Part shown: piece by piece, positions 1 to 64,000 of the stretch | Layout of the letters: each line of letters starts with the position of its first letter | How positions within the stretch are numbered: the stretch's first letter is position 1 | Assembly (NCBI GenBank): GCA_943736015.1 | Contig: OX031071.1 | Span: 29,420,619 to 29,484,618, forward strand | Direction: 5' to 3' | Length of the DNA: 64,000 bases | Source of the DNA: Tridacna crocea | Taxonomy: Eukaryota; Mollusca; Bivalvia; Cardiida; Cardiidae | Position numbers and translations under genes: made by a program | Notes under the pieces: generated by a model | Databases searched by the model: none | What the model was told of the DNA's origin: nothing | Seen by the model: only the letters and a program-made list of their open reading frames with translations

Positions 1-955
1 CTCTTCAGAATTCCTTGAAAGAATTTTATTCCTTCAAAAACTCTGGTTGCCATGGCAACAAAACTGAAAAATATTGAAATTTTTAAAAAATCTTCTTCTC
101 TGAAACCATAAGGCCTAGGGCTACCAAATTTGACATGTAGCTTTATCTAGTGGACCTCTACCAAGTTCCTTCAAATAATAGCCCTGGGGTCAAAATTGGC
201 CCCACCCCGGGGGTCACAAGTTTTATATGGGCTTATATAGGGAAAACTTTAAAATCCTTCTGGTACCTAGCCATAGGGCCTAGGGCTACCAAATTTGGCA
301 TGTAGCTTTATCTAGTAGACCTCTACCCAGAGTGCCCAAATGATAGCCCAGAGGTCAAATTTGGCCCGGCCCTGGGGGTCACAAGTTTTATATGGGCTTA
401 TATAGTGAAAACTTTAAAAATCTTTTCGTACCAAGCCATAAGGCCTAGGGCTACCAAATTTTGCATGTAGCTTTATCTAGTGGGCCTCTACCAGGAGGGC
501 CCAAATTATAGCCTTAGGGTCAAGTTTGTCCCCACACCAGGGGTCACAAGTTTTACATGGGCTTTTGTGGTGAAAACTTTCTAAGTCATCTTGTTACTAA
601 CCATAATAAAGACTAGGACCACTAAATTTAGCCTTGTCTCATGGATTTTATGTTTTACAGGGCCTTTTATTGAGAAAACTTTGAAAATCTTATTGTTTAT
701 AACCACACATTCTAGACCTGTATTATTTAGTATGGGGCTTTATCTTGTAGACCTCCACCAGGATTCAAGTAATTATAGCTTTGTGGTCAAATTGGATTTG
801 CCCAGGGGTCACAACTTTTTTGTAGGTTTTTATGGAAAAAAATCGTACGCCCTCAAGTTTGAAACCAGTTGACCAAATAATGTACTGTTTGGCTTGTAGT
901 GTTTTATGAATTAGCCAGTGGAGCGATACAGGGCCATGATGGCCCTCTTGTTTTT
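1..955 (+). mobile_element. Helentron/pearl-like element with tandem core, left end outside window
   Basis: About four degenerate units of roughly 170 bp, each containing GGCCTAGGGCTACCAAATTT, TGTAGCTTTATCTAGTGG and GGGGTCACAAGTTT. The right end at about 921-955 is GAGCGATACA followed by the hairpin GGGCCATGATGGCCC and CTCTTGTTTT. A tandem core plus a 3' hairpin is the architecture of Helentron-associated (HINE/DINE-1, pearl) elements. The same terminus occurs at 2142, 19076 and 25401. It is non-coding; short reading frames in it are incidental. The family assignment is inferred from structure. Confidence 0.7.
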
Positions 956-1159
956 TAATGCTACAAATAGAAGCATTGTAGACTAAGCTGTACTGCACTC
1001 CGCAGCTGATTATATCCTCAAAAATCACAGCTAAGACAGTAGCTCTTGCAACAACCATCATGGCAATGTACTTTCATTTCGATACGATTTAAAACAATGT
1101 TCCGAACATGTTCCATTCAGAGCATACTTCCGGAACAGTGTATTGTGTTCTGATATACA

Positions 1160-1628
1160 TGTATGAGTGAAGTTTCAAGTTCCTAGCTTTTATACTTTTG
1201 GAGATATGTTCCGGACAAAAATTCAACGTAAAAATGTACAAAGGGCAAAAACTCCAAAAATAATGAAGACAGAGTTATGGTTCTTAAGCACTGCACTTCT
1301 CCTCAATGAGTTCTATATGTGTGTGAAGTTTCAAGTTCCTAGCTTTCATACTTTTGGAGATATGCGCCAGACAAAAATTCCATAAAAAATGTACGAAGGG
1401 CAATAACTCCAAAAATACTGAAGATAGAGTAATGGTTCTTGTACACTGCACGCCTTCTTAATGAGATCTATCGACTTGTGAAGTTTGAGGATGATATCTC
1501 AAATACTTTTGGAGCTATGCTCCGGACAAAAATGTGTCGCGGAAGGACAGAAGGACGGACGGACGGAAGGACGGACGGAGACTATTACCATATCCCCCGC
1601 CGCCTTTTCAGTGGGGGATGAAAAAAAA
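1160..1628 (+). mobile_element. Tandem-core repeat element with GGAC run and terminal hairpin
   Basis: Three units of about 150 bp, each with GTGAAGTTTCAAGTTCCTAG, ACTTTTGGAGATATG and GGGCAATAACTCCAAAAATA, followed by a GGACGGACGGA run at 1541-1580 and a C-rich/G-rich hairpin (CCCCCGCC..AGTGGGGGAT) at 1592-1620. It has the same plan as the element at 48625-49836: tandem core, GGAC-type run, then hairpin and AAAA. It is non-coding. The stretch 956-1159 before it shows nothing recognisable. Confidence 0.55.
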
Positions 1629-1664
1629 GCAGCAGAGAACAGAGTGGGCTTTAACTCTTTTTAC

Positions 1665-1762
1665 CCTTTACCACATAATCCCGACTTTTAACGACCCCGA
1701 GAAAGAAGCCTTGATTGACCCACTATAAATTTGTCGTCTGCAAATGCTTTCAATTTCGATGT
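1665..1762 (+). mobile_element. TTAA-hp MITE remnant, hairpin deleted
   Basis: The left arm (TTTACCACATAATCCCGACT, then GAGAAAGAAGCC) runs directly into the right arm (ATTTGTCGTCTGCAAATGCT). The whole central palindrome is missing, a typical palindrome-mediated deletion. Nothing recognisable follows at 1763-2141. Confidence 0.6.
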
Positions 1763-2141
1763 AGGGTTTTCCCTCAGCTTTGAAAATTGGGGGTCATAGT
1801 GACCCCCTTTCTCATTAGTTGACGGTCATTTTGTTAATTTTGGGTGTCAAAAAAAAATATTCTCCTCGTCATTTAACTTCAAGCACGATTGACAATGCAT
1901 TTTACCTTTAAACGCTAACTTGCAGACTGAAAAGTCAGTCGATCATTTCTGGTAATACTTTTGCACATTTTTAACCAACCAGAAATTTCTTTATGCCGAT
2001 CTTGAAATTACATGTATTTGTATATCTATACTTTTGTTAGTTTCCAGAAAAGGGGGTTAATTACTATCTCTCTTTGTAATGAAAATAATTATAGTGGTTT
2101 TAGATAATTTTATGATTATAAATGATAATTCTAGAAAAGAC

Positions 2142-3312
2142 AACAAGAGGGCCAAGATGGCCCTGGTTCGCTCACCTGAATTTTTGAGAGGACCATAGCC
2201 AGTTTTTTCACAATCTAAACAACCATTTCAGAGAAGAAGAATTTTTAATAATTTCTTCATGTCTGTATAGTGTAAATAGCCCACAGCCATCAGAGCCATG
2301 TTTCTTGATGGATCAAAATATCTCGAGCAATTTTTGAAAAGGATCAACTAAGATACATTTCTGGGAAATTATTTCAGAACCTGATCAGCAATTTCAGAGA
2401 AGAATTTTAAAAAATTTCTTCATGGCCATATAGTGCAAGTAGCTCCCATTCACCAGAGCCATGTTTATCGACGAATGAAACTTTCATGAACACCTTTTGA
2501 AAAGGGTCACCCAACGAACATCTCTGTGAAATAATTTCAAAATCTGACCAGCGGTTTCAGAGAAGAAGGCTTTTTAAGAATTTCTTCATTTCCCTATAGT
2601 GCAAGTAGCCCCCATTCACCAGAGCCACATTTTTTGACGAATCAAAATTTCGCGAACATTTTTGAAAAGGGTCATTCAAGGAACATCTCTGTGAAATTAA
2701 TTCAAATTCTGACCAGCGGTTTCAGAGAAGAACAATCTTAAAGAATTTCTGTATAGTCCAAGTAGCCCCCATTCACCAGAGCCATAATTCTTGACGGATC
2801 AAAATTTCGCGATCAGTTTTTGAAAAGGGTCATCCCAGAAACATCTCTGTGAAATTATTTCAAAATCTGACCAGTCGTTTCAGAGAAGAAGAAGTTTTAA
2901 GAATTCGTTTATTTCTGTATAGTGCAAGAAGCCCCCATTCACCAGAGCCATGTTTCTTGACGTATCAAAATTTCACGAACAATTTCGAAAAGGGTCACAT
3001 AAGGAACATCTCTGTGAAATTATTTTAAAATCTGACCAGCGGTTTCAGAGGAGAAGATTTTCAAAGAATTTCCTAGAAAATTCCATTTCGTTGCCATGGC
3101 AACCACAGTTTTTGACGAAATCAAATTATGTGAACAATTTCTAAAGAGGACCTCCCAAGGAACATTCCAGCCAAGTTTGATCCAAATTGGCCGAGCTGTT
3201 TAGGAGGAGTTGATGTTTAAAGAATTGTTGACGACGCACGACGCACGACTCACGACGGACACCAAGTGACCCTAAAAGCTCCCCTTGAGCACATTGTGCT
3301 CAGGTAAGCTAA
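2142..3312 (-). mobile_element. Helentron/pearl-like element, reverse orientation, about 165-bp core
   Basis: It starts at the reverse-complemented 3' hairpin (AACAAGAGGGCCAAGATGGC) followed by CGCTCACCTGA. About six units of roughly 165 bp follow, each with CCAGCGGTTTCAGAGAAGAA, ATTCACCAGAGCCATGTTT and AAGGAACATCTCTGTGAAAT. It ends at 3240-3312 with a GACGACGCAC run and TGAGCACATTGTGCTCAGGT, the subterminal hairpin of the 5' end. The AGCTCACCT/AGGTGAGC subterminal repeats at the two ends are complementary, as in HINEs. The stretch 3313-3784 shows nothing recognisable. Confidence 0.7.
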
Positions 3313-3784
3313 AAAGGGAAAAGTGGCTTGATGAATCATAGCAAATTTTGTAGGATAATATTATTGTGGAAATATGTCTTTTCTCTTAGAGGTCTACTAC
3401 ATTAAGAGCAGCAAAAATAACTCCAACAATCCATACAATCAGGAACAAGAAAATAGTGATGCATAACATCAATGACGTCACAAATCAGTTGTTTATGAAG
3501 TAAGGCACATTACAGCATTTCAAATTATCCAAACTAGATTTAAATTCATGCATCAATCGATGAGAAATGAACTGAGAAGCCCTAAACAATCTTTAGAATC
3601 CAACTAAAAACTTAAAAATGAAAGAGGCAATAATCGGGTAAAACACAATGATATCCATTCTTCGGCAAAACTAAAGTTAAGTTCAACTTGAGCTATGCAC
3701 AAAAGCAGTTTGTCACTCGGGAAACAACACAAGAAAATACTATTAAAACTAGATTCATCATTACCAAATTGATATTAAAAACAG

Positions 3785-3925
3785 GGTATGAATGACAAAA
3801 GTGTGTACAAAATGTTCAAAGCTAGTACGAAATGACTAAAATAAGTAAAAAGTATAGGTGGATACAAAATGACCAAAATAGTACTTAGTACAAAATGGCA
3901 TAGGAACAAAATGACCAAGTTACAA
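3785..3925. repeat. Degenerate TAC(G/A)AAATG short repeats
   Basis: Scattered copies of GTACAAAATG, GTACGAAATG and ACAAAATGACC at irregular 15-25 bp spacing. It resembles the right arm of the element at 8332-9117 (GGTACGAAATGG) and is probably an eroded relative. The stretch 3926-4154 shows nothing else. Confidence 0.4.
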
Positions 3926-4154
3926 AATTAATGGAAGCCAAGTAAATAATAATTAATATGGCTGCCTACATAGGTAGTTTTCAAATGTGAATAAAAATAT
4001 AGTGCCACCGTTCATGCGGCGCCACAATAAGACTCAAAGGTACGAGCCATGTCCTGGAAAACGGGGGACTTAACCATTTACCCGACGATAATTTGCTTGA
4101 AGTTCAAGCTCTCAGCGACGGTTTATGTGAGCACCAATGATTTTTGTCAGACTT

Positions 4155-4382
4155 TTGGCGTATCTGTTGTGGATAATTAACCTGTGGCGTATTTCATAAG
4201 ATCGATTTCCTGCATAAATATAAAATATTTCTCAATCATTTTTGCACAGATGATAGATAATAACTTAATCTACTAGATAAAACATGAAAAAATCATTTTA
4301 ATAGCTGTATATTTGCTGTGGCGTATACATTTCTCCTGTGGCGTACCTGTGGCGTATACATGCATTTGTTCTGTGGCGTATG
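4155..4382 (+). repeat. Dispersed TGTGGCGTA motif cluster
   Basis: The nonamer TGTGGCGTA or a one-base variant occurs about six times between 4155 and 4382, in two clumps separated by about 120 bp of AT-rich DNA. No reading frame or flanking duplication accounts for it. Confidence 0.4.
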
Positions 4383-4582
4383 TTAGTGAGACCCCCGTCA
4401 CACGGGACCTCGGTTTAACGTCTTGTTTTGTTATTTATCTCAAAAAAACAATTAAATAAAGATCGACAAGACAGATATCGACTTTACGTTTTTAATGCGT
4501 TTTTCAGAACAACCACAACATTCTGCCGATTATGTAAATCACTATACCGAATAGGTCATGTCAACACACGTCTCATCCGAAA

Positions 4583-4963
4583 GACTCCAAGTATCCTGGG
4601 TACAGAACCAGACTACTTTACTACGCGACAACCGACAGGCCTTGTTTTTCATCAAACGTATTTATAAAAGCCATTTTCTCCCTGGCTACTTTATAGTGCG
4701 TATTCATAGGCGTAAGAACAGGGGGGAAAGGGGGGGAGGCAACATATCCTATCCCCCCCCCCAATAATACACCCAAATTTTCCTTCATGAAAGGTCCGGG
4801 TATAAGTAATTAGACCTACTCGAACATTTGCCCTTCCCCATCCACCCACCCCCAATATTATAAACCTTCCTACGCTTATGGTATTACTACAAACTCCCTA
4901 ATATCGGGTCGAATCTTCGAAGAATATGACATGTGCACTTGCGCAGACAACGCTAGGAGTCAT
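4583..4963 (-). mobile_element. Interspersed repeat E, reverse copy, with nested insertion
   Basis: Reverse complement of the copies at 6455-6840 and 20497-20855. Shared landmarks are CCTGGGTACAGAACC, CGCGACAACCG and CGAATCTTCGAAGAATATGA. It is interrupted at about 4704-4881 by a small element. The family has no obvious terminal inverted repeat. Confidence 0.5.
4704..4881. mobile_element. Small G-run/C-run foldback inserted in repeat E
   Basis: The imperfect inverted ends CATAGGCGTAAG and CCTACGCTTATGG flank a purine G-run (4719-4738) and a C-run (4752-4762). TATT on both sides may be a target duplication. It splits the repeat E copy at 4583-4963. Confidence 0.4.
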
Positions 4964-4976
4964 CAAATCATTTTGA

Positions 4977-5262
4977 TGTCGGTACGGAATCGGCCGAGTT
5001 GTGACGAGTGATTTCAAAGGTCACTCTACGCACTCAGTGAATGAATGTCACCTGCCGGCCTTCTGCTGTACGAAGTTCTTACAACGTCGTGCCACTAGAT
5101 TATTTTTCTGGAAATATTTTGACAAACCAGTTAGAAGTGATTTTGACTGATTACGTGATTTGGACATAATTAATCCATCAGATTAAAGACTTGAAAGGTA
5201 TAGTACATAGCCATATGTATGTAGTCTTGAATCGATTTCAGTACCCGGAAGTAAATTGTAAG
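4977..5262 (+). repeat. Direct repeat F, left copy
   Basis: The landmarks GTGAATGAATGTCA, TGTACGAAGTTCTTAC, GTTAGAAGTGATT, TTAATCCATCAGATTA and TACCCGGAAGTAA recur in the same order at about 7742-7965, about 2.75 kb away on the same strand. The first 45 bp (GGTACGGAATCGGCCGAGTT onward) also recur at 5406-5449. Confidence 0.5.
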
Positions 5263-5405
5263 GGCCTTTGACGCATTTTGTTCAATAGAATGACATCCGG
5301 TTGCTAGTTGATACAAGATGGTTGAGAGACGGACAATTCTTCATGGCCAAATTTGCCATTGTCTTTTGTACAATATGAATAACATACTTACGAGGTTAGA
5401 TGTAG

Positions 5406-7738
5406 GTACGGAATAGGCCGAGTTGTGACGAGTGAATTCAAAGGTCACCATGCGGTGCATAGATATACCGGAATGGACTGGAACAGACCGGAATTGACAG
5501 AAATGCACCGGAATGGACTTAATGATGTTAGCTCTTTTGGCATAACTTCATTTATTTGACAAAAATCTTATGCAAAGGAAGGAAAAAAAAACTGAACAGG
5601 CCTAAACATTTCCTAAGAAATGAGTATACGGACTTTTCAATGAAAGAGAAACTACGGGACATACCTAGTACAGATAATTAACTGTCCCCAAAGGCGATGT
5701 TACTTTTCGACTGGTCGCTGGTACGGTGTACAGTAAATATCCAAATATGAAAAAGATCACCAGGGCGTCTCATTATTGAGACTAGGGACATACCCAAATC
5801 TTAACAGAAAACTGTTTCCGATTTTTGAGGATTGTAACTAGAATTCAGTCCCTCCCCGTTGTTCCCAATGTTTTGTTTGTTTTTTTTTAAGTCCAAAGGT
5901 TAGCTTCTGCTGTCCGTTCAAGTCCATTCCATTTCTATACTCCAGTATCAGATCTTTTTAATTTACTGACAATTCTGACAATGTCATGTCCGATATTTCA
6001 TGTTTTTGATTAGATATAGCTCGGTTCTCGATTTTCTCTTTGGTTCTTAAGTCGAGGGCTTTTAAGGGTCCTAACAGTTCCGTTCCGGTTTTCCATTCAA
6101 TTTAGTTTTGTTTCATTTTGATGAATCAAATTTGCGATATTTGATGCTTCTGATATGAATTTGGTCCCTTCCCTTCCTGTTATAACGTGCAACGACCTGG
6201 TCACCCATCCAGGCACTAACCTAATGCACATTGCTTAACTATCACGGAGAGAAATACACCAAACCGCATCACTGTAAAAGCTAGCTCAACAGGAAGGCAG
6301 GTTTCAAGTGCTTATATATATCTAACCTCTCTCCTTGTCACTGTTTTTTTTTCCAAATTCATAGAATCGTCTTTGAAAGAGGGTCCGTTCATATTTTCCA
6401 CTTTTTCCATACTCCTAAAAAAGATCCTTTTTTCTTCCATTTAGTTTATGTTCTATTGTCTGCACATACCATATTCTTCGAAGATTCGACCTGTCTTATA
6501 TGACGCATCACTCTCCCTGATATTCGGGAAACTATAGTAATAATTAAGCTCTATAACGTTGCAATGGAGAAAATGGCTTTTATCAATAAGTTTGAGGAGA
6601 ATTCAGGCCTGTTTTAGCTCCAGATTTCTCTAAACTGCCGATCATAGCTGAATGAATCGCCCCAGGCAGCGTACATTTTATTGAGTAAACATTAATTTTA
6701 GTTTAGTTTGAAATTCAAAGTAACGGTTGTCGCGTAGAAAAGTAGTCCGGTTCTGTACCCAGGATGTCCAAATTGAAATTAGATACTGTATATGAGTAAT
6801 TGTAGAATGCCATCTAGCGGGAGATAATGGTTCTTTTCTGACGATTCCTACGTCTGATATTTGATGTTTCTGATGATGTTTTGGTCTCTTCCTGGTTTTC
6901 CCATATATTCTTCAGTCCCTTGGAAGGCTGGCAGTTCCTGAAGGTCTGTTTCGACCATTCTATATTAGAATATTGATATAAACATTTTTCCATATTATTT
7001 TGTGTCCATTCTAATGATTCCCTCGTCCATCATCAGATGGTAATGATCAGATTTTAAGTCCATTAACATTTTTTTATATTTAGTTTTAATGTTCATAGTT
7101 TTTTATCCAAGGGTCCGTTTCGGTTTTTTCATATTCAAAATACCACATTTTTTCAACTCAGTTCATGTTCATTCTCACGTTGCAGAAGTAAGGTGTTTGT
7201 TGTTTCTGTAAACATATCATAGGTTATATATAGGTTCTTCCTTTAGGGTCCGGTCTGGCTTTTCCATATTCGGACATTAGATAATTTCACTTCAGGTCAT
7301 TTTAAAACTCAACGGTTGTTCTCTTCGTCCAATATTTCATTTGTTTTCTTTCAATTAAGATTCAGGTCTTTCCTCGAGTATTCCCCTCTTTTTTGTTGTT
7401 GTTGTCTTAGTATTCGGTTTCAAGGGTCACTTTAGGTCAATTAAAGTTTTTGCAAACTTTAATTTAGATATTTCGAACAATTTCAATGTTTTACCTGATG
7501 TATATAAAATCGTATACAAACTATTTTTTCCTTCAAGACAAAGGTCCCTTCCATGTAGCCTGATTTCTTGCAAGTTCCTCTTTTAGCTTACATGATTATG
7601 TTCAAGATCTTTTCCTATTGCAATAATAAAATTATTGTTTGTTTTTGTAACAGTTTTCAAAGTATTTTCAGGTCCATTCCGGTCCATTGCGGTCCGGACC
7701 GGTATGTTACGGTTCATATCGGTATCCCCATGTCACGA
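5406..7738. mobile_element. Large inverted-ended unit of unknown class
   Basis: The left end (about 5460-5520: ATACCGGAATGGACTGGAAC, CACCGGAATGGAC) and the right end (about 7672-7735: CAGGTCCATTCCGGTCCATT, GGACCGGTATGTTACGG) are imperfect inverse complements. The interior is AT-rich and non-coding, with a recurring motif like AAGGGTCCG.TTC.GGTTTTCCATA near 6064, 6378, 7110 and 7247, and it contains a repeat E copy. It may be a non-autonomous transposon; the class is unknown. Confidence 0.35.
6455..6840 (+). mobile_element. Interspersed repeat E, forward copy
   Basis: Matches 20497-20855 over its length: TTGTCTGC.CAT..CATATTC, TTCGAAGATTCGACCTGTCT, TATGACGCATCACT, TAACGGTTGTCGCGTAGAAA, GAATGCCATCTAGCGGGAGA. 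It sits inside the inverted-ended unit 5406-7738. Confidence 0.5.
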
Positions 7739-7741
7739 TAC

Positions 7742-7965
7742 GCCCTCTGTGAATGAATGTCAATAATGGATGCCGTTCTCCAGTTGTACGAAGTTCTTAC
7801 CGAGTCTTGCCACTAGAATATTTTTCTGTCGTTACTTTGACAAACGAGTTAGAAGTGATTACGTGATTTGGAAACAATTAATCCATCAGATTATAGCCTT
7901 GAAAGGTAAAGTACATAGCTTATATGTAATCCTGAATCGATTTTATTACCCGGAAGTAATTGTAC
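7742..7965 (+). repeat. Direct repeat F, right copy
   Basis: Second copy of the block at 4977-5262, diverged by substitutions and small indels. With the first copy it flanks the inverted-ended unit. No TG..CA ends or internal coding were seen, so an LTR reading is not favoured. Confidence 0.45.
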
Positions 7966-8049
7966 TAGTTATTTATCTTGACGATACAAGATATAGAAAT
8001 AGAAAATATACTTTTTAATGTCATACAAACACGGTATGGCCCAAACAAA

Positions 8050-8092
8050 ACTTAGGTTCGGTAAGGTTAGGTAAGGTTCGGTAAGGTTGTGT
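8050..8092 (+). repeat. Minisatellite, about 10-11-bp unit
   Basis: About four units of GGTTCGGTAA/GGTTAGGTAA. The stretch 8093-8323 shows nothing recognisable. Confidence 0.7.
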
Positions 8093-8331
8093 GTTTAGGG
8101 GGACCGATACAAGTTTATAAATATTTTGCCAATGATTTGTATAAAACTGTTGGAAGTCATTATATTTTGGGGCAAATGACGTGCATCAGAATGATGCCTT
8201 GGAATGTAAACTAGATACATATCTACAAAGGGTATGTTTACTGGTATTTTCGTTCTCGGGTTATTTTGTTGTTAAAAGTCTAGACCTCCTGCCTTCAGTA
8301 TGAGGGATTGCTCCGACAGTATTAATCGGTC

Positions 8332-9117
8332 GAATTATGGACATTTCGTACCAAAACCATTTCGTACCAGTCATTTCGTACCATAGGGTTGGTCATTTCG
8401 TACCATGACATTACCATTTCGTACCATAGGATTGGTCATTTCGTACCATGATATTACCATTTCGTACCATATGTGTGGTCATCTTGTATCATGATTTCAC
8501 CGAGAAAAGCTATTTACATAATAGAAAATGACAGTCGAACTTAGATGTAAAAAAGTTTATTTGATTAGATAATTATACTTGCAATATAAGATAAGTTTAT
8601 AATAGATATAAACGAAAACATAATGGAAGAATGTATGGATGAATGTTGCAATGATGATTTTTTTCCCTTTTGCATTCGACATTTCTATTTCAATTTTGTA
8701 ACAAATATAATAAAAGGCAAACACCAAACAAATTATTTTCAAATTGTAATTACCAATCTTGTAACAAACGTTAACCAAACAATGTGATTATCTATCACCT
8801 GTGTCAAACATCGATTGTTTTCTTTAATTGATTGGCGAATTTTTAATTGATATACGTATGCAACAAACTTTTAAAACTTTTTGCAATTATAAAAGCAACA
8901 TTTTTTTTCTTAAAAAATGAAATTCATTGAAAAATACTTTTTAATAATCGTTGAGTAAATAAACTATAAACTTGGTACAAATTCTAAGTTATGGTACGAA
9001 ATTGTAATATTATGGTACGAAATGGCCAATGCATGGTACGAAATGGTAATTCTTTGGTACGAAATGGTAATATAATATATGGTACGAAATGGTTATGGTA
9101 TGAAATGACTGTATACC
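8332..9117. mobile_element. Long inverted-repeat element built of CATTTCGTACCA repeats
   Basis: The left arm at 8340-8470 has about eight copies of CATTTCGTACCA; the right arm at 8990-9105 has about seven copies of the reverse complement, TGGTACGAAATG. The interior is about 500 bp of AT-rich non-coding DNA. The octamer AATCGGTC directly flanks the unit at 8324-8331 and 9118-9125 and reads as an 8-bp target duplication, as made by hAT-type elements. The reading frame on the minus strand at 8557-8778 is low-complexity and not credible. The stretch 9126-9387 is featureless. Confidence 0.6.
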
Positions 9118-9387
9118 AATCGGTCCGGCTTGAGCTGGACGATCTGGAAGATCACAGATTTAAAAAATCCGTCTGCTGAAGGCAAACTGATCTAACTGCA
9201 ACCCAAGATCTTCTAGTCGTCTGCTGTCCATATTATTTGCCAAACTTCGAGTGATCCGTTGATCACGTTATAATTTGTTACAGCCGAGTTTTGATGTGTG
9301 TTGTTTGTATATGTTGAAAAGATTACAGGTCATTTGGCGTTGAGCTAAGATTTAAGATTGCAGTGGAACGAGTTTTTTATTGTAACA

Positions 9388-9708
9388 TTAGTTTAACATA
9401 ATTTGAACATTTAGATTGTTTTGCCTTAGAGTAAACTGGCGTACGTGTGTTGCCGTATATGCAACTAAACAGCTGTAAGTTTTAATAGTATTCGTCTGTT
9501 GGTCATTTATTGTTAGCGAGGTGAAGGAATGAGGGACAAAGGATGTAGAGATATGAAAATTCCAGGTCACATATTCACTGAAGACCGCCATGGAAGACCT
9601 ACATTCTAACCGATCACAGATGACTAAATTCCGTAGTCCGCTATGCTTCCAATAGACATTTATGAGTGGACATGGATGTGGAGATGGACAACGGAATACA
9701 TGTTTCAT
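9388..9708 (-). CDS. Unrecognised 106-codon open frame, doubtful
   Basis: An open frame of 106 codons on the minus strand, rich in Cys, His and Ser, with no recognised domain, signal peptide or repeat. It is longer than most random frames here and overlaps no repeat I can identify, which is the only reason to list it. No splice sites or conserved motif support it. The stretch 9709-10269 shows nothing else. Confidence 0.12.
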   Translation of the reverse strand: MKHVFRCPSPHPCPLINVYWKHSGLRNLVICDRLECRSSMAVFSEYVTWNFHISTSFVPHSFTSLTINDQQTNTIKTYSCLVAYTATHVRQFTLRQNNLNVQIMLN

Positions 9709-10269
9709 TAGGTTTTTTTCTCAAAGTAACTTTGCCATTATGTATATAGGCCAAAGAAAAAGACATCACGTTTTAAGGTCTACAGCCCCCTCCCCCTCCC
9801 ACATTAAAAGAAGAAAGCTGCCAAGATTGACTTAATAGCCTTTATAAAAACATCGATCTTATAGATGCGATATATACCTATGAGTTAAGGATCGTAGTCC
9901 TTAACTCTTTTTTTTGTTCAGAGCTTATGATACAACTCAATGATCACATTTTTTAAATAAGCATCAACATTTTCAGAACTGCAACTCATTGTTTTTTTGC
10001 CTCCTCATTTACCACACAATATTGCAACTTTGTTGCTCTGTAGAAACATAGTGCTTCTGTGGTTGTTCATGTTGATGGCATCATTTTCCACTTAGATTCT
10101 TTAACTGTGTTTTATGCAAGTATCTCACCAGAAAGAAATGTGATATATGCATCAATTGATGTCTGGTCTTTATGACACTTTTCAAAGGTATTTAGGCTTG
10201 TATGTGATTGCATAATGGTCGACCTGACGGGGAAACTAAAATAAAATTGGGATGGTTGTCGGTGCAATG

Positions 10270-10395
10270 GATGCAGGCAACCAGTTACCATACATTTAAC
10301 TAGCTGGCGGTTCACCATCCAGCCATATCAGAACAAGTTCCTGGTGGAGCTCGAACCTTAGAACTCCCGTTCCAAGCAGCAGTGGTTCCTACAAT
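10270..10395 (-). mobile_element. Possible SINE remnant
   Basis: On the minus strand AAGGTTCGAGCTCC resembles a pol III B box (GGTTCGANTCC), with a possible degraded A-box region upstream. The body matches no other copy here. From 10396 to 11217 I see only AT-rich DNA with scattered CTACGG/TACGG motifs (10440-10800) and a GTGTAGATCAAGATCAG module near 11060. Confidence 0.25.
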
Positions 10396-11217
10396 TTTGT
10401 ACTGTGTCGTGTTGCAATGTAGTAAACCGTAAAAGAACATGCGAATCCTTGCCTCTCCATATAGTACAACATATTAATTTTGTGACTTTTCGTGACAAAT
10501 CCGTATCATAGCCGTAGTTAATATGTAGTGTAACCATGCTAATACGTAGTTCTCCTTACCAAATCCTCAAAGAAAAATTGTGCCTACAAATAAGTACTAA
10601 TTGATACGGTTTTCATATGGACCAGAACGTATCAGTACGGTCTAATATGAACTAGTAAGGATACGCTACAGTTGTTTGATCCTTAGCAAAATTTTGTGCA
10701 TGTTCAAAATTTGTCATGGATCGCTACGGATATATAAGGACTACTACGAATGACTACGGTTACAACACGGAGAGCTACTGACTAGTGCGACTAGTTATGG
10801 ACGATGCCGGAACAAATCTGTAGCTCTTCCGTGGCGGTCTTCCGTGAATATGTGACCGTGATATAAGGAATAGGACCCTAGTGGAGAGATCATTATGTAA
10901 ACATTTCCTGAATGAACTGGTTATAATCTCACCTTTGCAATCTCAGTAACCAGACTGTTCCTTCACAATACTGACCAGCATAGATCTGATTAGGCATCCT
11001 TCAGCTTAGGATGTTTTAACCCTTGGGGTGCTAAGCGCTACTTTATGACCTTTTACGGACAGTGTAGATCAAGATCAGACTACACACTACATGTAATCTG
11101 ATTTTGGATCTATTCAGTCCAATGAGTAGTTTTTTTTTTTCTTTAAAATGTAGTGAGAAAAACTTAATGTATTCAGCATGTTATCATCATTTGAATGAGT
11201 TTGAACATCTTTTGAAT

Positions 11218-11350
11218 TGAAGAGGAGAGAAAACATTGTGAGAAAAGGAGAAAATGCTGGTTACCAGCATTTTCTCCTTTCCCCACTATGTTTTCAAAAG
11301 GCTTCTTTCTCGGGGTCGTCAAAAGTCGCGATTGTGTGGTAAAGGGTTAA
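11218..11350 (-). mobile_element. TTAA-hp MITE, 5' half missing
   Basis: Retains the hairpin (GAGAAAATGCTGGTTACCAG), the GGCTTCTTTCTCGGGGTCGT arm and the terminus GGTAAAGGGTTAA. The GTCGTCTGC arm is absent. The stretch 11351-12358 is intergenic DNA without recognisable features. Confidence 0.75.
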
Positions 11351-12358
11351 TATAGATAGTCTATTTATGTAGGATAATTATAAAAAAATGACCTTAAAAT
11401 TGCAATATTTGGATATTGTTGTTTCTGACTGTAAAAGGCTATAACTGGGTGCTTTAACATTTTTTAACAAAACTATCCTGTTTTTCACGACCAAGAAGAC
11501 AGCTGTTTAAGGGGCCTTTATACTCATTTTCAGCCAGTTTTAACTCATTTTGTTTTTTGTTTATCAAATTATAGCCAATCTTATATCTTCTTGCCAAATA
11601 TTGCACCTGACAGTTGCAAAGTTGCTTAGATTACGGTCGATAGAAAATACATTTGGTTGAATTGCGGCCTTCCATGTAAACAGACTCGTCGTTTCCGGGT
11701 TTTGAATCGAAGATTTTCTATATATCCTTTATAAACTCGGGTAGATTCATATGGTCATCGTGCATTCTGTCACGTGACTATATTTGAATTTCACTCTGCG
11801 TCTAGAGAGATAAAAAAAGAAAAATGGAGGCTTCTCTGTTGCAGCCTCGAAATTCAGACGGAGGTTTTGGCCTATATGCAAATTTCACCGTATCCGTCTG
11901 TAGGCAGAAACCAATGATACATTTCTGTGACACAATTGGTCAACATTTAATTCGTATGTGCATATGATTTCGATTTTGACAAGTCTAAAATTACATAATT
12001 TGGGGAGGGTTGGGAAGATATTGCATTCTTTGAAACAAATGTTGGAGAAATTGGCCACATGATGTTTTGGACAAAATGATCTTGCCCAGATCAATTGAGC
12101 TGGTCAAAAAAAAATAGATAGGAAAATTTGTGCAGATAAAAATATTCCTTTTTAAACATAGAAAAAAGTTAAAGGCCTATTTGCAGCAAAAAGTAAACAA
12201 TTTGTGTTATAATACCGGCATATGACTTATTCATAACATTTTAAAGGGAGTACATACATTACCGATACTGATAATAGCATAATCTGACAGTATATTACCG
12301 TACAGTTATCAATGTTGCAAAAATTACAGAAATTATAATCGTATATTGTTAAACTTAT

Positions 12359-12586
12359 TTAACCCATTACCACACAATCCCTACTCTTGACGACCCTGAA
12401 AAAGAAGCCTATTGAAAACATTGTGGGAAAAGGAGAAAATGCTGATAACCAGCATTTTCTCCTTTTCCCACAATGTTTTCTATCCTTCACAAAACAAATT
12501 TCAAATTTTCAGTCACTTTTATTTTGTTTTTTGCAAATCCTTTCGATTTGGACAAGCCTAAAATATCGCCGCTTCTAATGAGTTAA
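12359..12586 (+). mobile_element. TTAA-hp MITE, full length
   Basis: TTAA at both ends, CCCATTACCACACAATCCCT arm, near-perfect hairpin (TGCTGATAACCAGCA centre), AATTTTCAGTCACTTTTATT arm. Its right TTAA (12583-12586) is also the left TTAA of the next, oppositely oriented copy. Confidence 0.9.
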
Positions 12587-12811
12587 CCCACTGCCAAATG
12601 AGAAAAAAATAGGTTTGTCAAAATTGAAAGGAATTGCAGACGACAAAATAAAAGTGACTGAAAATTTGAAATTTCTTTTGTGAAGGGTAGGAAACATTGT
12701 GAGAAAAGGACAAAATGCTGGTTACCAGCATTTTCTCCTTTTACCACAATGTTTTCTAAAGGCTTCTTTCACATGGGCGTCAAAAGTAGGGATTGTGTGG
12801 TAATGGGTTAA
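12583..12811 (-). mobile_element. TTAA-hp MITE, full length, chained to previous copy
   Basis: Reverse orientation: TTAACCCACTGCCAAATGAG..TTGCAGACGACAAAATAAAA, hairpin with TGCTGGTTACCAGCA, then GGGATTGTGTGGTAATGGGT and TTAA. Shares a TTAA with the copy at 12359. The stretch 12812-13236 shows nothing recognisable. Confidence 0.9.
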
Positions 12812-13236
12812 AAGATTGATAGGTACTGTTATTCAGGATGAGTGAAAGCTTGATGATGGTACTACTGATCAGAATTAATTTTCAAAAGTCAACTCTTCCT
12901 GGTTGAGGAATTATCTCCGCTTGAACTTGACACGGTTTCCTGTCAAAACGCTGGCCGGGGTATTAAATCACATTCAGTGACAGCTCTAGTTTAAAACTAT
13001 TTCTTTCTGCTAGGAAATAGTACTAGTACTTTGACTAGGAGGTTCAATATTATAATTATTGTCATCTTCAAATAAATTCACATACTATTAAAAGGTATGA
13101 TTTACATTCAAATACAATTCTACACCTTATTGTTCACCCATGGCTGTTACTGAGCCTTTAAGCCTTCAACAAACGACAATAACGCGTCCACGTGTGGATG
13201 ATAAAGTAAAAGTGGCTCTTTTTATAGATGTCTCTT

Positions 13237-13662
13237 TGTTTAGGGTAGAAAACATTGGGTAAAGCAGAAAATACTGCTTACCAGCATTTTCTCCTTTCTT
13301 CTCAATGTTTTTGAAAGCCTTTCTTTATAGAGTTATCAGAACTTTGTACTGTGTGGCAAAGGATTATATGTTTACCACACAATCCCAAGTTTTAACTATC
13401 CTTGGAAAGAAGCCTTTTGAAAACAATGTGAGAAAAGGAGGAAATACTGCTTATCAGCATTTTCTCCTTTCTTCTCAATGTTTTTGAAAGCCTTTCTTTA
13501 TAGAGTTATCAAAACTTTGTATTGTGTGGCAAAAGATTATATGTTTACCACACAATCCCAAGTTTTAACTATCCTTGGAAAAAAGCCTTTTGAAAACATT
13601 GTGGGAAAAGGAGAAAATACTGGTTACCAGCATTTTCTCCTTTTCCCACAATGTCTCTATAA
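13237..13662. repeat. 173-bp tandem array of a fully palindromic TTAA-hp variant
   Basis: About 2.4 units of 173 bp. Each unit is inversely symmetric along its whole length: TTTACCACACAATCCCAAGT..GAAGCCTTTTGAAAAC, hairpin, then GTTTTTGAAAGCCTTTCT..TTGTGTGGCAAA. Both flanks are therefore the CACAATCCC-type arm, unlike the standard copy with two different arms. The array arose by local duplication. Confidence 0.8.
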
Positions 13663-13715
13663 TGTGACAGTTTTTACGGTGGCATAAAAAGCCAATTTTC
13701 TTGGTAAATACAAAG

Positions 13716-13948
13716 GTAACCCATTACCACACAATTACCTACTTTTGACGACCCTGAGAAAAAGGCCTTTAGAAAACATTGTGGGAAAAGTAGTAAATGC
13801 TGGTTACCAGCATTTACACTTTTTCCCACAATGTTTTCTACCCTTCAAAAAACACAATTAAAATTTTCAGTCGTCTATATTTATTTTGTCGTCAACAAAT
13901 GTGTTGGATTTGGACAAGCCTAAAATATTGTCGTATGGTAATGAGTTC
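13716..13948 (+). mobile_element. TTAA-hp MITE with paired hairpin substitutions and flipped centre
   Basis: The ends are degraded (GTAACCC..GAGTTCA). The stem carries GTAAATG against CATTTAC in place of GAAAATG/CATTTTC, a compensated change. The centre reads CTGGTTACCAG although the arms are in + orientation, where other copies have CTGGTAACCAG, so the centre is inverted relative to the arms. Confidence 0.85.
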
Positions 13949-13954
13949 ATATAT

Positions 13955-14174
13955 TTAACCCTTTACCCAAATGAAAAAAATACACTTGTCCAAAAGAGTT
14001 GGAGACGACAATTTAAAAGCGGCTTGAACGATAAAATTTGTCTTTGACATGAAAGAAAATATTGTGGGAAAAGGAGAAAACACTGGCTACCTGTATTTTT
14101 TCCTTTTCACAAAATATTTTCCAAAAGTCTTTATCTAAGGTTTGGTAAAATTCAGTTTTGTGGTTAAGCGTTAA
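13955..14174 (-). mobile_element. TTAA-hp MITE just upstream of the TRIM-like coding exon
   Basis: Diverged copy with TTAA at both ends and an eroded hairpin (GAGAAAACACTGGCTACCTG). Its right TTAA ends 34 bp before the splice acceptor of the TRIM-like exon, so it lies inside the upstream intron. Confidence 0.8.
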
Positions 14175-14191
14175 TGTTTGTTAATGTTTGT

Positions 14192-14208
14192 TTTCTTTCT
14201 ATTTATAG
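14192..14208 (+). promoter_or_regulatory. Splice acceptor of the TRIM-like exon
   Basis: The pyrimidine-rich TTTCTTTCTATTTATAG ends at 14208, 24 bases before the ATG at 14233. It implies at least one upstream non-coding exon that I cannot place. It is the best-supported splice site on the plus strand. Confidence 0.65.
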
Positions 14209-14232
14209 ACGTGACATCTTGCACCTGGCATT

Positions 14233-15987
14233 ATGGAAGTGTCTGGACGAAATCAGACAGGGAGTGCCGCCACAACAACAGGTGTTCAATGTGATCCTTG
14301 TTTATTGCTGAATAAAAATGAAAATGCTATACAGTATTGTGTAGACTGTGACGAGTTTTTCTGCTCTAATTGTTCATATGTGCATAAAATGTTAAAAGTA
14401 TCAAGAAATCACAAATTTTTATCTGGAAATGAAATGCCGCAACAAAAACTGACCTCAACAGAGGAAAATGTCTGTTCTAAACACAGTGGGGAAATATTAA
14501 AGTACTATTGTAAGATTCATAAGAACTTTTACTGCACAGTTTGTATAACTCTTGATCACAAGAATTGTTCCATTGAATATATAGATGACATTGCACAAGA
14601 CTTTGAGACAAGTCCAGAGTATACAACTTTAACAGAGAAATTATCAAGTCTTCTGCAGCTGTTAAAAGATATAAAGAAAACTTCCACAAGACACAGTCAA
14701 GACTTACAAACAGTGCACACCCAGTTTGTAGCAGATGTGAAATCCTTTCGTACAGAAATCAACAACCTTCTAGATTCCATGGAAACAACCATTTTGAAGG
14801 AAGCCCAGGATGTGAAGGAGTTTGATACAAAATCTGCTCAAACTGTGTCTACAACGTGTGATACAATGACCACAGACATCAATGAAATTGTCTCTAACTT
14901 AGACAAACATAAACAATACAAACAACAGCGACCGTTGGTGATCTCTGCAAAGAAAGCTGAAACCCTGATTTCTGACATAGAACACAAAATGGCGGACATA
15001 TCCAGTCAAAACAAAATTAGAAATTATAAATTTCACAAAAATGAGGAATTGCTGCATTCACTTCAATCTATGTGCAATCTTGGTACATTAGTGGATAGAG
15101 AGAAGGAGGGAGGAAAAACAGAAATGGAGAGAAAGGAGAAAGAAAACGTAAAGCTGGTCAACAAAGACCCCAAATCTGTTAGAACCCGTTATGTAGGACA
15201 AATCAATGTTAAACATTCAGAAGATAAAAATGACTGTGACATTACAGGCAGTGTAATGATAGATCCATACAGAATAGTTCTAACAGATTGTAGGAACTCC
15301 AGTGTAAAACTTGTAAATGTTGACAGTAAGAGTATTCTATCTTATCTAAAACTTTCCACACAACCATGGGATGTTACTTGTATTGATAAAAGTCAGCTTG
15401 TCATTACATGTAACAATAAATTAGTTTTTGTAAATGTTGGACAGACTTTGACTGTAAACAAAGAACTTCAAGTTAATGGATACTGTAGAGGAATTATTTT
15501 TAATGATAATCAATTATTTGTGTCATTTGTTACACCAAAACCTGCTGTTAAATTAATCAGTCTACATGGAGAAATATTGAAAACATTTTCTACAGACCAA
15601 AATGGACAACCTATGTTTAAATGTCCCTGGTATATTTGTCTTAGTAATTCCAAGTCTACACTATTTGTTAGTGACCGGGAGACAAACAGTGTGACAAGTG
15701 TTGAACTACATGGTAAAGTTCAAAATGTTTATAGAGATACTAACCTGAAGTCTCCTCGTGGTCTGACTGTAGATAGATATGATAATATTTATATAGCTGG
15801 ACGTCACTCAGACAACATACACCAGATATCTACACAGTGTAGACCCATACAAATATTACTGGATAAAACGCAAGGAATGGAAGTTCCACAGTCAGTGACA
15901 TATTGTGAAACAGAAAACAAACTTTATATCAGCCATGATTGGGGTACATATAAAAGAAATGTTTTGTCAGTTTATCAACTACAGTAG
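14233..15987 (+). CDS. TRIM-like protein: two B-boxes, coiled coil, NHL-like propeller, no RING
   Basis: The 584-residue product is encoded in one exon, as in many bivalve TRIM-like expansions. Residues about 20-60 form a first B-box-like zinc finger (C20-x2-C23, C36-x2-C39, C44-x2-C47, H51, H60). Residues 81-112 form a B-box 2 type finger (C81-x2-H84, C93-x2-H96, C101-x2-C104, H109). A helical, Lys/Gln/Glu-rich coiled coil runs from about 130 to 285, then a charged linker. The C-terminal region from about 320 looks like a six-bladed propeller; the clearest NHL-type blade is SPRGLTVDRYDNIYIAG near residue 507. No RING finger precedes the B-boxes, so autonomous E3 ligase activity is not expected; relatives act as scaffolds or in innate immunity, but this one's role is unknown. 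The ATG is chosen because it is the first in frame after the acceptor. No close AATAAA signal is seen downstream. Confidence 0.93.
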   Translation: MEVSGRNQTGSAATTTGVQCDPCLLLNKNENAIQYCVDCDEFFCSNCSYVHKMLKVSRNHKFLSGNEMPQQKLTSTEENVCSKHSGEILKYYCKIHKNFYCTVCITLDHKNCSIEYIDDIAQDFETSPEYTTLTEKLSSLLQLLKDIKKTSTRHSQDLQTVHTQFVADVKSFRTEINNLLDSMETTILKEAQDVKEFDTKSAQTVSTTCDTMTTDINEIVSNLDKHKQYKQQRPLVISAKKAETLISDIEHKMADISSQNKIRNYKFHKNEELLHSLQSMCNLGTLVDREKEGGKTEMERKEKENVKLVNKDPKSVRTRYVGQINVKHSEDKNDCDITGSVMIDPYRIVLTDCRNSSVKLVNVDSKSILSYLKLSTQPWDVTCIDKSQLVITCNNKLVFVNVGQTLTVNKELQVNGYCRGIIFNDNQLFVSFVTPKPAVKLISLHGEILKTFSTDQNGQPMFKCPWYICLSNSKSTLFVSDRETNSVTSVELHGKVQNVYRDTNLKSPRGLTVDRYDNIYIAGRHSDNIHQISTQCRPIQILLDKTQGMEVPQSVTYCETENKLYISHDWGTYKRNVLSVYQLQ

Positions 15988-16057
15988 AAAACAACACATA
16001 CAGGTGACCTGCTGTAAGGATGAGTCTATTTAACCTTGTACCACACTGTTTTGTGTT

Positions 16058-16215
16058 TTTAACCCTTTACTACACCAACTTGACTTTTAATGACCCTGAA
16101 GAAGAATTGTTTGGGAAACATTGTGGAAAAAGAAGAAAATGCTGGTTACCAGCATTTTCTTCTTTTCCCACAATGTTTCCTCCAATATCAAAGACAGAAT
16201 TTATCATTTGAACAT
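16058..16215 (+). mobile_element. TTAA-hp MITE, right arm lost, compensated stem
   Basis: Lies about 70 bp past the TRIM-like stop codon. The stem reads AGAAGAAAATG against CATTTTCTTCT where the consensus has AGGAGAAAATG/CATTTTCTCCT, a paired G-to-A/C-to-T change. The centre is flipped (CTGGTTACCAG in + orientation). The GTCGTCTGC arm and right TTAA are missing. Confidence 0.8.
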
Positions 16216-16282
16216 CATTTTACTTGCTTATCCATTTTTTTCCCTTTAATAGTAAAGAGGTAACAATCGTGAGCCATAAGAC

Positions 16283-16352
16283 TTCATAAAAACATTGTGG
16301 GTAAAGGAGAAATTGTTCTAACTAGCAATTTCTCCTTTTCCCACATTTTTTT
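16283..16352. mobile_element. TTAA-hp MITE hairpin fragment, AATTG subfamily
   Basis: Only the hairpin remains: GGGTAAAGGAGAAATTGTTC, AACTAGCAATTTCTCCTTTT and CCCACAT. The AAATTG/CAATTT stem tip matches the subfamily at 41653 and 42463. Confidence 0.6.
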
Positions 16353-16435
16353 CTCCCCATTCAATGAACAATCTTGTGATTTGAGCAATATTTAATAGGA
16401 GAAATTGTAAAAATAGTAGATTTGTTCAACTTTCA

Positions 16436-16620
16436 GTAAGGTCCTGTGTGGCTCAGTGGTAAAGTGTAGGACTTGTGACCTGGAGGTCCCAGGTTCAGGC
16501 CTCGTTGGTTCCATTTTTTTTTTCACAGGAGTGTCCTCAACTCCCAGCATCGTTTATGTATTACTGTACATTGTGTAGATCAAGATCAGCCTGCACAGAA
16601 CATAAAGTTTGATCCTAGAT
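16436..16620 (+). mobile_element. tRNA-derived SINE
   Basis: An A-box-like TGTGGCTCAGTGGTAAAGTG and a B-box-like GGTCCCAGGTTCAGGCCTCG about 40 bp apart form a tRNA-like head. A T-run and the body module GTGTAGATCAAGATCAGCCT follow; that module recurs near 11060, 28320 and 30205. The acceptor-stem pairing and CCA context of a functional tRNA are absent. Confidence 0.6.
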
Positions 16621-16631
16621 ATAAATAGTTG

Positions 16632-16715
16632 TATAAAATAGAAATGTTTTGTCTGTTAATCAACTACAGTAGAAAACAACATATACTGTTGACATGTTGT
16701 ACGGAAATGTCTTTT
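16632..16715 (+). pseudogene. Duplicated fragment of the TRIM-like gene 3' end
   Basis: Repeats 15951-16028 with modest divergence: AGAAATGTTTTGTC, the codons for the last residues (ATCAACTACAGTAG) and the 3' flank AAAACAACA.ATAC..GTGACCTG-like. The rest of the gene is absent, so this is the stub of a local duplication about 680 bp downstream, most of which was lost. Confidence 0.7.
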
Positions 16716-16757
16716 TTCATCATCAATTGTTAACTGTAGTAGTAGCAGGAATGATAT

Positions 16758-16896
16758 TTAACCCTTTACTACACATTCCTGAATTTTAACGACCCTGAGA
16801 AATAAGCCTTTTGAAAACATTGTGGAGAAAAGGAGAAAATGCTGGTAACCAGCATTTTTTCCTTTACTTTTCCCACAAAGTTTTCTGACCAATTAA
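16758..16896 (+). mobile_element. TTAA-hp MITE, right arm missing
   Basis: Left TTAA, CCTTTACTACACATTCCTGA arm and hairpin, ending at TTTTCTGACCAATTAA. The terminal TTAA is shared with the next copy. Confidence 0.8.
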
Positions 16897-17121
16897 CCCT
16901 TTCCCAAACAATCCCTGGTTTTTACGGGTCTGGAATAGTAGCCTTTTGAAAACATTATGGGAAAAGGAGAAAATGCTGGTAACCAGCATTTTCTCCTTTT
17001 CCCACAATGTTTTCTACCATATCATAGACAGAAATCATCTTTTCAGGAAGAGTTGAATTGTCGTCTGCAAGTGCTTTCAATTTGGTCTTGTCCAAAAGTT
17101 TGTCATTTGGGAAAAAGTTAA
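16893..17121 (+). mobile_element. TTAA-hp MITE, full length
   Basis: TTAA at both ends, AATCCCTGGTTTTTACGGGT arm, perfect hairpin with CTGGTAACCAG, and GTCGTCTGCAAGTGCTTTCA arm. It shares TTAA with copies on both sides. Confidence 0.9.
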
Positions 17122-17360
17122 AGAACACGTGCAGAAAAGGAGAAAATGCTGGTAACCAGCATTTTCTCCTTTCTTTTTCCCACAAAGTTTTCTGACCGAT
17201 TAAAGAACACGTGTGTCATTTGGGCCACTATGAATGTATTGTCTGCAAATGCTTTCAATTTGGAAAGGTCAAAAATGTTGTTGTGTTGTAAAAGGTTAAC
17301 CCTTTGCTTCACAATTCGGAATTTAATAGAATTGAAAGAGACGGCTTTCAATTGTCTGTT
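17118..17360 (+). repeat. MITE-derived duplicated block, copy 1
   Basis: A hairpin remnant, then AGAACACGTGTGTCATTTGG, TGTCTGCAAATGCTTTCAAT and TGTTGTGTTGTAAAAGGTTA, then a second left end starting TTAACCCTTTGCTTCACAAT. The same block recurs at 19333-19483 and 19640-19803. A Helentron-like element was later inserted at its right edge (17361). Confidence 0.7.
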
Positions 17361-19076
17361 TTTAGCTCACCTGGGCACGAAGTGCTCATGGTGAGCTTTT
17401 GTGATCGCCCAATGTCCGTCGTGCGTCGTCCACAATTTCTTTAAACATCTTCTCCTCCTAAACCACTGGGCGGATCTTGGTGAAACTTGGCAGGGATGTT
17501 CCTTGGGTGAAGCTCTACCAAAGTTGTTCAAGAGATTGAATTCCAGCCATAACTCTGGTTGCCAAGGCAACCAAAAGGGAAAAAAATAGCAAAATCTTTG
17601 AAAATCTCCTTCTCTGAAACTAGAAGGCGTAGAGCTTTGATATTTGGTATGTAGCATCTCCTAGTGGACTTGTACCAAGATTGTTCATACGATGCCCCTG
17701 GGGTCAAAACTGGCCCGACCCGGGGGTCACAATTTTGAAACATAGGAACAAAGAAGGAAAACTTTAAAAATCTTCTTCTCTGAAACTAGAAGATGCAGAG
17801 TTTTGATATTTGGTATGTAGCATCTCCTAGTGGACCTCTACCAAGTTTGTTCATATGATGCCCCTGGGATCAAAACTGGTCCCGTCCCGGGGGTCACAAG
17901 TTTGAAACATAGCAACAAAGAAGGAAAACTTTAAAAATCTTCCTTTCTGAAACTAGAAGGTGTAGAGCTTTGATATTTGGTACGTAGCATCTCCTAGTGG
18001 ACCTTTACCAAGATTGTTCATATGATGCCCCTGGGGTCAAAACTGGCCCTGCCCCGGGGGGTCACAAGTTTGAAACATTTGAACAAAGAAGGGAAACTTT
18101 AAAAATCTTCTTCTCTGAAACTAGAAGGTGCAGAGCTTTGATATTTGGTATGTAGCATCTCCTAGTAGACCTCTACCAAGATTGTTCATATGATAATCCT
18201 GGGGTCAAAAGTGGCCCTGCCCCCGGGGTCACAAGTTTGAAACATAGGAACAAAGGAGGAAAACTTTAAAATTCTTCTTCTCTGAAACTAGAAGATGCAG
18301 AGTTTTGATATTTTGTATGTAGCATCTCATAGTGGATCTCTACCAAGATTGTTCATATGATGCCTCTGGGGTCAAAACTGAACCCGTCCCGGGGGTCACA
18401 AGTTTGAAACATAGGAACAAAGAAGGAAAACTTTAAAAATCTTCTTCTCTGAAACTAGAAGGTGTAGAGCTTTGATATTTGGTATGTAGCATCTCCTAGT
18501 GGACTTCTACCAAGATTGTTCATATGATGCCCCTTGGGTCAAAACTGGCCCAGCCACGGGGGTCACAAGTTTGAAACATAGGAGCAAAGAAGGAAAACTT
18601 TTAAAAAACTTCTTCTCTGAAACTAGAAGATGCAGAGTTTTGATATTTTGGATGTAGCATCTCTTAGTAGATCTCTACCAAGAATATTCATATGATGCCC
18701 CTGGGGTCGAAACTGGCCCTGCCCCGGGGGTCACAAGTTTGAAACTTAGGAACAAAGAAGGAAAACTTTAAAAATCTTCTTCTCGAAAAGTAGAAGATGC
18801 ATTTTGCACAGTTATATACCCTGTCAGAATTATTTGTCCTTGAACTTTTATATTTGGTATATGCTTTCATATTTGGTATATGCTTTCATTGTTTGTATAT
18901 GTGTCGCTGACCTATACCGTAATAGATTTGTTTATATATTTTTTGTTGATGACGAAAAACTTGTATAGTTTAAGTCAATAAAATATTCTGAAATATTCTG
19001 GTATTTATCTTCATTGTAGACCTTTACTGCTTAGTACTCAGGTGAGCGATATAGGACCATCATGGTCCTCTTGTTT
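17361..19076 (+). mobile_element. Complete Helentron/pearl-like element, seven 167-bp core units
   Basis: The 5' end at 17361 is TTTAGCTCACCTGG with the hairpin GCACGAAGTGC. Next come ATTTCTTTAAACATCTTCTC and seven core units spaced about 167 bp (landmark TTCTCTGAAACTAGAAG near 17611, 17777, 17945, 18112, 18280, 18447, 18614). The 3' end is CAGGTGAGCGATATA, hairpin GGACCATCATGGTCC and TCTTGTTT at 19076. The 5' AGCTCACCTG and 3' CAGGTGAGCG are inverse complements. No Rep or helicase is encoded. It is nested within TTAA-hp MITE sequence: MITE material resumes right after its 3' end. Confidence 0.8.
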
Positions 19077-19108
19077 CCTTTACTTTTCCCACAAAGTTTT
19101 CTGACCGA

Positions 19109-19337
19109 TTAACCCATTACCACACGAGAAAATTTTGGACTGGTCCAAATTGAAAGCATTTGCAGACGACAAAATAAAGGTGACTGAAAAATAGAAATTT
19201 GTTCTGGGAAGGGTAGAAAACACTGTGGGAAAAGGAGAAAATGCTGGTTACCAGCATTTTCTCCTTTTCCCACAGTGTTTTCAAAAGGCTTCTTTCTCAG
19301 GGGCGTCAAAAGTAGGGATTGAGTGGTAATGGGTTAA
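19109..19337 (-). mobile_element. TTAA-hp MITE, full length, compensated stem
   Basis: TTAA at both ends. The stem has CACTGTGGG against CCCACAGTG in place of CATTGTGGG/CCCACAATG, so pairing is kept. Arms GACGACAAAATAAAGGTGAC and AGGGGCGTCAAAAGTAGGGA. Confidence 0.92.
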
Positions 19338-19483
19338 AGAACATGTGTGCCGTTTGGGCCATTATGAATGTGTTGTCTGCAAATGCTTTCAATTTGGAAA
19401 GGTCTAAAATGTTGTTGTGTTGTAAAGGGTTAACCCTTTGCTTCACAACCCAGAATTTTAATAGAATTGAAGGAGACTGCATT
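19333..19483 (+). repeat. MITE-derived duplicated block, copy 2
   Basis: AGAACATGTGTGCCGTTTGG through TAATAGAATTGAAGGAGAC, about 90 percent similar by eye to 17200-17350. The units seem to have multiplied together with neighbouring MITE pieces. Confidence 0.7.
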
Positions 19484-19640
19484 TGCGAACGTTATGACAA
19501 AGGAGAAAATGCTGGTTTCCAGTCTTTTCCCCTTTTCCCAAAATGTTTTCCACCATATCATAGACAGAAACCATCTTTTCAGCAAGAGTTGAATTGTTGT
19601 CTGCAAGTGCGCCTTTCCATTTGGACTAGTCCAAAAGTCC
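19436..19640 (+). mobile_element. TTAA-hp MITE, degenerate
   Basis: Left end CCTTTGCTTCACAACCCAGA, eroded hairpin (GCTGGTTTCCAGTC), then GTTGTCTGCAAGTGCGCC and TTTGGACTAGTCCAAAAG. The right TTAA is lost. Confidence 0.65.
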
Positions 19641-19803
19641 AAAAGAACATGTTTGTCATTTGGGCCACTATGAATGTATTTTCTGCAAATGCTTTCAATT
19701 TGGAAAGGTCTAAAATGTTAATGTGTTGTATAGGGTTAACTCTTTGCTTCACAATTCGGAATTTTAATAGAATTGAAAGAGACGGCTTTCAATTGTCTGT
19801 TCT
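19640..19803 (+). repeat. MITE-derived duplicated block, copy 3
   Basis: AGAACATGTTTGTCATTTGG through GAGACGGCTTTCAATTGTCT; its right part is nearly identical to 17295-17360. It marks the same junction sequence that the 17361 element interrupts. Confidence 0.7.
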
Positions 19804-20040
19804 TGTATTAGACGTCATTTGTTTAACCAAATCCAACACATTGAAGGCTTCTGTTTGTTGCACAACAGATCACTTTTGAAAACAATGTAGTAAAAGCAGA
19901 AATTTATTTAATTGTACTTAATTATTCATTCTAAGGCAATTTAGTGTATGTCCTTACCAAGCATTTCCTAGTTATTATGATTCTGTTAAAGAAAATAGAA
20001 ACCATTGAGGGAAAAAGAGAAAATTATGGTAACCAGCATG

Positions 20041-21224
20041 TTTAGCTCTACTGGCTTTCAGCCAGCATAGCTTATGTCATGGCGTGGTTTCTGTCGTCGA
20101 CCCGGACGTCTGTCTGTCTGTTAGTCTTTTTCTTGTCTACCAGATTTTCATGAAACTTGCACAGTTTGTTTATTTCATCAATAGCTTCAACCCTGTTGAT
20201 TTTGAGAAAAATCCAACAAACAGTATGGGAAAAGTAGCCATTTCAAGGTGAAAATTTCAAATTCTTGTTTACGCGATAAAGTCTGCATTTGTTGCCAGAC
20301 TTTCGTGAAACTTGCACAGTTTGTTTATCTCATCAATAGCTTCAGCCCTTTTGATTTTGGAAAAAATCCAACAACAAGTATGGGAAAAAAAGCCATTTCA
20401 AGTTGAAAATTTCTAATTCATGTTTACGCAATAAAGTGTGTCTTTCTTCTCAGATTTTCATGAAAGTCACACGGTTTGTTTATCTTAATCAGTAGCCGTT
20501 GTCTGCGCATGTCATATTCTTCGAAGATTCGACTGTCTTATATGACGCATCACTACTAGCCCCGAAAGCGGGCTGACTGTAATATTACGCTCTGTAAAGT
20601 AGCAATGTTGAAAATAGCTTTTACGTAATCAATACGTTTGAGGAGAAATGAGACTTGCTTTAGCAACAGATTTCTCTAAACTGGTGATCATAGTTGAGTG
20701 AATTGCACGAGGTAGCGTTTTATTGGGTAAACTTTTTTTTTTGTTTTAAAATCTAAGTAACGGTTGTCGCATAGGAAAGTGGTTCGGCTCTGTACCCAGG
20801 ATGCCCATATCAGATAGATGAGTATTTATAGAATGCCATCTAGCGGAAGATAATGAATTAGTAGCTTCATCCCTTTTGATTTTGTGAAAAAATCCAACAA
20901 ATAGTATGGGAAAATTTCAAGTTGAAAATTTCAAATTCTTGTTTACGGGATAAAATGTGCATTTGTAATTTGATTTTTGTGAAACTTGCACAGTTTGTTT
21001 ATCTCAACAATAGCTTCAACCCTATCGATTTTGAAATAAATCCACAAGCACTATGGGAAAAGAAACCATTTTCAGTTGAAAATTACCATTTCTTGTTTAC
21101 GCGATAAAGTCTGCATTTCTTGTTTGTCTTTTTGCAACATGAATTCATAATGTATGCTAGCATAAAAGCAAAATTTAATTCTCTGTCAGTAGAGCATATT
21201 CAGGCCCTTCAGGGCCTTCTAGTT
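20041..21224 (+). mobile_element. Helitron-type element with CTAG end and 145-bp core
   Basis: Starts TTTAGCTCTACTGGC. The core repeats at about 145 bp with TTCATGAAACTTGCACAGTT, TTGTTTATCTCATCAATAGC and TTTACGCGATAAAGTCTGCA. It ends CAGTAGAGCATATTC, hairpin GGCCCTTCAGGGCC, TTCTAGTT. A hairpin followed by CTAG is the classical Helitron 3' terminus. The ends carry the inverse pair CTCTACTG/CAGTAGAG. No protein is encoded. The same family in reverse lies at 56107-57000. It is interrupted by repeat E at 20497-20855. Confidence 0.75.
20497..20855 (+). mobile_element. Interspersed repeat E inserted in the Helitron-type core, with target duplication
   Basis: This 359-bp insertion interrupts a core unit. 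Flanking decamers AATCAGTAGC (20487-20496) and AATTAGTAGC (20856-20865) differ at one base and look like a target duplication. Homologous to 6455-6840 and, reversed, 4583-4963. It defines the boundaries of this repeat family. Confidence 0.7.
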
Positions 21225-21324
21225 CTTCATTTGCTATAATGTTTTCTACCATTTCAAAAAAAACAAGTTAATTTGTTTTACCGTTGTTGGGTCATTCTTT
21301 TTGGTATTCAGCAAAACATTTCAA

Positions 21325-21542
21325 TTAAGTCTTTACTGAACGACAAACTTTAAGGCTTGTTCAAATCAGAAGTATTTGCAGACTACAAAATAAAAGTGAC
21401 TGAAAAATTGAAACTTGAGTTTAGAAGGGTATAAAACATTGTGGGAAAAGGAGAAAATGCTGGTTCTTCTTTTAACACAATGTTTTCACAAGTCCTCTTC
21501 CTCTGGGTCGTAAAAACTAGGGATTGTTTGGTAAAGGGTTAA
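21325..21542 (-). mobile_element. TTAA-hp MITE, hairpin right arm shortened
   Basis: TTAA at both ends. The left stem is intact (GGGAAAAGGAGAAAATGCTG) but the right stem is reduced to GTTCTTCTTTTAACACAATG, an asymmetric deletion. Confidence 0.85.
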
Positions 21543-21579
21543 AAAAGGTGGGTATTTAGATTTTTTACATCTCTCCAAA

Positions 21580-22105
21580 TTAAAAAAAATGTATATATTA
21601 CTGAATTTAAAAAAAAAAAAAACAATACAAATCATCAATAATTAACAATCGTAAAATTACCAAAAACAATTTAATAGTATTCCCTTTAAAGGCTACGTAG
21701 CTTCTGAAGCTATTTTTAGATTTCATGCCAAAAATACAAAGAAAGTATTGTGGAATGTTAAGTGACTGGCATGTGACTAATGATGCTTAAAATCCATTAC
21801 ATAACAACATGTTATTATTTTACATAATGTCCTCTTCGGATGCTATGTTTGAAGCTACATATGTGTATTTCCGGTATATAAATGAGCAAGTTGCTCATGT
21901 AAAACCAGATCGTATTTCCTGTCGACGTCGACCTGGGCTGTACTGAATCACTAATTTCTCTTGTTGTCGGATGGTTTTCGACTACTGGAGTTTTATGAAA
22001 GAGAATTATAGGGCTTTGGGAGTATGATGAAGGATGATATTAGTTTTTGTACATTGGTAAAATTTTCGTCACAGAATCTGAAGGGCCACCTTTAAGGCTT
22101 GCATA
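21580..22105 (+). repeat. Interspersed repeat D
   Basis: Homologous to the scattered pieces of 48095-49985: CAAATCATCAATAATTAA, AAAGGCTACGTAGC, TTTTTAGATTTCA, GCATGTGACT, CACTAATTTCTCTTGTTGTC, GAATCTGAAGGGCCACCTTT. This copy is uninterrupted, so it serves as the empty-site reference for the two insertions in the other copy. Confidence 0.55.
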
Positions 22106-22183
22106 AATTATTTGTCATTTAGTAAAGATTTTTCAAAGGCTGTCTATTACAGGGGTATAAAAACTTGTGAAGTTGAAGTAATT

Positions 22184-22240
22184 TTAACCCTTTCCCAAAC
22201 AATCCCTGGTTTTTACGACTGTGATATAGAAGCCTCTTAA
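22184..22240 (+). mobile_element. TTAA-hp MITE left-end fragment
   Basis: TTAACCCTTTCCCAAACAAT, CCCTGGTTTTTACGAC and GAAGCC are cut off at the TTAA of the next copy. It was probably truncated by that insertion or by later deletion. Confidence 0.7.
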
Positions 22241-22341
22241 CCCCTTACCAAACGACAAAATTTTAGAAAGGTCCAAATTAAAAGCACTTGCAGACAACAA
22301 AATAAACGTAACTAAAAAATTGAAATTTGTTTCCAGCAGTT

Positions 22342-22547
22342 CTTACGAACGAAGTCCGTAACAAAGAAACAAATGAATAAATGCATGGCAGAAATAAGGA
22401 TCGGAGCGGGATTCGAACTCCGAACTCCCGGACGCAAAGCCAATACCCTAACCACTGAGCCAAAGAGATATCTCTCTGATGCAGTAGCCAGGTATTGTAT
22501 TTAAATCGGGAGTACGCCATGCAGGAAGGAGTAGTCTCCCGTAACAC
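22342..22547 (-). mobile_element. tRNA-derived SINE, copy 1
   Basis: On the minus strand the A box is TGGCTCAGTGGTTAGGG (22446-22462) and the B box GAGTTCGAATCCCGC (22406-22420). The head starts near TATCTCTTTGGCTCAGTGG and the tail ends GAACTTCGT..-like at 22342. It differs from copy 2 at about three positions in 206. The pol III boxes make it look like a tRNA gene, but the body and duplication mark it as a SINE. Confidence 0.8.
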
Positions 22548-22663
22548 ACCCCCACTTAAAGTCATCATTTATTGATGACTCAAAGCCTTATTAGGCAGGA
22601 AGTCCGATTTTGGACAACAAATGGGATTTATGGCTCAATGGCCAATCCCGGACGAGCCCCCAT

Positions 22664-22869
22664 CTTACGAACGAAGTCCGTAACAAAGAAACAAGTGAAT
22701 AAATGCATGGCAGAAATAAGGATCGGAGCGGGATTCGAACTCCGAACTCCCGGACGCAAAGCCAATACCCTAACCACTGAGCCAAAGAGATATCTCTCTG
22801 ACGCAGTAGCCAGGTATTGTATTTAAATCGGGAGTACGCCATGCAGGAAGGAGTGGTCTCCCGTAACAC
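22664..22869 (-). mobile_element. tRNA-derived SINE, copy 2 (near identical)
   Basis: Same 206-bp sequence as 22342-22547 with about three substitutions, 322 bp downstream in the same orientation. The 116-bp spacer carries a short hairpin, GTCATCATTTATTGATGAC. Near identity implies a recent tandem duplication. Confidence 0.8.
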
Positions 22870-22995
22870 AGTGAAGAAAACATTGTGGGAAAAAGGAGAA
22901 AATGCTGGTTACCAGCATTTTCTCCTTTTCCCACAATGTTTTCAAAAATACTTTTTTCTCAGGGTCGTAAAAACCAGGGATTGTTTGGTAAAGGG

Positions 22996-23168
22996 TTAAA
23001 ATATGAGAAAAGGAGAAAATGCTGGTAACCAGCATTTTCTCCTTTTCCGACAATATTTTTTTACCCATCCCAAATCGTATTTCAATTTTTGATTCATAAT
23101 TATTTTGTAGTCTTCAAATGCTTTCAATTTGGACAAGCCCAAAATTTTTTCATTTGGTGAAGAGTTAA
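22996..23168 (+). mobile_element. TTAA-hp MITE, left arm missing
   Basis: Starts at a TTAA shared with the previous copy, goes straight into the hairpin (GAGAAAAGGAGAAAATGCTG) and ends with GAAGAGTTAA. Confidence 0.8.
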
Positions 23169-23184
23169 TCAATAATATATATAT

Positions 23185-23843
23185 ATGTCGTAGGCCAGAT
23201 TGGAATCTAGGCAGATCCGGAATCTGCCTAGACCAAATTAGAAGTATAATTTTGTCTAGACCAAAATGGTTTGTTTTCTAATTTTTTTTATCATACTAGT
23301 CCACATATGTTTACAAGCAATTTATTCGTATTTTTCACACAATTGCTCCGTTTTCCACATTTTTTTTTCCACTAAAGTGCAAAACATTCAAAATTTATTC
23401 TTATCTGAATTTCTGATTAAAATGTCTTTTTTTGGGGGAGGGGGTTAAGTTAAAACAGATGCTTTATATGTAGTATCACTATATTCAACGACAAAATATT
23501 CCAGTTTGGTTTGGACAGATTGTTGAGCTGCCCCGGCAAAATGGAAACCTAATCTGGTCTAAACAGAATTCCAGTTTGGTTTGGACAGATTGTTGAGCTG
23601 CCCCACCAAAATGGAAACCTAATTTGGTCTAAACAGAATATTCCAGTATGGTTTGGGCAGATTGTTGAGCTGCCCCGCCAAAATGGAAACCTAATTTGGT
23701 CTAAACAGAATTCCAGTTTAGTTTGGGAATATTGTTGAGCTGCCCCGCCAAAATGGAAAACTAATTTGGTCTAAACAGAATTCTAGTTTTGTCTAGGCAG
23801 ATTCCACATCTGCCTCTAGAGATTCCACATTGGACTACGACAT
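23185..23843. mobile_element. TIR element with four 65-70-bp internal repeats
   Basis: Ends ATGTCGTAGGCCAGATTGGA and its imperfect inverse (CCACATTGGACTACGACAT) extend into a second shared block, TCTAGGCAGAT..TCTGCCTAGAC. Four tandem units carry TTCCAGTTTGGTTTGGACAG, ATTGTTGAGCTGCCCC and AAAATGGAAACCTAAT. The element sits in a TATATA-rich stretch, so the target duplication is ambiguous. Non-coding. Confidence 0.75.
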
Positions 23844-23862
23844 ACATGTATATATTTTTAAA

Positions 23863-24084
23863 ATCTTTACCAAAAGACAAGATTTAGACTGGTCCAGTTT
23901 GAAAGCATTTGCAGATGACAAAATAAACATGACTCAAACATTTAAAATTCTCTTTAGAAGAGTAGAAAACATTCGGGAAAATGAGAAAATACTGGTTGCC
24001 AGCATTTTCTCCTTTTCCCACAATGTTTTCAGAAGGTTTCTTCCTCTGTGACATAAAAACTAGGGATTGTTTGGTAAAGGGTTC
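23863..24084 (-). mobile_element. TTAA-hp MITE, ends degraded
   Basis: ATCTTTACCAAAAGACAAG, GACTGGTCCAGTTTGAAAGC, hairpin with CTGGTTGCCAG, then GGTAAAGGGTTCAT. TTAA is lost at both ends by substitution. Confidence 0.8.
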
Positions 24085-24124
24085 ATAGCTGATAGTATCA
24101 TGAGTGGTATACTAGTCCTTTGAT

Positions 24125-24184
24125 ATGCAGACAAGTGCTTTCAATTTGGACAAGTTTAAAATTGTGTGGTTTTGTAAAGAGTTA
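24125..24184 (+). mobile_element. TTAA-hp MITE right-end fragment
   Basis: AAGTGCTTTCAATTTGGACA, AGTTTAAAATTGTG and GTAAAGAGTTAA only. Confidence 0.6.
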
Positions 24185-24224
24185 AACTCTCAATATTTTG
24201 AATATGAGATTTCTACTTTTTCAG

Positions 24225-24301
24225 GAAAAGATAATGTCCTTTTCATGGTGTATCATCGACTCCGGAACTTGGTACCAGCTAATCGATACAAAAGGCAGTG
24301 A
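24225..24301 (+). CDS. Candidate terminal exon of an unknown gene
   Basis: A good acceptor (TTTCTACTTTTTCAG, ending 24224) precedes an open frame that reads in phase 2 as KDNVLFMVYHRLRNLVPANR and then YKRQ before a TGA at 24299-24301. AATAAA follows at 24319-24324. No homologue is recognised. The coincidence of acceptor, open frame, stop and poly(A) signal is suggestive only. The rest, up to 24813, holds nothing recognisable. Confidence 0.25.
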
Positions 24302-24813
24302 TGGCATGGAGTGGGGAGAATAAATGGTTTTTTAGAGTGGTTTTTAATGAGTGTCTTCCTTTGAAAGTACAAGCATGGGTGTTTAGAGATGTCCAACTGT
24401 TGTCCATGTTTGTGAATCGAAAATAGTATTCCTGCATGCTGCAAAAAACGGCGAAATCCTACTAGCTGGTAGTGCTCAAACAACTATATCCCATCGAAAA
24501 TCGTTCGGTTTTCGTTGTTACAAAGCTGTTTACCCTTTGATTTTAACATCAGAATATTCCGGATATTTGAAATTGACTTCAATATGAGTTTAATATGCAA
24601 CAATCAAGATTTGATTGAATTATTGTCGAAAACAATCATCCTGGGGAGTACAGCGACTTGATTGATTGGTGTACGGCAACATGAAAATTTTACTAAATTA
24701 ACCTTACGGCAACTTACACCCGTGCAATGCAGGAAAAGAGTCCATTTGGATGCATACTTTTATGTCGTTGCAGGTTATAATGCCCTTCATTTGCGGGTAT
24801 TGCTCCAAGTCTT

Positions 24814-25401
24814 CAAGAGGGCCAAGATGACCCTGAATCACTCACCAGAGTAGGGGGGCGGGTATTGAAACTTCCAAGCGATTTTGAAGAGATCATTGAG
24901 TCATTTCAACATCTGTCACCACCCATACAATCATCGCCACAGCAATGATTTGATGAATCAGAATTTTGCATATAAATATTTGGATAGATCACCCAAGAAC
25001 AATTTCTTGAAGAGGAGCACATGCTCGATAGTGACTAATAACATAAGTCAAACAAGAGCACCACATGCAGGTACCAACAAATGGCTGTTGTTTTTTGAAG
25101 GATCAAAATTTCACAAACAGTTTTTGAAAAGGGTCAACCAAGGATCATTAAATTTTCTATGAAATTATTTTGTTTTGACCAGCCATTTCAGAAAACAAGA
25201 ATTTTTAAGAATTTCTTCTTATTCTATAGTGCAAATAGCCCCAGTTCAACAGAGCTATGTCTCTGGACGTTTCAAAAATTCGCGAACAACATTTGAAATG
25301 GGTCACCCAAGGAACATCTGTGTGAAATTATTTCAAAATTTGACCAGCAGTTAAAAGTTATTAGCCAGTGGAGTGGTACAGGGCATCAAGGCCCTCTTGT
25401 T
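24814..25401. mobile_element. Helentron-like fragment bounded by two outward 3' ends
   Basis: Begins with a reverse 3' end (CAAGAGGGCCAAGATGACCC, CTCACCAGAG) and ends with a forward 3' end (CCAGTGGAGTGGTACAGGGC, ATCAAGGCCCTCTTGTTC). The interior holds core pieces of the 2142-3312 type (CAGAGCTATGTC, GGAACATCTGTGTGAAAT). It may result from transposition past a terminator or from two insertions. Confidence 0.6.
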
Positions 25402-25524
25402 CTTTTAGTATTTTGTTATTTCTATCAATAAAGAATGTCTATCTATAGTATTAAAGTGTTCTTTAAAACATTTATAAAAAATGTCCTTATGACAACTATG
25501 GAATAAATTGCAAAAAAAGAAAGT

Positions 25525-25600
25525 CGTAAAAAAGGAGCAAATGTTGGTTACAAGCTTTTCTCCTTTTTCTTAATGTTTTCTACCCTAAGAATTTCCAAAA
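25525..25600 (+). mobile_element. TTAA-hp MITE hairpin fragment
   Basis: AAAAAAGGAGCAAATGTTGG, TTACAAGCTTTTCTCCTTTT and TTAATGTTTTCTACCCTAAG. It lacks both terminal regions. Confidence 0.6.
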
Positions 25601-25603
25601 TTA

Positions 25604-25835
25604 AGAGTAATTGATTACCACATAATCCCAACTTTTGACGACCCTGAAAAAAGAAGCCTTTAGAAAACATTGTGAGAAAAGGAGAAAATGCTGGTAACCA
25701 GGATTCTCTCCTTTTCCCACAATGTTTTTTACCCTTCACTAAACAAATTTCAAATTTTCAGTCACTTTTATTTCGTCGTCTGCAAATACTTTCAACACTG
25801 ACAAGCCGAAAATATTGTCATTTGGTAATGAGTTC
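25604..25835 (+). mobile_element. TTAA-hp MITE, near complete
   Basis: ATTACCACATAATCCCAACT, GACGACCCTGAAAAAAGAAG, hairpin with one mismatched patch (CCAGGATTCTC), TTTCGTCGTCTGCAAATACT, TGGTAATGAGTTCA. TTAA is degraded on both sides. Confidence 0.85.
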
Positions 25836-25974
25836 AGTGTAACTTCTAAAAATGTTTTCAGTGTGAGCAAGGCTAAGATTTTGTAGTAAAGATTTAATTT
25901 AACAAAACAAACCAATATAATTATGTATTATCCATGTAATATAATGATCTAATTACACTTGCATTATCGTTTTA

Positions 25975-27230
25975 ACACCTGAGCACGAATTGCTCAAGGT
26001 AAGCCTTTGTGATCGCCCTATGTCCGTTGTCCATCTTCCACAATTTCTTTATACATCTTCTCCTCCTAAACCACTGAGCCAATCTTGATGAAACTTGGCA
26101 GGGATTTTTCTTCGGTGAAACTATACCAAAGATGTTCAAGAGATTAAATTCTGCAACCAAAAGGAAAAAAATAGCAAAATATTTGAAAATTTTCTTTTCT
26201 AAAACTAGAAAGCGAAGAGCTTTGATAATTAGTATGAAGTATCTCGTAGTGGACCTCTACCAAGTTTGTTCATACGATGCCCCAGGGGTCAAAACTGGCC
26301 CCGCCTAGGAGGTCACAGGTTCGAAACATAGAAACAAAGAAGGAAATCTTTGAAAATCTTCTTCTCTGAAACTAGATGGCGTAGAGCTTTGATATTTGGT
26401 ATGTAGCACCACCTAGTGGACTTTTACCTAGTTTGTTCATATGATTCTCCCGGGTTCAAAACTCGCCACGCCCAGGAGGTCACAAGTTCGAAACATAGGA
26501 ACTTAGAAAGAGAATTATGAAATTCTTCTTTTCCTAAACTAGAAGGCATAGAGCTGTGATACTTAGTATGTAGCATCTCCTTGTGGACCTCTACCAAGTT
26601 TGCTCATACGATGCCCCAGGGATCAAAATTCTTCTGTAAAACAAGAAGGCATAATTTCGAAACAGGAAATTAGAAGGAAAACTCTGAAATTTGTCTTTTC
26701 CAAAACTAGAATGCATAGAGCTGTGATAATGTAGCATCTCCTTGTGGACCTCTACCAAGCTTGTTCATATGGTGACCCTGGGGTCGAAACTGGCCCCATC
26801 CCGGGAGTCACAATTTTGAATCATAGGAACTAAGAAGGAAAATTTCAAAATTCTTCTTCTCTGAAACAGGAAGGAGTAGAGCTTTGATAATTTGTATGTT
26901 GCATCTAGTAGTGGATCTCTATCAAATTTGTTCATATGATAGACACTAAAGTGGACACGCCTTTGGGACCACAAGTTTGAATATGGGAACATAAAAGGAA
27001 ATCTTTAAAACTCTTTTTCTTTGAAACTAGAAGGCGTAGAGCTTTGATATTTTGTATGTTTCATCTCCTGGTGGGCCTCTACCAAGTTTGTTCATATGAT
27101 GTACCTGGAGCCAAAACTGGCTCCTACCCCGGGGAGGGGTTAAAAGTTTAAATAAAGAAACAAAGTAGGAAAACTTTTATTTTTTTTTTAAACTGGAAGG
27201 CATACCTTTGATATTTGGTATGTAGTGAAG
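25975..27230 (+). mobile_element. Helentron/pearl-like element, 3' end missing
   Basis: The 5' end ACACCTGAGCACGAATTGCT and CTTCTCCTCCTAAACCACTG match 17361. About six diverged core units (AGAGCTTTGATA, TGGACCTCTACCAAG, GTCAAAACTGGCCCC) follow. No 3' hairpin is found; the array passes into a different tandem repeat at about 27235. Confidence 0.65.
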
Positions 27231-27234
27231 TTTC

Positions 27235-27900
27235 TAAATTTGATAGAAAAAATAAGCACATGTTTAGCGAGTTAGATTGGGTCACCTGGGGTCAAAAACT
27301 AGGTCACTAGATTAATTTAAAGAAATACATTGTGGGCACTCTAGAGGCCACATGTTTTTGTTCAATTGACTTGAACATTGGTCTGAATGTTTGTCATGGT
27401 AGAATCTCACAGGATTCTCAATTTGGGACAACTGGGGTCATAAGCTAGGTCACTAGGTCAAAGTAATTTCAGTGTAAAGCACTCTAGAGGCCACATTTAT
27501 TGTTCCATTGATTGAAGTATTGGGTAAAATGTTTGTCTTGATGAAATCTAAAATGAGTTCAAAATTGGGTCACCTGGGGTCATAATCTAGGTCACTAGGT
27601 CACTAGGTCAAATGAAAAAAAACCTCTAGCACACTGTAGAAGCCACATTTCTTGCTCAGTTGACTTGAAAATTGGTCAGGATGTTTGTCTTTATAAAATA
27701 AGTTTAAAATTTGGTCACCTTGGATCATAAATTAGGTTGCTATGTTAAATACATGCTTTGTGGGCACTCTAGAGACTACATTTTTTGCTCAGTTGACTTG
27801 AAAATTGGTCGGAATATTTGTTTTGATAAAATCCCACATGACTGAATTTGGGTTACTTGGAGTCTTAAACAAGGTTAGCAGGTCAATTTAAAGAACTACA
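27235..27900 (+). repeat. 143-bp tandem array
   Basis: About 4.3 units with starts near 27278, 27422, 27565, 27712 and 27848. Each has TTGGGTCACCTGGGGTCA, AACTAGGTCACTAGGTCAAA, GCACTCTAGAGGCCACATTT and TTGACTTGAAAATTGGTC. It is unrelated in sequence to the 167-bp core next to it. Confidence 0.75.
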
Positions 27901-27903
27901 AAC

Positions 27904-27970
27904 TACACCTGGCGTGATTCCAACCCATGGTGGACAAGATATAACTGAAATACCATACAATCAATCAATC
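27904..27970 (+). mobile_element. SINE 3'-tail fragment
   Basis: GATATAACTGAAATACCATA followed by CAATCAATCAATC, matching the tails at 30135-30192 and (reversed) 28020. Confidence 0.55.
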
Positions 27971-28019
27971 CTATCGACCTACAAAAAGTAGTTTTCGTCA
28001 GTTATCTGTTTCGAAACAT

Positions 28020-28291
28020 CACTAGATTGTTTGTTTAACGCCGTTTTCAACATTATTTTAGTTACATCGCAACAGCCAGTGTCTATCCACAAATATTTTT
28101 CTCTCTGAGACATAGGCTGCCTTCCCACATAACCATCATCGAAATAATGGTCAGCAGTGAGAGGGGAATGAATCCTGTTGCAATAACTACCATCAATCCT
28201 CGGAAAGAAATTAGCCAAGCCAAGGATCGAACCCATGTTCCCTTGTTCTTAAGTCCTGTGGCTACTGACTGAGCTACCGGGGCACAACGGT
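28020..28291 (-). mobile_element. tRNA-derived SINE, complete
   Basis: On the minus strand the head is CCCCGGTAGCTCAGTCAGTA (A box) and GGGTTCGATCCTTGGC (B box). The tail is GCGATGTAACTAAAATAATG, then GAAAACGGCGTTAAAC at the left. The conserved GTAACTGAAATA..TTGAAA..GGCGTTAAAC tail resembles that of widely distributed metazoan SINE families. A second copy lies at 58900-59115. Confidence 0.75.
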
Positions 28292-28825
28292 ACATCACTT
28301 GAACAAAAAATGTACCGGCTGATCTTGGTCTACACTTTCTGTCGAATACTCAAACCTGTACAGTTGTATAGATCCCCTGTCAACTCCTTCTCCCCCCCCA
28401 TCCCCCGCCTTAGTCTTACAACCACCGAATTTGCACACTTTCCACTTGCTTGATTTTGACTTCTGTTGTATTCGGTATCTTTGTGTCCCGAACACATGTC
28501 TGTAAATATGTTGTTTATGGGACGATATCTATATTTGTTTGTTTGTGTTATTCATGGATTATTAAATTGACAGATAAATTCTGGAAAATATCAAACATCG
28601 AGGTAGGTGAATTTAAAATTGTGGTTTTCATCTCCTTTTTAATTGGGCATAATACCGGCAAACGCCTCTCCACAAAACAGCTCTATGCATACATGGAGTA
28701 TTTTTTTATGAATTAAAAGATAAATAATTAATGACATTCTGTGCTTTATTCCGCACACCAGTGTTGTATTTGGTGCATATATTTGCTGCATATATTTGCT
28801 GCATATATTTGGTGCATACGAAATA

Positions 28826-28870
28826 AAATTTAATGATAATCATCATCATCATCATCATTATCATCATCAT
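28826..28870 (+). repeat. (ATC)n microsatellite
   Basis: About 14 ATC/ATT trinucleotides directly left of the inner TIR element. Confidence 0.9.
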
Positions 28871-29092
28871 CAGGCATAACACCGTAAAACGCCCCGCCAT
28901 AAATGGCGAAAATAAAATTTATGTCAACAAATTGCAATTGGTTTATAGATTCATTTCGTATCCATCAAATACAATATTTTTCAACGGAACGAAGCTTAAA
29001 ATTTCATTAAATTTCCTCCTTTAACTCGAAAAACAATGCCACATGTAAGCATTGAGTGTATAGCAGAGGGGCGTTTTACGGTACTATGCCTG
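28871..29092. mobile_element. 222-bp TIR element
   Basis: The ends CAGGCATAACACCGTAAAAC(GCCCC) and (GGGGC)GTTTTACGGTACTATGCCTG are inverse complements over about 25 bp with one or two mismatches. The same terminus, diverged, bounds the enclosing element. Confidence 0.7.
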
Positions 29093-29100
29093 TACAGGTA

Positions 29101-29152
29101 TGTAATAATAATAATTATAATAATAATAATTATTATTATTATTATTATTAAT
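29101..29152. repeat. (AAT)n/(ATT)n inverted microsatellite
   Basis: An AAT run turns into an ATT run, forming a self-complementary AT-rich tract of about 50 bp. Confidence 0.9.
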
Positions 29153-29509
29153 CCATAAGAAATAAAAATTCTTTTGACACACGACTTAGATTATCATGGG
29201 TTTTCGCGTATTGGTGGAGGAGCGTTTTCCGGTATCATCATGCCCCCATTTTTTTCGTGAAATCATCATCACACTCACTGTCGTCGTCCTTCTCACTGTA
29301 TACAATCACGGGAACTCCCCAACAAAAGCAAAGAAAAATAAATGTTTAAATGGTGAATACGCAAGTAGTCACCCTTTCAACATTCATTCCGTGCAATTAT
29401 TGCGTTGTCCCCGCAAAATTGCAAAATAAACTCAAAGGCGGGGACTTTCGAGGTTTTTGGCGTTTTGACCACATTCCATGCCCAATGGGTTTAATTAAAC
29501 GATGGTCGT

Positions 29510-29580
29510 TGTGAGGGGCTCAGTCGGTAATGTGTGGGGCTAGAAAATTTAGGAGTTATGGGTTTGATGCCAAGCCCGCT
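29510..29580 (+). mobile_element. tRNA-like SINE head
   Basis: GTTGTGAGGGGCTCAGTCGG (A box) and GTTATGGGTTTGATGCCAAG (B box). A second, similar head follows at 29628. Confidence 0.5.
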
Positions 29581-29627
29581 TGTTCATGTTGGTGACGAAA
29601 GGTGGCTTGAGGTTTAAGGGTTCAGAG

Positions 29628-29712
29628 TTCTGTGGCCGAGTGCAGTAGCTCGGTAAGTGACGGCAGGGCTTGAAATTCAGGGGTTGTGGGTTTGATACCG
29701 AGTCCGATGGCT
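29628..29712 (+). mobile_element. tRNA-like SINE head, second
   Basis: GTGCAGTAGCTCGGTAAGTG and GTTGTGGGTTTGATACCGAG. It resembles 29510-29580 closely enough to be a duplicate. Confidence 0.5.
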
Positions 29713-29825
29713 TACTCGGTGACATAAAACTTGAGTTCGTTTCCTGGCTCGGCAAAATGGGTTCCAGCATTTCCAAGTCGTTAAGTTGTGGAAATGATTA
29801 TTAGTGACTCATGGGTACCATCATT

Positions 29826-29903
29826 ATCTGTTTTTCCCACAACGTTTTCAGAAGGCTTCTTCCTCTGGGTCGTAAAAACAGCGATTGTTTGGTAAAGGGT
29901 TGA
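29826..29903 (-). mobile_element. TTAA-hp MITE right-end fragment
   Basis: TTTTCCCACAACGTTTTCAG, GGCTTCTTCCTCTGGGTCGT, GGTAAAGGGTTGA. The hairpin left arm and everything before it are gone. Confidence 0.7.
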
Positions 29904-29904
29904 A

Positions 29905-30192
29905 GAGTTAAGGTGCTCGATATTATGGTAAAAGGTCAGAGGTTCTGGGGTCGATCCTTATCGGTCACACTTTTTTCCCTGAGAGTGACCTTTGTCTTGG
30001 CATGTCAGAGCATCGGCCTAGCACTGGTGATGGTCAGGAAACACTTAGTAGATAAGAAAGCAGCTAGTGCCTTGGAAATAAAACTGTGCTGTGCGAAAGA
30101 GACTTCAGGAAAGCATTGATAGGTGCACTGGCCGCCGTGATGTAACTGAAATAATATTGAAAATGCATTTAACACCACACAATCAATCAATC
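29905..30192 (+). mobile_element. tRNA-derived SINE, complete
   Basis: Head with GGTGCTCGATATTATGGTAA and GGTTCTGGGGTCGATCCTTA. The body is about 150 bp. The tail is CCGTGATGTAACTGAAATAA, TTTAACACCACACAATCAAT(CAATCA). It belongs to the 28020 family. GTATAGATCAAGATCAGACT follows the tail. Confidence 0.7.
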
Positions 30193-30309
30193 AACTTAAC
30201 AGATGGTATAGATCAAGATCAGACTGCGCATGACAGATCTATAGTCTATGTTGTTCATAAAAATCTGATGGCTTTACCTGGTCTATAGTTTTTTGGGTAT
30301 CTTTTTGTG

Positions 30310-30515
30310 GCCCGGTCCGTCGGTAGCCCAGTTGTTAGTGTATCTGACTCGGTGAACCGTGGTTGCAGGTTCAACACATGGTTGAGACAAACCTTCTCTC
30401 CGACGATCTTTCGCTTCTCTCAACCTAATGCTTGTGAGAAAAGTAGTCAGTAATTTGGAAAGAATGTTGTGTCGGTACTGGCGTGAGGAAGCCGGGAAAC
30501 ACATACATACGTAGA
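30310..30515 (+). mobile_element. SINE, second family
   Basis: The head CGTCGGTAGCCCAGTTGTTA..GGTTGCAGGTTCAACACATG has the A/B box spacing of a tRNA. The body contains GAGAAAAGTAGTCAGTAATT, GAAAGAATGTTGTGTCGGTA and CTGGCGTGAGGAAGCC. A reversed fragment of the body lies at 36838-36990. Confidence 0.6.
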
Positions 30516-30589
30516 CCTGTGCACTTACCTCTGAAATAGGACATAAGTTGTTAAATGGCGTGAACTTCCTATACAGTCAATTGATAGGG

Positions 30590-30985
30590 TTTTTATACGC
30601 CTGAATGGTCGTATTATGTTTTGGCCCCGGCCGTCTGTTCGTTCGTCCATCTGTCTTTCCGTGTGTCCGTCCGTTTTGCAATTTCTTTTGTGTGCAACTT
30701 CTACAGTTTCCATCGGATTAAGTTCAAACTTACCACAATGAATCTCTATGATGTGTAGACTTTGTGCATGTGACTTTTAAAGTTTGGATCTCTGTAAACG
30801 TTCGAGATTTTTAACCCATTTCATTGACAAGCCCCTTTGGATGTACTCGTATATGCGCCGCTCTGCGAATCTCTTGTTTTTTGTTGGCTTACTAAGTTTT
30901 GATACAATGCCAAAGCTTTCATACGGCAAACCTTTCATTGTCAGTTTACGAGCCATGCTCTATGAAAAGGGGACTTAGTGCACTT
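30590..30985 (-). mobile_element. Tandem-core element end fragment
   Basis: TTTTTATACGCCTGAATGGT, CGTATTATG and a CGTCCGT-rich run are the reverse complement of a GGAC-run terminus such as 56935-56995. Only about two degraded core units follow. The stretch 30986-31271 shows nothing recognisable. Confidence 0.5.
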
Positions 30986-31271
30986 GTTAAAAAACAATTA
31001 AAAAGCATCGGTTCATTTCAGCCTGTGCGGTTCGCGCAAGCTGCGAAACTCTCTACTTTCCGTCAAGGAATCATTCTACAACATGATTCAGTAAGTTGTT
31101 ATTATACAAAGCGGATTGTAGGTATGTAAAATTATGTGATGACTTACTTGGTATCATCTTGCATAAAGGAAATACAGTAAGCCTCCTTTTTTTCTGATCA
31201 TTCTTCACATTGTGTTTTGGAATACAAATTTACTAGTCCATTTGAGCTGTTGCGAATTAGACAATAGTGCG

Positions 31272-31500
31272 AAAAGCTAATTCGTATCTATAAAAATGAA
31301 TTACAAACATTACCCTATGCATACCTACATGTATATAACTATTGTTTCATACTATCATTGTTATTATTGTTGTTGTTGTTATTGTTGTTGTATCTATAAA
31401 AATGAATTACAAACATTACCCTATGCATACCTACATGTATATAACTATTGTTTCAATACTGTCATTATTATTGTTGTTGTTGTTGTTATTGTTGTTCCAC
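31272..31500 (+). repeat. Tandem duplication of about 110 bp with TTG microsatellites
   Basis: ATCTATAAAAATGAATTACA through a (TTG)n/(TTA) run occurs twice with almost no change, so it is a recent duplication. Confidence 0.85.
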
Positions 31501-31534
31501 TCATTTTGAAGGTAAAAAAGACTGAATTATGCCT

Positions 31535-31764
31535 CACCTCATTACCAAACGACGAAATTTAGATTTGTCGAAATTGAAAGCATTTGCAGACGACTAAGTA
31601 AACGTGACTCTCAAGAATTAAAGTTTGACTTTGGAAGAATAGAAAACATTGTAGGAAAAGGAGAAAATGCTGGTAAACAGCATTTTCTCCTTTTTCCACA
31701 ATGTTTTCATCAGGCTTCTTCCTCGGGGTCGTTAAAACCGGGGATTGTTTTGGTAAATGGTTAA
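31535..31764 (-). mobile_element. TTAA-hp MITE, near complete
   Basis: The left end is degraded (CACCTCATTACCAAACGACG). Hairpin with GGTAAACAG, GGCTTCTTCCTCGGGGTCGT, right end GGTAAATGGTTAA. Confidence 0.85.
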
Positions 31765-31794
31765 TGTTTTAATCTTTAGGAAATAAAGATGATT

Positions 31795-31875
31795 TGATGA
31801 TGATGATGATGATGATGATAATGATGATGATTAGTATTATTGATGTTGTTGTTGTTGGTATTATTATTCTTGTTG
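31795..31875 (+). repeat. (GAT)n and (TTG)n microsatellites
   Basis: Two adjacent trinucleotide runs. The rest, to 32137, shows nothing recognisable. Confidence 0.85.
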
Positions 31876-32137
31876 TAATTAAGGGATTTATCGATAATAT
31901 AAACATAGAGTTTGGTTTAACCATGTACTGATTTAGATCTTCAATCGCATTTTTTGTTCAATTTTTATTTTTTCATACTTTTCAGATGACAAATTAAATC
32001 ACTCTTTGTTTTCCATGCACGTGAATTCATAATAATTGTCGCTTATATTGCAAGCTATGAACATGCATGTGCGGTAATATGCTAAATAACAAAAGTTCTG
32101 AATTCGTGAAACATGGCTACGATATGCATATGTACTT

Positions 32138-32366
32138 TTAACCCATTACCACACAATCCCTACTTTTGACGCCCCTGAGAGAGAAGCCTTTTTAAAACAC
32201 TGTAGGAAAAGGAGAAAATGCTGGTAACCAGCATTTTCTCCTTTTCCCACAGTGTTTTCTACCCTTCCCAGAACAAATTTCAATTTTTCAGTCGCCTATA
32301 TTTTGTCGTCTGCAAATGCTTTCAATTTGAACCAGTCTAAAATTTTGTCATGTGGCTAAGAGTTAA
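32138..32366 (+). mobile_element. TTAA-hp MITE, full length
   Basis: TTAA at both ends. The stem is CACTGTAGG against CCCACAGTG, so the C/G pair is compensated and one base remains mismatched. Right arm GTCGTCTGCAAATGCTTTCA. Confidence 0.92.
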
Positions 32367-32454
32367 AGCAGCACTAAACGACAAGTTAGGTACCAGTCTT
32401 ACTATCATTTTCCCACGATATTTGAGCCATGTTCAGGCAAAAAGGGGCTTAATA

Positions 32455-32665
32455 CAACATATTCATCATACCAGTCGAGCCGTCAGCTAGTTATGGATCC
32501 ATTGTAGCCACTTGTTTTTGATCAGACAACTTAATCATGAGGTAGACTGATCTGTGGACATACAGAAAATTGACCAGAAGCGAAATATTTCGGCCCAGGT
32601 CAGCCTGGGCGGACTGTACAGGCTGACATGGTTAGATACTTTTCGCAGATGCATTAAGCCCCGTT
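32455..32665 (-). repeat. Interspersed repeat G fragment
   Basis: ATCATGAGGTAGACTGATCT, ATACAGAAAATTGACCAG, GTCAGCCTGGGCGGACTGTA and AGCCCCGTTTTGCC match the repeats at 63240-63360 and 63430-63560. It includes the GTCAGCCTG..CAGGCTGAC palindromic motif. From 32666 to 33063 I see only a possible B-box remnant near 32758 (GAGTTCGAGACCC). Confidence 0.5.
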
Positions 32666-33063
32666 TTGCCAGAGCATGATATCATTCATATTTGTTATCA
32701 TCACTTTATTGGTATCGGTATTTCAAGGGATATATTCAAATTTATCAGTGTTGTCCGAGTTCGAGACCCGGGAGCGGGTGTCAACTTCGGTATTTTTCAT
32801 TTGCCCCTCACGTTCGGCACAGGTACTGGTGTAGTTCCCAGGAAGCAGAATCGAGAATCGATAGAGATTGGTAGAATTTGTAAGAATTTGTTTCTCAATC
32901 GATGTAAAATATGTTGAAACTCAAATTGTATGCTACAAACATGTTTGATTGTGGGGGCTGGCGTTTTTTTTTCAATCGAATCGAACACCTTACCAAACGA
33001 AAAAAATAACCCCTAAAGATCGCCAAATATTAACCTTCTTTGCAAACGATAGGTTAAGTGTGG

Positions 33064-33290
33064 CTAACCCTTTACCAAGCGACATAATTTTAGACTAGTC
33101 CAAACTGGAGGCATTTGCAGACGACAATTTCAAGATACCTCCAAATATTAAAGTTAAGTTTTGGAAAGGGTAGAAAACATTGTGGGAAAAGCAAAAAATG
33201 CTGGTGACCAGCATTTCCTCCTTTACCACAATATTAGAGGCCTTCTTTCTCAGGGTTGTGAAAACAAGGGATTGCTTGGCAAATTATTAA
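33064..33290 (-). mobile_element. TTAA-hp MITE, diverged
   Basis: Left CTAACCCTTTACCAAGCGAC, hairpin with CTGGTGACCAG, part of the right stem lost (ACCACAATATTAGAGG), right end ATTATTAA. Confidence 0.8.
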
Positions 33291-33541
33291 AAGTGAAGAG
33301 AAAGGAAACATTGCAGGAATATAAAAAAAAATAGGTTTTAATCATTTTAGCACTTTCTTTTTTCCACAATATTTTCAAAAGCCCTCTCTCTACAGTTGTT
33401 CAAACACTAGCCAGTTTGGAATAGAGTTTTTATTGGAGAATTTTACTCATCTGTCGGTTTTAGCGAGACTTCCGGTTGAATTTTTTTTTCAATGTTTTTA
33501 CAAGACATTAATTTCAAATATAAACTACCACCTGTATCTTA

Positions 33542-33625
33542 TAGGCTCCAAATTGGTCTAATGGTCAGGGGAGTCGACTTGGGAACTCCAGGACCTGAGA
33601 TCGATGCCTCCCGCATCCCAGGAAA
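33542..33625 (+). mobile_element. tRNA-like sequence, possible SINE head
   Basis: GGCTCCAAATTGGTCTAATGG resembles an A-box region and GGACCTGAGATCGATGCC a weak B box. An A-run follows at 33626. From 33626 to 33929 nothing else is recognised. Confidence 0.3.
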
Positions 33626-33929
33626 AAAAAACACTGAGAGGGGGCAGAAAGAGAAAGACACTTGGATAGAGAAAAAAAGAGCCGGATAGAGAACGGGCTC
33701 AAAAGACACTTGGATAGGCGATGGGGGGAATCCAGGGAAATTACCTTTTACTACACTGTGTATTTGGAATTATACTGTTTAACAGAGAGGTGTTTAATAA
33801 AATGTGAAAATTATTTAAGTTTTTGTTGTAGAAAGAACAACGAAATACAAAAGATGAAAATCTTTTAATTTTCAAAATAAAAAGTTCATGACTATACAAC
33901 ATATAACCAAAAGAACAAATTCACCAATC

Positions 33930-34163
33930 TTAACCCTTTCCCAAAAGAGAGTTTTGCAGACCGTCCAAATGGGAAGCAATTCGCAGACAACAAAATTAAC
34001 ATAACTCAAAAAAAAATGAAATTTGTTTTGGGAAGGGGAGAAAACATTCTGGGAAAAGGAGAAAATGCTGGCTACCAGCATTTTCTCCTTTTCTCACAAT
34101 GTTTTTTCTACAGGCTTCTTTCTCAGGATCGTGAAAACCTGGGATTGTTTGGGAAAGGGTTAA
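33930..34163 (-). mobile_element. TTAA-hp MITE, full length
   Basis: TTAA at both ends, hairpin with CTGGCTACCAG, right arm GGCTTCTTTCTCAGGATCGT, GGGAAAGGGTTAA. Confidence 0.9.
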
Positions 34164-34217
34164 AGTAATTACAGAAAACGTAATCAATTTGTTAGCAGCA
34201 AATGCCTTCCATATAGA

Positions 34218-34427
34218 TTAACTCTTTACCAAACGACACAATTTAAGACAGGTCAAATTGAAAGCGTTTGCAGACGACAGAAGGAATGTTACTAAAGAAT
34301 AGAAATTTGTTAAAGGAAAAAGGACAAAATGCTGGTTTCCAGCATTTTCTCCTTTTCACACAATGTTTTCAAAAGGCTTCTTTCACTGGGGGGTGTTGAA
34401 AATCGGGATTGTGTGGTAAAAGGTTAA
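34218..34427 (-). mobile_element. TTAA-hp MITE, stem shortened
   Basis: TTAA at both ends. The left stem begins AAAGGAAAAAGGACAAAATG without the CATTGTGGG segment, so the hairpin is partly unpaired. Confidence 0.85.
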
Positions 34428-34478
34428 TCTAGAACTGCCATCAGGAGAAAGGTAAATACACAAATACAAATTAAAGTC

Positions 34479-34707
34479 TTAATCCATTACCAAACAATCC
34501 CTACTTTTGACCACCCTGAGAAAGAAGCCTATAGAAAACATTGATGGAAAAGGAGAAAATGCTGGTAACCAGCATTTCCTCTTTTTCCCACAGTGTTTTC
34601 TACCATTTCCAAAATAAATTTCGAATTTTCAGTCACTTTTATTTTGTCGTGTGCAAATGCATTTGATTTGGGCGAACCTAAAATTTTGTTGTTTGGTAAA
34701 GAGTTAA
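34479..34707 (+). mobile_element. TTAA-hp MITE, full length
   Basis: TTAA at both ends. Stem mismatches at GATGGAAAAGG and CATTTCCTCTTTTT. Right arm TTTTGTCGTGTGCAAATGCA. Confidence 0.9.
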
Positions 34708-34744
34708 AGTCTTAAATAAGACAATGAAAAAGACTGAAACAATT

Positions 34745-34905
34745 TATTCTAACAAGAAAATTTTAGACTCGTAGAAATTGAAAGACAACAAAATGAATGA
34801 AGCTGTGTTGATGGAAATCGTCTTGACACTGGCAGAAAACAATGTGGACAAGAGAAAGGGCTGGTAACAAGAGCATTTACCCTTTTCCATGTTTTCCATG
34901 ATTTG
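34745..34905 (-). mobile_element. TTAA-hp MITE, heavily degraded
   Basis: GAAAATTTTAGACTCGTAGA, AAGACAACAAAATGAATG, remnants of the hairpin (GGGCTGGTAACAAGAGCATT). Both ends are lost. Confidence 0.5.
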
Positions 34906-34931
34906 AAGAAACGTGCAATTGTTTGTTTTGT

Positions 34932-35394
34932 TTAACCCTTTGCCACACAAGCCTGACAACACAAGCCCTACTCTTAGCAACCCCAAAGAAAAAAATCTTA
35001 AAAAAATGTGGGAAAAGGAGAAAATGCTGGTAACCAGAATTTTCTCCTATTCCAACAAAGTTTTCTACCCTTCCTTAACTCATTACCAAACAACAATACT
35101 TGAGGCTTGTGCAAATCGAAAGCATTTGCAGACAACAAAAAAGAAGTGACTGAAAATTTTAAATGCATTTGTGAAGGGTAGAAAACATTGTGGGAAAAGG
35201 AGAAAATGCTGGTTACCAGCATTTTCTCCATTTCCCACAATGCTTTCTAAAAGCCTCTTCCTAAGGATCATCATAAGTAGGGATTGTGCAGTATTGGGTT
35301 AAGCAATTTCGCATTTTGAGTCAAATTTATTTTGTTGTCTGCAAATACTTTAAATTTGGAGAAGTCTAAAATTTTGTCATCTGCTTAAGGGTTA
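34932..35394 (+). mobile_element. TTAA-hp MITE interrupted by another TTAA-hp MITE
   Basis: The left part 34932-35078 (TTAACCCTTTGCCACACAAG, hairpin, TTCTACCCTTCC) and the right part 35299-35394 (TTAAGCAATTTCGCATTTTG, TGTTGTCTGCAAATACT, AAGGGTTAA) join into one copy once 35075-35302 is removed. The host TTAA is duplicated at both ends of the insert. Confidence 0.85.
35075..35302 (-). mobile_element. TTAA-hp MITE nested inside a TTAA-hp MITE
   Basis: Full length, with TTAA at both ends lying within the copy 34932-35394. It is the clearest evidence in the window that TTAA is the duplicated target. Confidence 0.92.
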
Positions 35395-35428
35395 AAACTT
35401 AAAAACAGTGGATTACATGAGCAAAAGG

Positions 35429-35650
35429 TTTAACTCTTTCCCACATTTAACGACCCTGGGGAAAGATGGCCTTTGAAAAAAATTGTGGGAAAAGGAGAAA
35501 ATGTTGGTAACCAGTATTTTTTTCCTATTACCGCAATGTTTTCTACCCATTCCAAATAAAATTTCAAATTTGATCCACATTTACTTTGTCTCTTGCAAAA
35601 TACTTTCAGTCTGGATTACTCAAAAATTTTGTCATTGGGTAAAGGGTTAA
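35429..35650 (+). mobile_element. TTAA-hp MITE, duplicated copy 1
   Basis: TTAACTCTTTCCCACATTTA, GCCTTTGAAAAAAATTGTGG, hairpin with GTTGGTAACCAGTA, CATTTACTTTGTCTCTTGCA, AAGGGTTAA. Nearly identical to 35651-35852 from CCTGGGGAAAGA onward. Confidence 0.88.
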
Positions 35651-35852
35651 CGAAGGCCTGGGGAAAGAAAGCCTTTGAAAAAAAATGTGGGAAAAGGAGA
35701 AAATGTTGGTAACCAGTATTTTTTTCCTATACCCACAATGTTTTCTACCCATTCCAAATCAAACTTCAAATTTGATCCACATTTACTTTGTCTCTTGCAA
35801 AATACTTTCAATCTGGATCAGTCAAAAATTTTGTCATTGGGTAAAGGGTTAA
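35651..35852 (+). mobile_element. TTAA-hp MITE, duplicated copy 2, left end truncated
   Basis: Starts CGAAGGCCTGGGGAAAGAAA without its own CCC terminus and ends GGTAAAGGGTTAA. Both copies are followed by CGAAGGCC, so a segment of about 202 bp was duplicated in tandem rather than transposed. Confidence 0.88.
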
Positions 35853-35916
35853 CGAAGGCCACAACCTCATCACAATACAGAATATTGCAACAAACTCTAA
35901 ATTCCAGCTAAAATAG

Positions 35917-36136
35917 TTAACTCTTTACCAAATGATGTAATTTCTGACTGCACCTAACTGAAAGCAATTCTAGAGGACAAAGTTAATATTGCCAAGTTGA
36001 TGGTTTCCGTCTTTAGATAGCATAGAAAACATAATGCTACCAGCATTTTCTGCTTTCCACAGCATGTTTTCAAAGGCCCCCCCCCCTCTTTTTGGGTCAT
36101 TACGTTAAAAGTCAGGATCGTGTGGTAAAGGGTTAA
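35917..36136 (-). mobile_element. TTAA-hp MITE, hairpin partly deleted
   Basis: TTAA at both ends. The left stem is reduced to AAAACATAATGCTACCAGCA. A C-run lies at 36079-36088. Confidence 0.8.
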
Positions 36137-36289
36137 ATGAAATTTAACTCTACAAAACACTAAAACACCAAAAAAATCCAAACAATACATTATCAACTTT
36201 TTAGGAAAAATGACTCCGAAAAATGAGTCCTAGTAAGACTGTTTAGATCACCTGCAAATGCTTCCAGTTGGAATAGGTCCAAAACTATG

Positions 36290-36517
36290 CTAACCCATTA
36301 CCACACGAGAAAATTTTAGACTGGTCCAAACTGAAAGCATTTGCAGACGACAAAATAAATGTGACTGAAAAATTGGAATTTGTTCTGGGAAGGGTAGAAA
36401 ACACTGTGGGAAAGGAGAAAATACTGGTTACCAACATTTTCTCCTTTTCCCACAGGGTTTTCAAAAGGCTCCTTTCTCAGGGGCGTCAAAAGTAGGGATT
36501 GTGTGGTAATGGGTTAA
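36290..36517 (-). mobile_element. TTAA-hp MITE, full length
   Basis: The left end is CTAACCCATTACCACACGAG, the right end GGTAATGGGTTAA. Stem CACTGTGGG against CCCACAGGG. Confidence 0.88.
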
Positions 36518-36557
36518 CTGGTGCTGAGTTAAGGATAGGAAAACATCTTTTTTTCTG

Positions 36558-36786
36558 TTAACCCATTGCCCAATAAGGCATTCCTATGGCATCTCTAATT
36601 GACCCTAAATAACAGCAAGGATGAAGCCATTTCTTATGTGTAAATGACACCTTTTGATAGCATAGAAAACATTGTGACAAAAGGTGAAATTGCTCATCAC
36701 GAACAATTTCACCTTTTGCCACAAGGTTTTCCAAAGGCTCCTACAAGCAATGTGTAGAAATGAGTATCTATGAAGTAAAGGGTTAA
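36558..36786 (+). mobile_element. TTAA-hp MITE, subfamily B
   Basis: TTAA at both ends but different arms: ATGGCATCTCTAATTGACCC, TAAATAACAGCAAGGATGAA and GCTCCTACAAGCAATGTGTA. The hairpin is AAAAGGTGAAATTGCTC against AACAATTTCACCTTTTGCCA; GGTGAAATT/AATTTCACC are paired differences from the main family. A second subfamily B copy lies at 43525. Confidence 0.85.
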
Positions 36787-36837
36787 AAATGGCATGGAAA
36801 AAAATGTGGCAAAAGGACTTTTAAACATGCAGCACTC

Positions 36838-36990
36838 GCTACTTCACCAGTGCACCTACGCCTGTTCTTTCCAGGTTTTCTCACACCAGTACTGATACAA
36901 CTTTCTTTCCAAGCCAATGAGTGGCATTGACTGCTTTTCTTGCAAGAATCGGCGGTGAGAGGCAAAGATTTGCCTGAAACAAAGTTTGCC
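36838..36990 (-). mobile_element. SINE fragment, second family
   Basis: CACACCAGTACTGATACAAC, TTTCTTTCCAAGCCAATGAG and GACTGCTTTTCTTGCAAG are the reverse complement of the body of the SINE at 30310. Confidence 0.5.
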
Positions 36991-37093
36991 TAAATCGGAA
37001 AAGCTTTAACCTAAACACTTAAAACTACTGTATTTCCCTCAATACACATGCCCTCCAAAATAGTAACATCCCCCTCCTTCCCCCAAAAAATCC

Positions 37094-37323
37094 TTAACCC
37101 TTTACCAAACGATAAAATTTCAGACTGGTCTGAACTGAAAGCACTTGCAAATGACAAAATAGACATACGTCAAAAATTGAATTTTGTTTCCAGCAGGGTA
37201 GAAAACATTGTGGGAAAAGGAGAAAATGCTGGTTACCAGCATTTTCTCCTTTTTCCACAATGTTTTCAAAAGGGCTTCTGTCTCAGGGTTGTAAAAACCA
37301 GGGACTGTTTGGTAAAGGGTTAC
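37094..37323 (-). mobile_element. TTAA-hp MITE, full length
   Basis: TTAACCCTTTACCAAACGAT, GCAAATGACAAAATAGACAT, near-perfect hairpin with CTGGTTACCAG, GGTAAAGGGTTACA. The right TTAA is mutated to TTAC. The stretch 37324-37743 shows nothing recognisable. Confidence 0.88.
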
Positions 37324-37743
37324 ATCATGATAACCTAATGTACATTGATTGACAACATTTGAAGAATATTTCCCCTAATTTGATAATTATTTCCTCTTAA
37401 CAATCAGTAAAACAGAATGACATACAAAATTGAACAGAGGTTTTGCTTTGCAAATTGGGTACAAAATGAAGGTTCTCCCACCTCTGTTTTGCATAGCTCC
37501 TAGGAGCTTTTATTAGGAGAAATATTGGTATTCCAAATTCAAAAGCCTACAGACAAAAGTAAAGGAATAAAGATACACAATTTTGAAATAAGTACATGTA
37601 CTGTGTTATCAAAATCAATTCTTTCAACAGCACCAAAAATAGAATCATTCTTTTTAGGGCAGCAACCATTACAAATTCATTGCAAATCAATAGCGAAATC
37701 ACGATACAGAACAATGTAGCAGTATTTCAGAGGCGCAGTGTTC

Positions 37744-37968
37744 TTAACTCTTTGGCAGAAGACAAATATTTAGTCTGTTCAAAGTTGAAACCATTAGCAT
37801 GCGACAAAATTAAAGTGACACAGCAATTGAAATTTTTGGGATGGGTAGAGAACCCTGTGGGAAAAGGGGAAAATGCTGTTTTCCAGTATTTCCTCCTTTT
37901 CCCATAATGTTTTCAAAAGGCTTCTTTTGCAAATTCATGAAAATGAAGGATTGTTTGGTATACATTAA
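37744..37968 (-). mobile_element. TTAA-hp MITE, diverged
   Basis: TTAA at both ends. Eroded hairpin (GGGGAAAATGCTGTTTTCCA), right arm lacking GGTCGT (TTGCAAATTCATGAAAATG). Confidence 0.8.
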
Positions 37969-38084
37969 ACATAATAAGCAAGTACTAAATGTAGGAAAAA
38001 GAAGGCCCTGTGACCCCCTCCTGAGTGAAGTCATCTAGGATTGATGAAGTTGAAGATATCCTTATTACAGGGTTCGGACAAATT

Positions 38085-38243
38085 GCCTTTCCAGACATAT
38101 GCCCGCCCACAGCATGACAGGTCACATATTGCTAAAGAGTGTTACATCAGTCTCTATTTGTGACCTGTCACAGGATGAGGGACAATCTGGGAATTTCAGT
38201 CCATCAATTGGATGAAAATGGATCAAAGATAGTGCAGGTCAAT
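38085..38243 (+). repeat. Interspersed repeat H
   Basis: AGCATGACAGGTCACATATT, TTTGTGACCTGTCACAGGAT, GAGGGACAATCTGGGAATTT, CCATCAATTGGATGAAAA. Reversed at 43105-43200; the TGTGACCTGTCA..GGGAC.ATCTGGGAA module is also at 42945 and 38594. Confidence 0.5.
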
Positions 38244-38470
38244 TTAATCCATTACCACACAATCCCTACTTTTGACGACCCTGAGAAAGAAACCTTTAGT
38301 AAGAATTGTGGGAAAAGGAGAAAATGTTGGTAACCAGCGTTTTCTCCTTTTCCCACAATGTTTCCTACCCTTCACAAAACAAAAAATTTCAAATTTTCAG
38401 TCACTTTTATCGTCTGCAAATGCTTTCAATTTGGACAAACCTAAAATCTTGTCGCTTGGTAATGGGTTAA
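38244..38470 (+). mobile_element. TTAA-hp MITE, full length
   Basis: TTAA at both ends. The stem tip is ATGTTGG against CCAGCGT, so two changes keep G-T wobble pairing. Right arm TTTATCGTCTGCAAATGCTT. Confidence 0.9.
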
Positions 38471-38514
38471 GTTGATAGTTCAAAAATGATTGTATGGGGG
38501 GTATAAAATATCAT

Positions 38515-38645
38515 AAAAGTGCAATGTTGACCCTGGTTAGCCTGTGCAATCTGCGCAGTCTGAACAAGGTGGCGGACACTTGTCATAGTTTCCAGATGGT
38601 CCCTGTTTGCATGATGGGTCACATTTACAAACACATTTCACTGAA
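38515..38645 (-). repeat. Interspersed repeat H/G fragment
   Basis: TGACCCTGGTTAGCCTGTGC, GGCGGACACTTGTCATAG, AGATGGTCCCTGTTTGCATG. Carries the GTCAGCCTG-type and GTCATGCAAA.AGGGACCATCT modules in one piece. Confidence 0.45.
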
Positions 38646-38659
38646 AGGCTATGGACTCC

Positions 38660-38888
38660 TTAACCCATTACCACACAATCCCTACTTTTGACGCCCCTGA
38701 AAAAGAAGCCTTTTGAAAACACTGTGGGAAAAGGAGAAAATGCTGGTAACCAGCATTTTCTCCTTTTCCCACAGTGTTTTTCTACCCATCCCAAAACAAT
38801 TTCAATTTTTCAGTCACCTTTATTTTGTCATCTGCAAATGCTTTCAATTTGGACCAGTCTAAAATTTTGTCGTTTGGTAATGGGTTAA
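38660..38888 (+). mobile_element. TTAA-hp MITE, type copy, full length
   Basis: A good reference copy of 229 bp: TTAACCCATTACCACACAAT, TCCCTACTTTTGACGCCCCT, GAAGCC, stem GAAAACACTGTGGGAAAAGG with its exact inverse, centre CTGGTAACCAG, then TTTTGTCATCTGCAAATGCT, GACCAGTCTAAAATTTTGTC, TGGTAATGGGTTAA. The outermost 10 bp after TTAA are inverse complements. It encodes nothing. First of a chain of three sharing TTAAs. Confidence 0.95.
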
Positions 38889-39101
38889 CCCTTTCCCAGA
38901 CAATCCCTGGTTTTTATTACCCTGAGATAGAAGCCTTTTGAAAGCATTGTGGGAAAAGGAGAAAATGCTGGTAACCAGCATTTTCTCCTTTTCCCACACT
39001 GTTTTCTACACTGCTGGAAACCAATTTCAATTTTTGAGTTTGTCGTCTGCAAGTGCTTTGAATTTGGACCAGTCTAAAATTTTGTCGTTTGGTAGAGTTA
39101 A
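38885..39101 (+). mobile_element. TTAA-hp MITE, full length, chained
   Basis: Shares TTAA 38885-38888 with the previous copy and 39098-39101 with the next. Perfect long hairpin except CCCACACTG. Confidence 0.9.
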
Positions 39102-39311
39102 ATCTTCACCACATCACAAAATTTTGACTTATCAAAACCTGAAGGTGTTTGAAGGAGACAAAAATTTAATGTACCTCAAATCGAGGTTCTGTCTCTGATA
39201 AGGTAGGAAACATTGTTGGAAAAGGAGAAATTTTCTCCTTTTCAAATTTTTTTTCTAAAACCATACTACATCACGGTTGATAAAATCTGGGATTGTGTGG
39301 TAAAGGGTTAA
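39098..39311 (-). mobile_element. TTAA-hp MITE, short hairpin, chained
   Basis: The hairpin is reduced to AAAAGGAGAAATTTTCTCCT with the stem tip deleted. It ends GGTAAAGGGTTAA. Confidence 0.8.
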
Positions 39312-39319
39312 CACTGTTA

Positions 39320-39437
39320 CTCTTTACCACACAATCCCAACTTTTCCAGATCCTAAGGAAGGAGACAGTTGAAAACATTTTAAGAAGAAAGTGCTGGTAA
39401 CCAACATTTTCTCCTTTCCCCAAAATATTTTTTAACC
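39320..39437 (+). mobile_element. TTAA-hp MITE, right arm missing
   Basis: CTCTTTACCACACAATCCCA, GTGCTGGTAACCAACATTTT, then TTTTTTAACCCTTT where another end abuts. Confidence 0.7.
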
Positions 39438-39457
39438 CTTTCAGTAATAAATGTCAT

Positions 39458-39741
39458 CATTTAGTCCTTTACTACATGACAAAATTCTAGACTTCTTCAA
39501 ATTGAAATCATTTACAGACCACAAAATAAATGTTAATCAGAAATTCAAATTTATATTAGAACGCTCAGAAAACATTGTGGTGTTGAAGAAAATGCTGTTT
39601 ACCAGCATTTTCTCCTGTTTCCACAATGTATTCGTACCCTTTCCACTAGAACTTTCAAATTTTAAGACACATTAATTTCGTCATCTGCAGAAGCTTTCAA
39701 TTCAGGCCAGTCTAAAACTTTTTCGTTTGGTAAAGAGTTTA
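39458..39741. mobile_element. TTAA-hp MITE, symmetric variant with two GTCGTCTGC-type arms
   Basis: Left CTTTACTACATGACAAAATT..TTTACAGACCACAAAATAAA and right TTAATTTCGTCATCTGCAGA..TAAAACTTTTTCGTTTGGTA are inverse forms of the same arm. This complements the symmetric variant at 13237, which has two CACAATCCC-type arms. Hairpin TGCTGTTTACCAGCA. Confidence 0.75.
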
Positions 39742-39867
39742 CAGACAACAACAAAAATCTTATTTTTTTTACAATACATTTAGCCTGTATGAAAATTGAG
39801 AAATCTGTCCATTGGGATTTTTTAACCAGGAAAATACTTAAAAAAAAAAATCATATCAAAAGTCCAC

Positions 39868-40096
39868 TTAACTCTTTACCACATAATCCCGACTTTTAAC
39901 AACCCTGAGAAAGAAGCCTTTTGAAAAAAATGTGGGAAAAGGTGAAAAATGCTGGTAACCAGCATTTTCTCCTTTTACCACAATGTTTTCTACCCTACTA
40001 AAAACAATTTCAACTTTTGGCTTATGTTTATTTTGTCGTCTGCAAGTGCTTTCAATTTAGACCAGTTTAAAACTTTGTCGTTTGGTAATGGGTTAA
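39868..40096 (+). mobile_element. TTAA-hp MITE, full length
   Basis: TTAA at both ends, CCACATAATCCCGACTTTTA, hairpin with CTGGTAACCAG, TTTTGTCGTCTGCAAGTGCT. Confidence 0.9.
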
Positions 40097-40223
40097 AGAA
40101 TCTACATGTACATGAAACTATTTAGGCCGAAAGGCTTGGTCACACCATGGTAACCTACGACTAATGGATAAAAAAATCATTTTGTGCAGACAAAAAAACC
40201 CTTCAAGTGCCTGTCATATTTCA

Positions 40224-40453
40224 CTGTTTACCACACAATCCCGACTTTTAACGACCCTGAAAAAATAGGCCTTTTGAAAACATTTTCGGGCAAAGGAGAA
40301 AATGCTGGTAACCAACATTTTCTTCTTTTCCCAAAATGTTTTTTACCCTATAAAAAAGAAATTCCATCTTTTGAGCTTCTCTTTTAAATTGTTGTCTGCA
40401 AATGCTTTCAATTTGGTGAGGACTACTTTTTTTGTTGTTCGGTAAAGAGTTCA
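40224..40453 (+). mobile_element. TTAA-hp MITE, near complete
   Basis: GTTTACCACACAATCCCGAC, stem mismatch CATTTTCGGGC, GTTGTCTGCAAATGCTTTCA, GTAAAGAGTTCA. TTAA is degraded on both sides. Confidence 0.82.
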
Positions 40454-40537
40454 AGTTGCCTTTGTAGTCACTGAAGATCCAAGATCACACCGTATGTTTA
40501 CTGCAGACTGACCTGGGATCTACACTTATTATTATGT

Positions 40538-40632
40538 TTAACTCTCTACCATACAATCTCTAATTTTAACGAACTTGTGAAAGATGCCTTTTGAAACATT
40601 GTGGGAAAAGGAGAAAATGCTGCTAAAATCTA
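40538..40632 (+). mobile_element. TTAA-hp MITE left half
   Basis: TTAACTCTCTACCATACAAT, GAAACATTGTGGGAAAAGGA, GAAAATGCTGCT, then the sequence breaks off at the hairpin centre. Confidence 0.75.
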
Positions 40633-40816
40633 ATATTTTATAATAATATAGCATTGTACGAATATGATTAATTGTATTTCTATCTTTCATTAATTCACTG
40701 AAAAGACTCGAGCCAGAGTAAAAAATAATACGGTCTACAACTTTCAAAAAGGGGTTTTCAGATATTTGCATAAAGGACCATCCTGGGACAGCAAGGATAC
40801 TATGTGCCACCTGCAT

Positions 40817-41014
40817 TTAACTTTTTACCCCAAAAAAAAATGTTTCACTTGTCCAAATTGTGAGCATGTGCAGAGGACAAATTGAAGGAGAAAGTATGTC
40901 CATCATAGGACAGAAAACATCACAGAAAGTGCTGCTTCTCCTTTTCCACATTGTTTCCAAACAGCTCCATTCCTCAGGGTTGTTATCACTCGTGGTTGTA
41001 TGATAAAGTGTTAA
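40817..41014 (-). mobile_element. TTAA-hp MITE, degraded
   Basis: TTAACTTTTTACCCCAAAAA, CATGTGCAGAGGACAAATTG, short stem GTGCTGCTTCTCCTTTTCCA, GATAAAGTGTTAA. Confidence 0.65.
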
Positions 41015-41361
41015 AAGGACAGTAGTATCAACTGAACTCCGAGTATTTAGGACCATGTTTGTACATATACCTCTATCCAATGTTCATCTCCAACCAGTCA
41101 CAGAATTGTCTCCGTCTAGCGTTTTACACCACTCTTAGCAGTATACCATCGTGGCAACAGCGATCTTGTTCATCTGATTTCTGGGTTGCATTCGGGCTTG
41201 ACAAGGGCTCTGGATTGCCATTACCCAGTATAAACCTTTGAATACCACTGCTGCCTTTGAGGAACAAACTTGGGACCTCTAAACAACAAATCTGGAAATA
41301 TGTTCACCATGTCACCTGTAAATATATAGGATACATGGGTATAATTATGACAGCATTGAAT

Positions 41362-41617
41362 CATCCTCGGATACCCCGGGTTCCCTATTTGCTACGCTTC
41401 ATCGACCCCTGGGACAATTAGTTGAATTTCCTTCGCTTTACCGCTGGCCGAATGCTGGCTTTTCATTGGTTCCATCATCATTTTGTGATGGGCGAGTGTA
41501 CTGTACGGTATGACGTTTAGTATCGATTTTCGGCGGCTGATTCAAAGTTTTATTAGTCAATTGTCCCAGGGTCGATGTAGCGTAGCAAATAGGGAGACCC
41601 TGGGGTATCCGAGGATG
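41362..41617. mobile_element. 256-bp foldback MITE with 9-bp target duplication (Mutator-like)
   Basis: The terminal inverted repeats are about 55 bp: CATCCTCGGATACCCCGGGT..CTACGCTTCATCGACC and its near-exact inverse ending GGGGTATCCGAGGATG. GCATTGAAT directly repeats at 41353-41361 and 41618-41626. A 9-bp duplication with long TIRs fits Mutator-like non-autonomous elements. Non-coding interior. Confidence 0.85.
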
Positions 41618-41652
41618 GCATTGAATAAACTATCAGACATACATCATTCCTG

Positions 41653-41880
41653 TTAACCCTTTCCCAAACAAGCCCTGGTCTTTACGTGTCTGCAGTAAAA
41701 GTCTTTTGAAAACACTGTGGGAAAAGGAGAAATTGCTCGTAACGAGCAATTTCTCCTTTTCCAACAGTGTTTTCTACCTTTTTTGAGAAGTTTCTGCCAT
41801 TTTCTCAAAGTCTAAAATTGTCGTCTGCAACCTCTTTCAGTTTGGAAGAGTCCAAAGTTTGTCGTTTGGGAAAGGGTTCA
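41653..41880 (+). mobile_element. TTAA-hp MITE, subfamily C
   Basis: Different arms (CAAGCCCTGGTCTTTACGTG, TCTGCAGTAAAAGTC, GTCGTCTGCAACCTCTTTCA) and stem tip AAATTGCTCGT against ACGAGCAATTT. Two paired changes from AAAATGCTGGT/ACCAGCATTTT plus CACTGTGGG/CAACAGTG. The right TTAA is mutated to TTCA. Confidence 0.88.
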
Positions 41881-41956
41881 GAATTGTTTTAACTGAAAGA
41901 ATTTTTGGTATACAAATACTGCTCAAATATGACAGTGTGAGTAAATGATTGATTGA

Positions 41957-42178
41957 TTAACCCTTTACCATATGATCCCGACTTTTAACACCCCTGTGAA
42001 AGAAGTGGTTAGAAAACATTGTGGGAAAAGAAGAAAATGCTGGTAACTCTTGCCACAATGTTTTCTTCCCTTCCTAAAACAAATTTCAATTTGCTAATCA
42101 TATTCAGGTTAAGGGTTATGTCATCTGCAAATGCTTTCAGTTTGGATGAGCCTAAAATGTTGTTGTTTGGTAAAGAGT
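41957..42178 (+). mobile_element. TTAA-hp MITE, hairpin right arm deleted
   Basis: TTAACCCTTTACCATATGAT, GAAGAAAATGCTGGTAACTC, then TTGCCACAATGTTTTCTTCC. ATGTCATCTGCAAATGCTTT, right end GTAAAGAGTTGA. Confidence 0.8.
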
Positions 42179-42179
42179 T

Positions 42180-42405
42180 GAGGGTGTTTCATCCCCCTTT
42201 CAACATTATTTCAGTCATATCGCGGGAACAGCTCACATTTTCATATATTTCCTGGGCTGTACCAGAGCTGGGCTAGGACTCTGAAGTATCATGCCTACTG
42301 ACACTCCCACAAAATATCCAGTGGATCCAGTGAGGCTCAAACTCGAGGCCTCCAGGTCATTAGTCCTGCCCTTATCATTGAGCCACACAGATACCCTATA
42401 GGGTA
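42180..42405 (-). mobile_element. tRNA-derived SINE
   Basis: On the minus strand the head is GTGTGGCTCAATGATAAGGG (A box) and GAGGCCTCGAGTTTGAGCC (B box). The tail is CGATATGACTGAAATAATGT and TGAAAGGGGGATGAAACACC. Same tail type as 28020 and 30192 with a different body. Confidence 0.7.
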
Positions 42406-42462
42406 AGGGGAAAATGCTGATGAAGACTATCATATTATCTTTTTTAGAAAATAATCATTTTA

Positions 42463-42690
42463 TTTACCCTTTCCCAAACGACAAATTTTATAATCTTCCA
42501 AACTCAAACAGTTTGCAGACGACAATTTCAAGTTTAATAAAAATGGCAGAAAGTTCTCCAAATGGGTAAAAAACACTGTGGGAAAAGGAGAAATTGCTCG
42601 TTACGAGCAATTTCTCCTTTTTCCACAGTGTTTTCAAAAGACTTGTACTGCAGACACGTAAAAGCAAGGGCTTGTTTGGGAAAGGGTTAA
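42463..42690 (-). mobile_element. TTAA-hp MITE, subfamily C, full length
   Basis: Reverse counterpart of 41653: GTTTGCAGACGACAATTTCA, stem tip AAATTGCTCGT/ACGAGCAATTT, GTACTGCAGACACGTAAAAG, GGGAAAGGGTTAA. The left TTAA is mutated. Confidence 0.88.
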
Positions 42691-42699
42691 ACAGGGGTC

Positions 42700-42918
42700 T
42701 TTACCACATAATCTCGACTTTTAATGCCCCTGGTTAAGAAGGCTTTTGAAAATATAGTGGGAAAAGGAAAACAATGCTCGTAACCATTTACTCCTTTTCC
42801 AACAATGTTTTCTACACATTATAAGAAACATTAAACCATTTGAGCCACACTGAAATTTTCATCTGCAAATGCTTTCAATTTTGACACGACTAAAATTTTG
42901 TTGTCTGGTAAAGAGTCA
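42700..42918 (+). mobile_element. TTAA-hp MITE, degraded hairpin
   Basis: GTCTTTACCACATAATCTCG, AAGGAAAACAATGCTCGTAA, CCATTTACTCCTTTTCCAAC, TTTTCATCTGCAAATGCTTT, GTAAAGAGTCAA. Confidence 0.75.
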
Positions 42919-42924
42919 AAACAC

Positions 42925-43200
42925 AGAGCCATTTCATAAATGTGACCTGTCATGCAAAAAGGGACCATCTGGGAACTGGGCCAAGTGTAGACCCTGGTCA
43001 GCCTGCCTAGGGTCGACACTTTTTGCTTTTATAATTTTTCTGTATGAGAAGAAGTCATTCCACCTGACCTTACATTGGCATTATAATCATTTTTAAACAA
43101 TCAACTTAAATTGACCTGCACTTTCTTTTATCTACTTTATCCAATTGATGTACGAAATTCCCCGATTGTCCCTTTTTCGCATGACGAATCACAAATGATA
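42925..43200. repeat. Interspersed repeat H, two pieces
   Basis: The forward piece 42945-43025 (TGTGACCTGTCATGCAAAAA, GGGACCATCTGGGAACTG, GACCCTGGTCAGCCTG) and reversed piece 43105-43200 (GACCTGCACTTTC, ATCCAATTGATG, GATTGTCCCTTTTTCGCATG). The second mirrors 38150-38243. Confidence 0.45.
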
Positions 43201-43298
43201 AATCCTTTCTATGTTTAAAGAAAGGACAATTTTGAGTGCTAACATCTTAGTATAACTTAACATTTTTTTTCTCAATTTAAAGCATTTGCTGAGAACAG

Positions 43299-43528
43299 TT
43301 TAACCCATTACCACTCAATCCCTACTTTTGACGCCCCTGAGAAAGAAGCCTTTAGAAAACATTGTGGGAAAAGGAGAAAATGCTGGTAACCAGCATTTTC
43401 TCCTTTTCCAACAATGTTTTCTAGCCTTCACAAAACAAATTTCAAATTTTCAGTCACTTTTATTTTGGCGTCTGCAAACGCTTTCAATTTGGACCAGTCT
43501 AAAATATTGTCGTTTGGTAATGGGTTAA
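43299..43528 (+). mobile_element. TTAA-hp MITE, full length, chained
   Basis: TTAACCCATTACCACTCAAT, perfect stem except CCAACAATG, TTTTGGCGTCTGCAAACGCT, TGGTAATGGGTTAA. First of three copies sharing TTAAs. Confidence 0.92.
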
Positions 43529-43732
43529 CTCTTTACCACATGACGCATTTTTATGGTATCTCTATTTGACCATAAATAACAGCTAGGATGAAGCTGTTTC
43601 TTATGTGTATATGACACCTTTTGATAGCATAAAAAAACATTGTGGCAAAAGGTGAAATTGTTTGTCACAATGTTTTCCAAAGGCTCCTACAAGCAATGCG
43701 TAGAAATGAGTATCTATGGAGTAAAGGGTTAA
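43525..43732 (+). mobile_element. TTAA-hp MITE, subfamily B, chained
   Basis: TTAACTCTTTACCACATGAC, ATGGTATCTCTATTTGACCA, TAAATAACAGCTAGGATGAA, hairpin shortened to GGTGAAATTGTTTGTCACAA, GCTCCTACAAGCAATGCGTA. Related to 36558. Confidence 0.85.
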
Positions 43733-43957
43733 CTCTTTACAATATGAAAATATCTCGGACTGCTTCAAACTGAAAGCATTTGCAAATGACAAAATCAATG
43801 TGACTCAAAAATCAAATTTTGCCTTGGTAATGGTAGAAATCATTGTGTGAAAAAGAGATAGTGCTGGTTACCAGCATTTTCTCTTTTCAACACAATGGTT
43901 TAAAAAGGCTTTACTCTCAGGATTTTGAAATTCAGGGATTGGTTAGTAAAGGGTTAA
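43729..43957 (-). mobile_element. TTAA-hp MITE, full length, chained
   Basis: TTAACTCTTTACAATATGAA, GCAAATGACAAAATCAATGT, stem with GTGTGAAAAAGAGATAGTGC, GGGATTGGTTAGTAAAGGGT and TTAA. The stretch 43958-44989 shows no feature beyond AT-rich DNA. Confidence 0.85.
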
Positions 43958-44989
43958 ATGGGGCTCAAATGATAAATCAAAGGACTGAAGGTCCTGAAAA
44001 TCGCCATTTGTTGAAGGGCTTGAAGATTTAGAAGATTTTTGACCTCAAACAATAATTCAAGTGGCACATCTAATCATCAAGGAGAACAAGTACACCCTTT
44101 TTTCCCCCCAATCCAAGTATAAATATACATGTAAGAGTGACGCTCTGCACAAGCTGATTTTGGCTTATCAAAACATATGACCTTGACAATGGACTGACCG
44201 AAGAGATCACTTCATAATGGAATATAAAATGACCAAATAATTCTGAAATCCACCAACAAAGGTTGGATTTATGCTCAGGATTAATACAGACAATACATAC
44301 AGACGGATGGCTATACAATTAAAGCTACAAGCTCAACAACAAAATGTTTCCTCATAAAATAAAGTTCTAAGTTTGTTCAGCATTCAAACAGCTAACTTTT
44401 ACTTGGTGGACACCAAGGTGATGACAATACCTCAACTTTATGTTCCAGAGTAGTCGAGCTAATATGGAAACCCTTTTAGGCGAATCTCTGCTATTAGGTT
44501 ATACATTTTTTATGTAATTGTGATCCAATACATTGTTTAACTGCATAAAGGGAACAGAATTTCATTTGTATTGTCAAAAGCTTTTTTATTTAGAACACTT
44601 CTCCAGTAGCTAACTAAAACAGCTTTTTTGTCCAGGACAAAAACACCTCATTATGGTGGACTAAATGAACAACAACAAATTAAATTGAAAAAATATAAAC
44701 TGTTTATTTAAAAAGTAAACTATTAGCACAATATCGATTATGCTTGGTACAAAATTAAAGCAGCTTTAAGAAAACATTACAAAATAATGATGAAAATTTG
44801 ACCATACCATAAAATAACCTGAGCTTTTACTTGAAGACAGAGCTTTAAGTAAAATTAATTTGCTATTTCTAGACAGATCTTGTAAATCATACTGGGTATA
44901 ACCAAATCTGACATAAAAAAAAAAATTACTAAAAATTCACTCATCATGCATTGCATATCTCACAACTTCCCATTTTTTTTTTTGTTTTG

Positions 44990-45374
44990 TTTTCAAACTG
45001 GAAGTTTCAGAACTGAATCACCATGTAGTAAGTTTAGCCTCATCTATATCAGAGACACTGTATGTGAACATGCTTGCTACAGGTTGTTTTCCTTTACTCT
45101 TTCCCAAGACTTTGAAAACAAGAGATTGTTTGTTTCATGTAAAGTACCAAAATAGTTATATACATGTAATTGCAGTCAAGGTGCATTTTCAAACTGGAAG
45201 TTTCAGAACTGAATCAGCATGTAGTAAGTTTAGCCTCATCTATCAGAGACACTGTATGTGAAAATGCTTGCTACAAGTTGTTTTCCTTTACTCTCTCCCA
45301 ATAATTTGAAAACAAGAGATTGTTTGTTACATGTAAAGTACCAAAATAGTTATATAATTGCAGTCAAGGTGCAT
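44990..45374 (+). repeat. About 190-bp tandem duplication with MITE pieces
   Basis: Two units with TTTTCAAACTGGAAGTTTCA, CATGTAGTAAGTTTAGCCTC, GACACTGTATGTGAA, CCTTTACTCTTTCCCAA, GAAAACAAGAGATTGTTTGT and CAGTCAAGGTGCAT. Each unit contains a TTAA-hp right-end relic (ACAAGAGATTGTTTG). The stretch 45375-46025 shows nothing recognisable; it could be 3' untranslated sequence of the minus-strand OB-fold locus. Confidence 0.75.
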
Positions 45375-46025
45375 GAAATAAACATTCAGTGAAAACACTA
45401 TATATATCATTAAAAAAAAAATACCCTTGAATGAAAAAAATTAACAGAGATAACAAGAGGCATAGGGTCCCACACACTTTACTGGCTGTCAAACCTCTTT
45501 AACATCTCCTTTCCTGTGTTTTCCAATGTCATAAACTCAATGTCAAAAGTAACCTTCCTTTATGATGGAATACTTATCATTCTATGAAAATTAAAGAGAA
45601 CTTGATGAAAATTGTACTTGAACGTATTTAAGAATTTGGTAAATTTTTATAAGCCCCTTTTCCAGTGTGTGCATTTCTTTTTTGTTGTTGTTCAAAAAAT
45701 TAACCTACTTTCCAACACAGTTGAATCAAAGAAAAGGGATAAACCTTCACCCTATAAGTTTGGCTTATCTCTTCCTTTGAGGGAGAGGGTTTATAACTGA
45801 TCTTTGGTTCTGACACTAAAGGAAATTTTACTGAATAGAGCAAGCAAACATTTGCAATTTGCATCCTCTATATAAGAGTACATCGAACACAGGCTCATTT
45901 AAGCATATCTGTGAGGTCCTTTTTGATGTAAAAATATTGATAAAGCAAATTACAGTTTCATTTGAAATGATGGCACCGCATGCAGAAGGTAACAATTAAC
46001 TTAATGTATTTCATGTTGTTTTTTT

Positions 46026-46252
46026 TTAATCTTTACTACACAATCCTGACAATCAAAGATCCTGAAAAAAATGGCATTTTGAAAACATTCTGGGGAAAGG
46101 AGAAAATGCCAGTGACTAGCATTTTCTCCTTTTTCCCAATGTTTTTCACCCTTTCCAAACAAATTTCAATTTTTCATTTACATTCATTTTGTTGTCTGCA
46201 CATGCTTTCAATTTGAACCAGTTTAACATTTTGTCGTTTGGTAATGACTTAA
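46026..46252 (+). mobile_element. TTAA-hp MITE, full length, diverged
   Basis: TTAATCTTTACTACACAATC, hairpin GAAAATGCCAGTGACTAGCA, TTTTGTTGTCTGCACATGCT, GGTAATGACTTAA. Confidence 0.85.
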
Positions 46253-46477
46253 ATGGCAATTACAGACCCAAACAAATTAATTTAACACATTTTACAAACT
46301 CTTTTTCTTTTAAGCAACAAAAGACTCAATGGAATTGCTGCTAGCTGAGAATTTCACATCTTTTGGAAGAAGCAAATAAAAATCTTCCATGGGACATGAA
46401 AATCCTGCAACAAGCAAATCAACATCAATGATGCAGATTCCATCATTTTCTGTAACCACGGAAGATTCCATGTTACC

Positions 46478-46522
46478 TCAAAAATTTGTTGTTGTCAGTT
46501 CCTTGTTTGGCAATTTCGTTAC
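46478..46522 (-). pseudogene. Last coding exon of OB-fold-like gene remnant
   Basis: Minus strand: the acceptor TTTTTGTTTCTGACAG at 46523 onward precedes 14 codons reading VTKLPNKELTTTNF and a TGA at 46478-46480. Phase 0 joins cleanly to the exon at 47577-47804, giving SSTQYTEIE-VTKLPNKEL, which reads like the end of an OB-fold. A second open frame overlaps downstream (46325-46476, starting MESSVVTENDGICIID) and could be an alternative coding end, but no acceptor fits it. Confidence 0.4.
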
Positions 46523-46589
46523 CTGTCAGAAACAAAAAGAGAATAATGGTGAATATCTTTATCTATATTCCTCTTTAGGTCCAATTCTA

Positions 46590-46762
46590 ACCCATTATCA
46601 GATGACAAAGTTTTACACTGGTCAATGTGCATCGAAGTTGCAGACAACAATTTCAAAGAAAAAAGTGAGAAAAGCCAAAATTGCCTGTAAGAATCAATTT
46701 CTCCTTTTCCCCTAGATTATAACTCTGGATTGTTAAAACATGTGATTATTTGGGAAAGAGCT
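46590..46762 (-). mobile_element. TTAA-hp MITE, subfamily C relic
   Basis: CTAACCCATTATCAGATGAC, GTTGCAGACAACAATTTCAA, AAAATTGCCTGTAAGAATCA, ATTTCTCCTTTTCCCC, TTTGGGAAAGAGCTAG. The hairpin is broken. Confidence 0.6.
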
Positions 46763-46800
46763 AGATCTCAAATGCTCTTATGGGACAAATCTAATTCAAG

Positions 46801-47002
46801 GTCTGGACTTTTAATGACCCTAAGAGAGAAGCCTTCTGAAAACCTTGTGGGAAAATAAGAAAATGCTGGTATGCAGCATTTTCTCCATTTCACAAAATGT
46901 TTTCTACCCTTCCAAACCCAAATTTTCATTTTCCACTCATATTTTTTTTGTTGTCTGCAAATACTTTCGATTTGGACCCAGTCTAAAATTTTTTTGTTAT
47001 AG
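46801..47002 (+). mobile_element. TTAA-hp MITE, ends lost
   Basis: CTGGACTTTTAATGACCCTA, AAATGCTGGTATGCAGCATT, GTTGTCTGCAAATACTTTCG, GACCCAGTCTAAAATTTTTT. It lies in the intron between the two OB-fold exons. From 47003 to 47576 nothing else is certain; a minus-strand open frame at 47206-47433 is unsupported. Confidence 0.75.
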
Positions 47003-47576
47003 CATGTGAAAGATGAAAAGAAAGCCATGGTTTTGAGATTTGATTTTAATGAGATTAGTGAACATATAATTATCTTTGATAATTACAGATATTACAAAAT
47101 GTTAAAGTTTTGCAAATTGCTAACAACACCGAAGCTATATAGTAATACCTCAGGTTATCTCTAAAAACAGTCAAGTCATTTATCATGAATTTGAATTTTG
47201 AAAAATCAGTTACCAGCTTTTAGCTTTTCTCCCTTCGAATCTATGTTTTTAAAATTAATATTTTGTAAATTTTGTAATGATTCTAAAGCTACAGCAATAC
47301 GTGTCAATTCTAGGATGTGGGGATTATGTGCACATTTTTCCCCACTAACCATTCCACTTAATTCAAATTTTTTTTCAGTATGAAGGGGAATTTTTTCAAA
47401 GAGTATAAAAAAAGAGTAATTTGCGAATATCATCTATTCTTGCCCTTACTTTAGAATTCTTAAACAGATATCAAGTGATATCTTAGGTTTTTATTGAAAT
47501 CAGTATTAGCAAAATAAATGGAATGCATGCTTAATATTTTTTTTTTCAACCAGTAAGTATAAGAAACATATCTTAC

Positions 47577-47804
47577 CTCAATTTCTGTGTATTGAGTTGA
47601 TGACACAGTCTTCATTATCATAGTGTTTTTCGTTGCAAATTACGTTTGTTATTTAATAATTTCTACCACATCTCCGAGGGTAACTGCATGGCTTGACAGA
47701 TTTTGCCACAGGCCCACCTTCATGTTATTGGTCCCATCATCCAGTGTTATTGTTCTCACATCTACTTCTTTCGAGTTAACCCTTACTTTGGCGGCAAGGC
47801 TGTC
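47577..47804 (-). pseudogene. OB-fold (RPA-like) exon with two in-frame stops
   Basis: Bounded on the minus strand by the acceptor CTTTTATTTCTGTAG and the donor GAG-GTAAGA, 228 bp, 76 codons in one phase. The frame reads DSLAAKVRVNSKEVDVRTIT, LDDGTNNMKVGLWQNLSSHA, VTLGDVVEI.., then two TAA codons (codons 52 and 55), then TKNTMIMKTVSSTQYTEIE. The pattern R-T-I-T-L-x-D-G-T..V-x-L-W..L-G-D-V-V-E-I is that of an OB-fold beta-barrel as in RPA70 and related ssDNA-binding proteins. Frame and splice sites are intact, so decay is recent or the stops are sequence errors. Which RPA-like family it belongs to cannot be settled. Confidence 0.55.
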
Positions 47805-48201
47805 CTACAGAAATAAAAGAAAAAAATAATTTCATAGCTTTGGATACATAGTGCAAAACTATTTAATAAAAGTAGATTAATATGTGACATATGAACTATA
47901 CTTATTCATTTTTTTTAATGATCATAAATTTATAATTTGAAAATGGTCTCTACATGACTTAAGTTAACCTGGTATTGCACCCAACAATCAACAAACAACA
48001 CAAGTATGCAATTTCATAGCCCATAAACCAACTCTTAAAAAATTAAAATCCATGTCCAAGGTGGGTATTTATACGACTTAAAACTTAACTGGTATTGAGA
48101 TTGATATGAAAAAATAATACAAATCATCAATAATTAAGAATCACAAAATGACAAAGAAAAAAATTTTTTGATGGTGTTCCCTTAAAAGGCTATGTAGCCT
48201 C

Positions 48202-48423
48202 TTAACCCATTGCCACACAATCCCTTCTTTTGACAACCCTGAGAAAGAAGCCTATACAGAAACATTGTGAGAAAAGGAGAAAATGCTGGTAACCAGTATT
48301 TTCTCCTTTTCACACAATGTTTTCTACTCTTCACAAAACAAATTTCAGTCACTTTTATTTTGTCGTCTGCAAATGCTTTCAATTTGGACAAGCCTAAAAT
48401 ATTGTCGTTTGGTAATGAGTTAA
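48202..48423 (+). mobile_element. TTAA-hp MITE, full length, inserted in repeat D
   Basis: TTAACCCATTGCCACACAAT, hairpin with CTGGTAACCAGTA, TTTTGTCGTCTGCAAATGCT, TGGTAATGAGTTAA. The uninterrupted repeat D copy near 21710 has no insert at this position. Confidence 0.92.
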
Positions 48424-48624
48424 AGTATTTTTAGATTTCAAGAAAGCATTGTGGGAATGTCAAAAGACTAGCATGTGACTGTTGACGCTTAAATTCAATC
48501 ACATAACAAGCATGTAATTATTTTCCATAATCATAATGTCTTATGTTTATTTCAAAGCTTCCTTTGCGTATTTCCAGTATGTAAATGAGCGAGTTGATCA
48601 TGTAACAAGAACCTTCAGAGACGG

Positions 48625-49836
48625 GTTATGCCCCCGAACAAGTGCTTGTCATAAAATATATGAAATTGATATAAATTTACTTCTTTTATCCTAAAAGGAC
48701 CTGTTCGTGCTCCCCAAAAATTCAAGTGAAAAGGCAATTACTAACTTAGAGATAGCCAAGACAAACTTGTAGAGGACAATAAGCCCACTAAGCCCCCTTT
48801 AAGCCCTCTTTTCCCATAAGGCAATATTGCATCATTGAAATAAATACAACTGGTGTGTGATTTTTGGCATTTTTTGATAATTATTCAAATTTCGAAATTT
48901 CATAAAATTTTGAGCAATCATGTAGTAAATATTACATAAAAGGATTTTTTTACATGAAGCCCCCTTTTTCCGTGTTGCAGCCTGAAATTGAGAAACCGAA
49001 AGAGAGGTACCTGGGCAACGTTCAAACAAGTTCAGATTTGAAATTTCACAAAGTTTTGAGCACAGATGTAGGAGATACAAGTGAAAAACAAATTTTTCCA
49101 TGAAGTCCCCTTTTTCTGTGATGCAGCCTCAAATTGAGAAACCGGGAAAGAGGTATTTGCGCATTAATATTTTATAGATTGAAAATAACAAGGGCACATG
49201 ATGAAACTTGTAAAACAAGATATAACCATGAAGTTTCATGAAATTTTGACAAAAACTGAATAAGGTATTAGTAAAAATTGCAATTTTGCTTTAAGGCCCC
49301 TTTTTCCTTGGCATTTTACAAGAAACCCCCTTTTTCCATGACAGAGGGTCAAATTGAAAAACACATAGATAAAGAAACAAGAGCACATGGTGAAACTTTG
49401 AAAAAGCAATATAACCATGAAGTTTAATGAAATTTTGACCAAAACTGAATGAGACATTAGTAAAAATTGGAATTTTGCAAGAAAACCCCTTTTTCCATGA
49501 CAGAATGTCAACTTAAAAAACGCCTAGATTAAAAATAGCAAGAGCCTATGCTGAATCTTTCCATAAACAATATAACCATTAAGTTTCATGAAATTTTGAC
49601 AAAAACTAAATGAGATAGTAGTAAAAATTGCAATTTTGCATTAAGCCCCTTTTTTCATGACACAGAGTCAAATGGAAAAACCAGGAAAGTTATATCGGCA
49701 CCTTACCCTAAGGAGTTCATATATGAAGTTTTATCCAATTTGGTCCAGGGGTTGTGGAGAAATGACTTCGGATGGACAGACGAAAGGACAGACGAAGCGG
49801 CGACTATATGCTTGCCCTTCGGGGAGCATAAAAATA
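48625..49836 (+). mobile_element. Tandem-core element with GGACAGAC run and hairpin end
   Basis: Starts TTATGCCCCCGAACAAGTGC, TTGTCATAA. Core units carry AAGCCCCTTTTTCCATGACA, AGAGTCAAATTGAAAAAC, TATAACCATGAAGTTTCATG and AAATTTTGACAAAAACTGAA. The end is GGACAGACGAAAGGACAGAC, CGACTATATGC, hairpin TTGCCCTTCGGGGAGCA and TAAAAA. Same plan as 1160-1628. Non-coding. The stretch 49986-50662 holds no clear gene; a minus-strand MSAG start with a donor near 50490 is too short to call. Confidence 0.6.
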
Positions 49837-51174
49837 GACAGTGTTTCCTGATGGTGTCAACCTGGGCCGTAGTAAATCTCTAATTTCTCTTGTTGTTGGC
49901 TGAAAAGAGGCTTTGGGAGTATAATGATAACTTTTTTGTAAAATTTTGATCCCAAAATCTGAAGGGCCACCTTTAAATTCCTTCCGGCAGACATACCCAA
50001 ACAAAGACTAAACGCTCAGCCTCTGATCTAATATGAGGGTACAAGACTTCTGATCATGTAATTGGTTGAAAGGTACACACAGGATTCCGTGGCTATTTTT
50101 CCTTGCGCCATCACTTTCACCAAATGAGAAAAGTTCTTGCCAGACTGAAATAATTAAAGCAAGTTGGTACCAATTTAAAATGAGATGACATGTTTATGAG
50201 CACTAGCTGAACACCTCAACCATTTGTAACTGAATGCTCTTTCTGCCATATTCTGACAAGTACATACTCAAACATAATACCATCTCAGAATCACTTATTA
50301 TACCTAAAGTATACAAATTTAAATTAATTTCATATCTGATACCTCATTTTGCCAAATGCAATTTAATTGGACCGAGATGGCACCAGGCCGAGTTGATTCA
50401 TGGGCCGATCGTGTAGCAGGCCGAGTTGACCCCCTTCCTTTGGAAAAAGAGATGAATTTATACTAAATTCGTAGATTTTACCTGCGCTCATGGTTCAATT
50501 GAGCATTTAGAACATTCACGATTTATAGGGGTCAACGATCGTCCGTAATTTCGCTTTTCTAAAGTTTTGCCAAGTTACTTGACAAATTTTGTCTAGCCGA
50601 CAATTCGTGATGTTATCGAAAGTGTACATATATTCGGGTAGTCAGATTATATATAGTTCTAGCGGTCTCCCTAATCAGCGTCAGGAAATGTCAGGTAGCG
50701 TCACGAAGTGTCATGAAGCGTCACAAGCACAAATATTCCATTTTTCACGTTGTTTTTGTAATAATAATGGAAGGTCTAACACATTCTATCAGAATCTTAT
50801 ATATTAGAGTGTATTTTGACTCAAATGTGGGATAAAACCACCTGCCGATTCAGCGTCACGAAATATGGCGGACGGAAACGTCAAGAGGTGTGAAGTCGAG
50901 AATAAGCGTCACGAAATATACTAGATAAAATTAACAAGTTTAAGAGCTGTAGGTAGATCTAATAGAACAATAACAAAAAAATGAGTATTTTCATGAATAA
51001 TGACATTAAAAGTGGCAACAACAATAACAACAAATAGGTAGATCTAATAGAACAATAACAAAAAAAAAATGAGTATTTTCATGAATAATGACATTAAAAG
51101 TGGCAACAACAACAACAACAACAAAAAGGTGATTTTTACTTACCTTTCCAAATAGTGCTTAATCCATAATCCTC

Positions 51175-51405
51175 ATGCAGGCATACTAGATCCAATCACT
51201 GTACTACAGCCTAGTAGCGTCATGCAATCGTATCACTGTATCACGGATCAGCCACTCCTTAGTATGTAGTATGAATTCAGCGTCACGAGAATTGTTGGTA
51301 CCACTGTATGTCTATATATGGACTAGCGGCAATAAACATGTATTCAGCGTCACGAGATTCTTAGACTATATTGCGAAGATAATAATACTCAGCGTCAGGA
51401 GATTC
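51175..51405 (+). repeat. Subterminal AGCGTCACGAGA repeats, left arm
   Basis: Four or five copies of CAGCGTCACGAGA or variants at 30-60 bp spacing inside the left arm of the 50663-53742 element. Confidence 0.6.
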
Positions 51406-52904
51406 AAAAAGTCTTTTAGGAACATTGTGGGAAGAGGATAAATAGCTCGCATTACACAAAGTAGAAGGTCTCCTTTTCCAACACAGAACTGCTATTCAAT
51501 GGAACGTTATTCATTGCAATATTACAAAAGATCACAAGCCTTGGAATACAAGAAATTATCTATGAAAAAAATGTAATTTGCATTGCAAGACTCAAACAAA
51601 AAAAATTAAATACGGATAAGCGACATGGTGAACATGTATTTACATTCTCTAAGAACAATCGTTATAAAAATGACCATAGAGGTGGAAAAACATTCATCAT
51701 ATATCATTCACTATGTTTTTTCTACCCATGGTACTCATCAATGCATAAATTTGAGAAAAATGGTGTGGTAATGGGACAATATTGCTCTTTTTCAGCATAT
51801 ATATATGTTTTTCATTTTAGTCCAAATCAATTTCTTCATCAAGTGATAAAAATAAAACCCGACTCTTCTCCTTCCTGCTATATACATGTAATACACATTA
51901 ATTTAAATGGATCACCTACAGGTATCAATTAATGCGAGCGTGCTTTTTCACACCTTTTTGATTAGAAAATGACATGCTGATCAAATAACTAACAAACCAA
52001 TTAATCATCTAGATTGACGATAATTAAAGTTCACTAGTTTTTATTATTTGCAACCAACAGAAAAGATAATGATGTGTTGAGAACATGTCAAAAATAAAAG
52101 TGTATAGACTGTACAGTTGAATCTTCATTTGATAACTACAAATATCTTGTTCTGCGCTTATTATCAAAAACAAATCCATATCACCATATAGATTATGGAT
52201 TTACTGTATATGAAATCCGATCTGACGAGTCTGAAGTGGTTAAGCATAGGTGTAAAAAATGCCAAGTTTCGGACTTTTTGAGGGTGACATCTAAAATTAC
52301 TAATCGTCGTTGGGATTATTAAACTGTTCTGTTCTGTAATGATGTTTTACACGTAGCGTCCGTTAAGATGGGTTTCATCCCTTATCTTCTACTATTCCTC
52401 CTGCAAAACAGCCTTGGTTGGGGCAATTCCAATCACCGTAGGCAACGATACAATAGGCTAATACAACTTTAAGCCAATTTGTCTGATAAATAACTGAATT
52501 CCGAGGCATTTTGGCCAGGCATGCATATTGTCAGTTATATAAAGGCGACTAGCGCTCCTGTTCACGTTTTTCTTGAATTTCTTTCACAAGGACTTCGCAC
52601 AGATATATGTTCACAAGCAACTGGATTACAATCGAGTATTACAATTGAGGAAATCATGATCAGCAGCGAGAAACCTAAACAAAAATGTTATACGGAAAAA
52701 AACGCTATTTATCACATTCCCACAATGTTTCTATGACAGGCTTCTATTCTCTTGTAGTACCTAACCGAATCTTGTTCTATGGAATGGCGATTCTCTCATG
52801 GTAGAGAAAACGTTGTAGGAACAGGAGACCCCATAAGTTATGAAATGCGAGGTATTGAAACACATTGCAACAATGTTTCTGAAAGATTTTGTAGCTCCTG
52901 ACGC

Positions 52905-53310
52905 TTAAGTCTTGACGTTATGCCTTACTAGTAATATTCAATACTAGATCTCATGACGCTGAATATGATACTGTCGGTGTCCGTAATACAGTGATCGGAT
53001 CTCGTGACGCTGAATACTTTGAAGCGTTTTCTAACCCTTAATACAGTCATCGGATCTCATGACTCTCATGACTCTGAATACTTAGAGTCGGTTTCTAACC
53101 CTTAATACAAGTTATCGGATCTCGTGATGCTGAATATTTAGAGTAGCTTTCTAACCTAGCTTTAATACAGTGATCGGATCTCGTGACGCTGCATGAATAC
53201 TTTGTGTCGCTTTCTAGCCAGTAATACAGTAATTGGATCTCGTGACGCTCAATATTATATGTCTTACCAGCCCGTAGTACAGTGATTGGATCTCATGACG
53301 CTAAATATGC
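52905..53310 (+). repeat. Subterminal 60-bp tandem repeats, right arm
   Basis: About seven units with AATACAGTGATCGGATCTCG and GTGACGCTGAATACTTT, inverse of the left-arm repeats. A regularly spaced GTGACGCT is a candidate transposase-binding site. Confidence 0.7.
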
Positions 53311-54033
53311 CTTCATGGGGATTATGGATTAAGCATTATTTGGAAAGGTAAGTGAAATCATATTTTTTTCTGCTGTTGCCACTTTTAATGTCATTATTCA
53401 TGAAAATACTCATTCTTTAATTTTGATAATTGTTTTATTACCTGCCGCTGTTTAAGTCGTTAAATTTATCTACTACATGTATATTTCGTGACGCTTATTC
53501 TCGACTTCACACCTTTTGACGCTTCCACAGTTGTCCGCCATATTTCGTGACGATGAATCGGCAGGTGGTTTTATCCCATATTTGAGTCAAAATACACTCT
53601 AATATATAAGATTCTGATAGAATGTGTTAGATCTTCCATTATTATTACAAAAACAACGTGAAAATGGAATATTTGTGCTTGTGACGCTTCATGACGCTTC
53701 GTGACGCTTCCTGACATTTCCTGACGCTGATTAGGGAGACCCTAGTTCTAGCGATATCGATTTGTATAGTAATTTGGATAAAGGTCAATGTCGTAATTAA
53801 TTTCACCTGATTTTTTATTTCACCTTCAATCGATGGAATGGCTGTCATGCATCTATGCATTGCGGTAAATGGGACCAGTATCAAAACATGAGAAATAAAA
53901 AATGGCGACACCACAACACTGCGAACAGAAACTGGGTCAACAGATTTATTTTTCCTACCACAAAGTTTAATAATCATAGATCAGACGTACTATCAAGTAG
54001 AACCAGGCAAATAGAAAATAACCACTTTCACTT

Positions 54034-54121
54034 ACCGACGTATTTAAGATGGATGGACTAGCTGATGCCTGAAAGTTGTAGAGATCCTTTTTCCTCGCTT
54101 GCAAGGCGCGTTATGACGTCA
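54034..54121 (-). promoter_or_regulatory. Possible promoter and first exon, minus strand
   Basis: TGACGTCA (a perfect CRE) at 54114-54121 lies 80 bp upstream, on the minus strand, of a donor-like GTCG-GTAAGTG at 54028-54036. This could be the untranslated first exon of the OB-fold locus. No initiator or coding evidence is seen. From 53760 to 54033 and 54122 to 54454 nothing else is clear. Confidence 0.25.
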
Positions 54122-54454
54122 TTAGCTCCCCGCATGTTATTTGATTCATACGCGTTTCAAAAATTTAAACCAACGAATTTAATTAAAGAAAAAGACATAT
54201 GAGAATAAATCAAACAAACGCATGATTTCAAAATTCATTTCTAACCATGTATTAATCAAACATTTTCAGATACGGCGACAATTTCTAATCTGTCATTTTT
54301 TTTCTGCGGATGAACACATGAAATGAGTGATTACAATCACATCGTAAAAAGCTGTAAGGTTTATTCAGAGTTACGATAGTGTTGCACAGAAATTTCAAGT
54401 TATTCGGCTCATCCTATCTTGAAAAAACCATGAAGATTCAGGAATCCACTTACA

Positions 54455-54690
54455 ACTTTTAACCCATTTCACCCTACCTCCCCGACTGCAATAAATCTGC
54501 CATTCTTGACAGAATGGCGATTTAAAAACTTGTCTCCCTTACTCTCAGATAAGGTAAAAGATACGGTGAGGAAAAAGGAGAAAATGATGGTTGCCAAGCA
54601 TTTTCTCCTTTACCTACAATATTTCAAAAGGCCTTTTTCTCATTGTCTTTAAAACTCGGATTGTGCGGTATACACTAAACAAATTAATCT
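54455..54690 (-). mobile_element. TTAA-hp MITE, degraded
   Basis: TTTTAACCCATTTCACCCTA, GGAGAAAATGATGGTTGCCA, AGCATTTTCTCCTTTACCTA, GGCCTTTTTCTCATTGTC, TGTGCGGTATACACTAAA. Confidence 0.6.
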
Positions 54691-54837
54691 GCATAAATTT
54701 GTCAGATTTTGTGGTCTTCTTCCGCCTACTCAACAAGGACATGTAACAAACATTCCATTTTATATGCCCTTTCCTACTGAAGTCCATGCTATTCCCAATT
54801 AGAATGAAAAAAATTACATGAAAATAAATTAGCTTGT

Positions 54838-54940
54838 CTTTGCTCCTTCTTCACAATGTTTCACACCCTTTCAAAGACAAATTCGATCATTTAAGCTGTA
54901 CATTTTAATGTAAAAATACTTTTTGATAAGGAAAAGTTTA
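54838..54940 (+). mobile_element. TTAA-hp MITE right-half fragment
   Basis: TTTGCTCCTTCTTCACAATG, TTTCACACCCTTTCAAAGAC, GATCATTTAAGCTG. It lacks the right terminus. Confidence 0.45.
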
Positions 54941-55039
54941 CGATTTATATTCTCTGGAAGAACGATAATTTACGACCATCAATGGGACTTTGCCAATATA
55001 CTTCAGCAGAGTGCCAGATAGAGGGAGTGATATTGATTT

Positions 55040-55170
55040 CAAAGTTGAAAATATTAGTAATTCTCCAATAAACCCTATGCTGTGGGCACTCATTAGGGTC
55101 ATCGCATCGAGATGATTCAAATGAGTATCCACAACATAGGGTTTCAAAGAGAAATGATGGATTTTGAATA
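55040..55170. repeat. Imperfect palindrome
   Basis: CCAATAAACCCTATGCTGTG..GCACTCATT on the left mirrors AATGAGTATCCACAACATAG..GGTTT on the right around 55105. It explains the overlapping minus-strand open frames of 79-89 codons here. The stretch 55171-55730 shows nothing recognisable. Confidence 0.6.
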
Positions 55171-55730
55171 CCATCACTTCCTGTTATCTGGAGCTGTGCT
55201 TCAGGATGTGTCATGTGTGGGACATTTTGACTGTTCTTACAATCATTATTTCTGAATCACACCACAAACGATCAGTAATTTTAGCACACATGAGTAAATC
55301 TAAATCTTATCAACTGCTTTTCAGGAGTGTAATTCTACCATTCCATTTCTTCAGATTCAATTTGGACTTGCATAAATCACATTCTCACATGACATGTTAA
55401 TTCGGCTCTAAAAACAAAATGCATCGAAAGCCTGGTAAAATCTACGTCATTCTATCTAGACTGACATCACAACTTTGTATAAAGCAAGTTATTCAATGGA
55501 ATGTAATCTACATCCACGTTTTAGCTCATGAGTATGAACTTGTTTACCTTTCATTAAGAGTTGGTCATGTTAGAATCTTAATAATCTTCTTTCTATTCTG
55601 GTTTACCATTCAATAATCAATGTTGTGAGTTGCAATGCAAATTATTTATTGTCCCTCATAACTTGACAACCACAGTTTATTGAATTATAAACAACAATAG
55701 AAAAAACGTAATTTCTTAAATTAAGGATAG

Positions 55731-55922
55731 GGCACCATGGATTTATGTAACTTCATCTTTCAATGCCAAAATTGTACAGATTAAGCCAAGACTCAAGGTA
55801 ATCTATGATTGATGAAGGGAAGCAGCGTCTATCACCCAATCGGTTATGGATTACCCATATATGTACGTTTTTTCGGAGATGAAAGGCAATGTTACACGAA
55901 TCCTATATTGGTGCCCCATCTT
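55731..55922. mobile_element. Foldback element with GGGCACCA ends
   Basis: ATAGGGCACCATGGATTTAT..GTAAC and GTTACACGAATCCTATATTG..GTGCCC are inverse complements with small gaps. About 190 bp, non-coding. The stretch 55923-56106 is plain. Confidence 0.6.
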
Positions 55923-56106
55923 TAATGATGATGTCAGTTTATAGGCGACCGAAGTCGGGGACGAAAGAGCCCGCAATAGAATTTAAACCAAAATGGGGGA
56001 CGCTTGTTCCTTTCTTAAATTCCCCTTATTGTTTGTAAACAGGTTCATCAAAACGATTTTCGTACCATAAGAATTAGATCTATCTCTATTTGATCGCGCA
56101 GTTTTA

Positions 56107-57000
56107 CTTGACTTAAACTAGAAGGCCCTGAAGGGCCTGAATATGCTCTACTGGCAGTCAACTTGAAATGGCTACTTTTCCTAGACTGTTTGTTGGATTT
56201 TTTCAAAATCCATAGGGTTTAAGCTATTGATGAGATAAACAAACTGTGCAAATTTCACAAAAATCTGATGACAACATGCACATTTTATCGCGTAAACAAG
56301 AATTTGAAGTTTTCAACTTGAGATGGCTACTTTTCCCATATCTTTTAGTGGATTTTTTTCAAAATCAGTAGGGTTGAAGCTACTGACGTGATAAACAAAC
56401 TGTGTGAGTTTTATGAAAATCTGAAAAGAAATGCAGACTTTATCGTGTAAACAAGAATTTGAAATTTTCAACTTGAAATGGCTACTTTTCCCATACTGTT
56501 TGTTGGATTTTTTTCAAAATCAATAGGGTTGAAGCTATTGATGAGATAAACAAACTGTGCAAGTATCACGAAAATCTAGCTACAAATGCAGACTTTATCG
56601 CGTAAACAAGAATTTGAAATTTTCAAATTGAAATGGCTACTTTTCCCATACTATTTGTCAGATTTTTCTCAAAATCAATAGGGTTGAAGCTATTGATCAG
56701 ATAAATAAACTGTCCAAGTTTCATGAAAATCTGATGAGAAATGCAGACTTAATCGCGTAAACAAGAATTTGAAATTTTCAACTTGAAATGGCTACTTTTC
56801 CCATATTGTTTGTTTGATTTTTCTCAAAATCAATAGGGTTGAAGCTATTGATAAGATAAACAATCTGTGCAAGTTTCACAAAAATCTGACCACAAATGCA
56901 GACTTTATCACGTAAACAAGAAAAAGACTAACGGCCAGACAGACGGACGACCGGGGGTATAACATAATACGACCCTTCGGGCTTATAAAAAGCTTTGTTG
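56107..57000 (-). mobile_element. Helitron-type element, reverse, 145-bp core
   Basis: On the minus strand it ends at the left with GGCCCTTCAGGGCC, TTCTAGTTT (hairpin plus CTAG). About five core units (GAAATGGCTACTTTTCCCAT, TTGTTGGATTTTT, CAATAGGGTTGAAGCTATTG, ATGAGATAAACAAACTGTGC, TTTATCGCGTAAACAAGAAT) follow. The far end at 56935-57000 is AGACAGACGGACGACCGGGG, CATAATACGACCCTTCGGGC and TTATAAAAA. Same core and CTAG end as 20041. Confidence 0.72.
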
Positions 57001-57048
57001 TTTGGTAGAGAGTTTAGAACTGAGACAAGGTAACAATAACATTGACCA

Positions 57049-57877
57049 GGGTTCGAAATTCCCACATATTTACTCGCAAAATGCTAGCCAGAATTGGAAA
57101 ATGCGAGTTGAAATTTCAAGCACTTGCAAAAAAATGCGAGTGCAAATTATTGAAGAACAGTTACCAAATGTAGTAAATTCCATATGTGAATACCAAAAAA
57201 AAAGGTAATTATTTTTGTTCTGAATAAACATCGGTCATATCGCACTGAGAACACCCTTCGACGGATGTCGATAATTTTACATGTCGCCATTGAAGCGTCC
57301 GAGTTGTCGTTCGTTATCCCAGTTTCGTGAGGCAAGTGCATTCGTCTGCACTCGCAGCCGATACTGAGGTTTTGCGTTTTTTATACGGAAAAAACGGTAG
57401 GCGAATTCAATCTCTGATTTGAAACAAAAACATTTGTCAATCTTTCATGAAAAGATAAATTATTGCGCACAAATAGCAACGAGAAGCAAGTCAGACGTGG
57501 TGGACTCGCTAAACCAGTTACCGGACAGGCAGATATTCGGATGTGACACGTTTTTCATTTACAAAATCGTCCACCAGTGTAAGATTTGTAGAAATTTAAC
57601 CTCGCACTAGAACAGAAATTCAACTAAAATTGAATTGATTATTAAATGAGGGTTTTAATGTCAATTAACATTCCTTTTTTTTGGTTGTTGTCTCGGGTTG
57701 ACAGGTTACGTAATAGAATAGAATTGAATAGTTTTTACCGGCCATTCATTCTTTACAATTGGTAGGCAAGCTGAGCTTAAAAAAAAAATGCGAGTCCAGT
57801 TTTAATTTTGCAAGTGGAAATAAAAGCTACTTGCTAAAATTTGCAAGTGGATAAAAAAATGAAATTCGAACCCTGAT
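57049..57877. mobile_element. TIR element with CAGGGTTCGAA ends (hAT-like)
   Basis: The left end CAGGGTTCGAAATTCC and right end GAAATTCGAACCCTG are inverse complements. GCGAGT/GCAAGTGG motifs lie inside each end. CAGGG termini are common in hAT elements, but an 8-bp duplication is not clear. An unrecognised open frame at 57419-57610 is not credible as a transposase. Confidence 0.5.
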
Positions 57878-57967
57878 GACATAAAATTACAAAGAGTTTG
57901 AGCTGTGAAAAAGAATATTTAATATAAGGTAACTCTGTGCTGTATGATATCAATCAAGTACTCATAT

Positions 57968-58132
57968 ATATAGAGATTATTTCATCATCTTGTGGTAATA
58001 TGGGAAAAAAATTGTCGAAAAAGGTAAAGGTATGCGAAAATAACGAGTGCCGTAAGGTATGAGTTATTTTTGCGGACCTTTCCCTTTTGAAGCTATTACT
58101 TCCCCATATTAACCACAAACTGATGAAATCAA
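57968..58132. mobile_element. 165-bp foldback element
   Basis: AGATTATTTCATCATCTTGT..GGTAATATGGG and CCCCATATTAACCACAAACT..GATGAAAT pair. An inner pair (AAAGGTATGCGAAAATAACG / CATGAG-TTATTTTTGCGGAC-CTTT) extends the foldback toward the centre. Confidence 0.6.
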
Positions 58133-58332
58133 TTATATATTGTATTTCCTCCGATTATATTGTCAACAAATGCCACTTTTAAAACTAGTTGTCTCAAGTA
58201 GAACAAAAATGTTGTTCCAAACTTTCGGCAGGAGGAAAATATTCACTGTGATGGTGAAATAATTCACCCAGCTTTAATTACGACATTTCTTTACCCGTAA
58301 CATTTCTAAAATTAGACACATGAAATATAATA

Positions 58333-58563
58333 TAACCCTTTACCACACAATGACAACTTTTAACGACCCTAAGAAACAAGCCCTTTAAAAACATTGTGGA
58401 AAAAGGAGAAAATGCTGGTAACCAGCATTTTCTCCTTTTCTCACAAAGTTTTATGCTCTATCAAAGAAGATTTGCATCATTTGAGCCGCCATGAAATTGT
58501 CTTCTGCAAATGATTCCAATATAGAAAGGTCTAAAATTTTGCTGTGTGGGGGAAAAGGGATAA
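58333..58563 (+). mobile_element. TTAA-hp MITE in an N6AMT1 intron
   Basis: ATAACCCTTTACCACACAAT, full hairpin with CTGGTAACCAG, TTGTCTTCTGCAAATGATTC, right end GGGGAAAAGGGATAAA. It ends about 14 bp from the donor of the N6AMT1 exon. Confidence 0.88.
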
Positions 58564-58576
58564 ATAGTAACCCTAC

Positions 58577-58718
58577 CTGGATCATTTTCTTTTATAATAA
58601 CCAGGTAAAACAGCCCATGTTTTGACAACAGTTTGGGTATTATAGGGAGTACTTTGTCTATTACTTCCCTGCCTCTCTCCCCGCCAGCCCAAGAAGCCTC
58701 GATACCATGACTGCCCAC
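58577..58718 (-). CDS. N6AMT1 (HEMK2) exon, C-terminal half of the methyltransferase domain
   Basis: N6AMT1 is the catalytic subunit that, with TRMT112, methylates the glutamine of the GGQ motif of eRF1. On the minus strand the acceptor CCATTGTTTCTAG opens the exon and GATCCAG-GTAGGG closes it in phase 1. The 47 codons read VGSHGIEASWAGGERGREVI, DKVLPIIPKLLSKHGLFYLV, IIKENDP, which matches the family closely, as does the exon start directly after the ..TP..E segment. The following C-terminal exon was not found with confidence. Confidence 0.9.
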
Positions 58719-58899
58719 CTAGAAACAATGGAAAGTTAAGTTTAAATCATATAATTTTAATTAAAAAAATAATAGACTCATAAAAATATACAAAGTTTGG
58801 AAATATCTGATATTAGTATCCTTTTAAGGGCACATATTCATATTACTTTTATTCTGGCCACGAGCTGTCACCCGCTGACTCTGTAAGCTTCAGAATTCT

Positions 58900-59115
58900 G
58901 GTAATTTTCAATATGGCATTTAACACCCTACTCAACATTATTTCAATTTTATATCACAGCGGCTTGCGCCACTGGCTGCTTGCACACATAACCATTGTCA
59001 AAAGAATAATAGGCTGTGAACAATTAAAAAACGGTTATCATTAACTCTTGGAGAGAAATTGGCCAAGCTTGCAAGTCAAAACAACAACCCTCTGTTTCCA
59101 AGTCCTAAAGCTATC
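58900..59115 (-). mobile_element. SINE, 28020 family
   Basis: CATTTAACACCCTACTCAAC, ATTATTTCAATTTTATATCA (reverse of the conserved tail), TTGCACACATAACCATTGTC, TTGGAGAGAAATTGGCCAAG, GTCCTAAAGCTATC. Same order as 28020-28291; the tRNA head is degraded. It lies within the N6AMT1 intron. Confidence 0.65.
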
Positions 59116-59169
59116 AAACCATGCTTTCAAAAGCTGTTTTTTTTTTTTCAATGTGGTTAAAACTCAAGA

Positions 59170-59397
59170 TTAACTCTTTACCAAATGACAAAACTTTAGA
59201 TTGGTCCAAACTGAAAACACCTGCAGGCGACAAAATAAACGCAATTCAAAAATTGAAATTTGTTTCCATCAGAGCAGAAAACTTTGTGGGAAAAGGAGAA
59301 AATGCTGGTTACCAGCACTTTCTCCTTTTCCCACAATGTTTTCAAAAGGCCTATTTCTCAGGGTCGTTAAAAGTTGGTATTGTGTAGTAAAGTGTTA
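59170..59397 (-). mobile_element. TTAA-hp MITE, full length
   Basis: TTAA at both ends, hairpin with one mismatch (CCAGCACTTTCTCC), CAGGGTCGTTAAAAGTTGGT, TAGTAAAGTGTTAA. Confidence 0.92.
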
Positions 59398-59439
59398 AAG
59401 CCTACATATTTTATGGGAAAACCAAATGGTAAATACAAT

Positions 59440-59940
59440 AGATGACATTATTATACTGCAAAGAAATTTCTCGTGATCTGATTGGTTAACATGCCAGGAA
59501 CATAATTATATATCATGTACCCTGGCAAAAACCACTTAAAGCTAGTTTCCCTTTTGAGTGCCCAGTAAACATCACTACATGTACAACAGAACATCCAAAA
59601 TGGCAGCGATGATCGATCATCAGACTACATTTATGCACCAAACTACATGTTTTATTGACATCAGTTTTCATTGATTTGGGGCACTTGGGAAGGGAATTCC
59701 TATTTCGTCAGCATACTTGATTCGTAAGATCATAATACATGAATATTTCGTTTAACGCACTTTGAAAAAGTAAAAATTTGCAGTATAAAAAAATCATTGA
59801 GCGGTCAGGTGGCAGAGGACTTGGAAAGTTGTTCACCACTTTGGTGAATCATGTCGCCCCGAGCCTAAGGCGAGGTGGTCACATGATTTGACAAAGCCGT
59901 GAACAAGTCTCTAAGTCCCCTGCCACCTGACCGTACAACT
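59440..59940. repeat. Interspersed repeat I with terminal foldback
   Basis: ACACTTTGAAAAAGT..-type AT-rich body (CATCAGACTACATTTATGCA, TTGATTTGGGGCACTTGGGA, AAGGGAATTCCT), then a foldback at 59795-59938: GCGGTCAGGTGGCAGAGGAC, TTGGAAAGTTGTTCACC against GTGAACAAGTCTCTAAGTCC, CCTGCCACCTGACCG. A related copy is at 62345-62700. Confidence 0.55.
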
Positions 59941-60194
59941 AGCAATGTCACTTCTGTGACTGGTTACCAGTCTTTATCTCCTTTTCCAGGTATGTTTTCA
60001 ACATTCCTGTCTCTCTAAGGGTCATTCAAATTCAGGAGTTTGTGTTTATAAAGCCCACACAATCTATGGACAGAAAAAAACAAGTTCTGTTTCAGAAATA
60101 ATATAGTAAACTGTTCTATCCCACAGATAGATGTTAAGGTATAGCTTGTGTTTGTGTAAGGGGAGACTTATACTGCCTTGCTATAGAGCTAGCT

Positions 60195-60262
60195 TTTGTA
60201 GCGACGTGGTAGATTGTTTGCCTTGAGACCCGGAGGTCCAGGGTTCAAACATCACCAGGGAC
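60195..60262 (+). mobile_element. tRNA-like SINE head
   Basis: GTAGCGACGTGGTAGATTGT resembles an A box and GAGGTCCAGGGTTCAAACAT a good B box. No matching tRNA 3' half or CCA context is evident. Confidence 0.45.
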
Positions 60263-60318
60263 AGCTAATTGCGAAATTTGTTACAATAAGAGAAGACATT
60301 GTCACTACTGTAACATAC

Positions 60319-60402
60319 CTCGTCACTTGGTGTTACAACATAGCGTGGATTAAACAACAAAACATCCACCTCATCTGTAAGTCTTTCTGATAGACCACTC
60401 AC
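60319..60402 (-). CDS. N6AMT1 (HEMK2) exon with the catalytic motif, NPRY instead of NPPY
   Basis: On the minus strand the acceptor TTTAATTTTCTTTTTCAG and donor GACGAG-GTATGT bound 84 bp, 28 codons: VSGLSERLTDEVDVLLFNPR then YVVTPSDE. It joins in phase 0 to VGSHGIE.. in the next exon. In the family the NPPY tetrapeptide forms the substrate glutamine pocket. Here the second proline codon is CGC (Arg), one base from CCC. That may abolish activity, mark a decaying copy, or be a sequencing error. Confidence 0.9.
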
Positions 60403-60544
60403 CTGAAAAAGAAAATTAAATATCTATAAAAGCTATTATGAGCTTATTTTCCACCAATTGACAAATACTATATATTCTGTGATACCAAATTAGATGGACT
60501 GGTCGACTAGATTGATTGAAAGGTGTTTTATGCCACTTTCATAT

Positions 60545-60785
60545 TACCTCTTTACCAAACAACCAAGTTCTAGACTGGTCCAAATTGAAAGCACTTGCAG
60601 AGGACAAAATAAACGTGACTCAAAAATTGAAATTTGTTTCCAGCAGGGTAGAAAACTTTGTTGGAAAAGGAGAAAATGCTGGTTACCAGCATTTTCTCCT
60701 TTTCCTACAATATTTTCAGAAGGCATTTTCAGAAGGCTTCTGTCTCAGGGTCTTGAAAACCATGGATTGTTTGGGAAAAGGTTAA
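60545..60785 (-). mobile_element. TTAA-hp MITE with a small internal duplication
   Basis: CTCTTTACCAAACAACCAAG, GCAGAGGACAAAATAAACGT, hairpin, then TTTTCAGAAGGC occurs twice at 60712-60740. Right end GGGAAAAGGTTAA. The left TTAA is lost. Confidence 0.85.
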
Positions 60786-60892
60786 GATAACAGTTCACAT
60801 ATTCATGTGTTTTCTGGGTTTTGCCAGTACAAGGTTTGGGATCCTAAACCAGAAAATTTAAGACTTGCCTAAATTTAATTTTTTGCAAAGAA

Positions 60893-60962
60893 AAAAAAAT
60901 CAAACACAAAATAAGAATTTGTTTTGGGAACAGTACAAAACATTGTGGGAAAAGTACCATCA
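60893..60962 (-). mobile_element. TTAA-hp MITE fragment
   Basis: AATAAGAATTTGTTTTGGGA and ACAAAACATTGTGGGAAAAG, broken before the hairpin tip. Confidence 0.5.
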
Positions 60963-61032
60963 TTTCAGCTGTTTTACACAGGAAGACGTTTGATGAAAAA
61001 TTAATCCACAGGATGCATACAGGGCCATGATA

Positions 61033-61256
61033 CCCTGTTACCACAAGATCCCTACTTTTAACGACACTGAGGAAAAAGCCTTTTGAAAACATTCTTTGAA
61101 AAGGAGAAAATGCTGGTAACCAGCATTTTCTGCTTTTTCCACAATGTTTTATACCCTTCCCATATCAAATTTCAATTCTTCAGTCACATTTATTTTGTCG
61201 TCTGCAAATGCTTCCAATTTGGACCTGTCTATAATTTGCCATTTGGGAGAGTTATA
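61033..61256 (+). mobile_element. TTAA-hp MITE, near full length
   Basis: CTGTTACCACAAGATCCCTA, hairpin with CTGGTAACCAG, TTTTGTCGTCTGCAAATGCT, TTGGGAGAGTTATA. TTAA is degraded. Confidence 0.85.
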
Positions 61257-61450
61257 TACATGACTACACTTTCAACACAAATCCAAAATGGCGGTGTCAA
61301 CTGATACTAGGCTTCCACAAGACAAACATATTGAGTAGCTTGCACAATATTATTTCAAGTTTCCCTTGATGGTTGTCATTAAAGAGGAGGGAATGGATTG
61401 TTTCTGAAAATAAATTAATATAGTTACGAAATAATCGTTTGTTGTTTTTC

Positions 61451-61677
61451 TTAACCCTTTGCCACACAATCCGGAATTTTGACGACTTTGAGAAAGAAAG
61501 CAAATAAAAACATTGTAGGAAAAGGAGAAAATGCTGGTAACCAGCATTTTCTCCTTTTCTCACGATGTTATCTGCCCTGCCTAAACCAATTTTCAAATTT
61601 TCAGTCACATTTGTTTTATCGTCTGCAATTGCTTTGAATTGAACCAGACTAAAACTTTTTTGTATGGTAAAGAGTTA
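61451..61677 (+). mobile_element. TTAA-hp MITE, full length
   Basis: TTAA at both ends, CACACAATCCGGAATTTTGA, perfect stem tip, TTTTATCGTCTGCAATTGCT, GGTAAAGAGTTAA. Confidence 0.92.
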
Positions 61678-61708
61678 AACAAATACAGCAATTAAAACGA
61701 GGTGTCCC

Positions 61709-61937
61709 TTTAACTCGTTACCAAACGACAAAATTGTAGACTGGTCCAAATTGAAAGCACTTGCAGACGACAAATTATATGTAACTCAAAAATTGAAATT
61801 TGTTTCCAGCAGGATAGAAAACACTGTGGGAAAAGGAGAAAATGCTGGTTACCAGCATTTTCTCCTTTTCCCACAATGTTTTCAAAAGGCTTCTATCTCA
61901 GGGTCGTTAAAAGTCGGGATTGTGTGGTAAACAGTTA
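61709..61937 (-). mobile_element. TTAA-hp MITE, full length
   Basis: TTAA at both ends. The stem has CACTGTGGG against CCCACAATG, so one change is uncompensated. AGGGTCGTTAAAAGTCGGGA, TGTGGTAAACAGTTAA. Confidence 0.92.
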
Positions 61938-62073
61938 ATTTGTCAGGTAAACATATTGCGAAGTGTCCAAACTGATTCAATGTAACGTTAAAATGATAAT
62001 TAAATTGTCCTTTGTTGTAACTAACGATCTTTTATTTTTTGACAACAAAACATTTAAAAGCATAGTTACTTAC

Positions 62074-62094
62074 CTCCAAGTTGTTTATATCCAT
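62074..62094 (-). CDS. Probable 3' end of an upstream N6AMT1 exon
   Basis: On the minus strand MDINNLE is followed by a strong donor (TTGGAG-GTAAGT) and splices in phase 0 to VSGL of the exon at 60402, giving INNLEVSGL where the family has a similar I-x-T-D-L-V segment. The 5' side of the exon cannot be followed: a TTAA-hp MITE begins 2 bp away, at 62097. The exons for the N-terminal SAM-binding motif are not in the window. Confidence 0.4.
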
Positions 62095-62096
62095 GT

Positions 62097-62324
62097 TTAA
62101 CCCTTTACCAAACATTCTTGGTTTTCACGATCCAGAGGAAGAGGCCTTCTGAAAACATTGTGGGAAAAGGAGAAAATGCTGGTAACCAGCATTTTCTCCT
62201 TTTCCCACAATGTTTTCTACTCTTCCACAGTCAAGTTTTAACTTTTGAGTCAAGTTTGTTTTGTTGTCTGCAAGTGCTTTTAATTTGGACTAGTCGAAAA
62301 TTTTGTTGTTTGGTAAAGGGTTAA
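62097..62324 (+). mobile_element. TTAA-hp MITE abutting or interrupting an N6AMT1 exon
   Basis: TTAA at both ends, perfect stem with CTGGTAACCAG, GTTGTCTGCAAGTGCTTTTA, TTTGGTAAAGGGTTAA. Read on the minus strand, its hairpin right arm gives TTTTCCCACAATGTTTTCAG, a plausible splice acceptor, but the frame from there to MDINNLE contains a stop. Confidence 0.92.
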
Positions 62325-62344
62325 ATGAAAATATGACAAATTTC

Positions 62345-62698
62345 TATCACAGTGTCTGTGACATCACAAAGTTAATCCACCAAACTGCATGTTTAACCAG
62401 CGATGTCAATTCTCACTGACATCATTGAATTGGGGCACTCAGAAGGGAAATTTTTTGTGACATCATTGAATTGGGGCACTCAGAAGGGAAATTCTTTGAC
62501 ATCATTGAATTGGGGCACTTAGAAGGGAATTTTTTTGTCGTCAGCGTACACAATTTGTGGGTAGATAAACAGGTAAATGTTAATGAAAATATATTGGAAT
62601 GGTAAAACTTTGCAGAATAATAAATTTGTTCTACAGTCAGGGGGCTTGGGACTTGGAAACTTGTTCAAAGCTGTGGCAAATTATGTTGCCATCTCATC
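62345..62698 (+). repeat. Interspersed repeat I with 3 short tandem units
   Basis: CCACCAAACTGCATGTTTAA, then three units of TGACATCATTGAATTGGGGC and ACTCAGAAGGGAAATT, ending CAGGGGGCTTGGGACTTGGA. Related to 59600-59800, without the second foldback arm. Confidence 0.6.
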
Positions 62699-63014
62699 TT
62701 AACCCTTTACAACACAATCCCGTCTTTTAACGACCCTGTGAAAGAAGCCTTTGAAAACATTGTGGGAAAATGAGAAAATGTTGGTAACCAGCATTTTCTG
62801 CTTTTCCCACAATGTTTTCTTCCCTTCCAAAAACAAATTTCAGTCTCTTAGTCTCATTTATTTTATCCTCTGCAAATGCTCCCAAGTTGGACTAGTCTAT
62901 AATTTTGTCATCTGCAAATTAATGCTCCCAATTTGGGCTAGTCTATAATTTTGTCGTCTGCAAATGCTCCCAATTTGGGCTAGTCTATAATTTTGTCGTT
63001 TGGTAAAGAGTTAA
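62699..63014 (+). mobile_element. TTAA-hp MITE with triplicated right end
   Basis: TTAACCCTTTACAACACAAT, hairpin, then three tandem units (about 42-47 bp) of TCTGCAAATGCTCCCAATTT and GGGCTAGTCTATAATTTTGT before the terminus GGTAAAGAGTTAA. 316 bp instead of about 228. Confidence 0.9.
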
Positions 63015-63560
63015 TGTCTTCACTTGGTAATGGATCTGTAATGTCCAACATAGATCTGATAATAGATCCATAAAAATAAATAATGTCGCCACCTCGTCTC
63101 AGTGTTTCTGTGATGTAGTATACCAAGCTAAAGAGTTAATTTCTTCACTTGGTAATGGATCCATAAAAATAAATAATGTCGCCATCTCGTCTCAATGTTT
63201 CTGTGATGTAGTATACCAAGCTAATTTTTATAAAATCCATTTTGTCCAACATAGATCTGACAAATTCATGAGGTAAACTGATCCCATCACATACAGAACA
63301 TTGACCAATAAATAACCCTGTCGGTATTTGCAGGCTGACTTAGGTTGATACTTTTTACATTTATCCTTTGACCCTTTATCAAGCAAGCTTTTGCAGATGA
63401 CACATTAATGTCTTCACTAAGTAATGGATCCATTTTGTCCAACATAGATCTGACAAACTCATGAGGTAAACTGATCCCATCACATACAGAACATTGACCA
63501 ATAGGTAACCCTGTCAGTCTGTGCAGTCTGACTTAGGTTGATATTTTTTACATTTATCCA
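63015..63560 (-). repeat. Interspersed repeat G, partial triplication
   Basis: CTTCACTTGGTAATGGATC, TCCAACATAGATCTGA, AATAATGTCGCCACCTCGTC, TGATGTAGTATACCAAGCTA, ATGAGGTAAACTGATCCCAT and TACAGAACATTGACCAATA recur two or three times. They include the GTCAGCCTG-like module also at 32455. A 55-codon minus-strand frame over part of it is probably fortuitous. Confidence 0.6.
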
Positions 63561-63562
63561 TC

Positions 63563-63700
63563 AACCCTTTACCAAACAACAATATTCTAGGCTTGTCCAA
63601 ATCAAAAGTTTTTGCAGACAACATATCAAAAGTGACTAAAAATTTTAAAGTTGTTTTGTGAAGAGTAGAAAACATTGTGGGAAAGGGAGATATTCTAAGG
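63563..63700 (-). mobile_element. TTAA-hp MITE, right half lost
   Basis: CAACCCTTTACCAAACAACA, CAGACAACATATCAAAAGTG, AACATTGTGGGAAAGGGAGA, then unrelated sequence. The stretch 63701-63889 shows nothing else. Confidence 0.75.
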
Positions 63701-63889
63701 GAGAAACATTTTTTTCGGTCAGATAGATTTTCAGGCCTTGTTAGACCGAACGCTTCACACCTTTTGTGAACTTTCAGGAAGTCTGACAAAGATATAAAAT
63801 AAGAGTTTAGTACTGATAGTAACCCATTGATATTTTCACATCATTTGCTGTAGAGTTTATAATATTGTGGGAAAAGGAGCATAAAGCAC

Positions 63890-64000
63890 TTAACTCATTA
63901 CCAAACAACAATATTTTAGGCTTGTCCAAATTGAAAGCTTTTGCAGATGACATATCAAAAGTGACTAAAAATTTGAAAGTTGTTTTGTGAAGAGTAGAAA
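63890..64000 (-). mobile_element. TTAA-hp MITE, cut by the window end
   Basis: TTAACTCATTACCAAACAAC, TTGCAGATGACATATCAAAA, GTTGTTTTGTGAAGAGTAGA. Very close to 63563-63670, sharing the unusual ACATATCAAAAGTG arm, so the two are sister copies. Confidence 0.85.

Follow-up and report, generated by a model that had tools for sequence, protein, structure and literature searches.

In a 64,000-nucleotide stretch of Tridacna crocea DNA (contig OX031071.1; the window hereafter), a dispersed repeat carries a palindrome in its middle, and in several copies a substitution in one arm faces the complementary substitution in the other. Do such paired changes reflect selection for the fold, descent from a few source copies, or rewriting of one arm from the other? 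A sequence-only reading had proposed that paired substitutions keep the hairpin intact, through selection on the foldback or through homogenisation of the arms.

The element and its abundance

The repeat unit is a 229 bp MITE with TTAA ends and CCC...GGG termini (left TTAACCCTTTACCACAC, right GTTTGGTAAAGAGTTAA). Its terminal inverted repeats are imperfect and its middle is a 67-bp near-perfect palindrome with 33-bp arms and a 1-bp centre. Among the 93 copies aligned to both ends, TTAA flanks both sides in 86 as a putative target duplication, and the bases outside it show no conservation. The element has the short terminal inverted repeats of piggyBac-type MITEs and their CC[C/T]T terminal motif, as the motif is defined in PMC2872659. 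Judged by these sequence features, it is a putative non-autonomous piggyBac-type (TTAA) MITE. The Kolobok superfamily, which likewise makes a TTAA target duplication and is present in molluscs, was ruled out by its termini, given as 5'-RR and YY-3' in PMC9587614, whereas the MITE starts with CCC and ends with GGG or GAG.

The genome encodes 118 DDE_Tnp_1_7 matches, many with open frames. Around three of them the flanking sequence was inspected. The first is bordered by 16-bp perfect TIRs (TTAACCCTTTATATAC) that agree with the MITE in their first 11 bases, the second has TTAACCCT-type ends and the third shows no clear TIR. No autonomous partner with complete MITE ends turned up at these three loci. 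A search of IMG/VR, which may omit records of this genome or of one close to it, returned no relatives with a 29-place core pattern.

Sampling of 25 stretches of 10 kb gives 664 stem-covering copies per Mb (bootstrap 508-820), with two of the stretches lacking any. The MITE makes up ~15% of the sampled bases, and extrapolation gives ~0.5-0.9 million copies in the genome, an abundance notable in its own right. The closest described counterparts are the Acropora CMITE families, piggyBac-related MITEs that share the TTAA target duplication, CCCTTT-type termini, tandem arrays and an interior that varies less between families than the ends do (PMC2872659). They differ in being ~100 bp long and far fewer (~1600 copies estimated in A. 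millepora). That paper nowhere uses palindrom-, hairpin, stem or secondary structure.

Two general ideas about the element were discarded. Truncation ends in the sample, judged informally, do not visibly pile up at the palindrome centre, as breakage there would have them do. In 163 copies, the commonest terminal-repeat states are mismatched at pairs 6, 15 and 18, and therefore no general homogenisation operates on the terminal repeats. Terminal-repeat pairs 6, 8, 11 and 15 co-vary between subfamilies, and pairs 6 and 15 are matched in the old class taken alone.

Stem changes in the window and their ancestry

All 64 stem-covering copies of the window lie within 11211..62917. Some are full-length and adjoin each other, such as the TTAA-to-TTAA copy at 12359..12586 (plus strand), which shares its TTAA with an oppositely oriented full-length copy at 12583..12811 (minus strand). 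Others have a fully matched stem, as at 62097..62324 (plus strand), where the copy also has 18-bp matching terminal inverted repeats and folds as a long hairpin (z -11.6).

Across the 64 copies, 1666 pair cells are intact, 260 carry a one-sided change, 31 a complementary double change and 13 a non-complementary one. Column shuffling predicts 9.1 complementary doubles, and none of 2000 shuffles reaches 31. The excess of facing changes is thus real, but the claim that they keep the hairpin intact was overstated: an unpaired stem change is present in 60 of the 64 copies, a paired one in 20. The stem diverges less than the arms outside it, also after controlling for base, and nonetheless decays. 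Inner-stem divergence is 0.50 (young class) or 0.75 (old class) of the flank rate, which unbiased conversion alone does not explain.

The hairpins and the facing substitutions listed in the sequence-only reading were all located. Of its seven example copies, only the full-length one at 19109..19337 (minus strand), with its perfect palindrome at 19216..19282, pairs throughout. The other six retain mismatches: pairs 13, 14 and 15 in the young-class copy listed as 13716 (13717..13948, plus strand), which has a paired A-T to T-A change at pair 11, the sole such case in our samples; pair 20 in the copy listed as 16058 (16059..16225, plus strand), which is too short for clustering and has A-T in place of G-C at pair 14 and G-C in place of A-T at pair 32; pair 33 at 38660..38888 (plus strand); pairs 2, 5, 21 and 27 in the copy listed as 36558 (36559..36786, minus strand); pair 22 at 41653..41879 (plus strand); and pairs 20 and 33 in the copy listed as 42463 (42464..42690, minus strand). 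The right arm quoted for the 41653 copy (CCCACAGTG) was misread and is actually CCAACAGTG. Mixed states also occur elsewhere, as at 43729..43957 (minus strand), where two paired changes (pairs 15 and 21) sit amid several unpaired ones.

Sixteen of the 31 complementary cells fall at pairs 26, 8 and 3, and 14 of these are the C-G, T-A and C-G states that mark founder subfamilies or a second family. In the young class, paired C-G at pair 26, seen for example at 32138..32366 (full-length, plus strand) and 36291..36517 (minus strand), goes with its own flank diagnostic, 159C (10/13 vs 0/41). The 19109 copy and the 38660 copy, which adjoins 38885-39100, belong to a young-class CACTG/CAGTG founder subfamily. 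In the old class, four copies paired at 26, 8 and 3 differ from each other by 0.07-0.16, while the distance from all five pair-8 carriers to other old copies averages 0.39; the 41653 copy shows these paired states (AAATTGCTCGT), and the 42464 copy belongs to the same founder subfamily. At pair 10, C-G makes up 41 of the 44 complementary doubles tallied by eye in the first 50 places listed, and of 20 copies fetched, 17 lie 0.07-0.15 from their nearest neighbour. To judge by the flanks of these 20, pair-10 C-G is a putative founder subfamily; with an approximate spectrum for this pair, the other types suggest that only ~1.3% were copied across.

The GGTGAAATT state is that of class B, a second MITE family in which different flanks surround the same palindrome. 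Class B is represented by the 36559 copy and by one at 43525..43732 (minus strand), which has lost part of its stem and shares its TTAA ends with the two main-class copies on either side. The two families have a flank identity of 0.54 and a stem identity of 0.86. They differ on both sides at pairs 3, 8, 13 and 20, so that eight of the nine stem differences form four complementary pairs, with a chance of ~7e-6 for four facing pairs. Stem differences between founders and between families are mostly two-sided, and the consensus stem is matched at every pair in both main classes. We conclude that founder inheritance accounts for part, not all, of the paired changes. Five of the seven examples were inherited, within two founder subfamilies and the second family, but an excess beyond founders is present.

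Recurrence across the genome

Pair 16 was followed genome-wide with the rest of a 35-mer core intact. There are 173,858 intact places, 10,012 one-sided ones (5078 + 4934) and 691 with both sides changed. Independence, with left and right totals taken as equal, predicts 144 of the last kind, 57 of them complementary. Among the first 50 of the 691 places listed, tallied by eye, 41 are complementary (21 T-A, 16 G-C, 4 C-G); scaled on this basis to ~567 of 691, they exceed the independent expectation ~ten times. Given that both sides changed, the bases are associated with an odds ratio of 168. A shifted control that combines L16 with R15 yields 206 and 246, or ~226 per combination. Pair 15 has 1150 places with both sides changed, 37 complementary among the first 50 listed (again by eye) and an odds ratio of 16. 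The 21:16:4 proportions at pair 16 (of 41) resemble the one-sided spectrum of 51:34:15, tallied by eye from 100 rows.

The pair-16 changes mostly do not cluster by descent. Of the 41 paired copies listed, 40 were compared by their flanks, which radiate from the class consensus in a star as those of controls do (mean ratio 0.77-0.89 for groups of at least three vs 0.74-0.82). Three same-type pairs among the 40 are close kin (ratio < 0.5), compared with 18 of 429 control pairs, and 34 of the 40 have no close same-type relative among them. Because close same-type pairs are no commoner than in controls, most pair-16 events were independent. Clustering used copies of at least 170 columns, which excluded 58 of 230. 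In four of the 60 fetched pair-16 rows (L032, L042, L050, L056) the base expected is missing from one or both pair-16 columns, probably because the alignment shifted or a copy nearby was picked up; these rows were retained. Paired copies fall in the old class more often (28/40) than intact ones (14/43), as is expected of a two-step change; one-sided copies lie at 9/20 (p = 0.09 vs paired).

The excess depends on how well the stem is preserved. In a random sample, copies with 1-2, 3-4 and 5-7 changed pairs have 4, 8 and 20 complementary doubles against 0.26, 1.6 and 6.9 expected, and copies with at least eight have none in excess (24 vs 22.2). This row-wise test was run without class B and pairs 3, 8 and 26, and 27 gappy copies had no expectation. 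Shuffling within the old class, also without these three pairs, gave no significant excess (23 vs 19.8). In sample copies with up to seven changed pairs, paired changes are spread over 15 stem pairs. Multi-base conversion tracts are the most specific mark of template switching; none was seen, and in the six copies with two paired changes these are never at adjacent pairs.

The centre base also behaves unusually. It went from A to T in 28 of 37 changes in the samples, and left-anchored counts across the genome give 1917 T vs 663 G. The A>T to A>G ratio is ~1 across the whole element, and centre flips from A to T are thus ~three times commoner than expected. The T excess is a sign of spacer inversion; a founder with a centre T could also yield one.

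Probable templating between arms and its rivals

We favour, at a probability of about 60%, local arm-to-arm templating, by template switching or cruciform repair, which would account for ~5% of changes in well-preserved stems and add to founder inheritance. Several amplifying lineages already carried paired states, which recur in their descendants: C-G at pair 26, the combination of pairs 26, 8 and 3, C-G at pair 10, and pairs 3, 8, 13 and 20 of the second family. The recurrent event may begin with a mutation in one arm, which then at times serves as the template for rewriting the facing arm, one base off on the other side of the loop. We infer that the route is a template switch of the nascent strand or mismatch repair in an extruded cruciform, and that its outcome is the complementary change or else a reversion; the 1-bp spacer may be inverted along the way. 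In well-preserved stems, ~5% of changed pairs would have arisen by such copying, whereas stems with many accumulated mismatches show no excess. Fewer paired changes near the loop hint at hairpin-primed synthesis, with the innermost bases as the primer.

Descent alone, with paired changes born in a few source copies, spread by transposition and followed by neutral decay of the insertions, is improbable. The flank diagnostic of the young pair-26 copies, the tight old-class group, the close neighbours of the pair-10 C-G copies and the family-specific GGTGAAATT state are what it predicts, but it is at odds with the three complementary types at pair 16 in one-sided proportions, the 34 copies without a close same-type relative and the scatter over 15 stem pairs. 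Exchange of paired stem variants between copies onto unrelated flanks would produce all four combinations of the pair-26 and pair-3/8 states, and all four do occur. It would, however, also leave few stem haplotypes, and the listed places show three complementary types at pair 16, two at pair 15 and varied outer stems at pair 16. This explanation is very unlikely, together with an assembly or polishing artefact; misplaced reads are improbable because reads of ordinary length should span a 67-bp palindrome.

Selection for the foldback, under which only sources with a well-paired stem transpose (through a foldback in the transposition complex or a hairpin RNA) and compensated variants win, is improbable. 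It would fit the stem shared between families with its four complementary differences, the mostly two-sided founder states, and a consensus stem that is matched where the commonest terminal-repeat states are not. Yet one-sided states look amplified (pair 28 is changed on the left in 41 copies and on the right in 12, and 16 copies have a left A at pair 26), and several hundred thousand mostly decayed insertions cannot all be selected, although paired changes arise in mostly unrelated copies. A functional hairpin RNA such as a microRNA precursor is not favoured. Covariation in such an RNA would tolerate G-U on one strand, but the one-sided changes that give G-U are equally frequent for the two strands (266 vs 271), no Rfam family scores above gathering in the window, and ARAGORN found no tRNA there. 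Selection on a processed hairpin RNA is thus not supported, while the homogenisation offered alongside it gains from the complementary excess in mostly unrelated copies and from the centre flip. Foldback DNA could still be selected in a few active source copies, since founder and family differences are mostly two-sided. It is also possible, if unlikely, that the palindrome is a functional DNA module common to at least two diverged TTAA MITE families and active in their amplification, with its cruciform or hairpin priming copying or recognised during transposition, and templating as a by-product. If so, the extrapolated copy number (half a million to 0.9 million) and the sharing of the stem rather than the flanks between families would become easier to understand.

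Arm-to-arm templating has precedents, and its scale in this genome is what is unusual. According to PMC8604942, template switching between inverted-repeat arms in yeast yields homogenisation and spacer inversion, and short inverted repeats of proteobacteria are more conserved than their surroundings. As here, the facing arms become complementary and the spacer flips, in yeast mostly on perfect repeats. The yeast cases concern multi-base events in single genes of strains with reconstructed ancestors, whereas ours are single-base pairs in a dispersed MITE, read without ancestors. Template switching has likewise been described as creating and maintaining RNA hairpins, with compensatory changes made by copying rather than by two selected steps (PMC8794818). 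The loci of that study are functional RNA genes; the MITE copies are mostly decayed transposons, so that selection confounds less here. A literature search limited in coverage and terms found no account of arm homogenisation within a MITE palindrome.

Paired changes are commonly taken as proof of selection for an RNA fold. In the MITE they recur in mostly decayed copies, which makes it possible to measure them as the product of a mutation process. With one short palindrome dispersed in several hundred thousand copies, the genome is a natural assay of the frequency with which one arm rewrites the other, of its dependence on loop distance and mismatches, and of how the spacer is flipped. The case also advises caution, as covariation in palindromic repeats is insufficient for inferring hairpin RNAs.

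The element, its abundance and its surroundings

Starting from three window copies, a profile was built and refined; it describes a 229-bp MITE with TTAA at either end and a perfect consensus palindrome, made of 33-bp arms and one central base; its stem is covered in 64 window copies. Taking the window and random loci together, 93 copies align over both ends, and 86 of these have TTAA at left and right; one shared TTAA joins 12 of 290 neighbouring hit pairs, which are abutting copies. The left terminus is CCC, which rules out a Kolobok assignment (termini RR and YY), so that the MITE is best classed as piggyBac-type. The genome (1.05 Gb, 31 contigs) has 118 matches to piggyBac transposase domains. 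Surroundings were read at three of these; one has 16-bp terminal inverted repeats (TIRs) starting TTAACCCTTTA, like the MITE, and a full match to the MITE ends was found at none of the three. Several common states of the MITE TIRs are mismatched, and their consensus columns 6, 8, 11 and 15 also co-vary with 224, 222, 219 and 215 between subfamilies.

Genomic abundance was sampled in 25 stretches of 10 kb, at fixed positions on 13 contigs. These contain 664 stem-covering copies per Mb (bootstrap 508-820), the family makes up ~15% of their bases, and the extrapolated genomic total is ~0.53-0.86 million copies. The window (G000:C16:29420619-29484618) is moderately rich by comparison, with 1000 stem copies per Mb.

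A TRIM-like 584-aa open frame also lies in the window, on the plus strand (14233-15987); its domains are a B-box zinc finger (PF00643) and an NHL repeat that scores weakly, below its cut-off. MITE copies lie close by on either side. A second tandem family forms two 167-bp repeat arrays, of 7.2 copies with 89% matches (17592-18801) and 5.7 copies with 73% matches (26177-27121). Tandem duplications of MITE segments that include the hairpin, with 173-bp and 202-bp units, occur at 13261-13643 and 35455-35860, and a 42-bp unit repeated 3.2 times (62860-62999) begins within the right arm of a MITE copy. At 59802-59933 there is an unrelated inverted repeat, imperfect, whose 60-bp arms enclose a 12-bp loop. 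By eye, ~16435-16500 resembles a tRNA-derived SINE head; ARAGORN reported no tRNA gene in the window.

Paired changes and founder subfamilies

The sequence-only reading held that paired substitutions keep the hairpin intact. The 64 window copies contain 31 complementary doubles, in which both sides of a pair are changed and still base-paired, along with non-complementary doubles (13) and changes on one side only (260). By shuffling, 9.1 complementary doubles would be expected, so the excess is real, but at least one unpaired stem change is present in 60 of the 64 copies. Pairs 26, 8 and 3 (low numbers lie near the loop) hold 16 of the 31 complementary cells.

Clustering on flanks alone, which took in 172 of 230 copies, placed 65 copies in a young class, 98 in an older mixed class and 9 in class B. 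Class B shares only 54% flank identity with the main classes and 86% stem identity. Of its nine consensus stem differences, eight face each other at pairs 3, 8, 13 and 20; the remaining one, at pair 21, affects one side only and is polymorphic. The copy at 36558 belongs to class B. Young-class copies with C-G at pair 26, 19109 and 38660 among them, form a subfamily that has diagnostic flank positions of its own. An old-class subfamily takes in 41653 and 42463, which carry paired changes at pairs 26, 8 and 3 (flank distances of 0.07-0.16 among four sampled members). Judged by flank sequence, founder inheritance accounts for five of the seven copies offered as examples of pairing, and six of the seven still contain mismatches; 13716 (pair 11) and 16058 (pairs 14 and 32) stand without a founder explanation. 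One-sided states (pair 28 left; left A at pair 26) also seem to have been amplified, so a perfect stem is apparently no strict requirement for spread.

At pair 10, C-G makes up 41 of the 44 complementary doubles among the matches listed. Close neighbours were found for 17 of 20 fetched C-G copies, which partly share flank variants (the commonest in 8 of 20). In contrast to pair 16, this state is best read as a founder subfamily.

Excess beyond founders at pair 16

Pair counts were taken from genome-wide pattern matches with the remainder of the 35-mer core fixed. Pair 16 is intact at 173,858 places, changed on one side at 5078 and 4934, and changed on both at 691, where independence would give 144, 57 of them complementary. 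Among these doubly changed places, the first 50 comprise 41 complementary (21 T-A, 16 G-C, 4 C-G) and 9 non-complementary doubles, scaling to ~567 and ~124. The latter number, being near expectation (87), provides a control from within the data; when left 16 was combined with right 15 as a shifted control, the counts were 206 and 246. Pair 15 is changed on both sides at 1150 places, with 37 of the first 50 complementary. Given that both sides are changed, the two bases are strongly associated (odds ratios of 168 for pair 16 and 16 for pair 15). A random-sample test that left out pairs 3, 8 and 26 and class B found 32 complementary doubles against 8.7 expected where no more than seven pairs of a copy had changed, but no excess where eight or more had (24 against 22.2).

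Of the 41 listed copies with complementary changes at pair 16, we retrieved 40, together with 20 one-sided copies. The flanks of the 40 are as star-like around their class consensus as those of intact controls. Three pairs are close kin of the same type (L046/L049, L062/L063, L036/L042), leaving 34 of 40 without a close same-type relative in the fetched set; 18 of 429 control pairs reach the close-kin mark. Twelve of the 40 are young and 28 old, an old-class share above that of intact controls (14 of 43) and also higher, not significantly (p = 0.09), than that of one-sided copies (9 of 20). Elsewhere, five identical doubly changed cores spaced 11-13 kb apart (G000:C2:59345817-59393160) suggest a large tandem array.

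Probable arm templating, evidence against RNA-level selection, and the palindrome

Arm homogenisation and spacer inversion are the pair of outcomes that PMC8604942 documents for template switching between short inverted repeats. PMC8794818 also bears on such switching, and its authors rate the strongest evidence that short RNA stems are maintained as circumstantial. At the centre base, 28 of the 37 changes seen in our samples are A to T, and left-flank-anchored matches genome-wide have T at 1917 places and G at 663, although over the whole element A>T and A>G are about equally common. Centre T occurs in 7 of 40 paired copies, 0 of 43 intact controls and 3 of 20 one-sided copies, a comparison confounded by age. 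Paired changes seem rarer close to the loop: they make up 2 of 118 changed pairs at pairs 1-11 and 30 of 407 at more distant pairs (p = 0.026). At pair 10 the paired share, counting non-founder types, is ~1.3%, against ~5% at pair 16. This scarcity fits, weakly, with hairpin-primed synthesis. One-sided changes are symmetric with respect to G-U (266 versus 271), which argues against RNA-level selection.

Inner stem divergence is 0.50 (young) and 0.75 (old) of the flank rate, base-controlled, a reduction that unbiased conversion alone does not yield. The palindrome common to two diverged MITE families resembles the internal region conserved among CMITEs of corals, for which a role in transposition was suggested (PMC2872659); the palindrome itself may help the MITE to move.
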